NCBI RefSeq assembly: GCF_013184775.1
Contig: NZ_JAATVV010000002.1
Span: 524,301-588,300 of the forward strand
Reading direction: 5' to 3'
Length of the DNA stretch: 64,000 nt
From: Martelella sp. HB161492
Lineage (GTDB): Bacteria > Pseudomonadota > Alphaproteobacteria > Rhizobiales > Rhizobiaceae
A model generated the notes under the pieces. That model did no database searches. It was not told the DNA's origin and saw nothing but the letters and a program-made list of their open reading frames with translations. Positions 1 through 64,000 of this stretch are shown one piece after another. The position numbers were made by a program, and so were the translations under genes. Within the stretch, counting starts at the first letter, position 1. Every line of letters starts with the position of its first letter.

Positions 1-3000
1 CCACGAGATAGTTTCGCTCCAGGCCACGCGCTTCTGCGCTCAGTTCAATCGACACCACAGCCTGGTTCAGAAGCACCGCATCTGCCCCGATCTCAGCACC
101 CGCCGTCATGGCATCTTCAGTTCCGGCCAGCCCGCGCAAAAGGCCGGAAAGGCTCCAGAGCCCCGGCGCCGTTTCTTCGGCATTCAGATAGCCGATGATC
201 TCGAATTGGCCGTTGGCGGCCCGCACAGCCAGCCGGTTGGATCCATTCAGAACAGCCAGCTTCGACGCTGAGGCAAACGCACCGAAATCCAGAGCTATCA
301 CGAGCGACTGCGAATAATCGAAACGCCCGGAAACGCCGGAGCCGAGGGATGCGGCAACGGATCCCGTCGATGCCGGCCGATCGACCGTCATGCACATTGA
401 ATAACCTTCGCTCTGTGATGACGAGGACAGAACCAGTCGTTGCCATGGATTTGCGTAAGCCGCAATCCTGGCAAAGCTTTCGGCCTCGTCGCTGTTAAAG
501 CGGGCCAGATCCATGAGAATGACCCGCGGCGCAAAGCCCGATGGGCTCAGCCTTGGCAATCGCGGCAAGACCTGTTCGCCGGATGAAGCCGCCGATACCG
601 ATGGCGAAAAGGCACGCGCGGTAACCTCAATCGCCCCGTTCTGCTCAAGCCGGGTCACCAGGAAACGGCCAGCGGGACCGTCGCTGAGGGATACGACATC
701 GCCCAGTTCGAGTTCAAGGCGTTGTGGCGACAGCGAGAAGCTGAGTTCACGCTTGGCAATTCGCCCATCCCTGAGCAGATTGTCTGCCAGAAGGCGCACG
801 CCGGATTCGTTGAACACCGCGGGCAGGCTATGCATCGCAACCCGGTCATTGTCCACGAGCGTTCGACTGGAACGGACCGTTGCCTGTTCATAGTCGTTGG
901 CAGCATCGCTGAAAATGGCAACCACCTCGCCGGCGATCTCTGCCTCGTGCAACAGCTTTTCACTCCATTGCGGTGCGTTTGGAGAGTCCACAAGCACCGG
1001 CAGCTCGGCTGGCGGAAGGCTTGCTCGAAGCCTCGACCGAAATGTCAGAACCCCGCCGTCCTCGCATACATCGACAAGTCCGAATTCAAGAAGAGGATCA
1101 AGCAGGTCTCTTGCCGATGCCAGTTCGGCCTGTTGATAGCCGATCAGATCATCACTGACCTGCCCGGCGTCGAAGTTGTCGAAGCCGTGGTCCGTCAGGA
1201 GCGTTTCAATCGTATCACCGAGCGTAGAAGCGCCGAGACGTCCGTTGAGCCAGTGCCCCCGGAGCCAGTTGGCCCCGTCGCTCCAGACAGTGGTATCACT
1301 TGGAAATGCTGGAAATGGTCGTGCATCCCAGCACCACAGGAAGATCTTGCCCGGATCGACCATACCCGCCAGAGCGTCGTCGCTTTCCCAGTATCCAAGA
1401 TGGGCCTCGACGAAACGTCGCTGGCTTGCATCAGAGCGGGTTCCGCTCGAAAAATAGGGCAAAGCGCTTTCGGTGGACTTCGGATCGAAGAAAACATTTG
1501 GCTGGTTCGCACCGGCATCGATTGCAGGGCAACCCAATTCGGTGAACCAGACCGGCTTCATCCCCGGCTGCCAGGCGGTTGGCGTGGCGTTCTCGGCGCC
1601 GTCGCGACGCTCATGGTGATAGTTGGACCACCAGTTTTCGATGTCCTTGTAGCGGAAAACCCATGGCTTGCCCGCAAGTCCGTCAGTAATGGGCGTACGC
1701 TGCCGTGCATCGCGGGCGTCTGAGCTGGCATAATACCAGTCGAACCCTTCGCCGGACGTGATATTCCTCCTCAACGCCGCCAGATCATTGGCCAGCCTGA
1801 AACCGTCGGGGCTGGCAGAAGCCAGATCCTCGTCGCGCCAGTCGGACAAGGGCATGTAATTGTCAATGCCGATGGCATCGATGGCCTCACATGCCCAGAG
1901 CGGATCAAGATTGAAAAACACATCGCCGTCGGGCGCGTGATAGCCGAAATACTCGCTCCAGTCGGCTGCATAGGTCAGCGCCGTTGTCGTCCCGACGACG
2001 GAACGGACCGCACCGGCAAGAGACACGAGCCCATCGACAAAAGGAAAGCTGCCATATTCGTCGCGGATCGCGGTCAGCGCCCGCATTTCCGAGCCAATGA
2101 TAATGCCGTCAACACCACCAGCAGCCTCTGCCAGATGGGCGTAGTGTAGGATAAAGCGGCGATAGCCCCAGCCGGTACCGGAATAGGAAATGCTCCCCTG
2201 TGCAGCGGTGAATTGCCCTGCGGCAGCGCTGCCCAGGAATGCGGCAAGCTGATCGGCCGCCTGCGAAGTCTGGTCAACCGTCCCGGTCGCTCCAATGGCT
2301 GGATCACAGGTGATGCGTCCGCGCCAGGGATAGGCCGGCTGCGGCGAGCCGCCATAAGGATTGGGTAAAGTGTTATCGTTCGGAATATCCATCATTACAA
2401 AGGGATAGAGAAACACTTTCAGCCCGCGTGCCTTCAGATCCGCAATCGCTGCAATGAGCCCGGCGTCGTTGGGCGTCCCACCGTAAGCCGCCCCGCCGTC
2501 ATTCGTGGATATCAGCCGGGCTTCGGACCGCGTTATGCCGCTCACACGCCATGGCGAACTTTCCTTATTGCGAGACAAAGTCTCGACGCCCGGCATCAAG
2601 GTGCAGTTGCCCGCCCTCAGATCATCGCCAAACCAGGCAACCACAAGAGCGACACTTTCGAGATTTGGACAGAGTGCCATCAGTTCATCGATGGAAGCCT
2701 CCCAGTCAGTCGCACGCATCAGATTGTTACGATTGAGGATGCGCTGAGAGCCGGGACTGCTGATTTCCGTGACGGCATACGGGCAGAGCCCATGTTCCGT
2801 GGCCCCGGGGATAATGGTGATAGCCCGGATCTCATTTTCCAGTCTGCCCGTGGGGCGCAGAACCTCAAACTGAACCACGGGTATCCTGTTCCCATAGTCG
2901 TCCAGAGGCAGGCGCTCAAAAACCACATAAGCAAGCCCGCGATAGGCCGGAGCATTGCCGCTCCCCTGTTTCGCTTCGATCAGTGGATCAGGCATCTGAT

Positions 3001-3445
3001 CTTCACGGCCGGTATAAACGCGCATTTCCACAGTGGTAAGATCAAGCTCACGACCATCGACCCAGACACGACGGATGGCAGCAATCGGCCCTTCGCAAAT
3101 GCCAAAGGCGAAATTGCCGAAGTAGGAGAAGGTTTCGGTTTTCGTACCCGAGGCTTTGCTGCCCGTGCGTTCGATGATCGAAACCTCCTCAAACCGCGTC
3201 GCCCAGATCAAGGTTCCGCCGAGACGTACCGAACCATAGGCACGCGGCAATGGCGCCCCCTCATCCACGCCTCCCAGGCGGACTGCCCCCAGATGCTGCC
3301 CCTGCGTGGTCGTGCCGCCCCCGAAAAGCCGTGAATCGATCACGCTGCCGGCAAGCGCGCCAAAAGCACGCCCGGCCATCGCGCCAATCGGGCCGAAGGC
3401 GCTGCCGGCCACGGTGCCGGCAACCTGAAGCAAAATCGTCGCCAT
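1..3445 (-). CDS. GTA gp15-like tail hub/host-specificity protein, TIM-barrel type (3' end cut off)
   Basis: Partial gene: about 1148 codons are visible and no stop is reached before the window edge. The protein starts MATILLQVAG with a Gly/Ala-rich N-terminus, then has the TIM-barrel-like domain known from RcGTA gp15. The conserved WFTELGCP motif, with its glycosidase-like Glu, lies near residue 635. A downstream domain resembles the phage tail-3 family. In RcGTA this protein forms the tail-tip hub/fibre, and homologues are about 1300 residues long, so roughly 150 residues are missing. It lies 14 bp after the NlpC/P60 gene and is last in the cluster, as in RcGTA. The family call is firm; a real glycosidase activity is not shown. 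Confidence 0.9.
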   Translation of the reverse strand, partial: MATILLQVAGTVAGSAFGPIGAMAGRAFGALAGSVIDSRLFGGGTTTQGQHLGAVRLGGVDEGAPLPRAYGSVRLGGTLIWATRFEEVSIIERTGSKASGTKTETFSYFGNFAFGICEGPIAAIRRVWVDGRELDLTTVEMRVYTGREDQMPDPLIEAKQGSGNAPAYRGLAYVVFERLPLDDYGNRIPVVQFEVLRPTGRLENEIRAITIIPGATEHGLCPYAVTEISSPGSQRILNRNNLMRATDWEASIDELMALCPNLESVALVVAWFGDDLRAGNCTLMPGVETLSRNKESSPWRVSGITRSEARLISTNDGGAAYGGTPNDAGLIAAIADLKARGLKVFLYPFVMMDIPNDNTLPNPYGGSPQPAYPWRGRITCDPAIGATGTVDQTSQAADQLAAFLGSAAAGQFTAAQGSISYSGTGWGYRRFILHYAHLAEAAGGVDGIIIGSEMRALTAIRDEYGSFPFVDGLVSLAGAVRSVVGTTTALTYAADWSEYFGYHAPDGDVFFNLDPLWACEAIDAIGIDNYMPLSDWRDEDLASASPDGFRLANDLAALRRNITSGEGFDWYYASSDARDARQRTPITDGLAGKPWVFRYKDIENWWSNYHHERRDGAENATPTAWQPGMKPVWFTELGCPAIDAGANQPNVFFDPKSTESALPYFSSGTRSDASQRRFVEAHLGYWESDDALAGMVDPGKIFLWCWDARPFPAFPSDTTVWSDGANWLRGHWLNGRLGASTLGDTIETLLTDHGFDNFDAGQVSDDLIGYQQAELASARDLLDPLLEFGLVDVCEDGGVLTFRSRLRASLPPAELPVLVDSPNAPQWSEKLLHEAEIAGEVVAIFSDAANDYEQATVRSSRTLVDNDRVAMHSLPAVFNESGVRLLADNLLRDGRIAKRELSFSLSPQRLELELGDVVSLSDGPAGRFLVTRLEQNGAIEVTARAFSPSVSAASSGEQVLPRLPRLSPSGFAPRVILMDLARFNSDEAESFARIAAYANPWQRLVLSSSSQSEGYSMCMTVDRPASTGSVAASLGSGVSGRFDYSQSLVIALDFGAFASASKLAVLNGSNRLAVRAANGQFEIIGYLNAEETAPGLWSLSGLLRGLAGTEDAMTAGAEIGADAVLLNQAVVSIELSAEARGLERNYLV

Positions 3446-3459
3446 GAAGGGTCTCCGGT

Positions 3460-3897
3460 TCAGTTGATATCGGGAAGGCGGAACACGCCGGCAATGCGAC
3501 GGCGCCATGAAGGCACCAGTGCCGAACGGATCACACCAGCCTGTTCATAGGCATGGATGAAGCTTTGCTGGTCGGCGAGAATACCCAGATGCTTGGCGGG
3601 AAAGCGCGCCTGCCAGCGAAAGACCAGAAGGTCACCCGCTTCCATCATCGGCAGCGCGACGGGCGCGCCACAATAGCTCCGCGCGGCAGCGAGAATGCGC
3701 TCCTCACCGCCATGTTCCGCCCAGTCGACCGAATAGGGCTCACCGTCAAAGGGATCTATTCCGTAAAGAGAGCACCAGACGCCGCGGACGAGACCGAGAC
3801 AATCACAGCCGATGCCCTTTTTCCCGGCCTGGTGCCGATAGGGTGTGCCAATCCAGTCCTGAGCCAGCGCAACGGCCCGTTCTCCAGCCGTGCTCAT
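3460..3897 (-). CDS. GTA gp14-like NlpC/P60 cell-wall peptidase
   Basis: A 145-residue protein of the NlpC/P60 fold. The nucleophile Cys lies in GIGCDCLGLVRG (about residues 28-39) and the catalytic His in KHLGI near residue 101. In RcGTA gp14 this tail-tip peptidase cuts peptidoglycan peptides so that DNA can enter. The start ATG overlaps the stop of the DUF2163 gene by 4 nt, so the two are translationally coupled. There is no signal peptide, as expected for a particle component. Confidence 0.92.
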   Translation of the reverse strand: MSTAGERAVALAQDWIGTPYRHQAGKKGIGCDCLGLVRGVWCSLYGIDPFDGEPYSVDWAEHGGEERILAAARSYCGAPVALPMMEAGDLLVFRWQARFPAKHLGILADQQSFIHAYEQAGVIRSALVPSWRRRIAGVFRLPDIN

Positions 3898-4784
3898 GAG
3901 AAAAGCGGACTTCCGTCATGCAGGCTTTCACCATCGACATAGGAATAGGCAAAATCCGCCCCCGGCACATGCGGGAAACCCCTGAAATTCACCTGATTGG
4001 CAAATTTTGCCTTGCATGTCGAAAATGCCTTGTTGCATCCGGCATACACCGTAACGCCGGCGCCGACCTCAGGCAGTGCCGTGAGCGGCAGCCAGAGATC
4101 AAACTTCACGCCGCTGCCGAAAACGCGGTTGGCTTCAACATCAACGCTTTGGCCTGAAAGCAGGCCGGATGTAAAAGTCATCGTGCCATAGGCAAAAAAA
4201 TTCTCGTCAAAGCTTTGCCCCAGCGTCAGCAATAGCCGGTTATCGGCCAGAACCTCTGCAATCGTGCCGCTTGCGGAATAGTCCGGGCTGTTCGTATCGA
4301 TACCGCAGCGCTGGTCGCCCAGCTTGGCATCGCAACGCCGCGCAAAACTTCGGCCCTTCGCTTGCGAAAGCCTATGGCTAAGCGAGCGCAGCTCGGCATG
4401 AAAAGCGCCCGCCTCGCGGCGGATGTCGCCGAGTTCCTGTACCGAGAGCAGCTGAAATGCCGATGGTTCCTGCCAGTTCACGACGAAATACTCGACCCTC
4501 GCCCCCTCATACCGGCCGGCGATCAGATCCTCTTCCGAAATGGCATCACTGGAAAAGCCGCCCGCCACTTCACTCGTATCAGCCCCGAGACCGCCATCAC
4601 TCTGCAGCGCCGATGCGGCAAAGCCGCTCGCCGCCTGGAATGTCGTTCCGTCAAAGGTCAGATTGCGATCGTGCTCGGTAAAGCCCAGAACGCCGCCATC
4701 TTCAAGCGACAGCCGCCAGCAGAAGCAGATCGTCGTCGAATCATTGGCAATATGGCTGGACAGAGCCTCATTGATTGTCCTCAT
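3894..4784 (-). CDS. GTA gp13-like DUF2163 tail protein
   Basis: A 296-residue DUF2163 protein, the usual length for the family. The C-terminal part has the conserved Cys-containing segments RCDAKLGDQRCG and AGCNKAFSTCKAKF and ends with HVPGADFAY, typical of the GTA/phage baseplate family. RcGTA gp13 is a hub component in the tail tip. The start overlaps the DUF2460 stop by 4 nt and the stop overlaps the NlpC/P60 start by 4 nt, so gp12-gp13-gp14 form a tightly coupled unit. Confidence 0.92.
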   Translation of the reverse strand: MRTINEALSSHIANDSTTICFCWRLSLEDGGVLGFTEHDRNLTFDGTTFQAASGFAASALQSDGGLGADTSEVAGGFSSDAISEEDLIAGRYEGARVEYFVVNWQEPSAFQLLSVQELGDIRREAGAFHAELRSLSHRLSQAKGRSFARRCDAKLGDQRCGIDTNSPDYSASGTIAEVLADNRLLLTLGQSFDENFFAYGTMTFTSGLLSGQSVDVEANRVFGSGVKFDLWLPLTALPEVGAGVTVYAGCNKAFSTCKAKFANQVNFRGFPHVPGADFAYSYVDGESLHDGSPLFS

Positions 4785-5416
4785 GGCCTGATCTCCGCAA
4801 GCGGCACGCTGGGAACCATGCCCGCTTTGAATGTCTTGAGATTGACCTCAATACGGTCGATGTCGAAACGCACCGGCACATCAAACTCAAATCCGGCGAA
4901 GATCGCGGCACCGCCTGCCGGTATCGCCCCGGCAACAAAGGTCATCACCCCGGTCGCTGCGTCGAGCACAACATCGGACACGACGGCACCGTCGACGGAG
5001 ACTTTGAGCGTTCCGGAGACCGGTTTTTCAATCGACCGGACGAAGCTTGAACCGGCATCGCCATAGGTCTTGATCAATTGATAACTGGCCGTCGTTCCGT
5101 CGCCGGTCCCGATGAATTGATCAGTCGCCGAGACCGTCTGCAGCGGGCTGCAGGATTTGAAATCAACAGGATCGCGAAAGCGAAAGCCAAACAGCTGACC
5201 GCGCCTCGCTTCAAAAAACGCCATCAGTTCGTAGAGATCGTCCAGTGAGCGTAGCCCAGATCCCGCATCGTAGCTGCGTCTGGAATCGAACCATCTCTGG
5301 TTCCGGTTTTCCCGCCCGTTGGAAAGGTTGACGATATCGGTTCTGCGCACCGGTCCCCCACTTGTGGCAAGGGAGAGGCGCAACGGAAACCGCACATCGT
5401 GAAAGCCGCCCGACAT
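4781..5416 (-). CDS. GTA gp12-like DUF2460 distal tail protein
   Basis: A 211-residue DUF2460 protein. The N-terminus FHDVRFPLRLSLATSGGPVR and the motif NGRENRNQRW are hallmarks of this GTA/phage tail family, and the middle has FFEARRGQLFGFRFRDP. RcGTA gp12 is the distal tail protein that links the tube to the hub. It begins 16 bp after the tape-measure gene and overlaps the next gene by 4 nt. It is full length with no oddities. Confidence 0.92.
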   Translation of the reverse strand: MSGGFHDVRFPLRLSLATSGGPVRRTDIVNLSNGRENRNQRWFDSRRSYDAGSGLRSLDDLYELMAFFEARRGQLFGFRFRDPVDFKSCSPLQTVSATDQFIGTGDGTTASYQLIKTYGDAGSSFVRSIEKPVSGTLKVSVDGAVVSDVVLDAATGVMTFVAGAIPAGGAAIFAGFEFDVPVRFDIDRIEVNLKTFKAGMVPSVPLAEIRP

Positions 5417-5431
5417 GTTCCACTCCCTCGG

Positions 5432-6010
5432 TCAGATATTGCGCTGTCCAGCGCGCACAGCACGTGCCAGCATGGCGGAGATCTGCGCCTCACTGCGTCG
5501 AAAACTGTCGGCGTCATTCGCCGAAACGTTGAAGACAACCGATGTGCCACCGCCATTGCCGGACGCAACGCCAAGAGAGCCATCGGGGCCGCGCTTGAGC
5601 GGCAGGATGGCTTCCGTGCCCGCCTCCCCCATCAGGCCAAGACCGCCACTCATGGGAAAATAGGTCGGGCTGGAAACCACGCCGCCCTTGGCAAAGGGCA
5701 TTGTGCGGCCGGGTACGCCGCCCTTGGCATTGGTCACCGCATCGGCGAGCTCACCGACAAGCCCCGAAATCCCGTTCGAAAGTGTTGTTTCCAGCGGTTT
5801 CAGTGCCGATCTGAGCGCAATATCGCTGAGCCGGCGCGCCAGACCGGACAGCACCGTGTCCAGGCTTTTCCCGCCGGCAACGGCTTCACGCATCGCCAGC
5901 GTGATCGAACTGGCAAATGCGTCGGACTGGTTCTGAAGCTCTGTGAAAGCGTCACTCAGCGCCGTTACACTGTCATTCGCCTGGCTGAAGCCTTGACTGT
6001 CAGTTTCCAT
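5432..6010 (-). CDS. GTA gp11-like short tail tape-measure protein
   Basis: A 192-residue protein with the C-terminal FAKGGVV...GLMGEAGTEAILPL motif of lambda-like tape-measure proteins and a helical N-terminal half. Tape-measure length sets tail length, and the RcGTA protein is similarly short (about 219 residues), so a very short tail is inferred. I chose ATG 6010 because GAGGAAGAGG lies just upstream on the minus strand; an upstream TTG at 6025 would add five residues. It follows the small chaperone gene by 11 bp. Confidence 0.85.
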   Translation of the reverse strand: METDSQGFSQANDSVTALSDAFTELQNQSDAFASSITLAMREAVAGGKSLDTVLSGLARRLSDIALRSALKPLETTLSNGISGLVGELADAVTNAKGGVPGRTMPFAKGGVVSSPTYFPMSGGLGLMGEAGTEAILPLKRGPDGSLGVASGNGGGTSVVFNVSANDADSFRRSEAQISAMLARAVRAGQRNI

Positions 6011-6021
6011 GAGCCTCTTCC

Positions 6022-6240
6022 TCAATCGGGGTAAAGCGCCATCAGCTGAGCGAGTTCGCTGCGTTTCGGCGCGTCATGATCATGTCCGAACTGGCCGGTC
6101 ATGGCGGCAAATTCCGCCGGTGTCAGCGACCAGAATGCTGCCGGTTCAAGCCGCAGCAGACAGAGCCCGGCATGCATCGCTTCCCGCCAGGGAAACGGGG
6201 CGATGCCGGGAGGTTCGGGCTCTGCCGCTGCGGCTTTCAA
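6022..6240 (-). CDS. GTA gp10.1-like small tail assembly chaperone
   Basis: A short ORF of up to 72 residues with the motif RLEPAAFWSLTPAEFAAMTG, typical of the small phage tail chaperone next to the GTA tape-measure gene. The start is uncertain. A TTG at 6240 overlaps the preceding stop as TTGA, which suggests coupling; the first ATG, at 6177, would give about 51 residues. In siphophages this position is the second of the two tail chaperones that load the tape measure. Confidence 0.75.
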   Translation of the reverse strand: MKAAAAEPEPPGIAPFPWREAMHAGLCLLRLEPAAFWSLTPAEFAAMTGQFGHDHDAPKRSELAQLMALYPD

Positions 6241-6611
6241 GGGTCCGCGCCGGTCTCCGGCTGTTCGGCGGCTGCGGACCCGGAAAAGGTGAGGCTCAGC
6301 AATTCGCTGACCAGTCGGGCGGAACCGGCAATGCCGCCCTCAACGCTCATTCCAGCGACATCCTCGTCGGAAAAGGCATTGCCGCCGCCCCTGAGCGCCG
6401 CACCGATGATGCGCACGAGATCAATCGCTTTGAGCTTGCCGGAGGCAAAGCGGTGGCCGAGATCGGCGAGATTATCCGCAGCAAAAGCCGTTTCCAGCTC
6501 GGACAGCGCCCCCAGTGTCAGGCATAGAATGCGGCGCTCACCATCAATGACCGCTTCCACTTCGCCGCGATGCCGGTTCGCCCGGCGCGTAGTGACCGGG
6601 GCCGTCATCAC
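6237..6611 (-). CDS. GTA gp10-like tail assembly chaperone (GTA TAC family)
   Basis: A 124-residue 'gene transfer agent family' protein. It has a basic N-terminus (TTRRANRHRGE), a beta segment GERRILCLTLGAL, then ELETAFA and LVRIIGAALRGGG, as in the GTA-specific tail chaperone family. It overlaps the major tail gene upstream and the small chaperone downstream by 4 nt each. A frameshift joining this gene to the following one, as in lambda gpG/GT, is possible, but I found no clear slippery heptamer. Confidence 0.85.
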   Translation of the reverse strand: MMTAPVTTRRANRHRGEVEAVIDGERRILCLTLGALSELETAFAADNLADLGHRFASGKLKAIDLVRIIGAALRGGGNAFSDEDVAGMSVEGGIAGSARLVSELLSLTFSGSAAAEQPETGADP

Positions 6612-7015
6612 AGCGCCCCGAAGCTGACGGCACCCGCAGATTCAAGCGCAATCTCGAATTTCATCTCACCGTCATAGGCGCCCGAATAGTCAAGCGATGT
6701 AATCTGGAACGGGCCGGAAACCGTGCCGAATCCGGGAATGACAATCTGGCTCTCGATCAGGCTCGCCGAGAAAAAGGCCACTCGCACGGTCTCGTCGGAG
6801 GCCTGATCCTTGAACAGGCCGCTCGCCGTCATGGATGCGCGCTGCATTCCGGCGCCACCCAGAAGCTCGCGCCAGCGACCCGAGCTTTCGGAATCGGTGA
6901 TATCGACGGTCTCTGCATTGAACGCCAGCGTGCGCGACCGCAGGCCTGCGACCGTCTCATAGCTGCTGCCGTTATGGACCTTCAGCAGCATGTCCTTGCC
7001 TTTTTGGGCAACCAT
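6608..7015 (-). CDS. GTA gp9-like major tail tube protein
   Basis: A 135-residue protein of the TP901-1-type major tail family: MVAQKGKDMLLKV, then ETVDITDSES and GLFKDQASDE, ending in beta-rich segments. It forms the tail tube by hexamer stacking in related particles. It is separated from gp8 by 70 bp that contain a terminator-like hairpin, and it opens a coupled run gp9-gp10-gp10.1. Confidence 0.92.
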   Translation of the reverse strand: MVAQKGKDMLLKVHNGSSYETVAGLRSRTLAFNAETVDITDSESSGRWRELLGGAGMQRASMTASGLFKDQASDETVRVAFFSASLIESQIVIPGFGTVSGPFQITSLDYSGAYDGEMKFEIALESAGAVSFGAL

Positions 7016-7038
7016 GCGTCATCTCCCTTGCATGAATG

Positions 7039-7059
7039 AAAAAAGGCGCCTCAGCGCCC
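7039..7059 (-). terminator. terminator-like hairpin between gp8 and gp9
   Basis: On the minus strand the 5-bp GC stem GGCGC/GCGCC with a TGAG loop is followed by a run of six T. It lies after the gp8 stop and 24 bp before the gp9 start, so it could reduce read-through into the tail genes. Confidence 0.5.
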
Positions 7060-7085
7060 GGGGGAACAATGCGGCAACGTCGGCC

Positions 7086-7490
7086 TCACGCCGTCTCGGT
7101 CACAGCCCGAAAACGCACCTCTGCATAAAAATAGTCACTGCGTGCCTGCCGGCGTACGGTGACGCCGCTGCGCTGCAGATTGATCAGTACATAGCCGTCA
7201 AGGCTCAGTGACACGTCGCCGAGCAGCAGCGAAAGCCTGTCGATAATCTGCTCGATCTCGCGACGCCCCGGCGCATCCGACCAGACTTCAAAGGTCAGCT
7301 TGTGCTCCTCGGTGCGCTCGATATCTGCGCTCAGGTCACGCACGTCTGTGGCACCATAGACAATGACTGGCAAACGCTGCGTCGACAGTCTGCGGTCAAC
7401 GATCCCGTCTTCGGCCACAAGCCCCGCCAGGACCGGATCCGTGCTCAGAACGGCATGAATGGCTTTTTGCAGAGCATTGCGCGCGCTCAT
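7086..7490 (-). CDS. GTA gp8-like DUF3168 tail terminator protein
   Basis: A 134-residue DUF3168 protein. Visible family features are ALQKAIHAVLSTDP at the N-terminus, RLPVIVYG, and HKLTFEVWSDAPGRREIEQI in the middle. In HK97-like phages and RcGTA this protein caps the tail tube at the neck. The start overlaps the stop of the head-closure gene by 4 nt. Confidence 0.9.
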   Translation of the reverse strand: MSARNALQKAIHAVLSTDPVLAGLVAEDGIVDRRLSTQRLPVIVYGATDVRDLSADIERTEEHKLTFEVWSDAPGRREIEQIIDRLSLLLGDVSLSLDGYVLINLQRSGVTVRRQARSDYFYAEVRFRAVTETA

Positions 7491-7819
7491 GAGCTGATCT
7501 CCTCACAACGGCAGACGAGGTAGCGCCCTGTCTCGTCGGGATCGTGGAAAGTCACCAGGCGGAATTGCCGCCCGCCCTTGGCAAACCGCATCTCTGCCGC
7601 CAGATCGTCGCGATGCCGTAGCCAGATCCTGTGGGTGATCCGTCCCACGCCGGCATTGGCTTCCTCATCGAAGGCAACCGATTGCGGTTCGACGCGCGCC
7701 CAGGCCTTGCCAAAACTCTCAAATCCCCGGGTCACCCCGCCCTGCCCGTCAGCCGTATCCACCGGACGAAGCAGGTTGAGGCGCTCTGAAAAGGCTCCGG
7801 AATCCATGGGCGCAATCAT
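7487..7819 (-). CDS. GTA gp7-like head-closure (head-tail adaptor) protein
   Basis: A 110-residue phage head-tail adaptor. The N-terminus SERLNLLRPVDTADGQGG and the motif RITHRIWLRHRDD are characteristic of this family, which plugs the connector before tail joining. The start ATG touches the stop of the gp6-like gene (TGATG) and the stop overlaps gp8 by 4 nt. Confidence 0.9.
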   Translation of the reverse strand: MIAPMDSGAFSERLNLLRPVDTADGQGGVTRGFESFGKAWARVEPQSVAFDEEANAGVGRITHRIWLRHRDDLAAEMRFAKGGRQFRLVTFHDPDETGRYLVCRCEEISS

Positions 7820-8385
7820 CAGAGCCTCCAGCTTTTAAGTGGCGCGATAAGCGCCTGATAGCCCTGCGGCTCGGCAGCCGGCTGGTCCGTGAGTGCAACA
7901 ACACCACGCAACGCGTACATGTGAGCCACGTGGCGGGTAATCGCAGCTTTGGCTGGTTCCGGCACATCAGCAGCGGCGCCGTAGCCCGCGATAAAATCAA
8001 CCTCGATTCCATTCATGGAAGCGCGGGCCGCGGCAATCTCAGGCAGGTAGAACCGCACCGGACGGGCTGTGCCATCCAGCCGCGCCCGGTCAAGCGCAAC
8101 CGCATTCGCATTGCCTTCAGCATCGTAAACCGTCACGGATGACACGCTCGCCACCGGCCCATGCGCAAGCGAGATCATGCCGCTTTTGGGCCAGCTGTCG
8201 CGATAGAGCCGCCAGCTCTGCGTCATCAGCGATAGCCCCGTCAGCGCCTCCAGATGCTTGCGCGCCGTCACGATCAGCCCGGTGATCAGCTCATCGTCAT
8301 CATCATGATCGATGCGCAGATAATTCTTGGCTTCATCCAGGCTTACCGGCTCGCTAGCAGGCGGCGTCGTCAGTGCATAGGTCAT
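7819..8385 (-). CDS. GTA gp6-like head-tail connector protein
   Basis: A 188-residue protein of the phage gp6-like connector family: MTYALTTPPASEPVSLDEAK, then YLRIDHDDDDELI and the helix TARKHLEALTG, ending in the QALIAPLKSW motif. I chose ATG 8385 because AGGGGAA lies upstream and the product matches the family; the frame stays open to 8466 but that would run through the hairpin at 8410-8428. It forms the ring below the portal. Confidence 0.9.
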   Translation of the reverse strand: MTYALTTPPASEPVSLDEAKNYLRIDHDDDDELITGLIVTARKHLEALTGLSLMTQSWRLYRDSWPKSGMISLAHGPVASVSSVTVYDAEGNANAVALDRARLDGTARPVRFYLPEIAAARASMNGIEVDFIAGYGAAADVPEPAKAAITRHVAHMYALRGVVALTDQPAAEPQGYQALIAPLKSWRL

Positions 8386-8401
8386 TGAAGTTTCCCCTGA
8401 A

Positions 8402-8428
8402 AAACAAAACCCCCGGCAAAACCGGGGG
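8402..8428 (-). terminator. terminator-like hairpin after the capsid gene
   Basis: On the minus strand CCGGTTTTGCCGG closes as a 7-bp GC stem (CCCCCGG/CCGGGGG, 8410-8416 and 8422-8428) followed by TTTTGTTTTT. It sits between the capsid stop (8453) and the gp6 start (8385). It could make capsid mRNA more abundant than the connector and tail mRNA. Confidence 0.7.
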
Positions 8429-8452
8429 CCATGAACTGAAGCGCCGTGCCAA

Positions 8453-9706
8453 TCAGGCAGCAGCAAACTTGATCAGCTTGATCGCGTCGAAATTCTGCAC
8501 CCCGCCGCCGACACGCTTGGTGGTGTAGAACAGCACATAGGGCTTGGCCGAATAGGGATCGCGCAGAACCCGCACGCCGGTACGGTCGACAACGAGATAG
8601 CCAGCGGCAAAGTCGCCAAAGGCAATCGAAAAGGCATCGGTGGCGATGTCGGGCATGTCTTCGGCTTCCGTCACCGGAAAACCGAGCAGCGAGGCAGCAC
8701 CGCCTGCCGAGGCTGGCGGTTGCCACAGATAGTTGCCATCTGCGTCCTTCAGCTTGCGCACCGCACCTTGGGTCTTGCGGTTCATCACGAAATTCGCATT
8801 CTGGCGATGGCCTGCCTTCAGCGAATAGATCGCCTCGATCAGCACATCAGAGGCTCCCACGGCGGCAAAGTCGCCGTCGACGCCCGTTGCGTGATAGCCG
8901 ATCTTGCCCCAGTCATAGGCACTGTCGGCGACGGTTGTGTAACTCAGAAAGCCTTTCGGCTTGTCCGTGCCGTTGCCGGAAACAAAGGCCGCGCCTTCCT
9001 GCTCGGCAAAGGCCATATCCACCTCGCCGGCGATCCAGCTTTCGATGTCAAAGGCGGCATCGTCCAAGAGCGATGCGCTGGCCGCCGGCATGGCGTAAAG
9101 CTCCATCGTCGGGAACGAGAGTTCGGAAATCTCCGGCGTTGCGGTCTGCGGGCGTGCTGCCGTTTCGGAAACCCAGCCGGCCGTAAATCCGCTGGCAACG
9201 AAGGGGCGCTTCAGAACCGCGCCGGAGACCTGGCGTACCGTTGCCAGCGACCGGATCGGCGAGATGGTCGTCAGGCGACGACCGATCTCACTGTCCGTTT
9301 CTTCCGGCACCAGATAGCCGCCATCGCCATCGGTGGTCGAAGAAAGCGCCTTGGCTTCCAGCCCGCGCAGGCCGGCATCATCGCCACGGCGGATATATTT
9401 CTCAAAGGCCGCCTTGTGCTCACCGGCAAAGGCTCCGGCCCGGCCCAGTGTCGGGCGCGCCTTCTTCAGCGCCATTTCATCGATCATCTTGCTCTGGCGA
9501 TCCATGGCGCTGTTGATGCGATCCAGCTTTTCGCGGGTGATCACATCTTCGGAACATTTGCTCTCCAGTTCGAGGAGGCGACGGTCGTTGGTTTCGCGGA
9601 AAGCCTCGAAGCTGGTCATGAAATCTTCGAAAGCCCGTTCGATGGTCTCCGGCATGCCCTTGATTTCAGGCGCCGCTGTCAGATCATGTTTTGTCACGAA
9701 ATTCAT
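8453..9706 (-). CDS. HK97-fold major capsid protein (GTA gp5-like)
   Basis: A 417-residue HK97 family capsid protein. The N-terminal 120 residues form a helical, charged delta region, expected to be removed by the prohead protease. The core starts near LSSTTDGDGGYLVPEE and contains GNGTDKPKGFL and GGAASLLGFPVTEAEDMP, standard for the family. It lies 18 bp downstream of the protease gene and is followed by a strong terminator-like hairpin. Confidence 0.95.
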   Translation of the reverse strand: MNFVTKHDLTAAPEIKGMPETIERAFEDFMTSFEAFRETNDRRLLELESKCSEDVITREKLDRINSAMDRQSKMIDEMALKKARPTLGRAGAFAGEHKAAFEKYIRRGDDAGLRGLEAKALSSTTDGDGGYLVPEETDSEIGRRLTTISPIRSLATVRQVSGAVLKRPFVASGFTAGWVSETAARPQTATPEISELSFPTMELYAMPAASASLLDDAAFDIESWIAGEVDMAFAEQEGAAFVSGNGTDKPKGFLSYTTVADSAYDWGKIGYHATGVDGDFAAVGASDVLIEAIYSLKAGHRQNANFVMNRKTQGAVRKLKDADGNYLWQPPASAGGAASLLGFPVTEAEDMPDIATDAFSIAFGDFAAGYLVVDRTGVRVLRDPYSAKPYVLFYTTKRVGGGVQNFDAIKLIKFAAA

Positions 9707-9724
9707 CCTTGATCGGTTTGAGTT

Positions 9725-10423
9725 TCAGGGCCTTGGGCGCATCATCTGCCGTGCTTCGTCGAGAAGCGCGATGAGGTCACGCTCGCGCGCCCCAGTTTCA
9801 CCGTCGGCAGCATCCCGCCTGCCGGTCAGCGCGTCATAGCCACCGGCCAGAAACCGGCGGGCGGCTTTACGGCTCAGGCCGGCATCCCGCGTCAGCCATC
9901 GCTCGAAATTCCTGATTGTCGGAAACACCTCTTCGGCATGTTTCACACTGTCGACCCGCGCTGAGAGCAGCATGGGAAACGTCACGATCGAGATTTCCCA
10001 GAGATCCGCCTCCAGAATGCGGCGCACGCCCGATTTGGCGTCGGTCTTTGCTCTCACGGTCTGAAACCCGATCGAAAGCCCGTCGAGGCCGCCTGATTTC
10101 ATCAGCGCATGGATTTCCCTGGCGCGTGACACATCCGCGGAAAGCTGTCCCTCGACATAGAGGCCGCGGCCATCTTCACGCAGTTTCGTCCAGGTGCCGA
10201 TCGGCTCTGATGGATCATGCTGAAACAGCATGCGCACGCCCTCGGCACCGCGCTTTTCCAGCGATCGGCGAAAGGCGCCACGCTCTATGGCGTCCTTGCC
10301 GAGATCGACCTCGCCGAAGATGCTGGCATAACCGGAAAACCGGCCGTCACCGGCAAGGTCGGTCAGCGACAGATCGGCGTATTTCAACGTTGCGGCGGAA
10401 AGAACCGCGTCACCACTTTTCAT
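9725..10423 (-). CDS. HK97-family prohead protease (GTA gp4-like)
   Basis: A 232-residue prohead maturation protease. Family features are GYASIFGEVDLGKDAIERGAF, the catalytic His in MLFQHDPSEPIG, and the Ser region GGLDGLSIGF. It cleaves the capsid delta domain inside the procapsid. ATG 10423 is preceded by ACAGGAG at good spacing; an upstream in-frame TTG at 10438 is less likely. The C-terminal part (after FERWLTRDAG) is helical and basic. Confidence 0.93.
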   Translation of the reverse strand: MKSGDAVLSAATLKYADLSLTDLAGDGRFSGYASIFGEVDLGKDAIERGAFRRSLEKRGAEGVRMLFQHDPSEPIGTWTKLREDGRGLYVEGQLSADVSRAREIHALMKSGGLDGLSIGFQTVRAKTDAKSGVRRILEADLWEISIVTFPMLLSARVDSVKHAEEVFPTIRNFERWLTRDAGLSRKAARRFLAGGYDALTGRRDAADGETGARERDLIALLDEARQMMRPRP

Positions 10424-10482
10424 GATCGCTCCTGTCAATGAAAACGGGCTTCAGAAAGATCCGGCTTCGCATGCAGGCCGGT

Positions 10483-11640
10483 TCAGTATCCAACGGCGGC
10501 GCGCTTTTCGTCTTCACTCAGGAAGTCAGCAGCGCCGATTCGGGCCCATAGCGCATCGCGCTCGCCGGAGAGGCCGCTGACCTGATCGAGATCGGCCTCC
10601 AGTGTGAGATCCGTCCCATAAAACGGGCCAAGCCATGACATCAGATGCGCAACGGTTCTGGCGATCAGCGGAATGACCGTCAGCCGGTAAAATGCGCGAT
10701 TGGCTTCCTGATAATTCGAATAGGTGTTGTCGCCGGGGATACCGAGCATCATCGGCGGAACGCCAACGGCAAGCGCGATATCGCGGGCTGCGCCGTTTCT
10801 GGCTTCCGTGAAATCCATGTCGCGCGGGGTCAGTCCCATCGCCTTCCAGTCAAGCCCGCCTTCCAGCAGCAGTGGCCGGCCCGCCCGCGCTGGCCCGGAA
10901 TAGCCTTCCTCCAGCTCCTGCTTCAGCCGCTCATACTGCTCCTCCGTCAGATTGCCGCCCTCCTTCGGCTGGTAGACAAGCGCTCCGGAGGGACGGGCCG
11001 AATTGTCAAGCAGCGCCTTGTTCCACACGGCAGAGGCATTGTGCAGGTCGAGCGCCATCTGCGCAGCGGCGAGCGGCGAAAAGCCGAGATGATCATCAAG
11101 CGGATGAAACAGCCGCATATGCAGGAGCGTCGGCTCCCCGCTCTCCGCAGGATAGCGCGACATGCGGGCTCCGACCCGGTATTCATAAGCCTCCGGCCAA
11201 CCGTCAGCGCCCTCGATCACCCGCATCCTGTCGGGCCGCAAAAGATGCAGTTCCCGCACGTCCTCACCCAGGATAACCGGCTCGATGAAGGCATTGCCGG
11301 ACAGCAGCAGATGGCCGTAAAGTGCCTCGAAGAAATCGATGCCGCTGGCCCGCCCATTGGGTTTGTGCAGCAGTGTCAGCAAGGGATGAGCGCTCAGTTC
11401 ATCCTTGCCCTGGTAAAGCAGCAGCGGCACGCTTGCCGCCGTCTCGCAGATCAGCCGGATCGCGCGATGGGCAACCGGGTTCTTCATAAACCCCTCGCGC
11501 GAAAGCGCCCCGAATGAGCGGCCGGACCAGCGCGCTTCTCCCTGAATGGTCAGCGCGGAAAAGGCTGTTGCCGTCTTCTTTTCGGCAGCACCAAGTGCGA
11601 CCGCCGGGCGGCGCCACGGCAGCTGGAAGGACATTTTCAT
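10483..11640 (-). CDS. phage portal protein, HK97 family (GTA gp3-like)
   Basis: A 385-residue portal protein forming the dodecameric DNA gate at the capsid vertex. Typical segments are NPVAHRAIRLICETAASVPL, LLSGNAFIEPV, LLRPDRMRV and PPMMLGIPGDNTYSNYQEAN. Family proteins in GTAs are about 390 residues, so it is full length. A terminator-like hairpin lies 35 bp upstream of its start, so its transcription must either read through or start locally. Confidence 0.95.
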   Translation of the reverse strand: MKMSFQLPWRRPAVALGAAEKKTATAFSALTIQGEARWSGRSFGALSREGFMKNPVAHRAIRLICETAASVPLLLYQGKDELSAHPLLTLLHKPNGRASGIDFFEALYGHLLLSGNAFIEPVILGEDVRELHLLRPDRMRVIEGADGWPEAYEYRVGARMSRYPAESGEPTLLHMRLFHPLDDHLGFSPLAAAQMALDLHNASAVWNKALLDNSARPSGALVYQPKEGGNLTEEQYERLKQELEEGYSGPARAGRPLLLEGGLDWKAMGLTPRDMDFTEARNGAARDIALAVGVPPMMLGIPGDNTYSNYQEANRAFYRLTVIPLIARTVAHLMSWLGPFYGTDLTLEADLDQVSGLSGERDALWARIGAADFLSEDEKRAAVGY

Positions 11641-11669
11641 GCCTCACCTCGTCTTATGTTTTGAGAATC

Positions 11670-11693
11670 AAAAAAGCCCCGGAAACCGGGGCT
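11670..11693 (-). terminator. Rho-independent terminator after the Dabb gene, before portal
   Basis: On the minus strand an 8-bp GC stem AGCCCCGG/CCGGGGCT with a 3-nt loop is followed by TTTTTTGATT. It lies 35 bp after the Dabb stop codon and 30 bp before the portal start. It is a textbook intrinsic terminator inside the GTA cluster. Confidence 0.8.
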
Positions 11694-11727
11694 CGACATT
11701 CATTTCCACCTGTTGAGAAACGGCGCT

Positions 11728-12045
11728 TCAGTCCTTGTAGAGCGATGATTTGACGGCTGTCTCGCTGTTGAAATCAGCGGCGATCCGCATTTCGCGCATC
11801 GGCTTCACGATCGAGGTTGACTTGTCATAGAGCGGGTGGGCGCGGTAGGCATCAAGAGCCGCTTCATCATCAAATTCAGCATAGACGACAAAATCCACCT
11901 CATTGCCATAAAGGTCACTGCGCTGGTTTCGGCCGATCTCCACCAGACGGGCATGCGGGTTCTGGGTGAGGATGGAAAGCCCAGCCTCAACCTTGTCGGC
12001 GTCGCCGCCCTCAGGAACCGAGAAAAATACGATATGCCGAATCAT
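11728..12045 (-). CDS. Dabb (stress-responsive A/B barrel) family protein within the GTA cluster
   Basis: A 105-residue Dabb-domain protein: MIRHIVFFSVPEG at the N-terminus and FDDEAALDAYRAHPLYDK in the middle, both hallmarks of this dimeric alpha+beta barrel family. Members include stress-induced and polyketide-cyclising proteins; the activity here is unknown. It has a GAGGTCAG ribosome site, a 171-bp gap upstream and its own terminator downstream, so it is probably a separate transcription unit. RcGTA has no such gene between terminase and portal. Confidence 0.9.
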   Translation of the reverse strand: MIRHIVFFSVPEGGDADKVEAGLSILTQNPHARLVEIGRNQRSDLYGNEVDFVVYAEFDDEAALDAYRAHPLYDKSTSIVKPMREMRIAADFNSETAVKSSLYKD

Positions 12046-12216
12046 GCCTGACCTCTTGGCTGCGACAGGAGCCTTTCGTTTCGGCTATCACGGCTCACCA
12101 GCCCCCGCAACCACTCCGCCCGATAGCGCCGCGATATGGCGTATCAGGCGACATCAGAACGCTATCCGCTTTTTCTCAGCGGTTCTGGCTCATCAGCCCG
12201 AACAGGGACAACATCG

Positions 12217-13551
12217 TCAGATCCGCCGTATGCGCGGCATCCCGTCACCTTCGAGCAGCAATGCAGTCAGCGCCCAGACCAGCGCGTCGAGCCGGTCCGG
12301 CGAGCGTCCGGCGGAAAGACCACCCGGCCCGAAATCGCACATCTGGTCGATCAGCGCCGAAAAATGCCCGCCATGGCGCACCCGCCCCTGTTCATAGAGC
12401 GCGGCCACAGGTTCGGCGCGCAGGAATTTGCCGCGCATGGCCCGGACTGTCGTCACCGGCAAGCGTTCGTCAACGCTCTTCAGCATCGCCGTCACCATGT
12501 CGCCGCCCTGGTTGATTTCCGCGACCACCCGGTCGGCATCGAATTCCCGGAACGTCCGGACCACCATATTGGCCCAGACGGATGGCGCTCCGCCCTCGAC
12601 CGAACGATCCGCCAGCACCAGCGCGCCGCCATTTTCCATCAGACCTGCCACCACGATGCCACAGACGGACTTTTTGCCCGACCCCGAAGGCGGATCGACC
12701 GCCACGACGATCCGACCTTCCGCCCGCGCATCGCGGTCAACAAGCTCTTCCAGATCCGCGCGCCGCCACAGGCCGTCCTCGCGATCCTCGATCAGCTCGC
12801 CATCCAGTTCCTGGCGTCCGAGCCGGGTACCGCCATATCGTGCCGACAGTGCACGGATAAAGCCCGGCGCCAGATTGGCATGGTTGTCGCGGGTCGAGAT
12901 CCGCGTGAATGTCGTGGTTTCATCCGCCATCAGCTGCTTGACCAGCGGCACCGCACGCGGCGTCGTCGTTACCATCTGGCGCGGATTATCCCCCAGCCTC
13001 AGACCAAATTGCAGCATGTCCCAGCACTCGCGGGCATAGCGCCATTTTGCCAGCTCATCGCACCACGCGAAGTGAAACTGCGGCCCGCGCAATGCCTCGG
13101 GATCTTCCGATGAAAACAGATAGGCAACCGAACCATTGGGCCAGACCAGGCGCCGCCGGCTGATTTCAAATTCCGGGCGCATCCGTCTTGCAATCCGGCA
13201 GATCCCGGAGACGCCGTCAATCATCACTTCTCGCGCATCACCCAGGGTTTCGGCGATGAGCGCAATCCTGAGATCCGAGCGTCGGCCTACAGCCAGCGCC
13301 GTTGCATGGATCCATTCGGCCCCGGCACGGGTCTTGCCCGAGCCGCGCCCGCCCATCAGCAGCCATGTCCGCCAGTCGCCCGATGGCGGCAATTGCTCGG
13401 CGCGGCCAAGAAAGGCCCAGTCGCGCGACAGCTCCGTTGCGAAGGCAAAACCATCAGCCGGCCTGCTGTTCTCGCTGCCATTCGGCAATGCGACGTCCTG
13501 CCAGTTCCTCGGCACGCTGTTCAATGAGCTCGAGGAACTTTGCTTTGGCAT
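12217..13551 (-). CDS. terminase large subunit (GTA gp2-like)
   Basis: A 444-residue terminase ATPase-nuclease. Walker A GGRGSGKT is at residues 67-74, Walker B CDE at about 164-166, and the RNase-H-like nuclease starts with AVDPPSGSG (Asp 286). It packages DNA into the head; GTA terminases package headfuls of host DNA. The start overlaps the gp1 gene by 98 nt, but an AGGA 8 nt upstream supports ATG 13551. It is intact, with all key motifs present. Confidence 0.95.
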   Translation of the reverse strand: MPKQSSSSSLNSVPRNWQDVALPNGSENSRPADGFAFATELSRDWAFLGRAEQLPPSGDWRTWLLMGGRGSGKTRAGAEWIHATALAVGRRSDLRIALIAETLGDAREVMIDGVSGICRIARRMRPEFEISRRRLVWPNGSVAYLFSSEDPEALRGPQFHFAWCDELAKWRYARECWDMLQFGLRLGDNPRQMVTTTPRAVPLVKQLMADETTTFTRISTRDNHANLAPGFIRALSARYGGTRLGRQELDGELIEDREDGLWRRADLEELVDRDARAEGRIVVAVDPPSGSGKKSVCGIVVAGLMENGGALVLADRSVEGGAPSVWANMVVRTFREFDADRVVAEINQGGDMVTAMLKSVDERLPVTTVRAMRGKFLRAEPVAALYEQGRVRHGGHFSALIDQMCDFGPGGLSAGRSPDRLDALVWALTALLLEGDGMPRIRRI

Positions 13552-13960
13552 GTTCGTAATCCTGCTTGTCGTTGATCCGCTCGTCCTCTGCCTGGCGTTC
13601 GCTCGCCAGTCGCCGCTGCATTTCGTCCGCCTTTTCCAGCGTGCGGATGATCAGCGCGATGGCATCGGTCGCGGATTTGACATCGCCGCGTGCCTCGCGC
13701 ACCGCCTCACCGCCAGCCCCGGTCTCCTTCTGCGCTGCGCGGCGCAGCGAGCGGAAGAAACCGAACTGCGCCCGCATCTCCGCCGTCAGATCGTTGAGCA
13801 GCAGTCGCAGCTCTTCCTGAGGATCACGGCGGCGCGCCTTCGGTTCAATCATGTAAAACCCGGGTGCGTCGGCATGGGTGACCGTCTTGCCGCCGTCATA
13901 GCGCGGTGCACGCGGCCACAAGCCGTAAAGCGACGGCTCGAATGACGGGTCATCGGACAT
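13454..13960 (-). CDS. GTA gp1-like protein, putative small terminase
   Basis: A 168-residue, helix-rich, charged protein with a likely coiled coil over the second half (from about ATDAIALIIRTLEKADEM to the end). By position, directly before the large terminase, it is the gp1 equivalent, which in RcGTA acts as a small terminase. I chose ATG 13960 because GGAGG lies 5 nt upstream; longer in-frame starts (13972 and 14152) would include a terminator-like hairpin. Function is inferred from position, not motif. Confidence 0.7.
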   Translation of the reverse strand: MSDDPSFEPSLYGLWPRAPRYDGGKTVTHADAPGFYMIEPKARRRDPQEELRLLLNDLTAEMRAQFGFFRSLRRAAQKETGAGGEAVREARGDVKSATDAIALIIRTLEKADEMQRRLASERQAEDERINDKQDYEHAKAKFLELIEQRAEELAGRRIAEWQREQQAG

Positions 13961-14004
13961 TTCCACCTCCATTGGCAATTGGCTCGCCGTTGAAATCTCG
14001 GCAA

Positions 14005-14031
14005 CAAAAAACCGGCCTCGTCGGGCCGGTT
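14005..14031 (-). terminator. attenuator-like hairpin upstream of the GTA cluster
   Basis: On the minus strand an 8-bp stem AACCGGCC/GGCCGGTT with a 6-nt loop is followed by TTTTTGTT. It lies 45 bp before the gp1 start and no clear gene precedes it on this strand, so it would sit in the leader of the GTA transcript. Confidence 0.65.
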
Positions 14032-14201
14032 TCCGAAATTCATCACGATGTCGGTCATTTCCGCTTCGGTCATCGCCGCGAAGCAAGACAGGGCCAAACT
14101 CTTTGCCGTCCGCCTCAGCCGCTAATCTCCGACCATAGACAAACAGTAGCAAAGCACCGTTACGCCGTCAAGGACTATTTTCCTATTTTTGGATTTTTTT
14201 C

Positions 14202-14546
14202 TTATTCGGCCGAAAACTGGTCAAATGCATCCATGGCCTTGGCGGCATACATCAGCGACGGGCCACCGCCCATATAGATAGCCGTTCCAAGCACCTCCTC
14301 GAATTCAGCCTTGGTGCAGCCCATCTTCACGAGTGTGCGGGTGTGAAACGCGATGCAGGGATCGCAGCGCATGGCGATGGCAATGCCGAGCGCCACATAT
14401 TCCTTGGTTTTCGAATCCAGTGCACCGGGCTTGTCGGCGCCCTTAGCCATGGCATAAAAGCCGGCCATGGTGTCGGGGATGTCCTTCTTCAGAACTGCGG
14501 TCTGCTTTGAGATGTCTGCGGCGATCTGCTTATAGTCGGTTGCCAT
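14202..14546 (-). CDS. carboxymuconolactone decarboxylase/AhpD-like family protein
   Basis: A 114-residue AhpD-like protein. The redox motif RCDPCIAFH is at residues 60-68 (Cys 61, Cys 64, His 68), with an upstream conserved Glu (about 49). The family includes alkylhydroperoxidase partners and decarboxylases; the intact CxxC favours a thiol-based peroxide role. It is a single gene, divergent in sense from nothing nearby, ending 242 bp before gp1. A possible FNR/FixK-type box lies about 65 bp upstream of the start. Confidence 0.88.
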   Translation of the reverse strand: MATDYKQIAADISKQTAVLKKDIPDTMAGFYAMAKGADKPGALDSKTKEYVALGIAIAMRCDPCIAFHTRTLVKMGCTKAEFEEVLGTAIYMGGGPSLMYAAKAMDAFDQFSAE

Positions 14547-14609
14547 GGTAAACCTCGAACATTCATATCTACGATGATACTAACATAATGCCGATCTCAG
14601 CGCAGATCC

Positions 14610-14623
14610 TTGCGCTAAATCAA
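14610..14623 (-). promoter_or_regulatory. possible FNR/FixK-type box upstream of the AhpD-like gene
   Basis: The 14-mer reads TTGCG-CTAA-ATCAA on the plus strand, 8 of 10 matches to the dyad TTGAT-N4-ATCAA bound by Fnr/FixK regulators. It lies 64-77 bp upstream of the gene start. The match is imperfect, so this is a suggestion only. Confidence 0.4.
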
Positions 14624-14647
14624 GCAGGTGCTTCATCCTGTGGTCAA

Positions 14648-15118
14648 TCAGCGATCGGTCTCACCCACATGCATCGGCCAGTCGACGACATAGTTCTCGA
14701 ATTCCTCCGCCGGCACATCCTTCTCGCTCACGGTACGGCCGCGTGCTGAAATGCCGGCCTGATGCACGGTCTCGCGGTCACCGGAAACAAGATAGTGCCA
14801 CCAGTAGAGGTCATGCCCCTCTTCGACAAGACGGTAAGCACAGGTCGGCGGTAACCAGCTGATTTCCCGTAGTGCCTCCATATCAAGCTGAATGCATTCC
14901 GGCACCGTCGCCTGGCGATTCTCATAGTCGGAGCAACGACAGCTTTCGCCATCGAGAAGAATGCAGCGCACCGAAGTATAGGCGACTGCGCCCGTATCCC
15001 AGTCCTCGAGCTTGTTGAGACAGCACAGCCCACAGCCATCGCAGAGTGATTCCCACTCGGCGTTGCTCATCTCTTCAAGGCGCTTTTGCCGCCAGAATGG
15101 CAGATCCGTCTTTGTCAT
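14648..15118 (-). CDS. YcgN/UPF0260-family cysteine cluster protein
   Basis: About 156 residues, matching the YcgN (UPF0260) family: [20 protein letters not shown] at the N-terminus, then the Cys cluster [11 protein letters not shown], and later CRCSDYENR and WLPPTCAYR. Family members are assumed to bind metal, but their role is unknown. The start is uncertain among ATG 15121, ATG 15118 and a GTG at 15127; I chose the one giving MTKTDLPFW. It is followed at 100 bp by the AhpD-like gene. Confidence 0.88.
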
Positions 15119-15384
15119 CATCCTCACCCGAACGCATCACCGGAGCGGCCTTATCGCGCCGGTTCCGGCTTCGATCAAGTCCGAAGCAGAATATGCCGGT
15201 CAAACCTTCGATCTTGCGCATGCCGTGAATGTGCGCCTCGACTGAACTTTTGTGACTTTGGTCTTATCACTATCGCTCAATTGCGACATTTTGGCCAATT
15301 GCTAGCATTGCCCAACGCTTTTGAGGAGAAGCGTCGCGCGCCTTTGGAGGAAGGCGCATCTTTTGACGACTTGGGAGGAGTCTG
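15119..15384 (+). promoter_or_regulatory. promoter region of the ABC transporter operon
   Basis: This 266-bp divergent intergenic region lies between the YcgN gene and the substrate-binding protein gene. It contains a strong ribosome site, GGGAGGAG, just before ATG 15385. I see no other clear operator and no small gene. Confidence 0.4.
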
Positions 15385-16731
15385 ATGTCAAAACTGATCA
15401 TGAATCGGCGTGGCCTGCTGAGGGCCGGCGCGGCGGCAGGTGTTGCCCTGACGGCACCCATGCACTTCATTCGCGGCGCCTATGCCGACGATATGTCCTG
15501 CAACATGCCGACGGGCGACACCGTCACACTCGGCTTCAACGTGCCGCAGACCGGCCCCTATGCCGATGAGGGGCTCGATGAACTGAAGGCGCTTCAGCTC
15601 GCCGTCAAGCATCTGAATGGTGAGGGTGACGGCGGCATGCTCAACACCTTCACGTCGAAAGTACTGAAAGGGAACGGCATTCTCGGCAAGAAAGTCGCTT
15701 TCGTTACCGGTGACACCCAGACCAAATCCGATGCCGCCCGCGATGGCGCCAAGCGCATGATCGAAAAGGACGGCGCGGTGATGATCACCGGCGGCTCCTC
15801 TTCCGGTGTGGCCGTTGCCGTGCAGAGCCTCTGCCAGGATATGGGCGTCATCTTCATGGCCGGCCTGACCCATTCCAATGACACCACCGGCAAGGACAAG
15901 CGTCGCTATGGCTTCCGCCATTTCTTCAACGCCTATCAGTCGGGCATCGCCCTTGCCCCGGTTCTGGCCGAAGCCTATGGCACGGATCGCCGCGCCTATC
16001 ACCTGACCGCCGATTACACCTGGGGTTGGACCCAGGAAGAATCGATCAAGAACGCGACCGAGGCGCTTGGCTGGCAAACCGTCGAGACCGTTCGCACACC
16101 CGTTGGTGCCGGCGACTTCTCGCAATATATCGCTCCGGTTCTCAATTCCGGGGCCGATGTGCTGATCCTGAACCATTACGGCGGCGATATGGTCAATTCG
16201 CTGACGCAGGCCGTGCAGTTCGGCCTGAAGGACAAGCAGGTCAACGGCAAGCAGTTCGAGATCGTCGTGCCGCTGTTCTCCGACCTGATGGCGAAGGGCG
16301 CAGGCAAGGCGGCCGTCGGCATCCTCGGCTCGGCGAACTGGCTCTGGTCGCTGGATAATGAGGGCTCCAAGGCCTTCGTCCAGTCCTTTGGCACCGAATA
16401 TGGTTTCCCGCCATCGCAGGCTGCACAGACCTGCTACGTCCAGACCCTGCTCTATGCTGACGCCGTTGAACGGGCCGGCACATTCTACGCACCCGCAGTC
16501 ATCAAGGCGCTGGAGGGCTTCGAATTCGACGGCATGGGCAATGGCAAGACGCTGTACCGCGCCGCTGACCATCAGTGCATGAAGGATGTTCTGGTCGTTC
16601 AAGGTAACGACGCGCCGGCCAATGAGTATGACCTGCTCAAGGTGGTCAAGGTCGTTCCGCGCGCTGAGGTCGAATATGACCCGGCGATCTTCGGCGGCGA
16701 GCTCGGTCCCGATACGCCGAAACCCTGCTGA
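15385..16731 (+). CDS. HAAT-family ABC transporter substrate-binding protein (branched-chain amino acid/amide type)
   Basis: A 448-residue periplasmic binding protein of the Peripla_BP_5/LivK type. A twin-arginine-like signal (NRRGLLRAGAAAG...) spans about residues 8-32, with cleavage probably near GAYADD. The mature part starts with VTLGFNVPQTGPYADEG, typical of the HAAT family, and carries DTQTKSDAARDGA and GGSSSGVAVAV. The ligand cannot be read from sequence: leucine-type amino acids, amides or urea-like compounds are all possible. It is first in a five-gene operon and is followed by an RNA hairpin that may keep its mRNA more abundant. Confidence 0.9.
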   Translation: MSKLIMNRRGLLRAGAAAGVALTAPMHFIRGAYADDMSCNMPTGDTVTLGFNVPQTGPYADEGLDELKALQLAVKHLNGEGDGGMLNTFTSKVLKGNGILGKKVAFVTGDTQTKSDAARDGAKRMIEKDGAVMITGGSSSGVAVAVQSLCQDMGVIFMAGLTHSNDTTGKDKRRYGFRHFFNAYQSGIALAPVLAEAYGTDRRAYHLTADYTWGWTQEESIKNATEALGWQTVETVRTPVGAGDFSQYIAPVLNSGADVLILNHYGGDMVNSLTQAVQFGLKDKQVNGKQFEIVVPLFSDLMAKGAGKAAVGILGSANWLWSLDNEGSKAFVQSFGTEYGFPPSQAAQTCYVQTLLYADAVERAGTFYAPAVIKALEGFEFDGMGNGKTLYRAADHQCMKDVLVVQGNDAPANEYDLLKVVKVVPRAEVEYDPAIFGGELGPDTPKPC

Positions 16732-16750
16732 TAACAGCGATACCTGGCAC

Positions 16751-16786
16751 GGGCCGGTCGCCATTCCGGCGCCCGGCCCTTTCTTA
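16751..16786 (+). terminator. intra-operon hairpin after the binding-protein gene
   Basis: A 7-bp GC stem (GGGCCGG/CCGGCCC, 16751-16757 and 16773-16779) is followed by TTTTCTTATT. It lies between the binding-protein and permease genes, the usual place for a partial terminator or 3' mRNA stabiliser. Confidence 0.55.
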
Positions 16787-16812
16787 TTCAAGGCGAAGCG
16801 GATGGCAGGTCC

Positions 16813-17829
16813 ATGGACGCAATCATCATTCAAATTCTGAACGGTCTCGACAAGGGGGCAGCCTATTCGCTGATCGCCCTTGGCCTGACCCTGGTTTTCG
16901 GCACGCTGGGCGTGGTCAATTTCGCCCATGGCGCGCTGTTCATGCTCGGCGCCTTCTGCGCCGTGTCCTTCAACGCCCTCCTCACCTGGCCGATCCAGCC
17001 GCCCAAACCGGACGGCGCGCTCTTTGCACCAAGACCGATTCCCTACATGGAATATGCCTTCGGTGATGTCGGCACCGCCATCGTCAACTGGTCGGTGCCG
17101 CTGTCGATCATTCTTGCCATACCGGTCATGCTGATCCTCGGCCTCATCATGGAGCGCGGGCTGATCCGCTTTTTCTACAAGCGCCCGCATTCGGACCAGA
17201 TCTTGGTGACCTTCGGCCTGGCGATTGTGCTGCAGGAAATCATCAAGGAAATCTATGGCGCCAACCCCATCCCGCAGTCGGCACCGGGCATGTTTGCCGG
17301 AACCGCCGATATCGCCGCCTGGCTCGGCATGTCCGATGCTTTCATCGTCTATCCCTGGTGGCGGCTGATCTACTTCCTGTTTTCGATTGTCATCATCGGC
17401 GCTGTCTTCGCCTTCCTGCAATTCACCACCTACGGAATGGTCGTGCGCGCTGGAATGCGTGATCGCGAAACGGTTGGCCTGCTCGGTATCGATATCGAAA
17501 AACGCTTCACCGTCGTCTTTGGCATTGCCGCCGTCGTCGCCGGCCTGGCCGGTGTCATGTACACACCGATCCTGCCGCCCAACTATCACATGGGCATGGA
17601 TTTCCTCGTGCTCAGCTTCGTCGTCGTCGTCGTCGGAGGCATGGGGTCACTGCCCGGCGCCATCCTTGCAGGCTTTGCGCTTGGCATTCTGCAATCCTTC
17701 GCCTCGATGAATGAAATCAAGTCGATCATTCCGGGCATCGACCAGGTCATCATCTACCTCGTCGCCGTCATCATTCTCTTGACCATGCCGCGCGGACTGA
17801 TGGGCCGCAAGGGCGTCATGGAGGACTGA
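16813..17829 (+). CDS. livH: branched-chain amino acid ABC transporter permease, LivH type
   Basis: A 338-residue inner-membrane permease with about eight hydrophobic helices. The LivH-type N-terminus LNGLDKGAAYSLIALGLTLV and the segment VNFAHGALFMLGAF are conserved, as is GMRDRETVGLLGI, the loop that contacts the ATPase. It ends 3 bp before the LivM gene. An insertion near residues 55-75 (PPKPDGALFAPRP) makes it slightly longer than E. coli LivH. Confidence 0.92.
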   Translation: MDAIIIQILNGLDKGAAYSLIALGLTLVFGTLGVVNFAHGALFMLGAFCAVSFNALLTWPIQPPKPDGALFAPRPIPYMEYAFGDVGTAIVNWSVPLSIILAIPVMLILGLIMERGLIRFFYKRPHSDQILVTFGLAIVLQEIIKEIYGANPIPQSAPGMFAGTADIAAWLGMSDAFIVYPWWRLIYFLFSIVIIGAVFAFLQFTTYGMVVRAGMRDRETVGLLGIDIEKRFTVVFGIAAVVAGLAGVMYTPILPPNYHMGMDFLVLSFVVVVVGGMGSLPGAILAGFALGILQSFASMNEIKSIIPGIDQVIIYLVAVIILLTMPRGLMGRKGVMED

Positions 17830-17832
17830 ACC

Positions 17833-18975
17833 ATGTTTGGAAACCTTTCCCGCAACGACTGGATGCTGTTCATCATATTCGCCGCCGTCGTGCTTCTGGC
17901 GCCAGTCCTGTTCATGCCGCTTGGCGCCGCCTATCCGGCGCTGTTGCAGAAATTCGCGATCTTCGCGATCTTCGCCATCGGCTTCAACATCCTGTTCGGC
18001 CTGACTGGCTATCTGTCCTTCGGCCACGCCGCCTTTCTTGGTGTCGGCTCCTATGCGGCCGTTTGGTCATTCAAGCTGTTGAGCATGAACGCCCTTCCGG
18101 CGATCGCCTTTGCCGTCATCTGCTCCGGCCTCTTTGCCGCGCTGATCGGCTATGTCAGCCTGCGGCGCTCGGGCATCTATTTCTCGATCCTGACGCTGGC
18201 TTTCGCCCAGATGAGCTATAATCTCGCCTATTCGGTCCTGACACCCATCACCAATGGCGAGACCGGACTGCAGCTGTCGCAGAATGACCCGCGCATCCTC
18301 GACCGCGCCTTTGCCAGCTCAAGCCAGGGCCTGCCGTCACCGGATCTGTTCGGCATCACGCTTCAGGGTTATGCCGGGTTCTATTTCTGCGCCGCCGCCC
18401 TCATCATCTGCTTCTTCGTGACGCTGAAGCTGTTCCGTTCCCCCTTCGGCATGATGCTGAAGGCGATCAAATCCAACCAGAACCGCATGCGCTATACCGG
18501 CTTCAACACGCGGCCCTATCTGCGTTCCGCCTTCATCATTTCCGGGATGTTTGCCGGTCTCGCCGGGGCGCTGATGGCGGTCACCGATCCGCTGGCGGGC
18601 GCCGAGCGCATGCAGTGGACCGCCTCCGGCGAGGTCGTGCTGATGACCATTCTCGGCGGCGTCGGTACCCTGATCGGCCCGATCCTCGGCGCCGTGGTGA
18701 TCAAATATTTCGAAAACATCTTCTCCTCCTTCAACGACGGCGCGCTGCACTCCGCCTTTTCCGCCCTGCCGGATGCGATCGAGATGCCGCTGGTCAAGCT
18801 CCTGTCGCTGTTTGTCGGCGATGGCTGGCACCTGACGCTCGGCCTGATCTTCATGGCAATCGTCATCTTCCTGCCCGGCGGCATCATGGAGGGTATCCGA
18901 AGGCTGACCACGCGCTTCACCAATGGCGGCGGCGGCAAACGCGTCAGCCAGTCAAAACTGCAACCGGCGGAGTGA
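17833..18975 (+). CDS. livM: branched-chain amino acid ABC transporter permease, LivM type
   Basis: A 380-residue permease with about ten hydrophobic segments. The LivM signatures are [25 protein letters not shown] near residues 40-65 and [18 protein letters not shown] near 220, the ATPase-coupling loop. It pairs with LivH to form the channel. The C-terminal tail is basic and cytoplasmic. It lies between livH and livG with 3-4 bp gaps, so it is co-transcribed. Confidence 0.92.
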
Positions 18976-18979
18976 GATC

Positions 18980-19744
18980 ATGACCACTGCAAACACCGTC
19001 CTTCACGTTTCGGATGTTCACAAGAGCTTCGGCGGATTGCGGGCGCTCAAGGATGTCGAACTCGAAGTCGAAAAGGGCACCGTCCACGCCATTATCGGGC
19101 CGAATGGCGCCGGCAAGTCGACCCTGCTCAATGTCTGCATCGGCCGGATCAAGCCGGATCATGGCCATGTCATATTCGACGGGCAGACCCTCGATCATCA
19201 TCAGCCGCATGAGATCAACCAGCTCGGCGTCTCGCGCGTGTTTCAGACACCGGAAATCTTCCCGGATCTGACATTGCTGGAAAATGTGATGATCCCGGCC
19301 TTTGCCAAGCGCGACGGCGCCTTTCGTCTGAACGCGGTCCGGGCGCTCTCATCAGAAGCGGAGATCCGCGACGAGGCCGAGTATATTCTCGAAGATATCG
19401 GCCTCTTTGCCCGCCGCTTTCATGAAGCAGGCTCCCTGTCGCGCGGTGACAAGCGGCGGCTGGAGCTTGCCATGTGCCTGATCCAGAAGCCAAAGCTCCT
19501 GCTTCTGGATGAACCGACTGCCGGCATGGCGCGCCACGACACCAATATGACAATCGAGCTTCTGCAGCGCATCAAGGCCCGCGGCATGACCAAGGTGATC
19601 ATCGAGCATGACATGCATGTCGTCTTCTCGCTGGCCGACAAGATCTCCGTCCTAGCCCAGGGCCAGATCATCGCCGACGGCACCCCCGACCAGGTCCGGG
19701 GCAATCCGAAGGTCCGCGAAGCCTATCTCGGGGAGGCGCATTGA
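18980..19744 (+). CDS. livG: branched-chain amino acid ABC transporter ATPase, LivG type
   Basis: A 254-residue ATPase. Walker A is GPNGAGKST (about residues 39-47), Walker B LLLLDEPTAGM, and the H-loop Glu-His (VIIEHDM) follows. The signature motif reads LSRGDKRRLEL rather than LSGGQ, an accepted variant in LivG-like ATPases. I chose ATG 18980, 4 bp after the livM stop; the longer frame from 18923 overlaps livM. Its stop overlaps an ATG at 19741 that is not the preferred livF start. Confidence 0.92.
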   Translation: MTTANTVLHVSDVHKSFGGLRALKDVELEVEKGTVHAIIGPNGAGKSTLLNVCIGRIKPDHGHVIFDGQTLDHHQPHEINQLGVSRVFQTPEIFPDLTLLENVMIPAFAKRDGAFRLNAVRALSSEAEIRDEAEYILEDIGLFARRFHEAGSLSRGDKRRLELAMCLIQKPKLLLLDEPTAGMARHDTNMTIELLQRIKARGMTKVIIEHDMHVVFSLADKISVLAQGQIIADGTPDQVRGNPKVREAYLGEAH

Positions 19745-19791
19745 TGAATGCCCCCGTCGATAACCATCATTTTCAAAAGGAGGCGAACACC

Positions 19792-20508
19792 ATGAGCGAA
19801 GCCGAAGCCTTCTTCAGCGTCCGCGACATTCATGCCTGGTATGGCGAAAGCTATATCGTGCAGGGCGTGTCCTTCGATATCCGCAAGGGCGAGGTCCTCT
19901 CGCTTCTGGGGCGCAATGGCGCCGGCAAGACCTCGACGCTGCGGACGCTTGCCCGCCTCGACAGCCCGAGCCTCAGGCAAGGCGAGATCTGGCTGGATGG
20001 CAAGCCGCTGCACCAGATGAAGGCCTTTCAGGCGGCCAAGGCCGGCCTTCAGCTGGTGCCGGAGGACCGCCGCATCATTGGCGGCCTGTCGGTCGAGGAA
20101 AACCTGACCCTCGCTCAGGTCTCGGGTGAGACAGGCTGGTCGATCGAGAAGATCTACGACCACTTCCCTCGCCTTGCCGAACGCCGAAATCAGGAGGCCG
20201 TCACCATGTCCGGCGGCGAGCAGCAGATGCTGGCCGTTGCCCGCGCGCTCGCCCGCGACATCAAGGTTCTGTTTCTCGATGAACCTTATGAGGGGCTCGC
20301 GCCGGTCATCGTGCAGGAGATCGAAAAAATCGTCTCGCAGATCCGCGACCTCGGCATCACCACCATCATCGTCGAGCAGAATGCTGTCGCGGCTCTGCGG
20401 CTCTCCGACCGTGCCGTTATCATGGACACCGGCCAGGTGGTCTTCGCCGGTACCGCCCGCGATGTGCTCGACAACAAGGAGCTGCGCGACGAATATCTGG
20501 CGATCTGA
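19792..20508 (+). CDS. livF: branched-chain amino acid ABC transporter ATPase, LivF type
   Basis: A 238-residue ATPase with Walker A GRNGAGKTS, signature MSGGEQQMLAVARAL and Walker B VLFLDEPYEGLAP. I chose ATG 19792 because AAAAGGAGG sits 8 nt upstream. An alternative ATG at 19741 overlaps the livG stop and would add 17 residues (MMNAPVDNHH...) that are not part of the ATPase fold. It completes the SBP-permease-permease-ATPase-ATPase operon and is followed by a hairpin. Confidence 0.92.
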   Translation: MSEAEAFFSVRDIHAWYGESYIVQGVSFDIRKGEVLSLLGRNGAGKTSTLRTLARLDSPSLRQGEIWLDGKPLHQMKAFQAAKAGLQLVPEDRRIIGGLSVEENLTLAQVSGETGWSIEKIYDHFPRLAERRNQEAVTMSGGEQQMLAVARALARDIKVLFLDEPYEGLAPVIVQEIEKIVSQIRDLGITTIIVEQNAVAALRLSDRAVIMDTGQVVFAGTARDVLDNKELRDEYLAI

Positions 20509-20538
20509 AGATCCGGCCCGCCAAGAATCACCCGCCTT

Positions 20539-20566
20539 CCCATGCCTCCCCACCGGGAGGCATGGG
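20539..20566 (+). terminator. hairpin terminator of the ABC transporter operon
   Basis: A perfect 12-bp stem CCCATGCCTCCC/GGGAGGCATGGG with a 4-nt loop lies 31 bp after the livF stop. The following TGCTTCTGTC is only moderately T-rich. Confidence 0.65.
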
Positions 20567-20597
20567 TGCTTCTGTCAAGCAGGCGCTTGCTGCATGG

Positions 20598-20613
20598 TTA
20601 ACGGGTTTATAAC
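20598..20613 (+). promoter_or_regulatory. possible CtrA-like box upstream of the DUF2336 gene
   Basis: TTAA-CGGGTTT-ATAAC matches the CtrA consensus TTAA-N7-TTAAC with one mismatch. It lies 47-62 bp before ATG 20660. CtrA control of alphaproteobacterial envelope and motility genes is well known, but one imperfect site is weak evidence. Confidence 0.3.
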
Positions 20614-20659
20614 GAATTCGGCATAGGCTCCTGACAAAGCAAAGTTTTTGTCGAGGAGT

Positions 20660-21589
20660 ATGTCCGTGGTTGATCGCTACCGGGAACTTGAGGGTCTGAA
20701 GAGCTCGCGCAATCTGGATCTGGTGCTCATGGCGACCGTTTCCTCCTTTGCCAGCCTGCGCAACCCCGGCACGGGCGAACTGCGTCGCTTCGCCGAACTG
20801 CTCCCCCCCGTCTACGAGGCTTCGAGCCCGGAGGCCCGCCGTCAGGCCGTCGCAGCCCTTGCTGCCTGCCCGGCAGTGCCACGCAGCATCTGCCGCTTCC
20901 TCGGGCGGCAGGATATTGCCATTGCCGCCCCGTTTCTGGCCCTGTCACCGGCGATCGACGAAGAGACACTGATCGAGATCATCGAGCAATCGGGTGAGGC
21001 CCACAAGCGCGCCATCATCAACCGCGCCGATCTTACGCAAAAAGTGATTGCGGCACTCATCGCCACCCATGCCGACAGCGCCGAGACACGCGATGAAGAC
21101 AGCAGCGGCTCTGCCGATGCCGGGACCATGGAAGACAAGAGCGAAGCGCTGCGGCGGACGCTGAAGGCCATGGTCGAAAAGTCAGGAGACAGCGACCGTC
21201 TCGGCCTGTCGACCCTGACCGCCCTCCAGACGTCGCTTTTGGTCCGTTTTGCCCGCCGCCGTGAGGCCGGTTTCTTCGCTGAAACTTTCAGCCGGGCGCT
21301 CGGCGGCGATCAGGATCTGGCAAAACTCATCCTTGCGGATACGACCGGCGAACGTCTGGCGATTGCCCTTGTCGGACTTGGCATGGCCAATGATGATGTC
21401 AGCTTCATCCTGCAGCGCAGCGTGCCTGCACTCGCCACCGATCACGATGTCGATGCCATGGTCGCCACCCTTTCGCCGTCCCGGTCGATCGAGCAGCTGC
21501 TCACCTGGCAGGCCGAAAGCGCCGAGCGCAATGCCCGGCCGGCAGCCAAACAGCCCCAGACCGGTGACAGCAAGCGCCGAAGCGCCTGA
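20660..21589 (+). CDS. DUF2336 domain-containing protein
   Basis: A 309-residue, helix-rich, probably cytoplasmic protein of the alphaproteobacterial DUF2336 family. The HEAT-like helical repeats are visible in LRRFAELLPPVYEASSPEARRQ-like and FLGRQDIAIAAPFL-like segments. No enzymatic motif is seen. I chose ATG 20660, preceded by GAGGAG; a TTG at 20648 is in frame. The function is unknown. It is a single gene between the transporter operon and a convergent DUF1491 gene. Confidence 0.85.
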   Translation: MSVVDRYRELEGLKSSRNLDLVLMATVSSFASLRNPGTGELRRFAELLPPVYEASSPEARRQAVAALAACPAVPRSICRFLGRQDIAIAAPFLALSPAIDEETLIEIIEQSGEAHKRAIINRADLTQKVIAALIATHADSAETRDEDSSGSADAGTMEDKSEALRRTLKAMVEKSGDSDRLGLSTLTALQTSLLVRFARRREAGFFAETFSRALGGDQDLAKLILADTTGERLAIALVGLGMANDDVSFILQRSVPALATDHDVDAMVATLSPSRSIEQLLTWQAESAERNARPAAKQPQTGDSKRRSA

Positions 21590-21626
21590 GCCGCCCCGGA
21601 GCATTTCCGGCAAAGCGAGAAGCCGA

Positions 21627-21965
21627 TTACGCCGCGACGGCAAAAAGCCCGCTGACGTCGTCGATCTCGAGCGCGACGATCCAGAGGTCGCTGTCGAAAC
21701 GGCGCTCCTTCTCCAGCTTGTCGGCGAGCGTCAGCACATCGACATCTTCAAGCCGCATCTCAAAAACGCGCGCGCCATCCTCGTCAGCAAGCACCTGGGG
21801 CGCGGGCATGAACAGCGTCTCCCTGCCGTCCCGCTTCGTCTGTCGGATGGCGATGGCGCCGGCCGCCTCGGCCCCCTTGCGCTCGACAGCGGCAAAACCG
21901 CCCTTGGCAAAAACCTGGCGGCAAAGCGCGGAGACAAAGATATCGCTTCTAAGACGGGCGGACAT
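21627..21965 (-). CDS. DUF1491 family protein
   Basis: A 112-residue protein of the small alphaproteobacterial DUF1491 family: MSARLRSDIFVSALCRQVF at the N-terminus and KLEKERRFDSDLWIVALE near the C-terminus. No function is known for the family. The start at 21965 is used because the longer frame to 21998 adds no conserved sequence. It is 54 bp downstream of the peptidoglycan-binding gene on the same strand, so the two may be an operon. Confidence 0.85.
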   Translation of the reverse strand: MSARLRSDIFVSALCRQVFAKGGFAAVERKGAEAAGAIAIRQTKRDGRETLFMPAPQVLADEDGARVFEMRLEDVDVLTLADKLEKERRFDSDLWIVALEIDDVSGLFAVAA

Positions 21966-22019
21966 GCTGCACCTCCCTCTGCTCAAGGCGCCCCTCACGG
22001 TGACCGGATCGATCAGGCA

Positions 22020-22991
22020 TCAAAGCGCGCCGATTTCCTGGAGCTTTTTCAGAACAGCCTCACTCGGCTCACCGGTTTCCGGCAGGCGATAGTGTTTCTG
22101 AAAGTTCAGGATCGCCGCCTTTGTGCTCTGTCCGGCAACGCCATCCACAACGATCCCATCATAGGCGATATTTTGCAGCCCACGCTGGATTTCCGTCACC
22201 GTCTTCGTTGAGACCGGGACAGTGGCAAGTGTCAACGTTGCCGCGCCGTCAGCAGCCCCGGGGCTGGCGGAGGCGCGGATCACCGCGGCGACATTTTGAC
22301 TGTCCGTTTCAGGGCGATGGCTCGGCAGCGGGGTCGCCGCCGATGCGGTGATGGCCGCCAGCAGCCCGGCATCCGCTGCGCCGGTCACCATCAGGCCATT
22401 ATCTTTCTGAAAAGCGGCCACCGCTTCGGCCGTCTGTGGCCCGCTCACCCCGTCGACCGTGCCCTTGTAATATCCGCGCGCAGCAAGTTCCTGCTGGACC
22501 TGACGCAGAAGATCGGCCGGATCTGACTGAACGGGGGATATAGCGACAGCGGTATCTGCAACGGTATCCGCTGACGTTTCAGCGTCTGCTGCCGGTGCGC
22601 CACGCTGCATCACGGCCAGCAATTCATCAATTTCGGCATCGCCGCTCTGTTCGGCAGGTCGCTCCTCAGCCGCCGCCTGAACCGTATTGTCGCCATCCCG
22701 CTCAATCCGGAAGCTGTGATAGGGACCGGCCTCGTGCACCAGAGTGCGGCCGGGAATCGCATCGGGTTCGCCGTCGACACGGGTTTTGAACATCGGATCG
22801 GGATGCGGACCGACCTGATACCAGAGCGCATTGGCGGAAACGAAGCTGAACACCACCGCGAAGATCGTCACACCGCCGAAAACCGATGGATGACGGCCGA
22901 TCGCAGCCCCGCCAGCCAGCAATATCCGCGCGATAAGCCCGGGCTTGCTGCCTTTCTTGCTCTTGCCCCGTTTTTTGGTCGTCTTCCCCAT
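22020..22991 (-). CDS. membrane-anchored protein with two peptidoglycan-binding domains
   Basis: A 323-residue protein. The N-terminus is strongly basic (GKTTKKRGKSKKGSK) and is followed by one membrane segment (about residues 36-56), so the rest is periplasmic. Two PG_binding_1 domains follow: one near residues 155-215 (VQQELAARGYYKGTVDGVSG, FQKDNGL) and one near 260-320 (IQRGLQNIAYDGIVVDGVAG, FQKHYRLP). The middle is low-complexity Ala/Glu-rich. It probably anchors to the cell wall; no hydrolase domain is present. Confidence 0.88.
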   Translation of the reverse strand: MGKTTKKRGKSKKGSKPGLIARILLAGGAAIGRHPSVFGGVTIFAVVFSFVSANALWYQVGPHPDPMFKTRVDGEPDAIPGRTLVHEAGPYHSFRIERDGDNTVQAAAEERPAEQSGDAEIDELLAVMQRGAPAADAETSADTVADTAVAISPVQSDPADLLRQVQQELAARGYYKGTVDGVSGPQTAEAVAAFQKDNGLMVTGAADAGLLAAITASAATPLPSHRPETDSQNVAAVIRASASPGAADGAATLTLATVPVSTKTVTEIQRGLQNIAYDGIVVDGVAGQSTKAAILNFQKHYRLPETGEPSEAVLKKLQEIGAL

Positions 22992-23044
22992 CGGCCCTGC
23001 TTCCGAAATTCGCCGCGCCCGCCGCGAGCCGGCGCGCTGTCATG

Positions 23045-23239
23045 TCATATATCCCGTTCCGCGCCGACCTCGACGCATGCTGAAAGGCCCTGCTGGTCTG
23101 TCGCGGCCCGCAAAGCCCAGAGGACATCGCTGTCTACAATAACGCCAGACGGCGGCGGAAGGTGCAGCATGTCAGTATTTTTCTTGCTATGGTTAACACG
23201 CATAACACCGGCACAGTCGACGAAATCTTCCAAAAACAT
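23045..23239 (-). CDS. small hypothetical protein
   Basis: A 64-residue ORF on the same strand and 53 bp upstream of the peptidoglycan-binding gene. An internal Met (MLHLPPPSGVIVDSD) gives a possible 41-residue form. I recognise no family; the SGVIVDSDVLWALRAATDQQ segment looks like folded protein rather than noise. It could be an unrecognised small gene or a chance ORF. Confidence 0.35.
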   Translation of the reverse strand: MFLEDFVDCAGVMRVNHSKKNTDMLHLPPPSGVIVDSDVLWALRAATDQQGLSACVEVGAERDI

Positions 23240-23452
23240 ACGCTAGAAAATTGATTTTGCTTCACTTTTTCAGGCTTTTCCGGTGAACGGGAAAAAGCCT
23301 GTCAACAGGGACCGGCGTCAGCGGCCATGCCCTGTTACCGGCTCATTTACCCGCTTGTATTAGAGATTGGGTCAACAGGCGCCGGGTCCGACATCTGATC
23401 GGTATCAGCGCGCTTTGACACAACAGGCAAACCGGCCCCGGGAAAGGACGAG

Positions 23453-24019
23453 ATGATAAGGTTCCTGCTGAAAACGGCATTCTTCTTTTTCTGCCTTTTG
23501 CTGATTCTGCCGTTTTTTTCGACCTTTCTGACAGGTGAGCCTGTGGACCAGGATGGTACGCAGCCGCAGAGTGCTGCCGATGTCGGCGGTGCGGTGACGG
23601 CTGCCCGCGGCACGCTCGAATATATGAGCGGGTTGTGCGGCGAAAAACCCGAGGTCTGCGTCAACGGGATCAAGATCATCGATTTTCTCCGCCATCGTGC
23701 TGGCGAAGGCGCAGATGTCGCCTATCGCTATCTCGGTCAGCATTTCGACAAGGCCGACGATGGGGCCGACGACAAGACCTCCTCTCCGACAGCCCTTCCG
23801 GCTGTCCCCGGCCAAACGGAGACGGCGGCAACGCCGCTGCCGGCCGGAGCCCCGCAAGCCGCCGTGCCTGACGCCGTGATCACCGGCGCAATCGTGGAGC
23901 CGCCGCCCCTGCCCGTCCAGACACCTGCAGCGCCGGAAACGCTGACCGCCGCTGCGGCCCGGCCGGACCTCACCGGAATTCGTCTCGATGTGCCATTGCC
24001 GACCCCGCGCCCCTATTGA
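23453..24019 (+). CDS. DUF5330 family exported protein
   Basis: A 188-residue protein. A hydrophobic N-terminal segment (about residues 3-27, very Phe-rich) acts as signal or anchor. The conserved part is SAADVGGAVTAARGTLEYMS, LCGEKPEVCVNG and FLRHRAGEGADVAYRYL (about residues 40-100), matching the rhizobial DUF5330 family. The C-terminal half is a Pro/Ala-rich linker ending in VPLPTPRPY. The function is unknown; an envelope location is likely. Confidence 0.82.
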   Translation: MIRFLLKTAFFFFCLLLILPFFSTFLTGEPVDQDGTQPQSAADVGGAVTAARGTLEYMSGLCGEKPEVCVNGIKIIDFLRHRAGEGADVAYRYLGQHFDKADDGADDKTSSPTALPAVPGQTETAATPLPAGAPQAAVPDAVITGAIVEPPPLPVQTPAAPETLTAAAARPDLTGIRLDVPLPTPRPY

Positions 24020-24131
24020 CGGGAAAGCGGCAAAGGTGACAGCGGTCAGCATGGAATGGTTCCAAACAAGACCAACACCCGTTATACCGAGGAAGAGCCT
24101 CGCATCACGCGGCGGTGGCCAGATTGCCTTT

Positions 24132-24184
24132 CCGCCGGTCCGGTGCGAGACCTTTCCGCCGGGGTGCAGCGGCTGGACCGGCGG
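24132..24184 (+). repeat. inverted repeat in the sufE leader
   Basis: CCGCCGGTCC (24132-24141) is exactly complementary to GGACCGGCGG (24175-24184), with a GC-rich 33-nt loop that itself contains CCGCCGG. It lies 42-94 bp upstream of the sufE start and could form a long hairpin in its mRNA leader. Confidence 0.45.
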
Positions 24185-24225
24185 TTGCAACCAGGCGAGA
24201 GCAGACCAACAGACGGATACGAACC

Positions 24226-24657
24226 ATGAGCGCAGAGCTTGACAGCATTCTTGAAGACTTTTCCTTTCTCGACGACTGGGAAGATCGCTATCGCTATGTG
24301 ATCGAGCTCGGCAAGGCATTGCCAGATCTGCCCGAGGACGAGAAGATTGAAGCCAACAAGGTGCATGGCTGCGCAAGTCAGGTCTGGCTGGTGATGGAGA
24401 ACGAGGCGGGTGATGATCCGGTCATGCATCTGCGCGGCGATTCGGATGCCTTTATCGTCCGAGGACTGGTGGCGATCGTTCTCGCCGTCTATTCGGGGCA
24501 CAAGGCCTCGGAAATCGCCAAGACCGATGCCATCGATATTCTGCGACGGATCGGTCTGGTCGAGAACCTGTCGGCCCAGCGCGCAAACGGACTCAATGCG
24601 ATGGTGACGCGGATACGCGAAATGGCCGCGCTGCTGCTTGCCGGCCATTCCAGCTGA
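24226..24657 (+). CDS. sufE: SufE family cysteine desulfurase-activating protein
   Basis: A 143-residue SufE protein: FSFLDDWEDRYRYVIELGK at the N-terminus and the active-site loop KVHGCASQVWL with Cys 49, which accepts sulfur from the desulfurase SufS. The C-terminal RANGLNAMVTRIRE is conserved. I chose ATG 24226; the frame stays open to 24115 but that stretch is Arg-rich and not conserved. The suf operon itself is not in this window, so the gene is a stand-alone copy. Confidence 0.93.
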   Translation: MSAELDSILEDFSFLDDWEDRYRYVIELGKALPDLPEDEKIEANKVHGCASQVWLVMENEAGDDPVMHLRGDSDAFIVRGLVAIVLAVYSGHKASEIAKTDAIDILRRIGLVENLSAQRANGLNAMVTRIREMAALLLAGHSS

Positions 24658-24666
24658 GACCATCAG

Positions 24667-25206
24667 TCAGGCAGCTCCGCCCGACGTCCTCCCGAAGGCC
24701 CGGGCCGGTGGCCGGAAGTCCTGATCTCCCCACTGACGCAATGATGTCTTTCTCTGAACCGCCGGTGCATAGTGCCTCGCCAGTGCCAGAAGGGCGGTGC
24801 GAACCATCAGCTTGGCAGAACGAACAGGCCATTGCCGCTCGCGCTCGATCAGTTCCAGACCTTTCAGAAAACAACAGAAATCAAGCGCCACGTCGGCAAG
24901 TTCCGGACCGATGGCTTTCAGCGCATCGCGAACGCGCTGTCGCGCGTCCAGAGCACAATCGGCAAGCCGGTCGCTCTGATGACCGGCTGCGCGCGTCTCC
25001 AGCCGCGGCGACAGCGAAGACGTCACACGTGCCTGCATCTGTCCATGCATAAAGTCGGCAAAGAGCCGTTCGCCCGCCGCCGCCGCCTCGCCCGGCAGAA
25101 AAAGCGAGCCATCGGCTGCCTTCTGCTTTGCCAGCAGTTCGAGGGGGCTCGCTCCGCTTCTGCGCCTGACGGGCCGGCGCTCGTCCCCGTGCTTCGGCTC
25201 AGCCAT
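24667..25206 (-). CDS. DUF6456 domain-containing protein
   Basis: A 179-residue protein of the alphaproteobacterial DUF6456 family. Family features are SPLELLAKQKAADGSLFL, AGERLFADFMHGQMQARVTSS and DFCCFLKGLELIERERQWPVRSAK. It is basic and probably binds nucleic acid or a partner; the function is unknown. The start ATG overlaps the stop of the DnaA-like HTH gene by 8 nt, so the two are coupled and likely act together; in some relatives similar regions may be fused. Confidence 0.82.
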   Translation of the reverse strand: MAEPKHGDERRPVRRRSGASPLELLAKQKAADGSLFLPGEAAAAGERLFADFMHGQMQARVTSSLSPRLETRAAGHQSDRLADCALDARQRVRDALKAIGPELADVALDFCCFLKGLELIERERQWPVRSAKLMVRTALLALARHYAPAVQRKTSLRQWGDQDFRPPARAFGRTSGGAA

Positions 25207-25588
25207 GATTGCCGAGCCCCAGCGCAACGACAATCTCAATGGCCAGACGCTCGATGCGGGTCACGAAGGCATCATAATCGCTATCGTCGCGCCAGTCCTC
25301 CACCTTGCGGCAGGCATAGGCGACTGTGGTGCGATCCCGCCCGAACCCCTGCCCGATCTCATTCAGAGAAAGGCCGAGCGCCACATGGCAGACATACATC
25401 GCCATCTGCCTGAGATGGGCGCCGCCGCGGCGCTGAAGTCGCTCCTTGCCAGCAGGCAGACAGCCCATCTGCCCCAGCTCGAAGGTCAACAACCTGACGA
25501 CACGGCAAATCGAAAGCGTATCACCATTCAACTTCAGTGAATCTGCGACCGTCCCTGAACGGTCCGTGATATCTGCTAAGGTCCCCAT
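25199..25588 (-). CDS. small HTH protein resembling DnaA domain IV
   Basis: A 129-residue protein. Residues about 60-98 resemble the C-terminal DnaA-box-binding domain: LSLNEIGQGFGRDRTTVAYACRKVED-like sequence with the F-GRDRTTVAYA recognition helix. No AAA+ domain is present. Stand-alone proteins of this type could bind DnaA boxes or act as ordinary transcription factors. It is first in a two-gene unit with DUF6456. An AT-rich non-coding region lies upstream. Confidence 0.75.
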   Translation of the reverse strand: MGTLADITDRSGTVADSLKLNGDTLSICRVVRLLTFELGQMGCLPAGKERLQRRGGAHLRQMAMYVCHVALGLSLNEIGQGFGRDRTTVAYACRKVEDWRDDSDYDAFVTRIERLAIEIVVALGLGNHG

Positions 25589-25971
25589 GATATTCCAATC
25601 CCGAATTATGGTGAGTTCATTTTCTTAAATTTAGGATTTTATTCTTACACATCACAAGAAAACGGGGATTGAAAAGTGGAGCTCCCTACCACTTCCTGTT
25701 GTTATGGTTAACTTTTTTAAGTTATAGATAGGATTGTTATCCTACACTTGTCGATAGTCTTCAGCGATCGCAGTTACAAAGTTACAGCTCAAACACAGCG
25801 ACGTCACCCGCGACAGAATGGAAGCACCCAATATATATATTAATCGAGCATGAAATATCTCTAACAATATACAATGCTTCAATACATATTCATAAACTAG
25901 ATTTAAGATCTATTGGCATACATACGAAATTTAAAACTGGATATACATATGAAAACCAGCCCTATAGACAA
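25589..25971. other. AT-rich intergenic region between mucR and the DnaA-like gene
   Basis: About 380 bp, clearly more AT-rich than its surroundings, with runs such as TTAACTTTTTTAAG and several TATATA steps. I find no gene. It holds the promoter of the minus-strand HTH/DUF6456 pair and the 3' end of mucR. MucR proteins bind AT-rich DNA with T-A steps, so it may be a MucR target. Confidence 0.4.
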
Positions 25972-26010
25972 AATAAAAGCCGGTTCCGTCTGTTATAGAC
26001 GGAACCGGCT
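25970..26010 (-). terminator. Rho-independent terminator of mucR
   Basis: A perfect 14-bp stem (AGCCGGTTCCGTCT, 25978-25991, with its complement 25997-26010) and a 5-nt loop are followed on the minus strand by TTTTATTTTG, 24 bp after the mucR stop. Confidence 0.9.
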
Positions 26011-26034
26011 CCAATCTTTCCAGGGATATGCCAA

Positions 26035-26457
26035 TCAGCGCTTGCGGCGCTGACCAAGCCCCATTTCCTTGGCAAGCCGCGAGCGTGCCTCTGCATAGGA
26101 GGGCGCAACCATCGGATAATCAGCAGGCAGATCCCACTTCTCACGATAGGCGTCAGGTGACAGGTCGTGATGGGTCATCAGATGGCGCTTCAGCGACTTG
26201 AAGCTGCCGCCGCATTCCAGGCAGACCAGATGGTCGCCGCTGATCGACTTGCGAACGGAAACAGCCGGCTTCGGCTTTTCGGCAACCACCACCGGACCAG
26301 CCGGTTTCGACGTATTGCTGAGAGCGTTGTGGACCTCTGAAATCAGTCCAGGCAAATCCGCCGTGGGCACCACGTGATTGCTGACATAAGCGGCGACAAT
26401 GTCAGCCGTCAATTCTACCAAATTCTGGGTCTCGGTTTCGACCGCAGTCTCAGTCAT
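26035..26457 (-). CDS. mucR: MucR/Ros family zinc-finger transcriptional regulator
   Basis: A 140-residue regulator. The Cys2His2 finger lies at Cys 79, Cys 82, His 92 and His 96 ([19 protein letters not shown]), flanked by the conserved [21 protein letters not shown]. The N-terminal part mediates oligomerisation in homologues. MucR proteins control exopolysaccharide, motility and virulence or symbiosis genes and repress their own promoters. I chose ATG 26457, with AGGAG upstream; the frame stays open to 26511. It has a strong terminator. Confidence 0.95.
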
Positions 26458-26861
26458 GCTTCGCTCCTGTTCTTTTGCTCTGCCCACATAATCCAAGCAT
26501 TCTTTGAGCATTGAAGCGGCAGATCATAAGCCGGCCTCCACGCTTGACCCCGCGTATCGGCGAAACTTACCCCCTAGTTTCCAGAGTTCCGAAGTTCGGA
26601 GCTCGACAACATGGCCTAATAGCTGTCTCTTCGTCCGTGATTACAACTCAAATGTTGGCGGACAGGTCTATATTAATGTTCCAAGCAAGAGTGTCATAAA
26701 CTACTCATAACGAGTGAGATATCACCAAGAACGAAAAAGTCCAGCTATAATTAGCAAATTAAAAGATTTATTCAGCGAAAAACGCCGATACACCTTTAAT
26801 TCACGTATTTTAGATATCATTAATACTCAGGTTGACAAATAGCGAAATGCAACTTTGCAGT
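26458..26861. promoter_or_regulatory. AT-rich mucR promoter region
   Basis: About 400 bp without a gene, between mucR and the end of the antiporter operon. The part 26700-26860 is very AT-rich, with TTAAAAGATTTATT and TTAATACTCAGG. MucR homologues bind such DNA upstream of their own gene, so autoregulation is inferred. No terminator for the antiporter operon is obvious here. Confidence 0.45.
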
Positions 26862-27203
26862 TTAATCGTTATTGTCACGTCCCTTGAGGTCATCCTGCAG
26901 GCTTTCATCATACATGGGATAGCCAATCTGATGGGCCGCACGCGCCAGAAGATGAGCAGAGACAGGGGCTGTAAGGATGAAGAACAGGATGCCGGCGATC
27001 GCGCGCACGAAAATCGAAATGTCTCCTGAATGGAATCCGATCGCCAGAAAGATCAACCCGGAACCGACGGTACCGGCCTTCGAAGCTGCATGCATGCGCG
27101 TGTAGAGATCAGGCAGCCGATTGATACCGATTGCCGCAGTCAATGTAAAAGCTGCTCCTGCAAGCAAAAGAAAGGAAACAAAGATCGCTCCGATATAGTC
27201 CAT
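26862..27203 (-). CDS. mnhG: Mrp-type Na+/H+ antiporter subunit G
   Basis: A 113-residue protein with three membrane helices. The MnhG/PhaG features are [24 protein letters not shown] (around residues 22-45) and [15 protein letters not shown]. It is the last gene of the mrp operon and lies 5 bp after subunit F. A small subunit of the seven-protein antiporter complex. Confidence 0.93.
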
Positions 27204-27208
27204 TGATC

Positions 27209-27598
27209 CTATCCTTTGATCTCGCCATTGACATCTACGACCGGCACATCATGCGGCTCTTGCGAATGATCGTGCGCCATCGGGTGCGGCTTGACTTTGA
27301 AGCCGGCCTGCGTTTCCTCCCGCATCCCGCTGGAGCGGATGAAGCGCGCGAAGGCGACGGTCGCCAGAAAGCCGACCAGGCCAAGGGCAATGGCGATATC
27401 GATATAAAGCGTGAAACCGGTACGGATCGCAATTGCCACAATAAAACCCATGGCAATGGAAACCAGCATATCCAGGGAGAGAACCCGATCCGGCAGGGTT
27501 GGCCCCTTTATCACCCGTATCACGGTCAGGATCAGCGACAGCGACAGGATTGCGATGGTGATATCGGCGGCAGTGTGAACAATCGTTTGCGGGTCCAT
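27209..27598 (-). CDS. mnhF: Mrp-type Na+/H+ antiporter subunit F
   Basis: A 129-residue protein with three membrane helices and the family motif [18 protein letters not shown] (about residues 27-44), then [20 protein letters not shown]. The C-terminal tail, with [10 protein letters not shown], is soluble and variable. Its start touches the subunit E stop as TGATG. Confidence 0.93.
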
Positions 27599-28071
27599 CA
27601 GGCGAATGCCTCCCTGATCTTCTTCTCAAAGCCGTTGGCAATATCCGCCCGGTTGGCTTCCGGGTCGGCACAGTCAATGGCGTGGATGAAGAGCGTCTTC
27701 TTGTCGTCGGACACATCGACAGACAGCGTTCCCGGCGTCAGTGTGATCATGTTGGCCAGAAGCGCGATCTCGAAGTCACGCTCCAGCGACAGCTCGAAGC
27801 TGAAAATACCGGGCTGAATATCCAGCTTCGGCCTGCAGACCAGAACGGCAACCTTCCATGCCGACGCCATCAGTTCCCACAGAAACAGCAGGAACAGCGC
27901 CGTGATCTTCATGAAGCGGCCGAAATAGCTTTCATGTCCGAGCTGTTCGCGCACCAGCGCGACGCACAGTGCCCCGACAATGAAGCCGAAGATGAGATTG
28001 TGAAGCGAGGCGCTGCCGGTAACGGCAACCCAGGCGATGGCGAGAATAAGGTTCAGCACGTAGAGACTCAC
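27598..28071 (-). CDS. mnhE: Mrp-type Na+/H+ antiporter subunit E
   Basis: A 157-residue protein with two or three N-terminal helices and a soluble C-terminal domain. Family motifs are [20 protein letters not shown] and [20 protein letters not shown]. It starts with GTG at 28071, directly after the subunit D stop TAG, which marks translational coupling. Confidence 0.93.
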
Positions 28072-29628
28072 CTAAAGTCCTCCCTTGGGAAAGACCGAAT
28101 GAATGTACCCCTCCGGCGACAGGATGCCTGAAACCGCAGCAGAAACAAACTGGATCAGATGTTCAGGAAACAGGCCGAAGAAAACCACGAGCGCCAGAAG
28201 CGCCACCACGGGCAACCATTCGGCCAGGCTGATCTTCACCTTGGCCGGCGGCGCCTCGCTGCCGGCAGGGCGCCAATAGGCCAGAAGGAACACACGGCCA
28301 AGCGCAATGGTGGAGAAGAAACCGGCAACAAGGATCGAAGCCGCCAGCCAGCCATAGCCTGACGCCAGCGACGCCTTGACCAGCATCGCCTTTGGCCAGA
28401 AGCCTGAGAAAGGCGGCAGGCCGGCCGCAGCGAAGAACAGGGCCAGACTGACACCGGCAAAGGCCGGCGCCGTGCGGTAGAGACCGCCGATCTGGCGCAG
28501 CGAGAAACCGCCGGCAAGCTTTCCGGCCAGACCGGTCACGAAATAGAGCGCCGTCATGGTGATGATGGAATGCAGCGCGTAGAACACCGCGCCTTCAAGT
28601 CCCATCGGCGTTCCGATCGCGACACCGGCCAGCATGTTGCCGATGCCGATGATCACCACATAGCCGACCATACGGCGGATATCGTCCTGGGCAATCGCCC
28701 CCATGGCGGCCAGCACCATGGTAAAGGCGGCACTGATCGCAACAATCATGCTCGTATCGGCAAGATCGGCCGGCAGGATCATCACCATCACGCGGATCAG
28801 CGCATAGACGCCGACCTTGGTCAACAAGCCGCCAAACAGGCCCGACACCACCGTTCGCGGCGTGTGGTAGGAGGCCGGCAGCCAGAAATTGACCGGAAAA
28901 GCCGCCGCCTTCATGCCGAAAGCAAGAATGAACAGAACGGCCAGCGTCTTGGTCGGCAGATCCGGCTTTGCCCGCGCCATCATGGCGATATCGGCCATGT
29001 TGAGCGTGCCGAAAATCGCATAGAGATAGGCAACGGCAATCAGGAACAGCGTGGTGCCGATCAGGTTCAGCACCGCATATTTCATCGCCCCGTCAAGCTG
29101 CTCATGCTTCGATCCCAGGATCAAAAGACCGAAGGATGAAATCAGCAGAACTTCGAACCAGACATAGAGGTTGAAGATATCGCCGGTCAGGAACGCGCCG
29201 GAGACACCGGCAAGCAACAGCATCAGGAACGGATAGAACCCGTATCGTCGCTCGCTGTTATTGACATCGCCAAGGGCGAAGATCGCACCGGCAAGCGCAA
29301 CGATAGCCGCCGCCAGAGCAAATAGCGCGCCAAGCACATCAGAGGTGAAGGCAATGCCGAAGGGCGGCAGCCAGCGCCCGGCGACCATGGTCATCGGGCC
29401 GTTCACCAGCACCTGGCGCAATAGCAGGAGATCGAGAAGAACAAGCAATCCAAGCGCCGGAATGGCAATATAGGGGTGCAGATCAACCCGTTTGCGGAAC
29501 AGCATCAGCACCGCGCCGGCAATGATGCACAGCGCGATCGGCAGGATGCCAAGCCATTGGGCAAGGCTTGTCGGCTCCATGGTCCAGGCAAGCGAGAAGT
29601 CGACGGAATGAGCGGGCGAAGCGGCCAT
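28072..29628 (-). CDS. mnhD: Mrp-type Na+/H+ antiporter subunit D
   Basis: A 518-residue polytopic protein of the NADH-quinone oxidoreductase M/N-like (proton-conducting) family. Visible motifs are FNLYVWFEVLLISSFGLL (the conserved membrane Glu), FGMKAAAFPVNFWLPASY with its Lys and His, and MVGYVVIIGIGNM. It is one of two large subunits thought to move protons. It follows subunit C by 20 bp. Confidence 0.94.
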   Translation of the reverse strand: MAASPAHSVDFSLAWTMEPTSLAQWLGILPIALCIIAGAVLMLFRKRVDLHPYIAIPALGLLVLLDLLLLRQVLVNGPMTMVAGRWLPPFGIAFTSDVLGALFALAAAIVALAGAIFALGDVNNSERRYGFYPFLMLLLAGVSGAFLTGDIFNLYVWFEVLLISSFGLLILGSKHEQLDGAMKYAVLNLIGTTLFLIAVAYLYAIFGTLNMADIAMMARAKPDLPTKTLAVLFILAFGMKAAAFPVNFWLPASYHTPRTVVSGLFGGLLTKVGVYALIRVMVMILPADLADTSMIVAISAAFTMVLAAMGAIAQDDIRRMVGYVVIIGIGNMLAGVAIGTPMGLEGAVFYALHSIITMTALYFVTGLAGKLAGGFSLRQIGGLYRTAPAFAGVSLALFFAAAGLPPFSGFWPKAMLVKASLASGYGWLAASILVAGFFSTIALGRVFLLAYWRPAGSEAPPAKVKISLAEWLPVVALLALVVFFGLFPEHLIQFVSAAVSGILSPEGYIHSVFPKGGL

Positions 29629-29648
29629 GATCTTTTCTTCTTATCCTT

Positions 29649-30026
29649 TTAGTAGCCGAGAGGCGGCACAGGCTGATCCTTGGGCTCGGCGGCCCGCATG
29701 TCATCCGTATCGTCGGTATTGAGATCCTGATACGACCGGTAGGTCAGCACCAGCAGGAAGGCGAAGAAGGAGAACGAGATCACGATGGCCGTCAGGATCA
29801 GCGCCTGCGGCAGTGGATTGGCGGTCCCGCCAGGCAGCGTTTCCATCGTATCGGGGATGATCGGCGGCACGATTCCGGTGATCCGGCCGGTGGTGAAGAT
29901 CAGCAGATTGACGGCATTTCCGAGGATCGAAATCCCCAGCATGATGCGAACACTATGACGCGACAGCATCAGATAGATCGCAGCCGTGAAGAACAGGCCG
30001 ACAAGAACGGAGAGAACGAATTCCAT
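29649..30026 (-). CDS. mnhC: Mrp-type Na+/H+ antiporter subunit C
   Basis: A 125-residue protein with three membrane helices, related to NuoK. Family features are GIYLMLSRHSVRIMLGISIL-like sequence, NLLIFTTG and LPQALILTAIVISFS. The C-terminal tail, YQDLNTDDTDDMRAAEP, is acidic and soluble. It overlaps the subunit B stop by 1 nt. Confidence 0.93.
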   Translation of the reverse strand: MEFVLSVLVGLFFTAAIYLMLSRHSVRIMLGISILGNAVNLLIFTTGRITGIVPPIIPDTMETLPGGTANPLPQALILTAIVISFSFFAFLLVLTYRSYQDLNTDDTDDMRAAEPKDQPVPPLGY

Positions 30027-30445
30027 CAGTCGTGATCCTTTTCTTCAAGCGCCAGGAAGATCGAGGATATCGCCCCGACAACGACGAGATAAACGCCCGT
30101 GTCGAAGCTGGTCACCGTGGAGAGCGGCACCTCGACGCCGAAGATCGTCGGATAGATCCAGTGGGCCGTCATGAAGGGCACATGCGTGAAGATCGACACC
30201 ATGCCGGACAGCGCCGAGAGCAGCAGCCCTGCCCCGGCAATCGACATGGGATGGAAATAGATCGCCCGGCGAACCGCGCTGACACCCCAGGCGATACCGA
30301 ATATCGCCAGCGCCGAAGCCGCGATCAATCCGCCGATAAAGCCGCCGCCCGGCGCATTATGCCCGCGCAGAAGGACAAAAATCGAAAACAGCAGCATCAA
30401 TGCTGTCAGGAACGGCGCAGCCACGCGAAAGATCAGCGTGTTCAT
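30026..30445 (-). CDS. mnhB: Mrp-type Na+/H+ antiporter subunit B
   Basis: A 139-residue MnhB protein with four membrane helices. Conserved segments are [20 protein letters not shown] and [21 protein letters not shown]. It overlaps subunit A by 4 nt (ATGA). B as a separate gene marks a seven-gene (group 1) operon, unlike the fused AB form of the Sinorhizobium pha type. Confidence 0.93.
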
Positions 30446-32814
30446 CTTTTGCCTCCGTTGTGCATGTCGGGATTGTTGTCAGCCGGGCCATTGCCATTGC
30501 CAGCGCGGATGCGGATCAGCGCCAGGATGGCAAGACCGGTGATCATGACCACCGAGATCTCGCCAAGCGTATCCGTTCCGCGGAAGTCGACGATGATCAC
30601 GTTGACGACATTGTGCCCGTGCGCAATGACCTTGGAATACTGATTGAAGAAATCGGTCAGCGATGTGTTGAACGGCACCTGCGTCGCCTTGACCAGCAGC
30701 GCGGCAAAGCCAAGCCCGCAGGCCGCGGCAATCGTGCCATCCATCAGCACCTGTTTCAGCGGACGGTGATCGGACGGCGTCAGGTTGAGCCGGGTCATCA
30801 CCAGCGTCAGGATGACCACCGAAAGGGTTTCAACCATGAACTGGGTGAAGGACAGATCCGGCGCGCCGAACAGCAGGAACATAACCGCCAGCGAGAAGCC
30901 CTGAATGCCCAGCGAAACGATCGCTGTCAGCCGGTTGTGGGCAAGAATGACGGCGCCGAGACCGACGACGGCGATCAGGAAGATCGCCCAGTCACGCAGG
31001 CGGTAAATATGCGGCAGATCAGGGATATGCGGCCATTCGCCAAAGGCAATCAGCGGCACGAGAAGCGCAATCGCAATCGCGATGAAGGTTGCAGTCAGAT
31101 AGAATTCCAGACGCCCGGGCTGGATGATGACGCTGACGCGGTGCGACAGGCGCACAAGTCCACGCATCAGGCTGTCGAACCACGAATCGGGACCAGGACC
31201 AAGAATGCCAAGCAACCGGCTCATCAGCGCACGCTCGGTATCCAGGCGCCAGTAGAACACGAGCGCCAGAACGATGGTGAGCACCGACAGCGCCAGCGGC
31301 ACGGAGATATGGGGAATGAGCGAGATGTGAACCGCAACCGCCTCGCCTTCGATGGCGCTCGCCATCGGGCTGGAGATCAGGCTGTTGAACACCGGTGAAA
31401 ACAGCGCAGAGATGAGCGCGGTGGCGCCAAGCACGATCGGCCCGAGCCACATCAGCGCCGGTGCCTCATGGGCATGCTTGGGGGTCTCCGTCTTTGCCCC
31501 GATAAAGGGCTTGAGACCGACGGCAAAGCCAATGACAAACATCAGCGCATTGCAGATAACGGTGAAGGCCAGAAAGATCAGCGATCGTGTATCCATATGC
31601 GCCAGCGAATCATAGATCTCCTCCTTAGACATGAAGCCAAGGAAGGGCGGCAGCCCGCCCATGGAGATCGCCCCGGCAAGCCCCGCGGCAAAGGTGATCG
31701 GCATCGCCTTCGCCAGCCCGCCAAGACGGGTAATGTCACGTGTGCCCGTCTCGTGGTCAATAATGCCGGCCACCATGAAGAGGCCGCCCTTGAACAGCGC
31801 ATGCGCCACCAGATAGAGCACGGCAGCTTCGACGGCGTGGTCAACGCCAAAGCCGGTCATCATCACCATCAGGCCAAGCGAGGAAACCGTCGTATAGGCC
31901 AGCATCTGCTTCAGATCGGTCTGCTTGATGGCAAGGAACGAACCGACGACCAGGGTCAAACCACCGAAAAGCGGCAAAACCGTCTCCCACAGAGCAGTAT
32001 CCCCCATAACCGGGTTCAGCCGCATCAGGAGATAGACACCCGCCTTGACCATGGTGGCCGAATGCAGAAATGCGGAGACTGGCGTTGGTGCCTCCATGGC
32101 ATTTGGAAGCCAGAAATGGAACGGAAACTGCGCCGACTTGGTGAAGGCGCCCAGCAGAACCAGAACCAGAACCACCGTATAGAGCGGATTGTCACGCAGC
32201 ACGTCCCCGCCGTGGATCAAGGCCGAAAGGCTGGTCATGCCGGTGATGTTCATGATCATCAGCAAACCGGCCAGAAGCGCCAGTCCACCACCACCCGTCA
32301 CCACCAGCGCCTGCAAGGCCGCACGCCGCGAGGCTTCACGCTCATTGTCGAAGCCGATCAGCAGGAAGGAGGTGATCGAGGTAAGTTCCCAGAACACGAA
32401 CAGCATCAGCAGGCTGTCGGAAATCACCACGCCGAGCATTGATCCCATGAACAGGAAAATGAAGCTCATGAAACGCGCCTGAAGCGGATGCCCTTTCATA
32501 TAGCCGCCAGCGTAAAGCACGATCATCGTGCCGATACCGGAGATCAGCAGCGCGAAGGTCAGCGACAAGCCATCCAGCATGAAGGAGAAACGCAGCCCAA
32601 GTGACGGAATCCAGTCATAGCCGCCCGTCAGCACCTTCCCGGAAGAGATCTGCGGCAGGAACCGCAGAAAATTGAGAAAGGCAGCCAGAGGCAGAATCGC
32701 CAGCAACCAAGCCGCATTGTGCTTGAGGAGACGATAGACCGTCGGTGAAAGAACCGCCCCCAGAAAGGGTAAACACAGGGCCAGGAAAGTTAAGGCCGTT
32801 TGACTTGCGGTCAT
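30442..32814 (-). CDS. mnhA: Mrp-type Na+/H+ antiporter subunit A
   Basis: A 790-residue polytopic protein. The first 500 residues are NuoL-like: [19 protein letters not shown] with the conserved Glu, [34 protein letters not shown], and [14 protein letters not shown]. The C-terminal part corresponds to the MrpA C-terminal helices ([21 protein letters not shown]). It is the first gene of the operon A-B-C-D-E-F-G, which exports Na+ or K+ against protons for alkali and salt tolerance. Confidence 0.95.
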
Positions 32815-33046
32815 GACGTCTCCACAAATTCACTGATTCAGCACGGATCGACTGTCCGCTCGTTACCCAATTACGGCAAAGAAACGACCCTCTCAAGTCT
32901 TGCAAGGCGCTTTTTGCGCAAATGCGAAAGCCAGCCCTTGCCCGGCGGCAATACAGCCTGCGGACACATTGTAATTTGTCATTTGAACACGCATCTATGC
33001 GCTGAGATGTAACCGTTTCCTTCCCCTTTCGCCAAGGAGAGCGACT
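32815..33046. promoter_or_regulatory. divergent promoter region, mnhA / msrB
   Basis: 232 bp between two divergent genes, so it must hold both promoters. An AAGGAGA ribosome site precedes the TTG start of msrB. I see no clear operator. Confidence 0.4.
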
Positions 33047-33466
33047 TTGACAGACGATAACAAGCAAAAAAAAATGCTGAGCGACGCACAATGGCGTGAT
33101 GAACTGACCCCGGAACAGTTCCATATCCTGCGCGAGCACGGCACAGAACGCCCCTTCACCGGTCCGCACTGGAACCGTTTCGAAACCGGAATTTATCACT
33201 GCGCGGGCTGCGATACGCCCCTGTTCGAATCAGATACCAAGTTTGACGCCGGCTGTGGCTGGCCATCCTTCTTCAAGGCCGTGAGCCCGGATGCCGTTAC
33301 CGAGATCGAAGACAGATCCCACGGCATGCTGCGCACCGAGATCCGTTGTGCGACCTGTGGTGGCCATCTCGGCCATGTCTTTCCTGATGGTCCGCCGCCG
33401 ACGGGACTGCGCTATTGCATGAATGGTCACGCCATGCATTTCGTGCCGCGCGAAACCAGAGGCTGA
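33047..33466 (+). CDS. msrB: peptide-methionine (R)-S-oxide reductase MsrB
   Basis: A 139-residue MsrB. Zinc-binding Cys are 52, 55, 101 and 104, the catalytic Cys is 124 (LRYCMNG) and a likely resolving Cys is 70 (GCGWPSFF). It reduces methionine-R-sulfoxide in proteins. The start is TTG, with AAGGAGA 7 nt upstream; the first ATG (33074) has no such site. The residues after the catalytic Cys, NGHAMHF, differ from the usual NSASLRF. Confidence 0.93.
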
Positions 33467-33858
33467 GCTACGTATCACAAGTAATGCTGCGTCTGCGGCA
33501 GCAGCCGGCAAAAGCGGCATGAACAGGCTGTTTTGATTTCATTGAGAGGGGCCGACCAGCAGGATCGTAAGGCACGAGGACCCCTGCGATCTGCCGGCCG
33601 GCCAACCCCACGATCCAGGAGATGCGGCGGACCTGAACATCATGGGGCAAACTATTATATGTTGTCTCTACAATTGAAGCACAAGGCCACAATAATCAAC
33701 TGTTTAACAGAGAATAAGACCGATTCTGTCGATTTTATGGTTAACCTGGATACCAGAATCTTACAGCGCCAAGCATTCGAACATCGGCGCAGCCCTTATT
33801 TCAGCAAAACCATAAGTAACGTGGTTCTTCGCCGTATCTGGCGACAGGCCGGCCGGCC
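33467..33858. other. intergenic region without a clear gene
   Basis: 392 bp between convergent msrB and the pleD-like gene. A 141-codon plus-strand ORF (33533-33958) overlaps the pleD-like 3' end and has no recognisable features. The right half is AT-rich and contains the palindrome GGTTAACC near 33740. I find no terminator of good quality. Confidence 0.4.
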
Positions 33859-35157
33859 TCAGCCCGTGAATTTGTGCTGTGCGATATCTTTAACGACAAC
33901 CCGAACATCAAGCATCGGCATGTCATGGCGCCGGGAGGCGGCCTGCCCGGCGAAATAGCGGCCTCTCAGCGACTGGAAACCCTGGAGCATGTCCTGTCTC
34001 ATTGCCTCCACAAGTGCCTGTGCTTCCTGCGGCTTGCGGTCCGGCATCAGCACGGCAAAAATACCGTCATCCAGACGGCTGGCGACATCGCGCCCGGCAA
34101 GATGCGCCCTGATCGCCGTAACCGTTCGTTCGACACCGGCATGGTCGAACATGCCGGAAAGCTGAAACAGACCGAGATGGAGCGGCTCTTCAACACGCTG
34201 AACATAGCGCTGGGCCCGTTGCAGCAGCGCGGCAAAGGCAACCTTGTCCGACAGGCCGGTTTCGGGATCGAGCGCCTGCCCGCTCGGCACGACATCGCCG
34301 AGCGAACGCTCAAGTGCGGTGAGAAAACGCTTGCGGCGCGCCTGCAGCAGCACCCTCAATGTCAGCTCCTCGCTGCTGGCCGGCCAGATCAGGCAATCAT
34401 CCGCCGTTCGGCAGCTGAGACGCTCGCTGGGCAGCCAGGCTTCCCGCTCGAACAGGGCCAGCAGTGGCACGAAACGGTTGGCCGGGACGCAGCGCAACTG
34501 GCCGCACAGCCTGAAGGCCGCATCGGCATTGGCACCGCCATGAACGATGATCAGATCGTAATCGCTGCGCGCTGCCCGGAACAGAATGTCCTGGGGATTA
34601 TCCGTCGCCGTTGCCGTGGCGACCGTCTGCAGGATCTTCATCAGGCTCTTTCGCGCATTTGCCTCTTCGGCGAAGATCAGCACATGCAGGGCCTCGTCCG
34701 CGCCGGTCGCCTCGAGCTGGTTCGGCGCCACTTCGTCCTGCAGGGTCTTGAGCCGCAGCAGCGCGGCCGTGCGCGCACCGATGACCGCATCGTCATCGTC
34801 AAGCGAGAACACATCATCAGCCCCGGCGCGCAGCGACAGCAGCCGCAGCGCGCGATCCGGCGTGCCTCTGGAAAGAATGGCAACCGGCAGGCCGGCCGTC
34901 GAGGGACCGTCCTTCAGCGTTGCGCAGCAGGCGAGTGCTGATTCGGCGCTGTCATCGACGGCGATCAGTATGGCGCCGACCGTTTCAGGAAACACAGTCG
35001 CCGCCAGCCAGTCCTCAGACGAGAACTGCTCGAACTCTTCGGCCCAGCCATCAAGAATAGCCGACAAAGCGAGACCATCCTGCTCGCTGCCGCCAATCAG
35101 AACCACTCTGTTCAGTGCCGTTGCGCTCACGCCTTGCCAGTTCCTCTTAACCATCAC
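33859..35157 (-). CDS. degenerate PleD homologue (REC-REC-GGDEF layout, key motifs lost)
   Basis: A 432-residue protein directly after divK, the position of pleD in alphaproteobacteria. Two REC-like domains span about 15-140 and 155-280, and a GGDEF-like domain spans 295-430. The phosphoacceptor positions read AILIAVDD (about 62-69) and DLIIVHG (201-207), lacking the usual Asp context. The GGDEF fold entry [13 protein letters not shown] is kept, but the catalytic motif reads DDGIF (363-367). It should not make cyclic-di-GMP. It overlaps divK by 11 nt. Confidence 0.8.
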
Positions 35158-35518
35158 CCAGATAGGATTTTACGGTTGCAATGAATTTGGGCACCGAGAT
35201 CGGCTTGGACATATAGGCATCACAACCCGCTTCGCGAATGCGTTCCTCATCGCCGCGCATGGCAAAGGCCGTCACCGCGACAATCGGGATCGCCGCAAGC
35301 TCGGCATCAGCCTTCAGCGCGCGGGCAATATCAATGCCGGAAAGCTCGGGCAACTGGATATCCATGAGAATCAGCGACGGCCGAAAGGCACGCGCCAGCG
35401 TCACCGCATCCCCGCCCGTGCGCGATTCGACAACCTCATAGCCGCACGATTCGATCAGGTCCCGAAAAAGCTTCAGGTTCAAATCGTTATCCTCGACCAC
35501 CAAGACTCGCTTTGGCAT
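35147..35518 (-). CDS. divK: cell-cycle response regulator DivK
   Basis: A 123-residue single-domain response regulator. Acidic pocket Glu 9/Asp 10, phosphoacceptor Asp 53 (ILMDIQLP), Thr in [15 protein letters not shown], and Lys 105 ([11 protein letters not shown]) are all present. The sequence is very close in pattern to rhizobial and Caulobacter DivK, which steers the CtrA pathway through DivJ/PleC/DivL. It heads the divK-pleD unit. Confidence 0.93.
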
Positions 35519-35642
35519 AGACTGCCGCCCCTCTCGGCCGACTTGAAACCCGCTGGCCAGACGCTAAAATCCCTGAACGAGCCGCCACGCGGCATATAGA
35601 ATACCCACTCTAGGCCGATTTGGTTAAGAAACGGAAATTCAC

Positions 35643-35957
35643 TTGGCAGATTTTCTGAAAGCGTCACAAAAGACGCGCAAACATCACCCCGCGCCGGAGG
35701 ATCTGGCTGTGGAAATCCTGCTCTATCTCGCTTCCGAGCCGGAGCTGCTGTCACGGTTTTCCGGTCTGACCGGCGTTATGCCGCAGCAATTGCGCGCCTT
35801 CAGCACAGAGCCGGGTTTTGCCCGCGCCATGATCGGCTTTCTCGCCGGGCATGAACCAACGCTGATCGCCTTCTGTCAGGCAACCGGCACCGATCCCGAA
35901 GCTGTGCTGGGCTGCTGGCAGGATCTCGAGCGCCTGGATGGCGGATCGCAGGCATGA
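35643..35957 (+). CDS. DUF3572 family protein
   Basis: A 104-residue helical protein of the rhizobial DUF3572 family: DLAVEILLYLASEPELLSRFSGLTG (about residues 20-44) and RAFSTEPGFARAMIGFLAGHEPTLI. The start is a TTG at 35643; no ATG upstream keeps the conserved N-terminus. The function is unknown. Its stop overlaps the HAD gene start by 4 nt. Confidence 0.82.
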   Translation: MADFLKASQKTRKHHPAPEDLAVEILLYLASEPELLSRFSGLTGVMPQQLRAFSTEPGFARAMIGFLAGHEPTLIAFCQATGTDPEAVLGCWQDLERLDGGSQA

Positions 35958-36619
35958 GTATCACCGTGATCGACGCGGAAGCCGGTCTTGATTCCTTTTG
36001 TGCGGAGATCGGCGCGCGGCCGCTGATTGTCTGCGATGTCGACGAGGTCGTGCTGCGCTTTGTTCTGCCGTTCAAGGCCTATCTTCTTGCCCATGACCAC
36101 GAGTTGCGGCTCGAAAGCTTCAGTCTCAATGGCAATGTCACCTGCCTTTCCACGGGTGAAAAGGTAGCTGACGTGACTGTTGATCGCCTGCTCACCGGCT
36201 TCTACGACCACCAGGAAGACTGGCAGGTGCCCTTCGATGACGCGCGCGACACACTGGACCGGCTGAAGACTTTTGCCGATGTGGTGCTGCTGACGGCCAT
36301 GCCGCCCTGTCATGCCGAGAGGCGCCGTCAGTTGCTTGAACGCTTCGGTTTTTCCCTGCCGATGATCGCAACGGAGAAATCCAAGGGACAGGTGGTCAGC
36401 CGGCTTGCAGAGACGGGAGTGCCCGACATCATCTTCATTGATGACATGCTATACAACTGCCGCTCCGTCAGTGCCGCGGTGCCGGAAGCGCTCGCAATAA
36501 ATCTTCTGATCGACGGCGATTATCGCGCGATTGCCCCGAAAACAGAAGAACCGGCGGTTCTGGCCGCCGGATGGCCGGACGCGGAACGTCTTGTGCGCCA
36601 CCGCCTGTCGGCGCAGTAA
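35954..36619 (+). CDS. HAD-like hydrolase family protein of unknown substrate
   Basis: A 221-residue protein. The HAD motif I position reads VCDVDEVVL (about residues 27-35), motif II is LLTAMP, and a Lys (TEKSKGQVV) precedes motif IV IIFIDDMLYNC. The key Asp pair DVDE is kept, so hydrolase activity is possible; the substrate is unknown. It starts with an ATGA overlap to the DUF3572 gene, so the two are co-expressed. Confidence 0.7.
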   Translation: MSITVIDAEAGLDSFCAEIGARPLIVCDVDEVVLRFVLPFKAYLLAHDHELRLESFSLNGNVTCLSTGEKVADVTVDRLLTGFYDHQEDWQVPFDDARDTLDRLKTFADVVLLTAMPPCHAERRRQLLERFGFSLPMIATEKSKGQVVSRLAETGVPDIIFIDDMLYNCRSVSAAVPEALAINLLIDGDYRAIAPKTEEPAVLAAGWPDAERLVRHRLSAQ

Positions 36620-36765
36620 CCGCCGGCGCATCAGTCCATTAGCGAGGCTGTGAGACAGCCAGGCGCCTTTTCGGCGTCACCTCGCCTGACGGCCGCTCCC
36701 GGCAGAACGGCAGCGCCGCCAGGGTGGGATATTGCCGGGAACCAGCAGCACCGCTATTGTAGGCT

Positions 36766-36780
36766 GTTCAATTTTTGTTC
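36766..36780 (+). promoter_or_regulatory. SOS (LexA) box upstream of dinB
   Basis: GTTC-AATTTTT-GTTC, a perfect match to the alphaproteobacterial LexA operator GTTC-N7-GTTC. It lies 10-24 bp before the dinB ATG, so LexA bound here would block transcription or its start. Confidence 0.85.
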
Positions 36781-36789
36781 CAGGCATCA

Positions 36790-38091
36790 ATGATCGACCA
36801 GCAGCTTGAAACCGGCTTTTGCCGGGACTGTCTTACCGGCTTCTCGCGCCGGCCGGCGCGCTGCGCGCATTGCGGCAGCCCGCGCCTGCTCGCCCATGAC
36901 GAACTCTATTCCCTGGCCATCGCCCATATCGACTGTGATGCCTTCTACGCCTCAATCGAGAAGCGTGACAACCCGTCGCTGGCCGACCGACCGGTCATCA
37001 TTGGCGGGGGCAAGCGGGGCGTCGTTTCGACCGCCTGCTATATTGCGCGCATTCACGGCGTGCGCTCGGCGATGCCGATGTTCAAGGCACTGGAAGCCTG
37101 TCCCGAGGCCGTGGTCATCAGGCCCAATATGGAAAAATATGCCGCCGTCGGCCGTCAGGTCCGTGAAATGATGCTGGCGCTCACACCGCTCGTCGAACCA
37201 CTCTCGATCGACGAGGCCTTTCTTGATCTTTCCGGCACCGAACGGCTGCACAAGGCAGCGCCCGCCCGCATTCTCGCCAGTTTCGCCCGGCAGGTGCAAC
37301 AGGAGGTCGGCATCACCGTTTCCGTGGGCCTGTCCTATTGCAAGTTCCTCGCCAAGATCGCCTCTGATCTGAACAAGCCCAAAGGCTTTTCGGTGATCGG
37401 GCAAGCGGAGGCGACACGTTTCCTGGCCGACAAACGGGTCGGCATGATCTGGGGTGTGGGCAAGGCCTTCGAGGCGACGCTTGCCCGCGACGGCATCACC
37501 ACGATCGGCCAGCTTCAGACCATGGAACAGGCCGAACTGATGCGGCGATACGGCGTGATCGGTCAGCGGCTCTTTCATCTGGCCCGCGGCGAGGATAACC
37601 GGAAGGTTTCACCGTCCGGTGAAGCCAAGAGCATTTCCAACGAGACAACCTTCATGGCGGACTTTTCCGATCTGGAGACGTTGAGTGCGCATTTGCGCCG
37701 CCTGAGCGAGAAGACGGCGGCGCGGGCAAAGAAGGCAGGGCTTGCCGGCCAGACCGTCGTGCTGAAGCTGAAAACTGCCGATTTCAGGATCAAGACGCGA
37801 AACCGGCGGCTAGAAGATCCGACTCAGCTTGCCGATCGGATCTTTCGCACCGGCCTGTCGCTGCTGGAACGGGAGATTGACGGTAGCAAATACCGGCTGA
37901 TCGGCATCGGCATTTCCGATCTCTGCGACCCGGCAACGGCCGATCCGCCGGACCTCATCGATCCGGCAGCGACACGAAGGGCCGCTGCCGAAAGCGCGAT
38001 TGACAGCCTCAGGGCAAAGTTCGGCACATCGGCCGTGGAAACCGGCTATACATTCCGGCCGGCGGGCGACAGGGACCGGAAAAAAAGCTGA
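36790..38091 (+). CDS. dinB: DNA polymerase IV with N-terminal zinc-ribbon-like extension
   Basis: A 433-residue Y-family polymerase. The first 35 residues hold two CxxC knuckles (Cys 11, 14, 25, 28) absent from E. coli DinB, a possible zinc site. Catalytic residues follow: Asp 48 in [10 protein letters not shown] and Asp 141/Glu 142 in SIDEAFLDL. The little-finger domain is near 290-400. I chose ATG 36790, which lies after the SOS box; the frame also opens with TTG at 36775 inside it. Translesion synthesis and SOS induction are inferred from family and operator. Confidence 0.92.
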
Positions 38092-38189
38092 GCCTGCGGC
38101 CCGAACCGGAACAGCCATCGCGCGACCCCGGGCGTTGTACTTGCCGCACGTTTTCCCCTTGCCCGGACCGGACGCGCCGCATTGCATGA

Positions 38190-39056
38190 TCAGGCCGTTA
38201 CTGCCGGGGCGATATAGGCCCCGTTCACCCAGCCGCGCAAATCCCCTTCCCGGCCGTTGCCGTCTTCCGGCGCCACATAGGCCCAACCGCTGTCGCGCTT
38301 CAGGATCTTCACCCGGGTTCCCTTCAGCAGCGTGCCGGGCGGCACGATCTTCTCGTAAGCGGTGCCCGGTCCGCCGCGCAGATTGAGCCGCCCGGCCGTC
38401 ACCACCTGGCTCTCCTCCCGGTCGTTCACCTCCCCCAGCATTGCCCGGAAGCGGTCAAAGGGAAAGGCAGGCCCCGGATCGGTCTTCCAGCCGCGCGTGT
38501 CGATTTCTTCATGGGATACGATGGCCCTGACCGGATAGGCGGCAACCAGCGACTGGACAATCGAAAGCCCCATGTCGATCTGCGCTTCGGGAAACAGCGG
38601 CCAGGCATAGGTCTCGCCGCCAACACGCGGATGCGGGCTGAGCATATAGCCGCCCGCCGCCTCCAGCGCCTTTTCGGTCATCCGGCGTCCGTAGGGATCG
38701 ATAAAATCACCCAGTCCGTTCGGCCTGAGCCAGCCAGGATTGACGAATTCAATCCCGATCGAGACATGGTTCAGCCCCTCGATCTCGCCGTAGCGTGATG
38801 GGCCCGCATGCCAGGCCGTGCGATTGAACGCCGCGATCTGCCAGGCCGTGCCGTCACGATCAATCACCACATGGGCACTGGAACTGCGGTTCTCGCTGCC
38901 GCCCGCGGTGCCCATCAGCCAGTCGCGGCTGGCCTTGCCGTTCCAGCCCGTGGTGTAATGCAGCACGATGACAACCGGCAGCTTCTCCCGCACGGCACCG
39001 ATATTGCTGCTCTGGCGATACCAGATCGCCGGCATTTTATGGTTGCTGATCTCCAT
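38190..39056 (-). CDS. N-acetylmuramoyl-L-alanine amidase with SH3-like domain
   Basis: A 288-residue Amidase_2 (AmpD-like) enzyme. Zinc ligands are His 33 (VLHYTTGW), His 182 (SHEEIDTRG) and Asp 193 (KTDPGPAFPF). A bacterial SH3 domain (about residues 215-283: AGRLNLRGGPGTAYEKI) likely binds the wall. No signal peptide is evident, so it may act in the cytoplasm on recycled muropeptides or be released by lysis. I chose ATG 39056, with AAGGAG upstream; the frame stays open to 39155. Confidence 0.88.
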   Translation of the reverse strand: MEISNHKMPAIWYRQSSNIGAVREKLPVVIVLHYTTGWNGKASRDWLMGTAGGSENRSSSAHVVIDRDGTAWQIAAFNRTAWHAGPSRYGEIEGLNHVSIGIEFVNPGWLRPNGLGDFIDPYGRRMTEKALEAAGGYMLSPHPRVGGETYAWPLFPEAQIDMGLSIVQSLVAAYPVRAIVSHEEIDTRGWKTDPGPAFPFDRFRAMLGEVNDREESQVVTAGRLNLRGGPGTAYEKIVPPGTLLKGTRVKILKRDSGWAYVAPEDGNGREGDLRGWVNGAYIAPAVTA

Positions 39057-39130
39057 CTTGATCACTCCTTCAGCTGAAATAAGGAATTTAATCCTATTCC
39101 GAAGTGATGTGACGGGGATCAGCGGGGATG

Positions 39131-39162
39131 AAAAAACGCCGGTGGAATGCACCACCGGCGTT
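39131..39162 (-). terminator. Rho-independent terminator of wrbA
   Basis: An 11-bp stem AACGCCGGTGG/CCACCGGCGTT with a 6-nt loop is followed on the minus strand by TTTTCATCC, 26 bp after the wrbA stop. Confidence 0.85.
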
Positions 39163-39187
39163 CATCGTAACCAGAATGGTCTGCAGA

Positions 39188-39787
39188 TCAGGCGGTCAGC
39201 TTGGCCGCGATCTTGGCAACATGTGCGCCCTGGAAGCGTGCACCTTCGAGCTCGACCTCGGACGGCTGACGCGAGCCGTCACCTTCGGTGATCGTGGAAG
39301 CGCCGTAGGGCGAGCCGCCCTTGACAGCGTCAACGCCCATCTGGCCGGCAAAGGCATAGGGCAGACCGACAACGGCCATGCCGTGATGCAGCAGGGTCGG
39401 GATGAAGCCGAGAATGGTCGATTCCTGGCCGCCATGCTGGGTCGCCGAAGAGGTGAAGGCCGAGCCAACCTTGCCAACCAGCTTGCCCTGGGCCCACAGA
39501 CCGCCGGTCTGATCCCAGAAATTGCGCATCTGCGACGCCATGGTGCCGAAACGGGTGCCGGCGCCGACGATGATGGCATCATATTCTTCCAGCTCGGCCG
39601 GGGTCGCGATCGGGGCTTCCTGATCCATCTTGAAATAGGATGCCTTGGCCACATCTTCGGGAACCAGTTCAGGCACGCGCTTGATGGTCACGTCTGCACC
39701 GGCAGACTTGGCGCCTTCGGCAACAGCCTTAGCCATGGTTTCGATGTGTCCGTAGGACGAATAGTAGAGAACGAGTACTTTTGCCAT
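39188..39787 (-). CDS. wrbA: NAD(P)H:quinone oxidoreductase WrbA
   Basis: A 199-residue flavodoxin-like WrbA. The FMN phosphate loop is [14 protein letters not shown] (about residues 8-21), and the conserved [22 protein letters not shown] spans about 77-98, followed by [12 protein letters not shown]. It reduces quinones by two electrons and protects against oxidative stress. It is a single gene with a strong terminator and several palindromes in its promoter. Confidence 0.95.
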
Positions 39788-39819
39788 TTCGGGATCTCCG
39801 GGGTTTGAGATGTAATTTG

Positions 39820-39921
39820 TTGGGACCCAATATCGGCGATTTTGAGAGCACGTCCAGACCGATAGATCGCGACGCAGCGTTCACTATTTCTGAACACTCA
39901 TCGTTAATGCGTTCATATGAA
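39820..39921 (-). promoter_or_regulatory. wrbA promoter region with three small palindromes
   Basis: TTGGGACCCAA (39820-39830), GTTCA-N7-TGAAC (39879-39895) and TTCATATGAA (39912-39921) lie 33-134 bp upstream of the wrbA start. They look like operator sites, but I cannot assign a regulator. Confidence 0.3.
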
Positions 39922-40084
39922 TGTCAAAATGTCGCATGTCCCGGCACGCAGGCCAATGGTTTGCCGGCATCAGCCTGCATCACTTCGCGGGATTAGCCGG
40001 CAAAAGGTGCCAAAGGTCAAATTCGGTTTACCGTCCGGCCTGAAGCGCACTAGTTTAGCCCGGCAACATTGAAGGCGACTCATC

Positions 40085-40834
40085 ATGACCGAGACCAAGA
40101 CTGTCACCGCCGCCATGCTCGCCATTGGCGACGAACTCTTATCCGGGCGTACCAAGGACAAGAATATCGGCTTTCTGGCCGAAAACCTCACCCTGGCCGG
40201 CATTGACCTGAAAGAAGTCCGCATCGTGCCGGACGAGGAAGAGGAAATCGTGACGGCGCTCAATGCTCTGCGCGCGCGCTACACCCATGTCTTCACCTCG
40301 GGCGGTATTGGCCCGACTCATGACGACATCACTGCCGACGCGATCTCCAAAGCATTCGGACGCACATGCATCCACAATGATGAGGCCATGGCACGGCTTG
40401 CCGCCATGTACGAGCGCCGCGGCATCGAATTTACCGCGGCACGCCAGCGCATGGCCCGCATGCCGGAGGGCGCCGCCCTGATCGACAATCCGGTTTCGAC
40501 GGCACCGGGCTTCATCGTCGAGAATGTCTATGTCATGGCTGGCGTGCCAAAGGTGTTCGAGGCCATGGTCGGCAATGTTCTGCCGACGCTTGAAGGCGGA
40601 ACGCCGGTGATCTCCCGTGCGATCGAATGCAGCTTCGGTGAAGGCGATATCGCGACACCGCTCGCAGACATACAAAAAGCCCATCCCGACACCTCGATCG
40701 GCTCCTATCCGCACTTTGCCGGCTCCGGTTTTTCCACCCAGCTGGTGGTGCGCGGGCGCCGTGAGAGCGAGGTCGAAAAGGCCGCCGCCGACATTACCGC
40801 CATGCTGGACGCCCTTGCGGCGGCGAAGGCTTAA
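40085..40834 (+). CDS. molybdopterin-binding protein, CinA N-terminal type
   Basis: A 249-residue protein with the MoCF_biosynth fold of CinA: AAMLAIGDELLSGRTKDKN (about residues 9-27) and FTSGGIGPTHDDITADAIS (about 77-95). It lacks the C-terminal amidase (PncC) domain of full CinA, so it is the short form. Related proteins act in pyridine nucleotide or molybdopterin metabolism; the substrate here is unclear. Confidence 0.9.
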   Translation: MTETKTVTAAMLAIGDELLSGRTKDKNIGFLAENLTLAGIDLKEVRIVPDEEEEIVTALNALRARYTHVFTSGGIGPTHDDITADAISKAFGRTCIHNDEAMARLAAMYERRGIEFTAARQRMARMPEGAALIDNPVSTAPGFIVENVYVMAGVPKVFEAMVGNVLPTLEGGTPVISRAIECSFGEGDIATPLADIQKAHPDTSIGSYPHFAGSGFSTQLVVRGRRESEVEKAAADITAMLDALAAAKA

Positions 40835-40977
40835 CCCCATGTCTAGTAGGGCGAAAGGCGACCTTGCCATGGCTGCCATTTGGGACAAAAATGCGATGGT
40901 GCCTGTGGCGCCAAGACATGCGAACGGATGCCTCACGCCCTGCGCTGGCAATGAAATCTGCGCGAGAGGAGAATAAA

Positions 40978-41820
40978 ATGAGCTATAAAACAATCCTGTC
41001 CGTCATGGAGACCACCAGCCAGTCGGCCGGCTTCCTGGATCATACAATGCATCTGGCTCATCTTTTCGAAGCCCATGTCATTGGTCTCCATGCCGAATCG
41101 GTCACCGCGACGCCGATTGTCGCGCCAATGGAAATCCCGGACCCGGTGTCGATCCAGGCCCTGCAGGATGCCGCCGAGAAACGCAGCGAAGCCCTTGGCG
41201 CCCTGTTTGAGGAACGCGCGCGCAAGGAAGCGATTTCCTATGAATGGCGCAAGATCATCACCTCGGTCGGCTATGCCGGCGCTTCGGTGATCGATAGCGC
41301 GCGCTGCTCCGATCTGATCATCGCCCCGCAGGCGAGCCCCGATGTCTCCGCCGATGCCAAGGCGGATTTCGAAAGCTTCCTGTTTGAGAGCGGCCGACCG
41401 GTTCTGTTGATCCCGCATACGGCGAAATCGGCGATGCCGTTCAAGAAGGTGCTCGTTGCCTGGAACGGTTCACGCGAGGCGGCGCGCGCCACCTTTGATG
41501 CCCTGCCCTTCCTGAAGCGCGCCGAAGAGGTCGAGATCTTCTCCGTCAACCCGCCGGACACGACGACGGTTTCCAGCGAGATGACGGGCGGCGAGATCGC
41601 CACGACGCTTGCTCGCCACGGCATCAATGTCACGGCGGTGAATGCCCATGCCGACAAGGCACGGGCGGCTACCCTGATCGAAAACCGCATGTCGGACAGT
41701 TCCGTCGATCTGCTGGTCATGGGCGCCTACACCCATTCCCGCCTGTGGCAGCTGCTGTTCGGTGGCGTCACCCGGACATTGCTGGAATCGATGACGGCGG
41801 CAACGCTGATGGCCCGCTAG
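40978..41820 (+). CDS. universal stress protein, tandem UspA domains
   Basis: A 280-residue protein. The N-terminal half (1-140) is a divergent UspA domain (MSYKTILSVMETTSQS). The C-terminal half (about 145-280) is more typical, starting PFKKVLVAWNGSREAARA and ending in LLVMGAYTHSRLWQLLFGGVTRTLLE. The final MGAYTHSR-x9-G pattern resembles ATP-binding UspA loops. ATG 40978 has GAGGAGAA upstream. It probably aids stress survival; no partner gene is adjacent. Confidence 0.9.
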   Translation: MSYKTILSVMETTSQSAGFLDHTMHLAHLFEAHVIGLHAESVTATPIVAPMEIPDPVSIQALQDAAEKRSEALGALFEERARKEAISYEWRKIITSVGYAGASVIDSARCSDLIIAPQASPDVSADAKADFESFLFESGRPVLLIPHTAKSAMPFKKVLVAWNGSREAARATFDALPFLKRAEEVEIFSVNPPDTTTVSSEMTGGEIATTLARHGINVTAVNAHADKARAATLIENRMSDSSVDLLVMGAYTHSRLWQLLFGGVTRTLLESMTAATLMAR

Positions 41821-42099
41821 CCACTGTCTGCTGACGAAGTACTGAAGAAAACCTGAGAAAAACCTGCCGGTACCGGCTCATTCGTCCGGCGGGACTTGCC
41901 ATATTCGCGTGAATGCGGCTAATAGCGATGGCCAACGACACCACCTGTCGGGGGCAGAGAGATTTTTCGCCGCAAGTTGCTTGCGACGGAATTTTGATTG
42001 GCCCTTTGGCCGATCCCGAAGGTTGCGCGTCGATGCCGCTGAGATCAGCTCACGGCGCGAATGACCAGAATGTTGACCACTGCCTTCGGAGCCCGTCCC

Positions 42100-42600
42100 A
42101 TGTCTACCTTACCCGAAAAAGCCTTTCCCGTTTCCTGGGATCAGTTCCACCGCGATGCCCGTGCACTTGCCTGGCGCCTTGCCGGCCTCGACAAGAGCTT
42201 CCATGCCATTGTCTGCGTCACCCGCGGCGGCCTTGTTCCGACCGCCATCATCTCGCGCGAACTGAATATCCGCCTGATCGAAACCGTCTGCATCGCCTCC
42301 TATCATGACTACACGACCCAGGGCGAAACCTCGCTGCTGAAGGGCATAACCGCCGATCTGCTCAAGGATGGCGGCGAAGGCGTGCTGATCGTCGACGATC
42401 TCACCGACACCGGCAACACTGCCCGCGAGGTCCGCGACATGCTGCCCAAGGCGCATCTGGCCTGTGTTTACGCCAAGCCGCAGGGCGTCCCTTGCGTCGA
42501 TACCTTCGTCACCGAAGTGTCGCAGGATACCTGGATCTACTTCCCGTGGGATATGGGTTTTGCCTATCAGGAGCCGATCGCCAAGGCCCCGAAGGCCTGA
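42100..42600 (+). CDS. gpt: xanthine phosphoribosyltransferase
   Basis: A 166-residue type I phosphoribosyltransferase. The PRPP loop [13 protein letters not shown] is at residues 95-107; [17 protein letters not shown] and the C-terminal WIYFPWD, which binds the purine, match Gpt. It salvages xanthine and guanine. I chose ATG 42100, with GGAG upstream; the frame also opens at 42061. A terminator follows. Confidence 0.93.
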
Positions 42601-42625
42601 AGCCAAAACCGACCTGCCTTGCCAG

Positions 42626-42652
42626 CCCCGCCCCATCCGGCGGGGTTTTCTT
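42626..42652 (+). terminator. Rho-independent terminator of gpt
   Basis: A 7-bp GC stem CCCCGCC/GGCGGGG (42626-42632 and 42639-42645) is followed by TTTTCTTTT, 25 bp after the gpt stop. Confidence 0.85.
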
Positions 42653-43104
42653 TTGCAGTTGCACCCATTTGCCGGCCCGGACTTTTCCACAATTCAGTCC
42701 CGCACTGCCACCGATTCTCGTAGAAAATTATAGCGCCTTAATAACACTGCATTTTTCAGACTACCGAAACGCTAGATGACGGTCGTCGGATGTCCGACAC
42801 GATGTCAGCTTTTTGTCACAAGTCACTGATCTGCAAGGCCCTCTCATAACACGCATGACGATCGTCAAGAGGCCTGTTGCCGCCTTGATGCGGCACGGGT
42901 CGCTTGACCGCGAGGGTCGATTCGACCGATATTCGACGGCGGTCGCAGCCGTGACCGGAGCGGTTTTGTAACGCGCCCGCCCCCACTGTTTTGATGTGCA
43001 ATCCCACTTTGGCGGTGTCCTGACGGACATTGCCGAAGCAGATTTTCGTGCGTCTCGAAACGGCGGGCGCGACACCGATGCGGAATTGAATTACAGCGTC
43101 ATTA
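42653..43104 (+). other. long non-coding region upstream of nrdJ
   Basis: About 450 bp between the gpt terminator and the nrdJ control sites. Short ORFs on the minus strand look like noise. The part 42840-43080 is GC-rich and could fold, but I cannot match it to a known riboswitch. Its function is unresolved. Confidence 0.35.
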
Positions 43105-43151
43105 ACACTATATTTAGTGGCTCTGAATATGTTACGCACAAGATGTTCCGA
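43105..43151 (+). promoter_or_regulatory. tandem NrdR boxes in the nrdJ promoter
   Basis: Box 1, ACACTATATTTAGTGG (43105-43120), matches the NrdR consensus acaCwAtATaTwGtgt at 14 of 16 positions. Box 2, GCACAAGATGTTCCGA (43136-43151), is weaker but starts exactly 31 bp after box 1, the phased spacing typical of NrdR pairs. NrdR represses ribonucleotide reductase genes when dATP is high. Confidence 0.7.
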
Positions 43152-43254
43152 AACGGCACATGAACCGGCCGGCGGCGGTCAGGCGGAAGACGCTGATCAC
43201 CGAACAAGATCAATGCCTGAATACGGGCGCACATTTTTTAACGAGGACGACAAG

Positions 43255-46200
43255 ATGCGCATCGAACGTCATTTCACCACGGCTGGACAGTCGGCTTATG
43301 CCGAGGTTGCTTTTCGCAAGGCCAAGAGTGAGATCCGCAACCCCGATGGCTCGATCGTATTCCTGCTCGACAACATTGATGTGCCCGAACAGTTCAGCCA
43401 GGTCGCAGCCGATATTCTGGCGCAGAAATATTTCCGCAAGGCCGGCGTTCCGGCCAGACTGAAGAAGGTTGAGGAAACCAGCGTCCCCTCCTTCCTGTGG
43501 CGTTCCGTGCCGGATGAAAAAGCGCTCGCCAAACTTTCCGAAGACGAGCGGTTCGGGTCGGAAACCGATGCCCGTCAGGTCTTCGACCGGCTCGCCGGTG
43601 CCTGGACCTACTGGGGCTGGAAGGGCGGCTATTTCTCCTCGGAAGACGATGCATCTGCCTTCCGTGACGAGCTTGCCTATATGCTGGCCACCCAGCGCGC
43701 CGCACCGAACTCGCCGCAATGGTTCAATACCGGCCTCAACTGGGCCTATGGCATTGATGGCCCCGGCCAGGGGCATTTCTATGTCGATCCCTTCACCGGC
43801 AAGCTGACGCGCTCGAAATCGGCCTATGAGCACCCGCAGCCGCATGCCTGCTTCATCCAGTCGGTTGGCGATGATCTCGTCAATGAAGGCGGCATCATGG
43901 ATTTGTGGGTGCGTGAAGCGCGCCTGTTCAAATATGGCTCCGGCACCGGCTCCAATTTCTCGAATGTCCGTGCCGAAGGCGAGCGGCTGTCGGGCGGCGG
44001 CAAGTCTTCCGGCCTGATGAGCTTTCTCAAGATCGGCGACCGGGCAGCCGGCGCGATCAAATCCGGCGGCACCACGCGCCGTGCCGCCAAGATGGTCGTC
44101 GTCGACATCGACCACCCGGATATCGAGGCCTATATCAACTGGAAGGTCAAGGAAGAGCAGAAGGTTGCCGCCCTCGTTACCGGTTCGAAGATCGTTGCCA
44201 GGCATCTGACCGCCATCATGAAGGCCTGCGTCAACTGCACGGCCGATAATGACGCCTGCTTCGACCCGCATGAAAACCCGGCCCTGAAGCGCGAGATCCG
44301 CGCCGCCAAGAAGGATCAGGTTCCGGAGAACTACATCAAGCGGGTGATCCAGTTCGCGCGCCAGGGCTACAAGGACATCACCTTCACCACCTATGACACC
44401 GACTGGGATTCGGAAGCCTATCTCACCGTTTCCGGCCAGAATTCCAATAATTCGGTGTCGATCACCGATGATTTCTTCAAGGCCGTGGAAGAGGATGCCG
44501 ACTGGAACCTGACGGCACGCATTGATGGCCGGGTGATGAAAACACTGAAGGCTGCGGATCTGTGGGAACAGATTTCGCATGCCGCATGGGCATCTGCCGA
44601 TCCGGGCCTGCATTTCAACACCACGATGAATGCCTGGCACACCTGCCCGGCTGAAGGCCGCATCACCGGCTCCAATCCGTGCTCGGAATATATGTTTCTC
44701 GATGACACCGCCTGCAATCTGGCTTCGCTGAACCTGATGCAGTTCAAGGATCCGAAAACCGGTCGCATCGACATCAAGGCTTACGAACACGCCGTTCGGC
44801 TGTGGACCGTGGTTCTGGAAATCTCGGTGATGATGGCGCAGTTCCCATCCGAGCGCATCGCCGAACGCTCCTACAAATACCGCACACTCGGCCTCGGCTA
44901 CGCCAATATTGGCGGGCTGCTGATGTCGTCGGGCATCCCTTACGATTCAGACGCCGCCCGCGCGCTTGCCGGCAGTCTGACGGCGATCATGACCGGTATT
45001 TCCTATGCCACATCGGCAGAGATGGCCGCAGAACTCGGTGCCTTTGCCGGCTATGATGACAATGCCGACAACATGCTGCGGGTGATCCGCAATCACCGCC
45101 GGGCCGCCCATGGCGAGGCCACAGGCTATGAAGGCCTGACGACGCCACCGGTGGCGCTGATCCATGGCGATTGCCCGGATGACGATCTTGTGGCGCATGC
45201 CACGTCCGCCTGGGACAAGGCGCTGGAACTGGGCGAGGCCCATGGCTATCGCAATGCTCAGGTCTCGGTCATCGCGCCGACCGGCACGATCGGCCTCGTC
45301 ATGGATTGTGACACGACCGGCATCGAGCCTGATTTCGCGCTGGTGAAGTTCAAGAAGCTCGCCGGTGGCGGCTATTTCAAGATCATCAACCGCGCCGTGC
45401 CCGAGGCGCTCAGAACGCTCGGCTACAGCGAAAGCCAGATTGCCGAGATCGAGGCCTATGCTGTCGGCCATGGCAATCTCAACCAGGCGCCGGCGATCAA
45501 CCCGTCGCGGCTGAAGGCCAAGGGCTTCACCGATGAGAAGGTCGAGGCCGTCAACGCGGCGCTCAAAAGCGCCTTCGACATCAAGTTCGCCTTCAACCAG
45601 TGGACGCTCGGCGCCGACTTCCTCAAGGACGTGCTGCAGGTCTCCGACGCCGATCTCAATGATATGAGCTTCAGCCTGCTGGAGCATATGGGCTTCAGCA
45701 GGAAGGAGATCGAGGCCGCCAACACCCATATCTGCGGTGCCATGACGCTGGAAGGTGCACCGCATCTGAAGGCCGAACACCTGCCGGTGTTCGACTGCGC
45801 CAATCCCTGCGGCCGGCTCGGCAAACGCTATCTCTCCGCTGAAAGCCATATCCGCATGATGGCTGCTGCCCAGCCCTTCATTTCCGGTGCGATCTCCAAG
45901 ACCATCAACATGCCGAATGATGCGACGGTCGAGGATTGCAAGAACGCCTATATGCTGTCGTGGAAACTCGGACTGAAGGCCAATGCGCTTTATCGCGACG
46001 GTTCGAAACTCTCCCAGCCGCTCAACTCCGCCCTCATTGAAGATGAGGACGACGAGGAGGATCAGGTCGAGGAGCTGGTGCTCGCACCGGCAACGACGCA
46101 GGCGGTGAAGGTGACCGAGAAGATCATCGAGCGCGTGGTCGAAAAGATCGTCCGCGAGCGCGAGAAGCTGCCGAACCGGCGTCAGGGCTATACCCAGAAG

Positions 46201-47016
46201 GCGGCGATCGGCGGTCACAAGGTCTATCTCAGGACCGGCGAATATGGTGACGGCCGCCTCGGCGAAATCTTCATCGACATGCACAAGGAAGGTGCCGCCT
46301 TCCGGGCGATGATGAACAATTTCGCCATCGCGATTTCACTCGGCCTGCAATATGGCGTGCCGCTGGAAGAATATGTCGAGGCCTTCACCTTCACCAAATT
46401 CGAACCCGCCGGCATGGTGCAGGGCAATGACGCAATCAAGAACGCAACCTCGATCCTCGATTATGTGTTCCGCGAACTGGCCGTCTCCTATCTCGGCCGC
46501 AACGATCTCGCCCATGTCGACACGTCGGACTTTTCCAACACCGCGCTCGGCAAGGGCATCAGCGAAGGCAAGACCAACCTTCTGTCCACCGGCTGGACCC
46601 GCGGCCATGGCAAGGAACTGGCAACCGCCCGGTTCAAGGCATCCGATGCCAAGGGCATGGCGGGCGAAGCCGGCCGGCCGACGCCGATTGCCGCTGTCGG
46701 CTCGGCGCTGAAGAAGGTCGAGCCCTCTGAGATCGTCTCCTTCCGCCGCGATTACGAGGAGCGTGCCGAGGAACTGGCAGAAGAAATCGCCGAGGAAGCC
46801 GATTCTGAGGCCACCGAACTCTTCTCCGACAAAGCCGCCGCCGATGCCGCGACCGCCAAGGCCGAGGCCAAGAAGCTGGAACATGAACGCCGCGCCCGCG
46901 CGATCGTTCAGGGCTATACCGGCAATATGTGCTCCGAATGCCAGAACTTCACCATGGTGAGAAACGGTACCTGCGAGAAATGCGACACCTGCGGCGCGAC
47001 AAGCGGCTGCAGCTGA
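43255..47016 (+). CDS. nrdJ: vitamin B12-dependent (class II) ribonucleotide reductase
   Basis: A 1253-residue adenosylcobalamin-dependent reductase that makes dNTPs without oxygen. Features in order: [15 protein letters not shown] (about residues 155-169), the active-site region [38 protein letters not shown], and a C-terminal Cys-rich tail CSECQNF...[13 protein letters not shown] that shuttles electrons or binds metal. ATG 43255 gives the conserved start [13 protein letters not shown]; the frame is open to 43117. No nrdAB genes are in this window, and NrdR boxes lie upstream. Confidence 0.96.
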
Positions 47017-47106
47017 GGGGGAAGCAGGACGGAAAACCGTTCAAAGATGCAGGAAAAGAGAAGTAGGTCTCTCTGCGCAGCCTGCTAAGCTTCTCCTTCA
47101 TTCCGC

Positions 47107-47218
47107 CCTCTCCGTCGTCATCCCCGCGCCTGTCGCGGGGATCCAACGTTCTCAGCCGCGGGTCCCGGCTCTTGCGTTTCGCTCCAGCTGGATGCCTGTG
47201 ACAAGCACAGGCATGACG
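47107..47218. repeat. palindromic intergenic repeat, copy 1
   Basis: Two adjacent stem-loops: one around ATCCCCGCG...CGCGGGGAT and one around GCCTGTGACAAGCACAGGC, bounded by CGTCAT and ATGACG. A related copy lies at 51505-51620. Such REP/RIME-like elements are common between genes of alphaproteobacteria. Confidence 0.75.
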
Positions 47219-47264
47219 CGGAGAGCATTGCGGTGGAGCAGGAAATGGCACCTTCAGTCGGGCC

Positions 47265-47597
47265 ATGCTAGATTGCGCCAAGGGCAACAAGCAGTTTTCG
47301 GGGCAATGTGTGCGTGGCGGCTATGTCTATATTCTCGCTTCCCGCAAAAACGGTACACTCTATGTCGGGGTGACCAGCGATCTCGCGCGCCGACTTCAGG
47401 AGCATCAGCTGGAAATCCACCAGAGTTTCACCAGCAGGTATGGGGTCAAGACACTCGTCTGGTTTGAGCAATTTGAGGAAATCTCGCGTGCCATCGTCCG
47501 AGAAAAGACGATCAAGAAATGGCGCCGAGCCTGGAAAATAAATCTCATCGAAGCCACAAATCCGGAATGGGCAGATATCTCACACTGGCTCCTCTAG
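47265..47597 (+). CDS. GIY-YIG nuclease family protein
   Basis: A small GIY-YIG domain protein of up to 110 residues. The motif pair reads GGYVYIL...TLYVGVT, with Arg in SDLARRLQEH and a C-terminal EKTIKKWRRAWKINLIE. ATG 47265 is used; a GTG at 47310 would start right at the domain (VRGGYVYIL) and is equally likely. The family includes UvrC- and homing-type nucleases; the role of small stand-alone members is unclear. Confidence 0.88.
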   Translation: MLDCAKGNKQFSGQCVRGGYVYILASRKNGTLYVGVTSDLARRLQEHQLEIHQSFTSRYGVKTLVWFEQFEEISRAIVREKTIKKWRRAWKINLIEATNPEWADISHWLL

Positions 47598-47614
47598 CGT
47601 CCCTTCATGCAAAA

Positions 47615-47647
47615 CCGCCCGGTCTTCCCATCAAGAAGACCGGGCGG
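47615..47647. terminator. bidirectional hairpin terminator
   Basis: A 13-bp perfect stem CCGCCCGGTCTTC/GAAGACCGGGCGG with a 7-nt loop lies between the convergent GIY-YIG gene and the small membrane gene. A-run on the left and CTTTCTT on the right allow use from both strands. Confidence 0.85.
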
Positions 47648-47673
47648 CTTTCTTCAGCGCTGCCGAGGGGGAG

Positions 47674-47898
47674 CTAGCGCCGGCGGGGGAGTGGTTTGAT
47701 GCCGGGGGTAAACAGGCGGGTCAGCATGGGAAGGGCCACCCATGCCACGAGCAACATCGCCGGCAGCAGAAACACCTTGGCGTCATCCAGCACCGGAAAA
47801 GCGGTGATCACCGTGGCCGCGAGGAGAAAACCCGCGCCTTCGATCATCAGCGCGATCACGCGTGCATAAGGGGGAACTTCCTGCATATCGTCCTCCAT
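47674..47898 (-). CDS. small membrane protein, two predicted helices
   Basis: A 74-residue protein with two hydrophobic segments (about residues 15-34 and 42-60) and a basic tail GIKPLPRRR. I recognise no family. It is the last gene before the convergent GIY-YIG gene and may be co-transcribed with nothing; rarA starts further upstream on the same strand. Confidence 0.6.
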   Translation of the reverse strand: MEDDMQEVPPYARVIALMIEGAGFLLAATVITAFPVLDDAKVFLLPAMLLVAWVALPMLTRLFTPGIKPLPRRR

Positions 47899-47954
47899 CG
47901 GGTTCGTGCATGGTTAACGCCCGATGAGACGCGTTGTTCCGCAATTTATTGAAA

Positions 47955-49265
47955 TCAGCTGTTGCGCTCGCGCCTGAGCTTGTCCCACCAGGCAAGCCGC
48001 TTGTTGATCTCGCGCTCAAATCCGCGCTCGGGCGGCTGGTAGAATTTCTGCCGGCCCATTTCCGTCGGGAAATAATTCTGGCCCGAAAACGCATCAGGCT
48101 CATCGTGATCATAACGATAGCCCTGATTATAGCCCTCTTCCTTCATCAGCCTGGTCGGGGCATTGAGGATATGTTTCGGCGGCATCAGCGAGCCATGCCG
48201 CTTTGCGGCGGCAAGGGCGGCATGCCAGGCGACCTCGACGGAATTGGATTTGGGCGCGGTCGCCAGATAGATACAGGCCTCAGCCAGCGCCAGCTCGCCC
48301 TCGGGAGAACCGAGAAAATCATAGGCATCCTTGGCGGCGGTGGCGATCAGCACGGCCTGCGGATCGGCAAGGCCGATATCCTCGGTTGCCATGCGCACCA
48401 GCCGGCGGCCGATATAAAGCGGGTCCTCCCCCGCATCGATCATCCGCGCGAGATAGTAAAGCGCGGCATCGGGATCGGAACCGCGTACGGATTTGTGCAG
48501 CGCCGAGATCAGATTGTAATGCCCGTCCTGCCCCTTGTCATAGATCGGCGCGCGGCGCTGGACAACGCCGGCGAGCCCCTTCGGGTCAAGCACCTCGCCC
48601 TCCCGGGCGGCGCGCCAGATCTCCTCCGACAGGGTCAGGATCGCCCGCCCGTCACCATCGGCCATGCCGATCAGCGTTTCGCGGGCATCCTCGTCAAGCG
48701 GCAGCGCCCTGCCCTCAGCGGCTTCGGCACGGGTCAGAAGTTCCGAAAGACTGTCATGATCATGGGCGCGGAAGGTCAGAACCCGGGCGCGCGACAAAAG
48801 CGCGGCATTGAGCTCGAAGGATGGGTTTTCCGTGGTCGCGCCCACCAGCACAATGGTGCCATCTTCCATCACAGGCAGGAAACTGTCCTGCTGCGCCCGG
48901 TTGAAGCGATGGATCTCGTCGACGAAAAGCAGTGTCTGGCGCCCGTTCATCCGCCGGGCGCGGGCAGCCTCGAACACCTTCTTCAGGTCGGCCACGCCGG
49001 AAAAGATCGCCGAAATCTGCTCGAAGGCGAGATCGGCCTCGCCCGACAGAAGCCGGGCGACCGTTGTCTTGCCCGTCCCCGGCGGCCCCCAGAAGATCAT
49101 CGAGCCAAGCGAGCCGGACGCGATCATCCGGGTCAGCGCACCGTCAGGACCGGTCAGATGATCCTGACCGGTGACCTCATTCAGGTGCTGCGGGCGCAGA
49201 CGATCGGCCAGCGGCCGGCGCTTCTCAAGTTCTTCGGGTATCTTGGGGGCGAACAGATCACTCAT
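47955..49265 (-). CDS. rarA: replication-associated recombination protein A (MgsA/RarA)
   Basis: A 436-residue AAA+ ATPase. Walker A GPPGTGKT is at about 60-67 (IFWGPPGTGKTTVARLL) and Walker B is LLFVDEIHRFNRAQQD. The C-terminal region YLARMIDAGEDPLYIGRRLVR and WHAALAAAKR is the RarA-type tetramerisation domain. It acts at stalled replication forks with SSB and RecA. Its start overlaps the protease gene stop by 4 nt. Confidence 0.95.
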   Translation of the reverse strand: MSDLFAPKIPEELEKRRPLADRLRPQHLNEVTGQDHLTGPDGALTRMIASGSLGSMIFWGPPGTGKTTVARLLSGEADLAFEQISAIFSGVADLKKVFEAARARRMNGRQTLLFVDEIHRFNRAQQDSFLPVMEDGTIVLVGATTENPSFELNAALLSRARVLTFRAHDHDSLSELLTRAEAAEGRALPLDEDARETLIGMADGDGRAILTLSEEIWRAAREGEVLDPKGLAGVVQRRAPIYDKGQDGHYNLISALHKSVRGSDPDAALYYLARMIDAGEDPLYIGRRLVRMATEDIGLADPQAVLIATAAKDAYDFLGSPEGELALAEACIYLATAPKSNSVEVAWHAALAAAKRHGSLMPPKHILNAPTRLMKEEGYNQGYRYDHDEPDAFSGQNYFPTEMGRQKFYQPPERGFEREINKRLAWWDKLRRERNS

Positions 49266-50671
49266 CGAAACATTTGCGTTATCATCCTACCGCCACGGTT
49301 CACCGTCAGCTTCCAGTAGCGGGGCTTGTCGGCTGCTGCCTTTTCCAGCGCCTTGGTCGTCTTGATATCGGTATCGTTGACGGAAACGATAATGTCTCCC
49401 TTGGCAAAGCCAAGCTGGTTCGCGGTCGATCCGTCAGCAATATCGGCCACAACGACACCAGCAGAGTCTTGCGGCAGACGCAACTCCTCCGATACGCGCG
49501 GCGACACATTTTCCACTGTCAGTCCGGCAAACGGGCTGTCGCCATCAATGGTCCGGCTGTCTCTGGCCGGTGTCTCAGGGGCGACGGCCAGCGGCAGCGC
49601 CACATGTTCGACCTTGCCGTCCCGCTCGACACTGAGATCAGCCGTCTTGCCAAGCCCGAGCACGGTGAGGCGATAGAGCAGCGCATCGGGATGCTGCACC
49701 GGCACATCGTCCACAGCGATGACGACCGAGCCGGATTTGAGACCGGCCTTGTCCGCCGGGCCGTCCGGCACGACGCTTGAGACAATGGCGCCGCGCGGCG
49801 TAGTCAGGCCAACAGCCTCGGCGATATCGGAGGAAACCGGGCCGAAGCTTGCACCGACATAGGGGCGCTCAAAGCTTTTCTCGCCGCTTTCCGCCGCCGC
49901 CAGAAATACCTTGACCATATTGGCAGGGATGGCAAAGCCGATACCATTCGATCCGCCGCCCTTGGAGAAGATCGCCGTATTGATGCCGATCAGCTGCCCC
50001 TTCATGTTCAACAGCGCGCCACCGGAATTGCCCGGATTGATCGCCGCATCGGTCTGCAGGAAGAAGCCGAATTCGCCATCATTGACGGAATTGCGCGCAA
50101 GACCGGAAATGATGCCGCTGGTCACCGTCTGACCGACGGCGAAGGGATCGCCAATGGCAAGCGCGATATCGCCAACCTCGACATCATCGGAATTGCCGAT
50201 ATCGATCGTCGGCAGCGCTTCCTTGACGTCAATCTTCAGCACGGCGAGATCGTAGCGATCATCCTTCAGCAAAACCGTGCAGGGGAACTCACGCCCGTCC
50301 GACAGCGCCACCTTGATCTGATCAGCACCGGCAATCACATGGTTGTTGGTGATGATCGTTCCATCAGAGCCGACAATCACGCCGGATCCAAGCGACGTCT
50401 GCTTCTCGCTGCGCCCCGGCATCTGCTGGCCAAAGAACTGGCCGAAAAAAGGATCGGAGAACAGCGGCGACATGCGCTTCTCGACCATACGCTCAGCATA
50501 GACATTGACGACAGCCGGTGCGGTCTGCTTGACCAGCGGTGCGTAGGACAGCATCACCTGCCCCTGCCCGGACGGCACGGCGCGGGCATCATCGGCAAAG
50601 GCTGGCTGCAGCGTTAAAACGAGGCCGGATATCATAGCGGCGGCGGAAAGGCGGATGAAAGGTGCGGTCAT
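49262..50671 (-). CDS. Do-like periplasmic serine protease (DegP/DegQ family)
   Basis: A 469-residue trypsin-like protease with a signal peptide (cleavage likely at AFA-DD, about residue 26). The triad is His 111 (TNNHVIAG), Asp 141 (DLAVLK) and Ser 216 (PGNSGGAL). Two PDZ domains follow (about 270-360 and 385-465). Members degrade or refold damaged periplasmic proteins. Translational coupling with rarA is unusual in function but common in rhizobia. Confidence 0.94.
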   Translation of the reverse strand: MTAPFIRLSAAAMISGLVLTLQPAFADDARAVPSGQGQVMLSYAPLVKQTAPAVVNVYAERMVEKRMSPLFSDPFFGQFFGQQMPGRSEKQTSLGSGVIVGSDGTIITNNHVIAGADQIKVALSDGREFPCTVLLKDDRYDLAVLKIDVKEALPTIDIGNSDDVEVGDIALAIGDPFAVGQTVTSGIISGLARNSVNDGEFGFFLQTDAAINPGNSGGALLNMKGQLIGINTAIFSKGGGSNGIGFAIPANMVKVFLAAAESGEKSFERPYVGASFGPVSSDIAEAVGLTTPRGAIVSSVVPDGPADKAGLKSGSVVIAVDDVPVQHPDALLYRLTVLGLGKTADLSVERDGKVEHVALPLAVAPETPARDSRTIDGDSPFAGLTVENVSPRVSEELRLPQDSAGVVVADIADGSTANQLGFAKGDIIVSVNDTDIKTTKALEKAAADKPRYWKLTVNRGGRMITQMFR

Positions 50672-50998
50672 CAGTTCCCTGTCTCTTCAACGGATTCGAA
50701 TTAACCCCTCGCCCAAGATCTAGGTAGAGAAATGGGCGGAACAATGTTTCACAAGTTAAAGCAGCGAAACAACGCGTTAAACGTGGTCGTTCAGATATTA
50801 AACTATCGCAATATTCAACTTTATATTGCAAGCCCATCTTGATACTCGCAAGTTAAAGCTTCCGGCACGCGGCCGGAGCGGAGACCATCGCTCATCACGC
50901 CGGCTTCACGGCGGGACGACGGTGGCAAATACCCGAAAATGGTCACAAACTCTTCAGTCATTTCATATATCGGTGATTGAAAAGAGAAGGAGTCCACA
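50672..50998. other. intergenic region between the protease and the LprI-like gene
   Basis: 327 bp between divergent genes. The part 50700-50830 is AT-rich (AAGTTAAAGCAGCG, GCGTTAAACG) and should hold the protease promoter. Short ORFs on either strand have no conserved look. No clear operator. Confidence 0.4.
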
Positions 50999-51397
50999 AT
51001 GCAACCATTCCATGATCGCAACCGCCTCGCCCGGACCACAGCTGGCATCGCATTTTCAGCAGCGACCCTGCTTGCAAGCTTCGCTCCGCTCACGCTTTCG
51101 GCCACGCCCGCTGCTGCAGCAAGCTTCGATTGCCATGCCAGCGGCCTCAGCGCCAACGAAAAGACCATCTGCGACAATCTTCAGCTCAATGATGATGATG
51201 TGAAGATGGCAACCATGTACACCATGCTGAAAGGCCTTTTTGCAATGGGCGTTTCGGGTGACATGGCAGATGAACAAAAGGCCTGGCTCGCCAAGCGTGA
51301 AGCCTGCGGGACCGATGTCTCCTGCATCTCTGATGCCTATCAGGAGCGTATCGACGCCCTGCAGAAACTCTATGACGGCATCGACAAGCCGATCTGA
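50999..51397 (+). CDS. LprI-like secreted Cys-rich protein
   Basis: A 132-residue protein with a signal peptide (about 1-41, ending TPAAAAS). The mature part has the DUF1311/LprI pattern: FDCHASGLSANEKTICDNLQL, AWLAKREACGTDVSCISDAYQERIDALQKL, with four to five Cys that likely pair as disulfides. LprI relatives inhibit lysozyme in other bacteria; the activity here is unproven. The start ATG follows AGAGAAGGAG. Confidence 0.8.
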   Translation: MQPFHDRNRLARTTAGIAFSAATLLASFAPLTLSATPAAAASFDCHASGLSANEKTICDNLQLNDDDVKMATMYTMLKGLFAMGVSGDMADEQKAWLAKREACGTDVSCISDAYQERIDALQKLYDGIDKPI

Positions 51398-51425
51398 GCG
51401 GCCGCATTCCTCCTATCAGAAAGGT

Positions 51426-51444
51426 CGCGGGAGATGATCCCGCG
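51426..51444. repeat. short hairpin, left arm of a nested inverted structure
   Basis: CGCGGG-AGATGAT-CCCGCG lies 29 bp after the LprI-like stop. The same sequence recurs inverted at 51657-51677, so the repeat element between them is flanked by two inverted copies. Confidence 0.6.
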
Positions 51445-51497
51445 CTCAGACTGCCGCCAAAGCCATTCATATTGCATGTTTGAGGTGGAATAGCCTC

Positions 51498-51620
51498 ACC
51501 CTCCGTCGTCATCCCCGTGCTTGTCACGGGGATCCAGATACATAAGGCATTGAATAGACAGAGCCTTTCGCCGCGCAGAAGCGCACCGGCTGTATACCTG
51601 TGACAAGCACAGGCATGACG
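51498..51620. repeat. palindromic intergenic repeat, copy 2
   Basis: The same two stem-loops as copy 1 (ATCCCCGTG...CACGGGGAT and CCTGTGACAAGCACAGG), again bounded by CGTCAT and ATGACG. The central 50 bp differ from copy 1. Outer CCTCACCC and GGGTGAGG at 51495-51502 and 51631-51638 add a further inverted pair. Confidence 0.75.
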
Positions 51621-51654
51621 TCAGTGAAGGGGGTGAGGTTTGTCAACAAACTGA

Positions 51655-51683
51655 GGGCGCGGGATCATCTCCCGCGCCCTTTT
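51655..51683. terminator. hairpin terminator between the LprI-like gene and ilvD
   Basis: A 9-bp stem GGGCGCGGG/CCCGCGCCC with a 7-nt loop. It is followed by TTTT on the plus strand and by TCAGTTTGTT on the minus strand, so it may serve both convergent genes. Confidence 0.75.
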
Positions 51684-51703
51684 CAGATGAATGTCCGGAC
51701 GGC

Positions 51704-53545
51704 TTATTCTTCGTCCGGCAGGATCCGCACAGCGCCCTTGTCGGCGCTGGAGGCGAAGGCGGCATAGGCCTTCAGCGCGCGGGTGACCTGACGGCGGCGC
51801 GGAGACGACGGCGCCCAGCCTTTTTCCTCCTGAGCCTTGCGGCGCGCTTCCAGTTCAGACGGAGAGATCCGCAGCGAAATGGTACGGCCGGGAATGTCGA
51901 TATCGATCATATCACCGTTCTCGACCAGTCCGATGGCGCCACCCTTGGCGGCTTCCGGCGAAACATGGCCGATGGAAAGCCCCGATGTGCCACCGGAGAA
52001 ACGTCCATCGGTGATCAGCGCGCAGGCCTTTCCGAGCCCCTTCGACTTCAGATAGCTGGTCGGGTAAAGCATCTCCTGCATGCCGGGACCGCCCTTCGGG
52101 CCTTCATAGCGAATGACAACGACGTCGCCCGCCTTGACCTCATTGGACAGGATGCCCTTCACCGCCGCGTCCTGGCTCTCGAACACGACTGCCGGGCCGG
52201 AGAATTTGAGGATGCTCTCATCGACGCCTGCCGTCTTCACGATGCAGCCATCAAGCGCGATATTGCCCCTCAAGACGGCCAGACCGCCATCCTTGGAGAA
52301 AGGATGTTCGGCAGAGCGGATAACACCGGACACACGGTCGGTATCGAGCTCGGCCCAGCGGCGCTCCTGCGAGAAAGCAGTCTGCGACGGCACGCCTCCG
52401 GGTGCGGCCATGAAGAAATTGCGCACCGTCTCTGAATTGGTGCGAACGATATCCCACTGGTCAATCGCATCGCCCAGCGTTGCGGCATGAACGGTCGGGC
52501 TTTCGCGACGGATCAGACCCGCGCGGTCAAGCTCGCCGAGAATGGCCATGATGCCGCCAGCCCGGTGAACATCTTCCATATGCACATCATTCTTGGCCGG
52601 CGCCACCTTGCACAGGCACGGCACCTTGCGCGACAGCCGGTCAATATCTTCCATGGTGAAGTCGAGCTCGGCCTCATAGGCGGCCGCCAGAATATGCAGC
52701 ACCGTATTGGTGGAACCGCCCATGGCGATATCAAGCGACATGGCGTTCTCAAAGGCAGCCTTGCTGGCGATCGTGCGCGGCAGTGCTGTCTCGTCATCCT
52801 GTTCGTAATAGCGGCGGGCAAGATCGACGATCTGATGTCCGGCCTCGACAAACAGGCGGCGACGATCGGCGTGGGTGGCGAGCGTCGAGCCATTACCCGG
52901 CAGCGACAGGCCGAGCCCCTCCGTCAGACAGTTCATCGAATTGGCGGTAAACATGCCCGAGCAGGAACCACAGGTGGGGCAGGCTGAGCGCTCGATGCTT
53001 GCCACCTCGGCATCAGTGTACTTGTCATCGGCGGCGGCGACCATGGCATCAACCAGATCAAGCGCCTGCTCCTTGCCGTTCAGCACCACCTTGCCGGCTT
53101 CCATCGGACCGCCGGAGACGAAGATAGCCGGAATATTGAGGCGAAGCGCCGCCATCAGCATGCCGGGGGTGATCTTGTCGCAGTTGGAAATGCAGACCAT
53201 GGCATCGGCACAATGGGCATTGACCATATATTCAACGCTGTCAGCAATGACCTCGCGCGAGGGCAGCGAATAGAGCATGCCGTCATGGCCCATGGCGATG
53301 CCGTCATCAACAGCGATGGTGTTGAACTCCTTGGCAACACCGCCGGCGGCTTCAATTTCCCGTGCGACCAGCTGGCCGAGATCCTTCAGATGCACATGGC
53401 CCGGCACGAACTGGGTGAAGGAATTGACCACGGCAATGATGGGCTTGCCGAAATCGCCTTCTTTCATGCCGGTTGCACGCCACAATCCGCGCGCGCCGGC
53501 CATGTTGCGTCCATGGGTGGTCGTTCTGGAACGATAGGCTGGCAT
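51704..53545 (-). CDS. ilvD: dihydroxy-acid dehydratase
   Basis: A 613-residue enzyme of valine, leucine and isoleucine synthesis that dehydrates 2,3-dihydroxy acids using an iron-sulfur cluster. Cluster Cys candidates are Cys 122 ([10 protein letters not shown]) and Cys 195 ([11 protein letters not shown]); Asp 81 ([12 protein letters not shown]) is a Mg2+ ligand. ATG 53545, with AGGAAA upstream, gives the standard [19 protein letters not shown] start; the frame is open to 53659. Full length. Confidence 0.97.
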
Positions 53546-53885
53546 TGGTGTTTCCTTTCTTGCCGGCAGACCCGCTCGGTCTGCCCGATGCATTCCGTTG
53601 GCCACAGGGCCAAAACGCCTTTTGCGACAGGTGGTAACGCAAATCACGGAACCTGTCACTATCGCTTGGCGGCAAAACGGTACTCTCCGGTACGCCCCTT
53701 GCCGGGACCGCCCCTGACCCTTCTCACGCCAGAAACACGAAATCGTGGTTCAAACGTTTCTTGTCGAAACGCAATCTATCGGCAATCCTCCTGCGTAAAG
53801 GAGTGTATCCCGACGGGCGGAAAAATTCCATGGGATGCCACCATGACCGACGGCATGGAAACAGAGAGCAAAGGGAGGCCCTTTC

Positions 53886-54863
53886 ATGAGCGCCTACAAA
53901 CCACCGCATATTCCTGCATCCGAGATCACGCCGGAAACGACCTGGCTCAAGCGCCGCACATTGATGGCAGGGCTTGCCGCCGGCGCGACCTTTGCCGCCT
54001 TGCCGAAAGCTGAGGCGGCGGCGCCGGGCCTGAGCGAGGGCATGGAACTGAAAACAGTCCCCGGCCCCATCCCGGCGCCGTCCGACAAGGAAACCAGCTT
54101 CGAGGATGTGACGCACTACAATAATTTTTATGAATTTGGCACGGGCAAGAGCGACCCGTTCAAATATTCCGAGGACTTCAAGCCCTACCCTTGGACCTTT
54201 GAGATCGGCGGACTGGTCAACAAGCCGCAGACCGTCGACATCGACACCCTGCTGACAAAATTCCCGCTGGAGGACCGGATCTACCGGATGCGCTGCGTAG
54301 AGGCCTGGTCCATGGTCATCCCCTGGGTCGGCATCCCGCTGTCATCGATCATCGATCTCGCCGATCCGCAGGGCTCGGCCAAATATGTGGCCTTTGAAGG
54401 TGTGGTGCGGCCCAAGGAAATGCCAGGCCAGCGCGGTTTTGCCCAGCCGATGCCATGGCCCTATCTTGAAGGTCTGCGCATCGATGAAGCCCGTCACCCG
54501 CTGACGATCATCGCCGTGGGCCTTTACGGCAAGACACTGCTGAACCAGTCTGGCGCGCCGATGCGCCTTGTCGTGCCGTGGAAATATGGTTTCAAGGGCA
54601 TCAAATCGATCACCAAGATCACCCTGACCGAAGAACAGCCGCAAAACAGCTGGAACCTGTTGGCCCCGCATGAATATGGTTTCTACGCCAATGTGAACCC
54701 GGATGTGCCGCACCCGCGCTGGAGCCAGGCGACCGAACAGCGCATCGGCGAAGGCGGCGGATTGTTCGGCGGCGCCAAACGCATTCCGACAGAAATGTTC
54801 AACGGCTACGGCGATGAGGTTGCAAGCCTTTATGCCGGCATGGACCTGAAGGCAAACTATTGA
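53886..54863 (+). CDS. msrP: protein-methionine-sulfoxide reductase catalytic subunit MsrP
   Basis: A 325-residue molybdoenzyme. The twin-arginine signal [19 protein letters not shown] (about residues 21-39) sends it folded to the periplasm. The molybdenum ligand is Cys 137 ([11 protein letters not shown]); [12 protein letters not shown] and [21 protein letters not shown]-like segments are conserved in the YedY family. It repairs oxidised Met in periplasmic proteins. GGGAGG precedes the start. It overlaps or abuts msrQ. Confidence 0.95.
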
Positions 54864-54874
54864 CCGATGCAACG

Positions 54875-55543
54875 ATGAAAACGGTGACGCCCCCTTCCCG
54901 CAGCCGCACCGGCCGCTGGCGCTCGGCCTCGGTCTGGGCGCTCTATGCGCTCGGCCTGACGCCAGCCGCCATCTATTTCTGGCTTGGCGCCACCAACCAG
55001 CTCGGCGTCTACCCGATCAAGACCTTCGAGCACTTGCTTGGCATATGGGCGCTGCGGTTCATCCTGGCGACCCTCGCGGTCACCCCGCTCCGCGATCTCG
55101 CCAATATCAACCTGCTGCGCTACCGCCGGGCGCTCGGTCTGCTGGGCTTCTACTACGTGCTGATGCACTTCCTCGTCTATCTCGTGCTCGACCAGCAAAT
55201 GGACGTGCACACCGTGATCGATGACGTGATCAAGCGCCCCTTCATCACCTTCGGCATGATCGCCCTGGCGCTGCTGGTGCCGCTGGCACTGACCTCCAAC
55301 AACTGGTCGATCCGGAAGCTTGGCCGGAAATGGACCTGGCTGCATCGGCTCTCCTATCTTATCCTCGCGCTTGGAACCTTGCATTTTGCCATGGCGCGCA
55401 AGGTCATCGGCCCGGAGATCATGCTCTATATCGCCCTTGCCGTCCTGCTCCTCGGCTACCGTGTCATCCGCCCCTGGCTGATGGAGCGCCGGCGGCAGCA
55501 AAAGCGCGCCAGCCGTAACCAGCAAAAAGGCCGGGGCGTTTAG
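54875..55543 (+). CDS. msrQ: MsrQ haem-binding membrane subunit
   Basis: A 222-residue inner-membrane protein with about six helices. Conserved His residues in FEHLLGIWALRFI, YVLMHFLVYL and WLHRLSYLIL/LHFAMA ligate the haems that pass electrons to MsrP. I use ATG 54875; a TTG at 54860 overlapping the msrP stop (TTGA) is possible and would add five residues. Confidence 0.93.
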   Translation: MKTVTPPSRSRTGRWRSASVWALYALGLTPAAIYFWLGATNQLGVYPIKTFEHLLGIWALRFILATLAVTPLRDLANINLLRYRRALGLLGFYYVLMHFLVYLVLDQQMDVHTVIDDVIKRPFITFGMIALALLVPLALTSNNWSIRKLGRKWTWLHRLSYLILALGTLHFAMARKVIGPEIMLYIALAVLLLGYRVIRPWLMERRRQQKRASRNQQKGRGV

Positions 55544-55583
55544 CGCCTCGGCCTGTTTGGCACGGAAATCTTTGGGCTTGTGA

Positions 55584-56156
55584 TCAGAAGACCTTCTTCA
55601 GCAGGCGATCCACCGAGCAGTAACCGCCACCAAATGCGGCATAAAGGAAGGTACCACCGGTCCAGAACCACGAGGCCAGTTCGGCCTTGTCCTGCACCTG
55701 GGTCAGGAAATTCGCGCCGCCATCGGCCAGACGGTACTGGGCTGCAGCCGTGAACAGCTCCGCATTGGTCTTCAGCGCTTCAATACCCGCCGGCGTCAGA
55801 AAGGCGGCCCCATAGGGATGGGTGTAGTGGAAATAAAGCGTGATCGCCAGCATGATGCCATTGGCGAGCGCTGCAGCCCGCGTGAACAGACCCAGCATGA
55901 TCAGAATGCCACCGAAGAACTGCAAGGCAGCCAGCAGAGGCGACCAGAATACACCGGGGTAGAAGTGCAGACTTTCAACAAATCCCACCTGCGCGAAAGG
56001 ATGGGTAATCTTGGGCCAGCCTTCGAGAGCAAGAAAGCCGCCAATGGCAATACGGAAGATCACCCATGCCATGGGCTGAGCGATGCGATCATAAAAGCCG
56101 CCCAGGAAGGGCAGATACAGTCTTTGTGGATCGTTCTTAAAGACGTCGTCGGTCAT
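55584..56156 (-). CDS. DoxX family membrane protein
   Basis: A 190-residue protein with four hydrophobic helices. DoxX features are FRIAIGGFLALEGWPKI, FFGGILIMLGLFTRAAALANGIML and HPYGAAFLTPAGIE. Family members are linked to thiol and redox stress membrane complexes or quinone-related functions. A near-perfect FNR/FixK box lies about 70 bp upstream, which suggests oxygen control. Confidence 0.88.
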   Translation of the reverse strand: MTDDVFKNDPQRLYLPFLGGFYDRIAQPMAWVIFRIAIGGFLALEGWPKITHPFAQVGFVESLHFYPGVFWSPLLAALQFFGGILIMLGLFTRAAALANGIMLAITLYFHYTHPYGAAFLTPAGIEALKTNAELFTAAAQYRLADGGANFLTQVQDKAELASWFWTGGTFLYAAFGGGYCSVDRLLKKVF

Positions 56157-56220
56157 TGTTTTTCTCCGGAACCAAAAGGAATTCGATGGCCCGAAGTTAC
56201 GCTGCTATCCACAATCACAT

Positions 56221-56234
56221 GTGATCAAGATCAA
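56221..56234 (-). promoter_or_regulatory. FNR/FixK-type box upstream of the doxX gene
   Basis: On the minus strand TTGAT-CTTG-ATCAC matches the dyad TTGAT-N4-ATCAA at 9 of 10 positions. It lies 65-78 bp before the gene start, a usual distance for an activator site. Confidence 0.6.
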
Positions 56235-56448
56235 GAATAGAATATGCATAACATGAACAGTCTGTTCAACTTTTGACGCTTGACTTATCCATGAAACCGG
56301 CCGTCTTCCGCCCAACGCTTCACCGCCACGCCTGCTCATCCACCTGATATCGATCAAATTCACTGCTGCCGGCGCCGGTGCGTCGGACCTTGTTTTTGAC
56401 GCCTTTGACGTGAAGTCTGACGACAATACCCTCACGACCGGCAAAAGC

Positions 56449-57309
56449 ATGACCACGACATCACGACATCTATCCCGGCTCGACGGCTGGCTTCTCGATA
56501 TAGCGCCGCAGGCGGATCTGCACGGCGTGCCCCGCTTCCTCGTCGAATTTCTGTTCTTCGGACTGAAGCAGGCGCGTGCCTGCCTGTTTGCAGGCCTGTT
56601 CTTTCTGGCGATCTTCATCACGCCCAGAACAGGGGTGATGGGAATTCCGCGTTACGATCTGCTGCTGGTCATCGCACTGGCGATCCAGATGGCGATGATC
56701 GGGCTTCGGCTGGAAACCGTCACCGAGTTCAAGGCGATCTGCCTGTTCCACATCGTCGGTTTTGCCCTGGAAGTGTTCAAGACCTCCGCATCCATCCAGT
56801 CCTGGGCCTATCCGGACTTTGCCTGGACGAAGCTGATGGGCGTGCCGCTGTTTGCCGGCTTCATGTATGCTGCGATCGGCAGCTATATCATCCAGGCCTG
56901 GCGCCTGCTGGACATTCGCATCCAGCACCACCCACCCTACTGGATGGCGGCGCTGCTGGCACTGGCCATCTATGCAAACTTCTTCACCCACCACTATATC
57001 GGCGACTATCGCTGGTATATCGCCGCCGTTGCCATCGGCCTTTATGCACGCGCCACCGTGCTGTTTCGTGCCTATGACCGCGATCGGAAAATGCCGTTCA
57101 TCCTTTCCTTCATCCTGATCGGTTTTTTCGTCTGGCTGGCGGAGAATATCTCGACCTTCTTCTCTGTCTGGCGCTATCCCAACCAGATTGGCATCTGGTC
57201 GATCGTCCATCTCGGAAAATGGAGTTCCTGGACACTGATGGTCATCATGACCTTCACCATCGTCGCCTCGCTGAAACATATCCGCGCAACGATCCATATC
57301 GCCAAATGA
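56449..57309 (+). CDS. DUF817 family membrane protein
   Basis: A 286-residue polytopic protein of the DUF817 family with about eight helices. Conserved stretches are EFLFFGLKQARACLFAGLFF, FKTSASIQSWAYPD, PLFAGFMYAAIGSYIIQAW and WLAENISTFFSVWRYPNQ. The function is unknown. I use ATG 56449; a GTG at 56410 would add 13 residues. Confidence 0.85.
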   Translation: MTTTSRHLSRLDGWLLDIAPQADLHGVPRFLVEFLFFGLKQARACLFAGLFFLAIFITPRTGVMGIPRYDLLLVIALAIQMAMIGLRLETVTEFKAICLFHIVGFALEVFKTSASIQSWAYPDFAWTKLMGVPLFAGFMYAAIGSYIIQAWRLLDIRIQHHPPYWMAALLALAIYANFFTHHYIGDYRWYIAAVAIGLYARATVLFRAYDRDRKMPFILSFILIGFFVWLAENISTFFSVWRYPNQIGIWSIVHLGKWSSWTLMVIMTFTIVASLKHIRATIHIAK

Positions 57310-57346
57310 AAAGGACCGGGCGCTGAAACAGCACCCGGTCCTTTTT
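57309..57346. terminator. bidirectional terminator between DUF817 and rplQ
   Basis: An 11-bp stem AAAGGACCGGG/CCCGGTCCTTT (57310-57320 and 57334-57344), extended by GCT/AGC in the loop. T-run on the plus side and AAA-bearing stem on the other side let it serve both convergent genes. Confidence 0.85.
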
Positions 57347-57371
57347 AAGATCTGACGATGTCTAAGCTGCC

Positions 57372-57794
57372 TCAGGCAGCTTCCATCTCAGCTTCAGCCT
57401 CAACGCGAGCCTTGTCGGCTGCACCCTTGGCGTTGACGTCGCGATCAACGAATTCGATGACTGCGAGGTCGGCATTGTCGCCGTAGCGGAAACCGGCCTT
57501 CATGATGCGGCAATAGCCGCCCTGGCGTTCTGCATAGCGCGGGCCAATGACATCGAACAGCTTGCGGACAGCATCGAGGTCCTTGATCTGTGCGATGGCC
57601 TGACGACGGGCGTGCAGGTCGCCGCGCTTGCCGAGCGTGATGAGCTTCTCGACAATCGGGCGGATTTCCTTTGCCTTCGGCAGCGTCGTGACAATCTGCT
57701 CATGGGTGATGAGCGAGGCTGCCATGTTTGCGAACATTGCCTTGCGATGGCTTGCGGTTCTGTTGAGCTTGCGGCCTGCTTTCTGATGGCGCAT
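57372..57794 (-). CDS. rplQ: 50S ribosomal protein L17
   Basis: A 140-residue L17 with the conserved [20 protein letters not shown] start and [23 protein letters not shown]. The C-terminal extension (about 120-140) is Ala/Glu-rich, as in other alphaproteobacteria. Last gene of the alpha operon, 44 bp after rpoA. Confidence 0.97.
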
Positions 57795-57838
57795 TGCTTC
57801 TCTCCTTCACTTGCAGGCGAGCCGCCCGCAGTATGACG

Positions 57839-58849
57839 TTAGTACTGATCCTCGTAACGCTTTGCGAGGTCCTCGATATTTTCCGGCGGCCAGGCCGGGA
57901 CTTCCATGCCCAGGTGCAGGCCCATGGAAGCAAGTACTTCCTTGATCTCGTTCAGCGACTTGCGACCAAAATTCGGCGTACGCAGCATTTCGGCTTCGGT
58001 CTTCTGGATGAGATCGCCGATATAGACGATATTGTCGTTCTTCAGGCAGTTGGCCGAACGGACGGAAAGCTCCAGTTCGTCGACCTTCTTCAAGAGTGCC
58101 GGATTGAAAGCCAGCTCGGTGACATCTTCTTCTTCGGATTCCTTCTGCGGCTCCTCGAAGTTGACGAAAACCGAAAGCTGGTCCTGAAGAATGCGGGCTG
58201 CAAAAGCAACTGCATCTTCACCACCGACAGAACCATCGGTCTCGATGGTCATGGTCAGCTTGTCATAGTCGAGAACCTGGCCCTCACGGGTGTTTTCGAC
58301 CTTGTAGGACACCTTGCGGATCGGCGAATAAAGGCTGTCGACCGGGATGAGACCGATCGGAGCATCTTCCGAACGGTTCCGTTCAGCCGGAACATAGCCC
58401 TTGCCGTTGTTGACGGTGAATTCCATGCGGATTTCAGCGCCTTCATCCAGCGTGCAGAGTACGAGACCCGGATTGAGGATCTCGATATCGCCAACCGTCT
58501 GAATATCACCAGCGGTGACAACGCCCGGGCCCTGCTTGCGCACGACCATACGCTTTGCCTCATCGCCTTCCATCTTGATGGCGATTTCCTTGATGTTCAG
58601 GATGATGTCGGTAACATCTTCGCGAACACCCGGGATCGAGGAGAATTCGTGCAGCACGCCGTCGATCTGCACAGCCGTGACAGCTGCACCACGAAGCGAC
58701 GACAGCAGAATGCGACGAAGCGCATTGCCAAGCGTCAGACCAAAGCCACGCTCCAGCGGTTCAGCGACCAGGGTCGCCTTCTTCGCGCTCGAGGAGGTGA
58801 ACTCCACCTTGCTGGGCTTGATCAGTTCCTGCCAGTTTTTCTGAATCAT
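57839..58849 (-). CDS. rpoA: RNA polymerase subunit alpha
   Basis: A 336-residue alpha subunit. The N-terminal assembly domain has [23 protein letters not shown], and the C-terminal domain (about 250-320) has [17 protein letters not shown] and [17 protein letters not shown], used for UP-element and activator contact. ATG 58849 gives the standard [12 protein letters not shown] start; the frame is open to 58876. Confidence 0.97.
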
Positions 58850-58952
58850 GTTTCTACCTTCCGTTCGCCGCACCATCCAATCGTGACGGCCGAATTTCGT
58901 AGAACCGGCGCGCGCTCAATGAGAACAACGCCGGAGCGATTGACAGCGATGA

Positions 58953-59342
58953 TCAGACGCGGCGCTTCTTGCGCGGGCGGCAGCCATTGTGCGGGATCGG
59001 CGTCACGTCGCGAATCGAAGTGATGACGAAGCCGGCAGCCTGCAGGGCACGCAGGGCCGACTCACGACCCGAACCGGGGCCGCAGACTTCGACTTCAAGC
59101 GACTTCATGCCGTGTTCCTGAGCCTTCTTGGCGCAGTCTTCGGCAGCGATCTGGGCAGCAAACGGGGTCGACTTACGCGAACCCTTGAAGCCCTTGGCAC
59201 CGGCAGACGACCAGGCAATAGCATTGCCCTGTGCATCCGTGATGGTGATCATCGTGTTGTTGAACGTGGAGTTGACGTGGGCAACGCCCGACGAAATGTT
59301 TTTACGTTCGCGACGGCGAACGCGCGTGGCTTCCTTGGCCAT
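58953..59342 (-). CDS. rpsK: 30S ribosomal protein S11
   Basis: A 129-residue S11 with [20 protein letters not shown] and the C-terminal [21 protein letters not shown] 59342 has AAAGGAAT upstream; the longer frame to 59369 is not conserved. It lies between rpsM and rpoA as is usual. Confidence 0.97.
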
Positions 59343-59424
59343 GGGTATTCCTTTCGTTGATCTCTTCACCGCCGTAATACCAGCGGCTCCACCGACGGGG
59401 CCTTGGCCCAGTCAATCACGCAGA

Positions 59425-59447
59425 AAGCCGGCGGACGCCGCCGGCTT
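59425..59447 (-). terminator. hairpin between rpsM and rpsK
   Basis: A 10-bp stem AAGCCGGCGG/CCGCCGGCTT with a 3-nt loop lies 26 bp after the rpsM stop. Only TTTC follows on the minus strand, so it is more likely a processing or partial-termination hairpin than a full terminator. Confidence 0.5.
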
Positions 59448-59472
59448 GATCGGTTCACGGATGGAACCGGAA

Positions 59473-59841
59473 TTACTTCTTCTTACCGGCAATTGCCTTG
59501 GCCGGACCCTTGCGGGTGCGGGCATTGGTGTGCGTGCGCTGGCCGCGGACCGGAAGGCCACGACGATGACGCAGGCCACGGTAGCAGCCGAGGTCCATCA
59601 GACGCTTGATGTTCATCGAGTTTTCGCGACGCAGGTCGCCTTCTACGACGTAATCACGGTCGATGGTTTCACGGATCTGCAGGACTTCAGCGTCCGTCAG
59701 TTCGTGAACACGGCGTTCAGCCGGAATGGAAACCTTCTCGCAGATTTCCTGAGCGAATTTCGGTCCGATCCCGTGAATATACTGAAGCGCAATTACGACG
59801 CGCTTTGCAGTCGGGATGTTGACGCCAGCAATACGAGCCAC
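59473..59841 (-). CDS. rpsM: 30S ribosomal protein S13
   Basis: A 122-residue S13: [34 protein letters not shown], and the C-terminal [20 protein letters not shown]. The start is GTG 59841, because AAGGAG lies 7 nt upstream and the product then matches the family start; the frame is open to 59859. Confidence 0.97.
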
Positions 59842-60149
59842 GCCGTTTCTCCTTAGCATTATCGGTTGGGCAGTCTTATCTCAGAGAGAAACTGCCGATT
59901 TCGTCCAGCGCGTCACCACGCCGATTGCCCTTCTGCGACAACAAGGACCGACCGCAACCATTCCGCTTCCGCTTCCGCTTTGAGAAGAGGAATCGCACCG
60001 ATCAGCCCCATGCCACGAGTTGGAGCGCTCTTTACCGGAAACGGCCAGCAAATGCAACCGTTTCCGAAATATTAATGGCAGCGGGCCATTTGCAGAAGCC
60101 CCTGCCCTGCAAGCTTTCCGGCTTCATTGCGGAGCCGGACGCCAACAGA
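59842..60149. other. intergenic region between adk and rpsM
   Basis: 308 bp with no gene on either strand. It contains the inverted repeat CGGAAACGG/CCGTTTCCG (60036-60044 and 60058-60066). It may hold a promoter for the alpha operon, but no clear -35/-10 pair is visible. Confidence 0.4.
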
Positions 60150-60800
60150 TCAGATCTTTTCCAGGATCGCTTCGATCGAAGCCGTCACCGTATCCATATC
60201 GGCCATACCGTCCACAGACTGCAGCTTGCCCTTGGCATAGTAATAGCCGAGCAGCGGCGCTGTCTCCTTGTAGTAAGCCTGCAGCCGGGTCACCACCGTC
60301 TCGCGATTGTCATCGGGACGACGCTTGAACGCCGTAGAACCGCATGTGTCACAGACACCGTCGACCTTCGGCTTATGGAACGTATCGTGGTAACCGGAGC
60401 CACACTTGGCGCAGGTGTAGCGCCCGGCGATCCGGTCAGCCAGAACACTGTCGTCGACCTTGATCTCGATGACGGTATCCAGCTCGATACCCTTGGCCGA
60501 AAGCATCTTCTCGGTCGCATCGGCCTGAACCAGCGTGCGCGGGAAGCCATCAAGGATGAAGCCGTTATTACAATCGTCCTGATCGATACGTTCCGACACA
60601 ATCGCGATAACGATATCGTCAGAAACCAGTCCACCAGCATCCATCACGGCCTTGGCCTTGACGCCAACTTCGGTCTTTGCGGCAACCGCTGCCCGAAGCA
60701 TGTCACCGGTGGACAGCTGCGGAATTCCATGCTTGGCAACAATCCGCTGCGCCTGCGTACCCTTGCCGGCGCCCGGCGGTCCCAAAAGAATGAGTCTCAT
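60150..60800 (-). CDS. adk: adenylate kinase
   Basis: A 216-residue long-form kinase. The P-loop GPPGAGKGT is at residues 7-15, and the LID domain carries a Cys4 zinc-type set ([10 protein letters not shown] and CDTCG). It balances AMP, ADP and ATP. The start overlaps the secY stop by 4 nt. Confidence 0.96.
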
Positions 60801-62134
60801 CGTCCCCTCTTTCCACCCCTCAATTTCGATTTCTTCATCAGCCCTTCGTATTGCTGGGCGATCAGGTGCCCCTGAACCTGCGATACGGTATCCAGTGTTA
60901 CGCTGACGATAATCAAAAGCGAAGTACCACCAAGGGACAATGGAATGCCCGTGCGCGATACGAGGATCTCAGGTAGAATGCAGACGAAGACCAGGTAGAT
61001 TGCGCCGACGACCGTAATACGGGTCAGAACGTAATCGATATATTCGGCTGTTCGCTCGCCAGGGCGGATACCGGGAATGAAGCCACCATGGCGCTTCAGA
61101 TTATCCGCAGTTTCCTTGGGATTGAACACGATCGCCGTATAGAAGAATGCGAAGAAGGCGATCAGACCGGCATAGAAGACCATATAGAGCAGCTGGCCAT
61201 GTCCGAGTGATGCAATGATCGCCGTCGCCCAGCCAGGAAGGTCCTTCGAGGTGAAGCCGGCCAGCGTTGCCGGCAGCAGCAGCAGCGATGACGCGAAAAT
61301 CGCCGGAATGACACCCGATGTGTTGAGCTTCAGCGGCAGATGCGACGTGTCGCCCTGGAACATGCGGTTGCCGACCTGTCGCTTCGGATACTGGATCAGA
61401 AGCCGCCGCTGCGCCCGTTCAACGAAGACGATGAGCGCGATGACACCGATGGCCACAAACAGTACGGCGACGACGAGACCGCCCGAAAGCGCACCCGTCC
61501 GGCCGAGCTCGAGCATGTTGCCGATCGCATTCGGCAGACCTGCGACGATACCGGAGAAGATGATCAGTGAAATACCGTTGCCGATACCGCGCGAGGTGAT
61601 CTGCTCGCCGAGCCACATCAGGAACATCGTGCCGCCGACAAGCGTTATCACGGTCGAGATGCGGAAGAACCAGCCCGGATCCGCAACAAGATTGCTGCCA
61701 GCCTCAAGTCCGATGGCAATGCCATAGGCCTGAGCCGTTGCCAGAACCACCGTGCCGTAGCGCGTATACTGGTTCATGATCTTGCGGCCCTGCTCACCTT
61801 CCTTCTTGAGTGCTTCAAGCGAAGGCACCACAGCGGTCAGAAGCTGAACAATGATCGAAGCGGAGATGTAAGGCATGATGCCGAGCGCAAAGATTGCCAT
61901 GCGCTGCACGGCGCCGCCCGAAAACATGTTGAACATGCCAAGGATGCCGCCTGCCTGGCCCTGGAAAACCTGGGCATAGGCATCGAGATTGATGCCCGGT
62001 AGCGGGATATGGGTGCCGAGGCGATACACGATCAACGCCAGAAGCGTAAACCAGAGTCGCTTCTTGAGGTCGGTCGCCTTGGCGAAAGTCGAAAAATTCA
62101 GATTGGAAGCGAGTTGTTCCGCTGCAGATGCCAT
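60797..62134 (-). CDS. secY: protein translocase subunit SecY
   Basis: A 446-residue SecY with ten helices: [12 protein letters not shown] after helix 1, [15 protein letters not shown], the plug-side loops, and [23 protein letters not shown] before helix 9. ATG 62134 is used; the frame is open to 62209. It is the channel of the Sec pathway, and a terminator-like hairpin precedes the gene. Confidence 0.96.
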
Positions 62135-62300
62135 GCTGATCTCCGCATCACCGTCCGGTCGCGGTCGACAGCGGCCGGTGCATTGAATTGCCATACCGCC
62201 AGCTGACACGCCGCATCACAAGAAACGTGGATCAGTTCCGACGATTGCCGTCCGGAAGGCCTCGATTGGACCTGACGGCATTCGAGGCAAACATATGGGC

Positions 62301-62334
62301 GAAAAATCGCCCGGTGTGAAGCACTCCGGGCGAT
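62301..62334 (-). terminator. terminator-like hairpin between rplO and secY
   Basis: A 9-bp stem ATCGCCCGG/CCGGGCGAT with an 11-nt loop is followed on the minus strand by TTTTTCGCCC, 21 bp after the rplO stop and 167 bp before secY. It looks like an attenuator splitting the spc operon from secY onward. Confidence 0.65.
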
Positions 62335-62354
62335 CATTTCGTTCAATTTCGAAC

Positions 62355-62831
62355 TTATTCTGCGCTTTCGGCAGCGTTCAGAAGCTTGATGGAGCCACCG
62401 GCCTTCTCAATCTTCTCGATTGCAGCCTTGGAAGCACCAGCAACCTCGAGCGAAAGCTTCGCCTTCAGCTCGCCGTCGGAGAGAACGCGGACGCCATCCT
62501 TGACGCGGCGAATCACGCCGGCTTCCTTGAGGACTTCTGCGGTGACGGTCGTCTTGGCGTCGAGCTTGCCCGCATCAACAGCCGTCTGCAGCTTGGCGAG
62601 CGAAACCTCGGCAAACTCCTTGGCGAAGATGTTGACGAAGCCGCGCTTCGGCAGACGACGATAGATCGGCATCTGACCGCCTTCGAAGCCGTTGATGGCA
62701 ACGCCCGAACGCGACTTCTGACCCTTGACACCACGGCCACCGGTCTTGCCGAGGCCCGAACCGATGCCACGGCCAACGCGCTTGCGAGCCGAAGTGGCGC
62801 CTTCGCGGTCCTTGATTTCGTTGAGTTTCAT
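62355..62831 (-). CDS. rplO: 50S ribosomal protein L15
   Basis: A 158-residue L15 with [20 protein letters not shown] and the Gly-rich [21 protein letters not shown] stretch, then [20 protein letters not shown] 62831 is chosen over 62849 by family start. It lies 14 bp after rpmD. Confidence 0.97.
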
Positions 62832-62845
62832 CGTTCTTTCCCCTC

Positions 62846-63046
62846 TCACTTCTCGTCGACGACGCGTACGAGATGGGATACCTTGTTGATCATGCCGCGC
62901 ACAGCTGGCGTATCTTCCAGCGTGCGAACGCGATGCATCTTGTTGAGACCGAGGCCGATCAGCGTCTGACGCTGAACGGCAGGGCGACGGATCGGGCTGC
63001 CGATCTGCTCGACGGTGACCGTCTTCTTTTCAGTGGTCTTGGCCAT
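62846..63046 (-). CDS. rpmD: 50S ribosomal protein L30
   Basis: A 66-residue L30: [21 protein letters not shown] and [17 protein letters not shown] 63046 follows GGGAGAGGC; the frame is open to 63064, overlapping rpsE. It lies 14 bp after rpsE. Confidence 0.95.
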
Positions 63047-63060
63047 CTTTGCCTCTCCCA

Positions 63061-63633
63061 TCAATCGTCTACGCTGACGCCGGCAGCCTGACGGCGAGCC
63101 TGAAGCGTTGCATATTTCAGACCGCGCTGGGCAGCGATGTCCTTGGGGTGAACCTGGTGCTTCAGGGCGTCAAACGTGGCGCGAACCATGTTGTAAGGGT
63201 TCGACGAACCGGTCGACTTACAAACAACGTCAGCAACGCCGAGCGTTTCGAACACAGCACGCATCGGGCCACCGGCGATGATACCGGTACCGGCCTTGGC
63301 GGAGCGAAGGAGAACCTTGCCGGCGCCGTGACGGCCATTGACGTCGTGGTGCAGCGTACGGCCATCGCGCAGCGGTACGAAAATCATGTCGCGCTTGGCG
63401 CTTTCGGTTGCCTTGCGGATCGCTTCCGGCACTTCGCGCGCCTTGCCGTGACCAAAGCCTACGCGGCCCTTCTGGTCACCAACAACGACGAGCGCTGCAA
63501 AACCGAAACGACGGCCGCCCTTGACCACCTTCGCGACGCGGTTGATAGCGACGAGCTTGTCAACGAATTCGCTGTCGCGCTCTTCCCTGTTATTCTGGCG
63601 ATCGTCGCGCGATCCCCGTCTTTCCTGTGCCAT
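63061..63633 (-). CDS. rpsE: 30S ribosomal protein S5
   Basis: A 190-residue S5 with the conserved [28 protein letters not shown] and [20 protein letters not shown]. The first 20 residues are a hydrophilic, Arg/Asp-rich extension usual for alphaproteobacteria. It is separated from rplR by a 143-bp gap with a hairpin. Confidence 0.97.
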
Positions 63634-63739
63634 TGTCCTGTTCCTTTTTCTTTTCCGGGTGCAATCGGCATATCGAAAAGCCGCTCAGCATCTCTGCGTG
63701 ATTGAGCGGCCGATGTAACGGACCTCAGTCCGACATTGT

Positions 63740-63767
63740 AGCCGGCGCTCCGCAAAGAGCGCCGGCT
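63740..63767 (-). other. hairpin between rplR and rpsE
   Basis: A perfect 11-bp stem AGCCGGCGCTC/GAGCGCCGGCT with a 6-nt loop, 10 bp after the rplR stop. No T-run follows on the minus strand, so it is not a standard terminator; it could be a processing site. Confidence 0.5.
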
Positions 63768-63776
63768 AAACTGAAC

Positions 63777-64000
63777 TCAGAAGGACAGACCGCCTTCACG
63801 GGCACCATCGGCAAGCGCCTTGATGCGACCGTGGAAGATGAAGGCGCCACGGTCGAACACGACCTCATTGACGCCAGCCTTGACGGCGCGCTCAGCGATC
63901 AGCTTGCCAACAGCGGCAGCTGCGTCCTTGTCGGCGCCAGTCTTCAGAGACGTGCGCAGACCGGTGTCGAGCGTCGAAGCGGCGGCCAGCGTGCGGCCGG
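63777..64000 (-). CDS. rplR: 50S ribosomal protein L18 (5' end cut off)
   Basis: Partial: the C-terminal 73 or so residues are visible, ending [11 protein letters not shown], with [19 protein letters not shown] before that. The start lies beyond the right edge. It is the next gene upstream of rpsE in the spc operon. Confidence 0.95.

Follow-up and report, generated by a model that had tools for sequence, protein, structure and literature searches.

An RcGTA-type gene transfer agent cluster in Martelella sp. HB161492 and in-frame TerL::gp15 chimeras in its relatives

Introduction

The closest described relative of the locus studied here is RcGTA, the gene transfer agent (GTA) of Rhodobacter capsulatus, whose structural genes we take to run from gp1 to gp15 with gp10.1 included. 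CcGTA of Caulobacter is likewise an RcGTA-like cluster. According to the part of PMC9638019 available to us, which cites Kogay et al. 2019 (PMC6821227), RcGTA-like clusters occur in 60% of 730 Hyphomicrobiales genomes. GTA clusters have also been lost in many lineages, and the portion of PMC10883770 at hand describes both pseudogenisation and complete loss.

Here, we describe a cluster in a stretch of 64,000 nucleotides (the window) from Martelella sp. HB161492. It is a further instance of an already known kind of GTA and of the kind predicted in Hyphomicrobiales. With RcGTA, it shares the gene order, a capsid protein and a gp15 that are clear homologues, a GafA-type activator and putative dispersed accessory genes. 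With its activator pair nearby, the intact cluster of this rhizobial genome is well suited to tests of whether GTAs work outside Rhodobacterales and Caulobacter. In relatives, the cluster has repeatedly collapsed into a single chimeric gene.

The structural gene cluster

Positions 1 to 13960 of the window, together with 394 bases to the left of it, hold a complete RcGTA-type head-tail cluster in which all genes are open. By Pfam and NCBIfam profile matches, the minus strand carries the genes in the order known from RcGTA, 16 GTA genes in all with gp10.1 counted in, plus one extra gene with a Dabb (stress-responsive A/B barrel) domain. An earlier note on this DNA had listed fifteen adjacent intact genes in RcGTA order. 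The order, the identity of each named gene and the intactness stood, but the count did not, as gp10.1 had been overlooked, and the adjacency is broken between TerL and the portal gene by the Dabb gene.

The first gene, gp1 (13454–13960), lies upstream of TerL and is a putative small terminase. Searches against Pfam, NCBIfam and PHROG profiles returned no family match for it, and the name was given because of its position and its similarity to ORFs at the equivalent place in relatives. The large terminase TerL (gp2, 12217–13551) has Terminase_6N and 6C domains (PF03237, PF17289) and is the sole Terminase_6N match in the genome. Unlike in RcGTA, the Dabb gene (11728–12045; PF07876, 71.2 bits), which is not a core GTA gene, follows within the cluster; it was matched in all 12 congeneric loci as well as in loci L048 and L050, and has an omega (dN/dS) of 0.067. 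The head genes continue with the portal (gp3, 10483–11640; PF04860 and TIGR01537, portal score 289.6 bits), the prohead protease (gp4, 9725–10438; PF04586, TIGR01543) and the HK97-fold major capsid protein (gp5, 8453–9706; PF05065, 306.3 bits), for which the best solved relative is the RcGTA capsid protein Rcc01687 (E 1.2e-106). A head-tail connector (gp6, 7819–8466; TIGR02215, 184 bits), a head completion protein (gp7, 7487–7819; Phage_HCP, PF05521) and a gp17-like tail completion protein (gp8, 7086–7490; PF11367) come next.

The tail genes comprise the tail tube protein (gp9, 6608–7015; PF06199), the GTA-gp10 tail protein (gp10, TAC_11, 6237–6611; PF11836), the tail assembly chaperone (gp10.1, 6022–6240; PF09550 Phage_TAC_6, 60.9 bits) and a short tape measure (gp11, 5432–6025) that matches NF058675 at 168.8 bits, under the curated cut-off of 220. 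Its 197 amino acids stand against 220 positions in the model, a further difference from RcGTA. They are followed by a DUF2460 tail protein (gp12, 4781–5416; PF09343, 265.5 bits), a baseplate hub attachment protein (gp13, 3894–4784; PF09931 and PF09356, phiJL001_Gp84_N/BR0599) and an NlpC/P60 cell-wall peptidase (gp14, 3460–3897; TIGR02219, 178.2 bits). The last gene, gp15, encodes the baseplate hub or "megatron" of 1300 amino acids. It occupies positions 1–3508 and runs on for 394 bases past the left window edge (9907–13809 of locus L002), and it scores 1624.9 bits against NF048004 GTA_megatron (cut-off 800), with GTA_TIM, Phage-tail_3 and Rcc01698_C matches. Against the RcGTA structures 6tba (chain 6tba_8A) and 6teh, residues 22–1279 of its 1300 were covered, with an E value of 1.6e-255 for 6tba_8A.

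The activator pair and putative dispersed accessory genes

Eleven kilobases from the cluster, two minus-strand genes (24667–25588) correspond to a gafA that is split in two, a difference from RcGTA in both arrangement and proximity. The first (24667–25239) is the GafZ-like C-terminal half, a DUF6456 activator (PF20057, 136.6 bits) that is the only DUF6456 match in the genome, and the second (25199–25588) is a DnaA-C-like gene (PF08299, 51 bits) equivalent to the GafY-like N-terminal half. By description rather than by sequence, the pair resembles the two-gene activator GafY/GafZ of CcGTA. The DUF6456 protein gave nothing significant against solved structures, the best E value being 0.22. The order mucR, DnaA-like gene, gafA, sufE is identical to the arrangement published for Hyphomicrobiales in the part of PMC9638019 available to us. 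That part describes local synteny, whereas here and in several relatives no more than about 11 kb separates the pair from the cluster. The earlier note had passed over the pair, which lies inside the window.

Elsewhere in the genome are a GH108 gene, presumably the GTA endolysin, and a DUF2793 gene, which we take to be a spike or fibre gene. The DUF2793 protein matches chain 8gtc_S (E 2.2e-13), deposited as "Ribonuclease III"; the same entry also holds a "Megatron protein", and the two together fit a tail or fibre role for the DUF2793 protein. For the GTA holin family PF11351, no match was found anywhere, a difference from RcGTA that is to be read with the equal silence of the controls.

Taken with the gene content, these genes suggest how the system would operate. 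The split GafA pair would most likely switch on the operon upstream of gp1, gp1 and TerL would fill the head with short pieces of random host DNA, and the tail formed by gp9 to gp15 would, after release, deliver the DNA to related cells.

Flanking regions, conservation and selection

Phages do carry RcGTA-like genes: 326 phage records have a TerL match, and the part of PMC11409702 available to us describes many homologues of RcGTA genes in a prophage of Mesorhizobium. The resemblance to RcGTA might accordingly be that of an ordinary prophage or of what one recently left behind. Several observations make this highly improbable. First, the earlier note had listed integrase, replication, repressor and lysis genes as missing from the part visible to it, and the flanks likewise point away from a prophage. 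The left flank past the end of gp15 has a two-component pair, ccm genes and a DegP-like protease (the ten genes scanned being housekeeping or of no known family), and the right flank has transporter and antiporter genes, the scanned ORFs, a subset reaching about 33 kb, all being housekeeping; no integrase, tRNA, replication or immunity gene was found among them. Second, the locus is conserved, with flanking genes common to congeners and to other genera, including the response-regulator gene next to gp15. Third, TerL is present and open in all 13 genomes of the genus that were searched, and in 55 of the 61 genomes searched overall, its own included, while all the phage matches fall below 60% identity. 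The low dN/dS of the cluster genes and the activator pair close by also speak against a prophage.

The cluster is also complete in relatives. Twelve congeneric loci were fetched, 11 of them long enough to judge completeness, and in those 11 all 17 genes (the Dabb gene counted) were present. Frameshifted homologues in sister strains, named in the earlier note as evidence that would count against the GTA reading, were sought in these loci and none was found; no stop lies within a gene, as the two seen in the alignments fall one at a gene end and the other ahead of a gene start. Against the nearest congener, omega was 0.038–0.160 for the GTA genes and 0.238 for gp10.1, compared to 0.006–0.228 for five flanking genes. 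The GTA genes thus have higher values than the two most constrained of these neighbours and values close to those of the other three, in agreement with the proposal of selection rather than decay. The GC content of the cluster is 60.6%, against 56.7–59.5% in its surroundings.

A different possibility is that the cluster is past making particles and is retained for another use or starting to decay. Relatives lose the cluster by several routes, 57 of 297 family genomes (some incomplete) had no TerL-N or gp15-C match at E 1e-20 among the matches listed, two genomes of another family (G350 and G482) have broken clusters, and the lysis holin is unmatched here, though its control is equally silent. 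We consider this possibility very unlikely, if a shade less so than a prophage, since all 16 genes are open and the omega of the head and tail genes is low and close to that of most flanking genes.

Collectively, the locus has the features that mark RcGTA-type membership, namely a co-linear head-tail cluster, a conserved locus, purifying selection and a GafA-type activator. Gene content, order, open frames, purifying selection, the conserved locus and the presence of the activator pair are observed directly. Positions 1–13960 therefore very probably represent an RcGTA-type structural operon that passes on by vertical descent, stays at one chromosomal site and is maintained by selection. The suggestion of a potentially functional GTA is well supported by gene content, conservation and low dN/dS, and the cluster is probably functional as a GTA as judged from sequence; the tape measure score under the curated cut-off and the lack of a family match for gp1 count against a working GTA.

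A TerL::gp15 chimera in relatives

In at least 36 genomes the GTA cluster has collapsed to an in-frame TerL::gp15 chimera. These belong to two alphaproteobacterial families, the assignment of some being inferred from loci identical to named records, and the number is a lower bound, as junctions other than the searched pattern (e.g., that of G275) fall outside the count. TerL through Walker B (...RGPQFDxAWxDE) is fused in frame, at the same codon, to the second half of gp15 (xG[CA][PAG]A[VIL]... to the end), giving a product of about 830 amino acids with half a terminase ATPase and tail-hub domains. The AWxDE..GxPA columns do not vary in alignment A1 as a matter of design, since the search pattern by which its loci were picked requires them. 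Chimera loci have gp1-like ORFs upstream and no longer contain the GTA capsid gene, and gafA is retained in 18 of 19 chimera genomes searched. Four of the 36 chimeras are broken (L117, L118, L135 and G482) and the others are open over the part seen. An assembly artefact was ruled out as the source, since the chimera-bearing genomes G069, G176, G199 and G806 consist of 1 to 4 contigs each.

Chimeric collapse is one of several routes by which relatives lose the GTA operon. No TerL::gp15 chimera is among the fates given in the available part of PMC10883770, nor was one found mentioned in the portions of the GTA literature searched; in the text available for PMC9836097, PMC6821227, PMC7947584, PMC9765227 and PMC11409702, the words fusion and fused are absent. 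The repeated one-codon collapse into a mostly open chimera is thus a GTA fate that we did not find described in those portions.

Origins of the chimera

As judged from the trees, which need several origins, the chimera arose several times. In four lineages sharing the common junction, the TerL half and the gp15 half each fall next to an intact sister, and the AU test rejects a single chimera clade for gp15-C (p 2.5e-62) and TerL-N (p 0.010); a single ancient chimera was accordingly rejected. The gp15 tree leaves out L117, L121 and L139, whose gp15 part is too short, and the TerL tree leaves out L182. Tree counts represent changes of state, not strictly losses, and the count is not exact in the tree where the G482 row (L142), a chimera, was scored as a non-chimera because a frameshift hid its junction.

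Junction sequences were sought in 14 intact clusters and measured in ten (L180, L182, L184 and L107 gave none). In these ten, exact identity at the junction extends over only 3–7 nt, and between 370 and 37,998 other in-frame sites are as good. This does not explain the site, and microhomology alone was therefore rejected as the cause. A short conserved TGG..GAR stretch is present on both sides.

The codon-exact junction could instead mark a hotspot in the DNA, or recombination may have spread a single deletion allele or a small number of them; in either case the product would not be under selection. Such an origin would accord with the conserved TGG..GAR stretch, the four broken chimeras, the counting of state changes rather than strict losses, and a TerL-N omega that reaches 0.27 in nine chimera pairs (range 0.03–0.27). 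Across their TerL-N halves, L119 and L150 share 85–92% DNA identity, a closer match than with their own intact sisters, which does not hold for their gp15 halves. In L128, L116 and L064, too, there are TerL-N windows more similar to a different chimera than to the intact relative chosen for comparison. Some deletion alleles may thus have spread by recombination. The short junction match among so many alternatives, the pairing of both halves with intact sisters and the AU test all weigh against a hotspot or spread, as does an old chimera clade, where TerL-N omega is 0.034–0.053 and no stop is seen against 60–154 expected under neutrality (a rough estimate from the pair dS of the gp15 half). We regard an unselected product of a hotspot or spread as a tentative explanation, possible but somewhat doubtful.

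Constraint and possible role of the chimera

We lean, with reserve, to the reading that the loss of an RcGTA is often the birth of a new gene, repeated TerL::gp15 deletions yielding a convergently exapted host protein. In old chimeras, the TerL half can be as constrained as intact TerL, judging by its omega. The AlphaFold model of one chimera (15 rows) had a mean pLDDT of 70.4 and a pTM of 0.42. In the TerL half, pLDDT was 71–88 at residues 71–140 and 40–61 around the Walker A loop, so the prediction does not support a well-ordered ATPase half; the TIM remnant (161–270) was at about 29–54, and the gp15 domains were mostly at 70–92, with dips.

The chimera is possibly a GafA-controlled decoy or blocker of packaging or adsorption by GTAs or phages. 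A functional chimera would mean that GTA genes can undergo domestication twice and that GafA targets outlive the particle, and why GTAs are kept or lost would become testable through the role of the leftover protein in particle-free cells. PADLOC, run on six chimeras, reported nothing beyond one weak DpdH match (E 1.5e-4), which was taken as chance. Among phage records matching the chimera, the best 8 of 100 cover 74–81% of it, in the gp15 half only.

The gene transfer agent cluster and its conservation

The window is best read as holding a complete and selected, if ordinary, RcGTA-type gene transfer agent (GTA) with an activator pair nearby. ORF lists and family scans confirmed a head–tail cluster on the minus strand of the source genome (5.28 Mb in 52 contigs; window at C12:524301-588300), with gp1 at 13454-13960, TerL at 12217-13551, portal at 10483-11640, prohead protease at 9725-10438, capsid at 8453-9706, gp6 to gp14 within 3460-8466, and gp15 extending 394 bases beyond the left window edge. 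The earlier note had described fifteen intact genes in RcGTA order. The order stands and every frame is open, but the count does not: gp10.1 (6022-6240), which matches Phage_TAC_6, raises it to 16, and a Dabb-domain gene (11728-12045) lies between TerL and portal. The best solved match of the capsid is the RcGTA capsid Rcc01687 (E 1.2e-106), and gp15 aligned to the RcGTA gp15 chain across residues 22-1279 of 1300.

To the left of the cluster lie a 103-aa ORF without known family, a response regulator and a histidine kinase, a 17-kDa-antigen-like protein (weak match), a TPR protein, the ccm genes for CcmE, CcmF and CcmH, a DegP-like protease and another response regulator. The right flank encodes CMD and CxxCxxCC proteins, a branched-chain amino acid transporter set, and DUF2336, PG-binding and DUF5330 proteins, with a cation/proton antiporter operon farther out. 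The claimed lack of integrase and replication genes was borne out among the flanking genes scanned, including those beyond the end of gp15, and neither the window nor the fetched locus reaching 10.3 kb to its left has a tRNA gene according to ARAGORN. The GC content is 60.6% in the cluster and 56.7-59.5% in its flanks. The response regulator adjoining gp15 is also found beside GTA clusters of other genera.

Of 61 genomes searched, 55 carry TerL, and within the genus the count is 13 of 13; the source genome is part of both figures. All 11 congeneric loci long enough to judge, out of 12 fetched, carry the 16 GTA genes and the Dabb gene with no stop within any gene, and the frameshifted homologues looked for there were not found; the twelfth (L036), cut short by its contig end, has gp1, TerL and Dabb. 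By the Nei-Gojobori method against the relative G007, dN/dS is 0.038-0.160 for the GTA genes and 0.238 for the short gp10.1, compared with 0.006-0.228 for five flanking genes, in agreement with the proposal of selection rather than decay. Phage records matching TerL number 326, every one below 60% identity. We conclude from these genomic comparisons that the cluster is an RcGTA-type GTA which is intact, passed on vertically and under selection.

All 12 congeneric loci, as well as loci of two other genera (L048, L050), have the Dabb gene, which is under purifying selection (omega 0.067, Nei-Gojobori against G007). In clusters of several genera (L046, L048, L052, L054), gaps of 1 to 6 kb separate core GTA genes, which suggests inserted genes.

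Activator and dispersed genes

The only DUF6456 protein of the genome, corresponding to the C-terminal half of the activator GafA, is encoded at 24667-25239 and preceded by a DnaA_C-like gene (25199-25588). This split gafA pair lies 11 kb from the cluster, flanked by sufE (24115-24657) and mucR (26035-26511), and Sherlock and Fogg give the same gene order for split gafA in Hyphomicrobiales (PMC9638019). In six relatives (G007, G016, G069, G199, G275, G022), gafA and the cluster, or what is left of it, are likewise no more than about 30 kb apart.

Encoded elsewhere in the source genome are a GH108 protein, presumably the GTA endolysin, and a DUF2793 protein, a putative spike or fibre. The DUF2793 gene (locus L003, 1420-2469) directly follows a comM-like (Mg chelatase) gene, the pair lying within 109-2469. 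Since ComM acts in DNA uptake by GTA recipients, this neighbourhood may be meaningful. A solved match to the DUF2793 protein is chain S of entry 8gtc (E 2.2e-13), which bears the name 'Ribonuclease III'; the same entry contains a 'Megatron protein'. The name of chain S is probably misleading, and the protein probably a phage tail part. The holin family search gave no match, nor did its controls.

A TerL–gp15 chimera in place of the cluster

In the relatives G016 and G020, the TerL match was limited to residues 38-167, within an uninterrupted frame of some 840 aa. The cluster is gone from these loci, and TerL through Walker B continues, in frame, into the part of gp15 that begins near residue 650 and extends to the C-terminus. 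A search with the chimera protein found it in at least 7 of 297 genomes of the window's family, in 6 genera, for three of which the fetched loci show a normal gp15 in a congener. Six of the 7 share one codon-exact junction, at which ...AAWxDE passes directly into xG[CA]PA[VI]...; in the seventh (G275), TerL is cut at the same place and joined about 16 residues farther into gp15.

A DNA pattern of the junction, which misses G275, matched 10 of 115 loci, all of them chimeras, and zero intact clusters. Applied to 84,980 species genomes, it picked up 24 stretches, 23 chimeras and one chance match (L131). Five chimeras are from Rhizobiaceae in the wide sense, including Mesorhizobium alhagi, Aminobacter anthyllidis and Phyllobacterium calauticae, and 18 from Rhodobacteraceae in the wide sense, including Roseovarius halotolerans, Roseivivax marinus and jejudonensis, Solirhodobacter olei, Rhodobacter kunshanensis, Yoonia, Amylibacter and others. 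In the latter family, 246 genomes searched at the protein level gave at least 13 chimeras (11 full length, G482 frameshifted, G837 cut by its contig). With pairs shown to be identical counted once, the common junction occurs in at least 36 genomes (8 and 28 by family), in addition to G275. The chimera loci are L063, L064, L098-L102, L116-L139 (except L131), L150-L156, L158, L159, L161, L163, L188 and L189; the junction of L099 is slightly different. Four of the 36 are broken (L117, L118, L135, G482), and six (L121, L124, L132, L136, L139, G837) run off the end of their stretch or contig, three of these being whole in an identical genome.

Constraint and architecture

The TerL half evolves at an omega of 0.034-0.27 (nine chimera pairs), with the smallest values, 0.034 and 0.053, in the old clade L120/L123/L161 (96.7% and 93.3% identity) and the largest in the young pair L100/L101 (0.27; 0.24-0.25 against the intact G259); intact TerL gave 0.04-0.15 in five Rhodobacteraceae pairs, a sixth being saturated. 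The gp15 half is somewhat looser overall in chimeras, given an omega of 0.14-0.32 in ten pairs versus 0.08-0.24 in five intact pairs. By a rough estimate, neutral evolution over the divergence of four pairs would have produced 60-154 stop codons; none was seen.

Walker A is retained in 33 of 34 chimera frames. All six chimeras scanned share the order Terminase_6N (about positions 2-105 of 215), GTA_TIM (its last third), Phage-tail_3 and Rcc01698_C. In the predicted structure the TerL half is partly ordered with a low-confidence Walker A loop, the TIM remnant is disordered and the tail-hub domains are mostly well predicted.

Origins of the chimera

DNA similarity fails to explain the position of the junction, because the exact match between TerL and gp15 there spans only 3-7 nt (ten intact clusters measured of 14 tried), 370 to 37,998 in-frame site pairs are at least as good, and nine clusters hold 22-203 better-matching repeat pairs each elsewhere.

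The trees bear on whether the chimera arose once or several times; their counts are changes of state, and the return of a complete cluster after its loss seems unlikely. In the tree of the gp15 second half (46 rows), 7 chimeras require 6 changes, every one of them forced by branches with good support; with Rhodobacteraceae added (63 rows), 31 chimeras need 13, 11 of them forced. The TerL-half trees need 7 changes (28 rows) and 6 (35 Rhodobacteraceae rows), 4 being forced in each. The AU test rejected a single chimera clade both with gp15 (p-AU 2.5e-62) and with the smaller TerL data set (p-AU 0.010). In four common-junction lineages, both halves group with an intact sister on starred branches (G199/G121 with G259, G482 with G930, L116/L126 with G580, and L130 with G792), and a fifth, G275 with its own junction, has the intact sister G022. 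Some chimera alleles may have spread by recombination, since L119 and L150 have TerL halves 85-92% alike in DNA, closer to each other than either is to its intact sister; L128, L116 and L064 show weaker signs of TerL halves nearer to other chimeras.

Genome context and possible role

ORFs resembling those at the gp1 position of intact clusters, with overlapping frames counted together, lie upstream of the chimera in 31 of 33 loci compared (the exceptions being L063 and L099); gp1 omega is 0.19-0.56 in six chimera pairs. Nineteen chimera genomes were searched for other GTA genes (G016, G020, G069, G121, G176, G199, G275, the eleven full-length Rhodobacteraceae and G482). The activator gafA is retained in 18 and absent only from G176. 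Capsid matches occur in seven, all away from the chimera at 28-49% identity and taken for prophages, and the other 12 gave none. The 49% match, at G199:C1:2488353-2489537 and far from the chimera, probably belongs to an RcGTA-like prophage. DUF2793 is retained in 13 genomes and in five of these (G923, G841, G838, G901, G783) comes immediately after the chimera; it is beside gp15 in none of eight intact Rhodobacteraceae.

The evidence best supports a chimera of more than one origin that in most cases is retained because it has a function, and that stays linked to genomes carrying gafA. A guess at this function is interference, as blocker or decoy, with the packaging or adsorption of GTAs or phages. 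The passages searched in PMC9836097, PMC6821227, PMC7947584, PMC10883770, PMC9765227 and PMC11409702 contain no mention of the chimera; other literature may mention it.

Another collapse of a GTA cluster was observed in G350 (locus L187), where a full TerL is followed by portal residues 15-228 and then by the last part of gp15.
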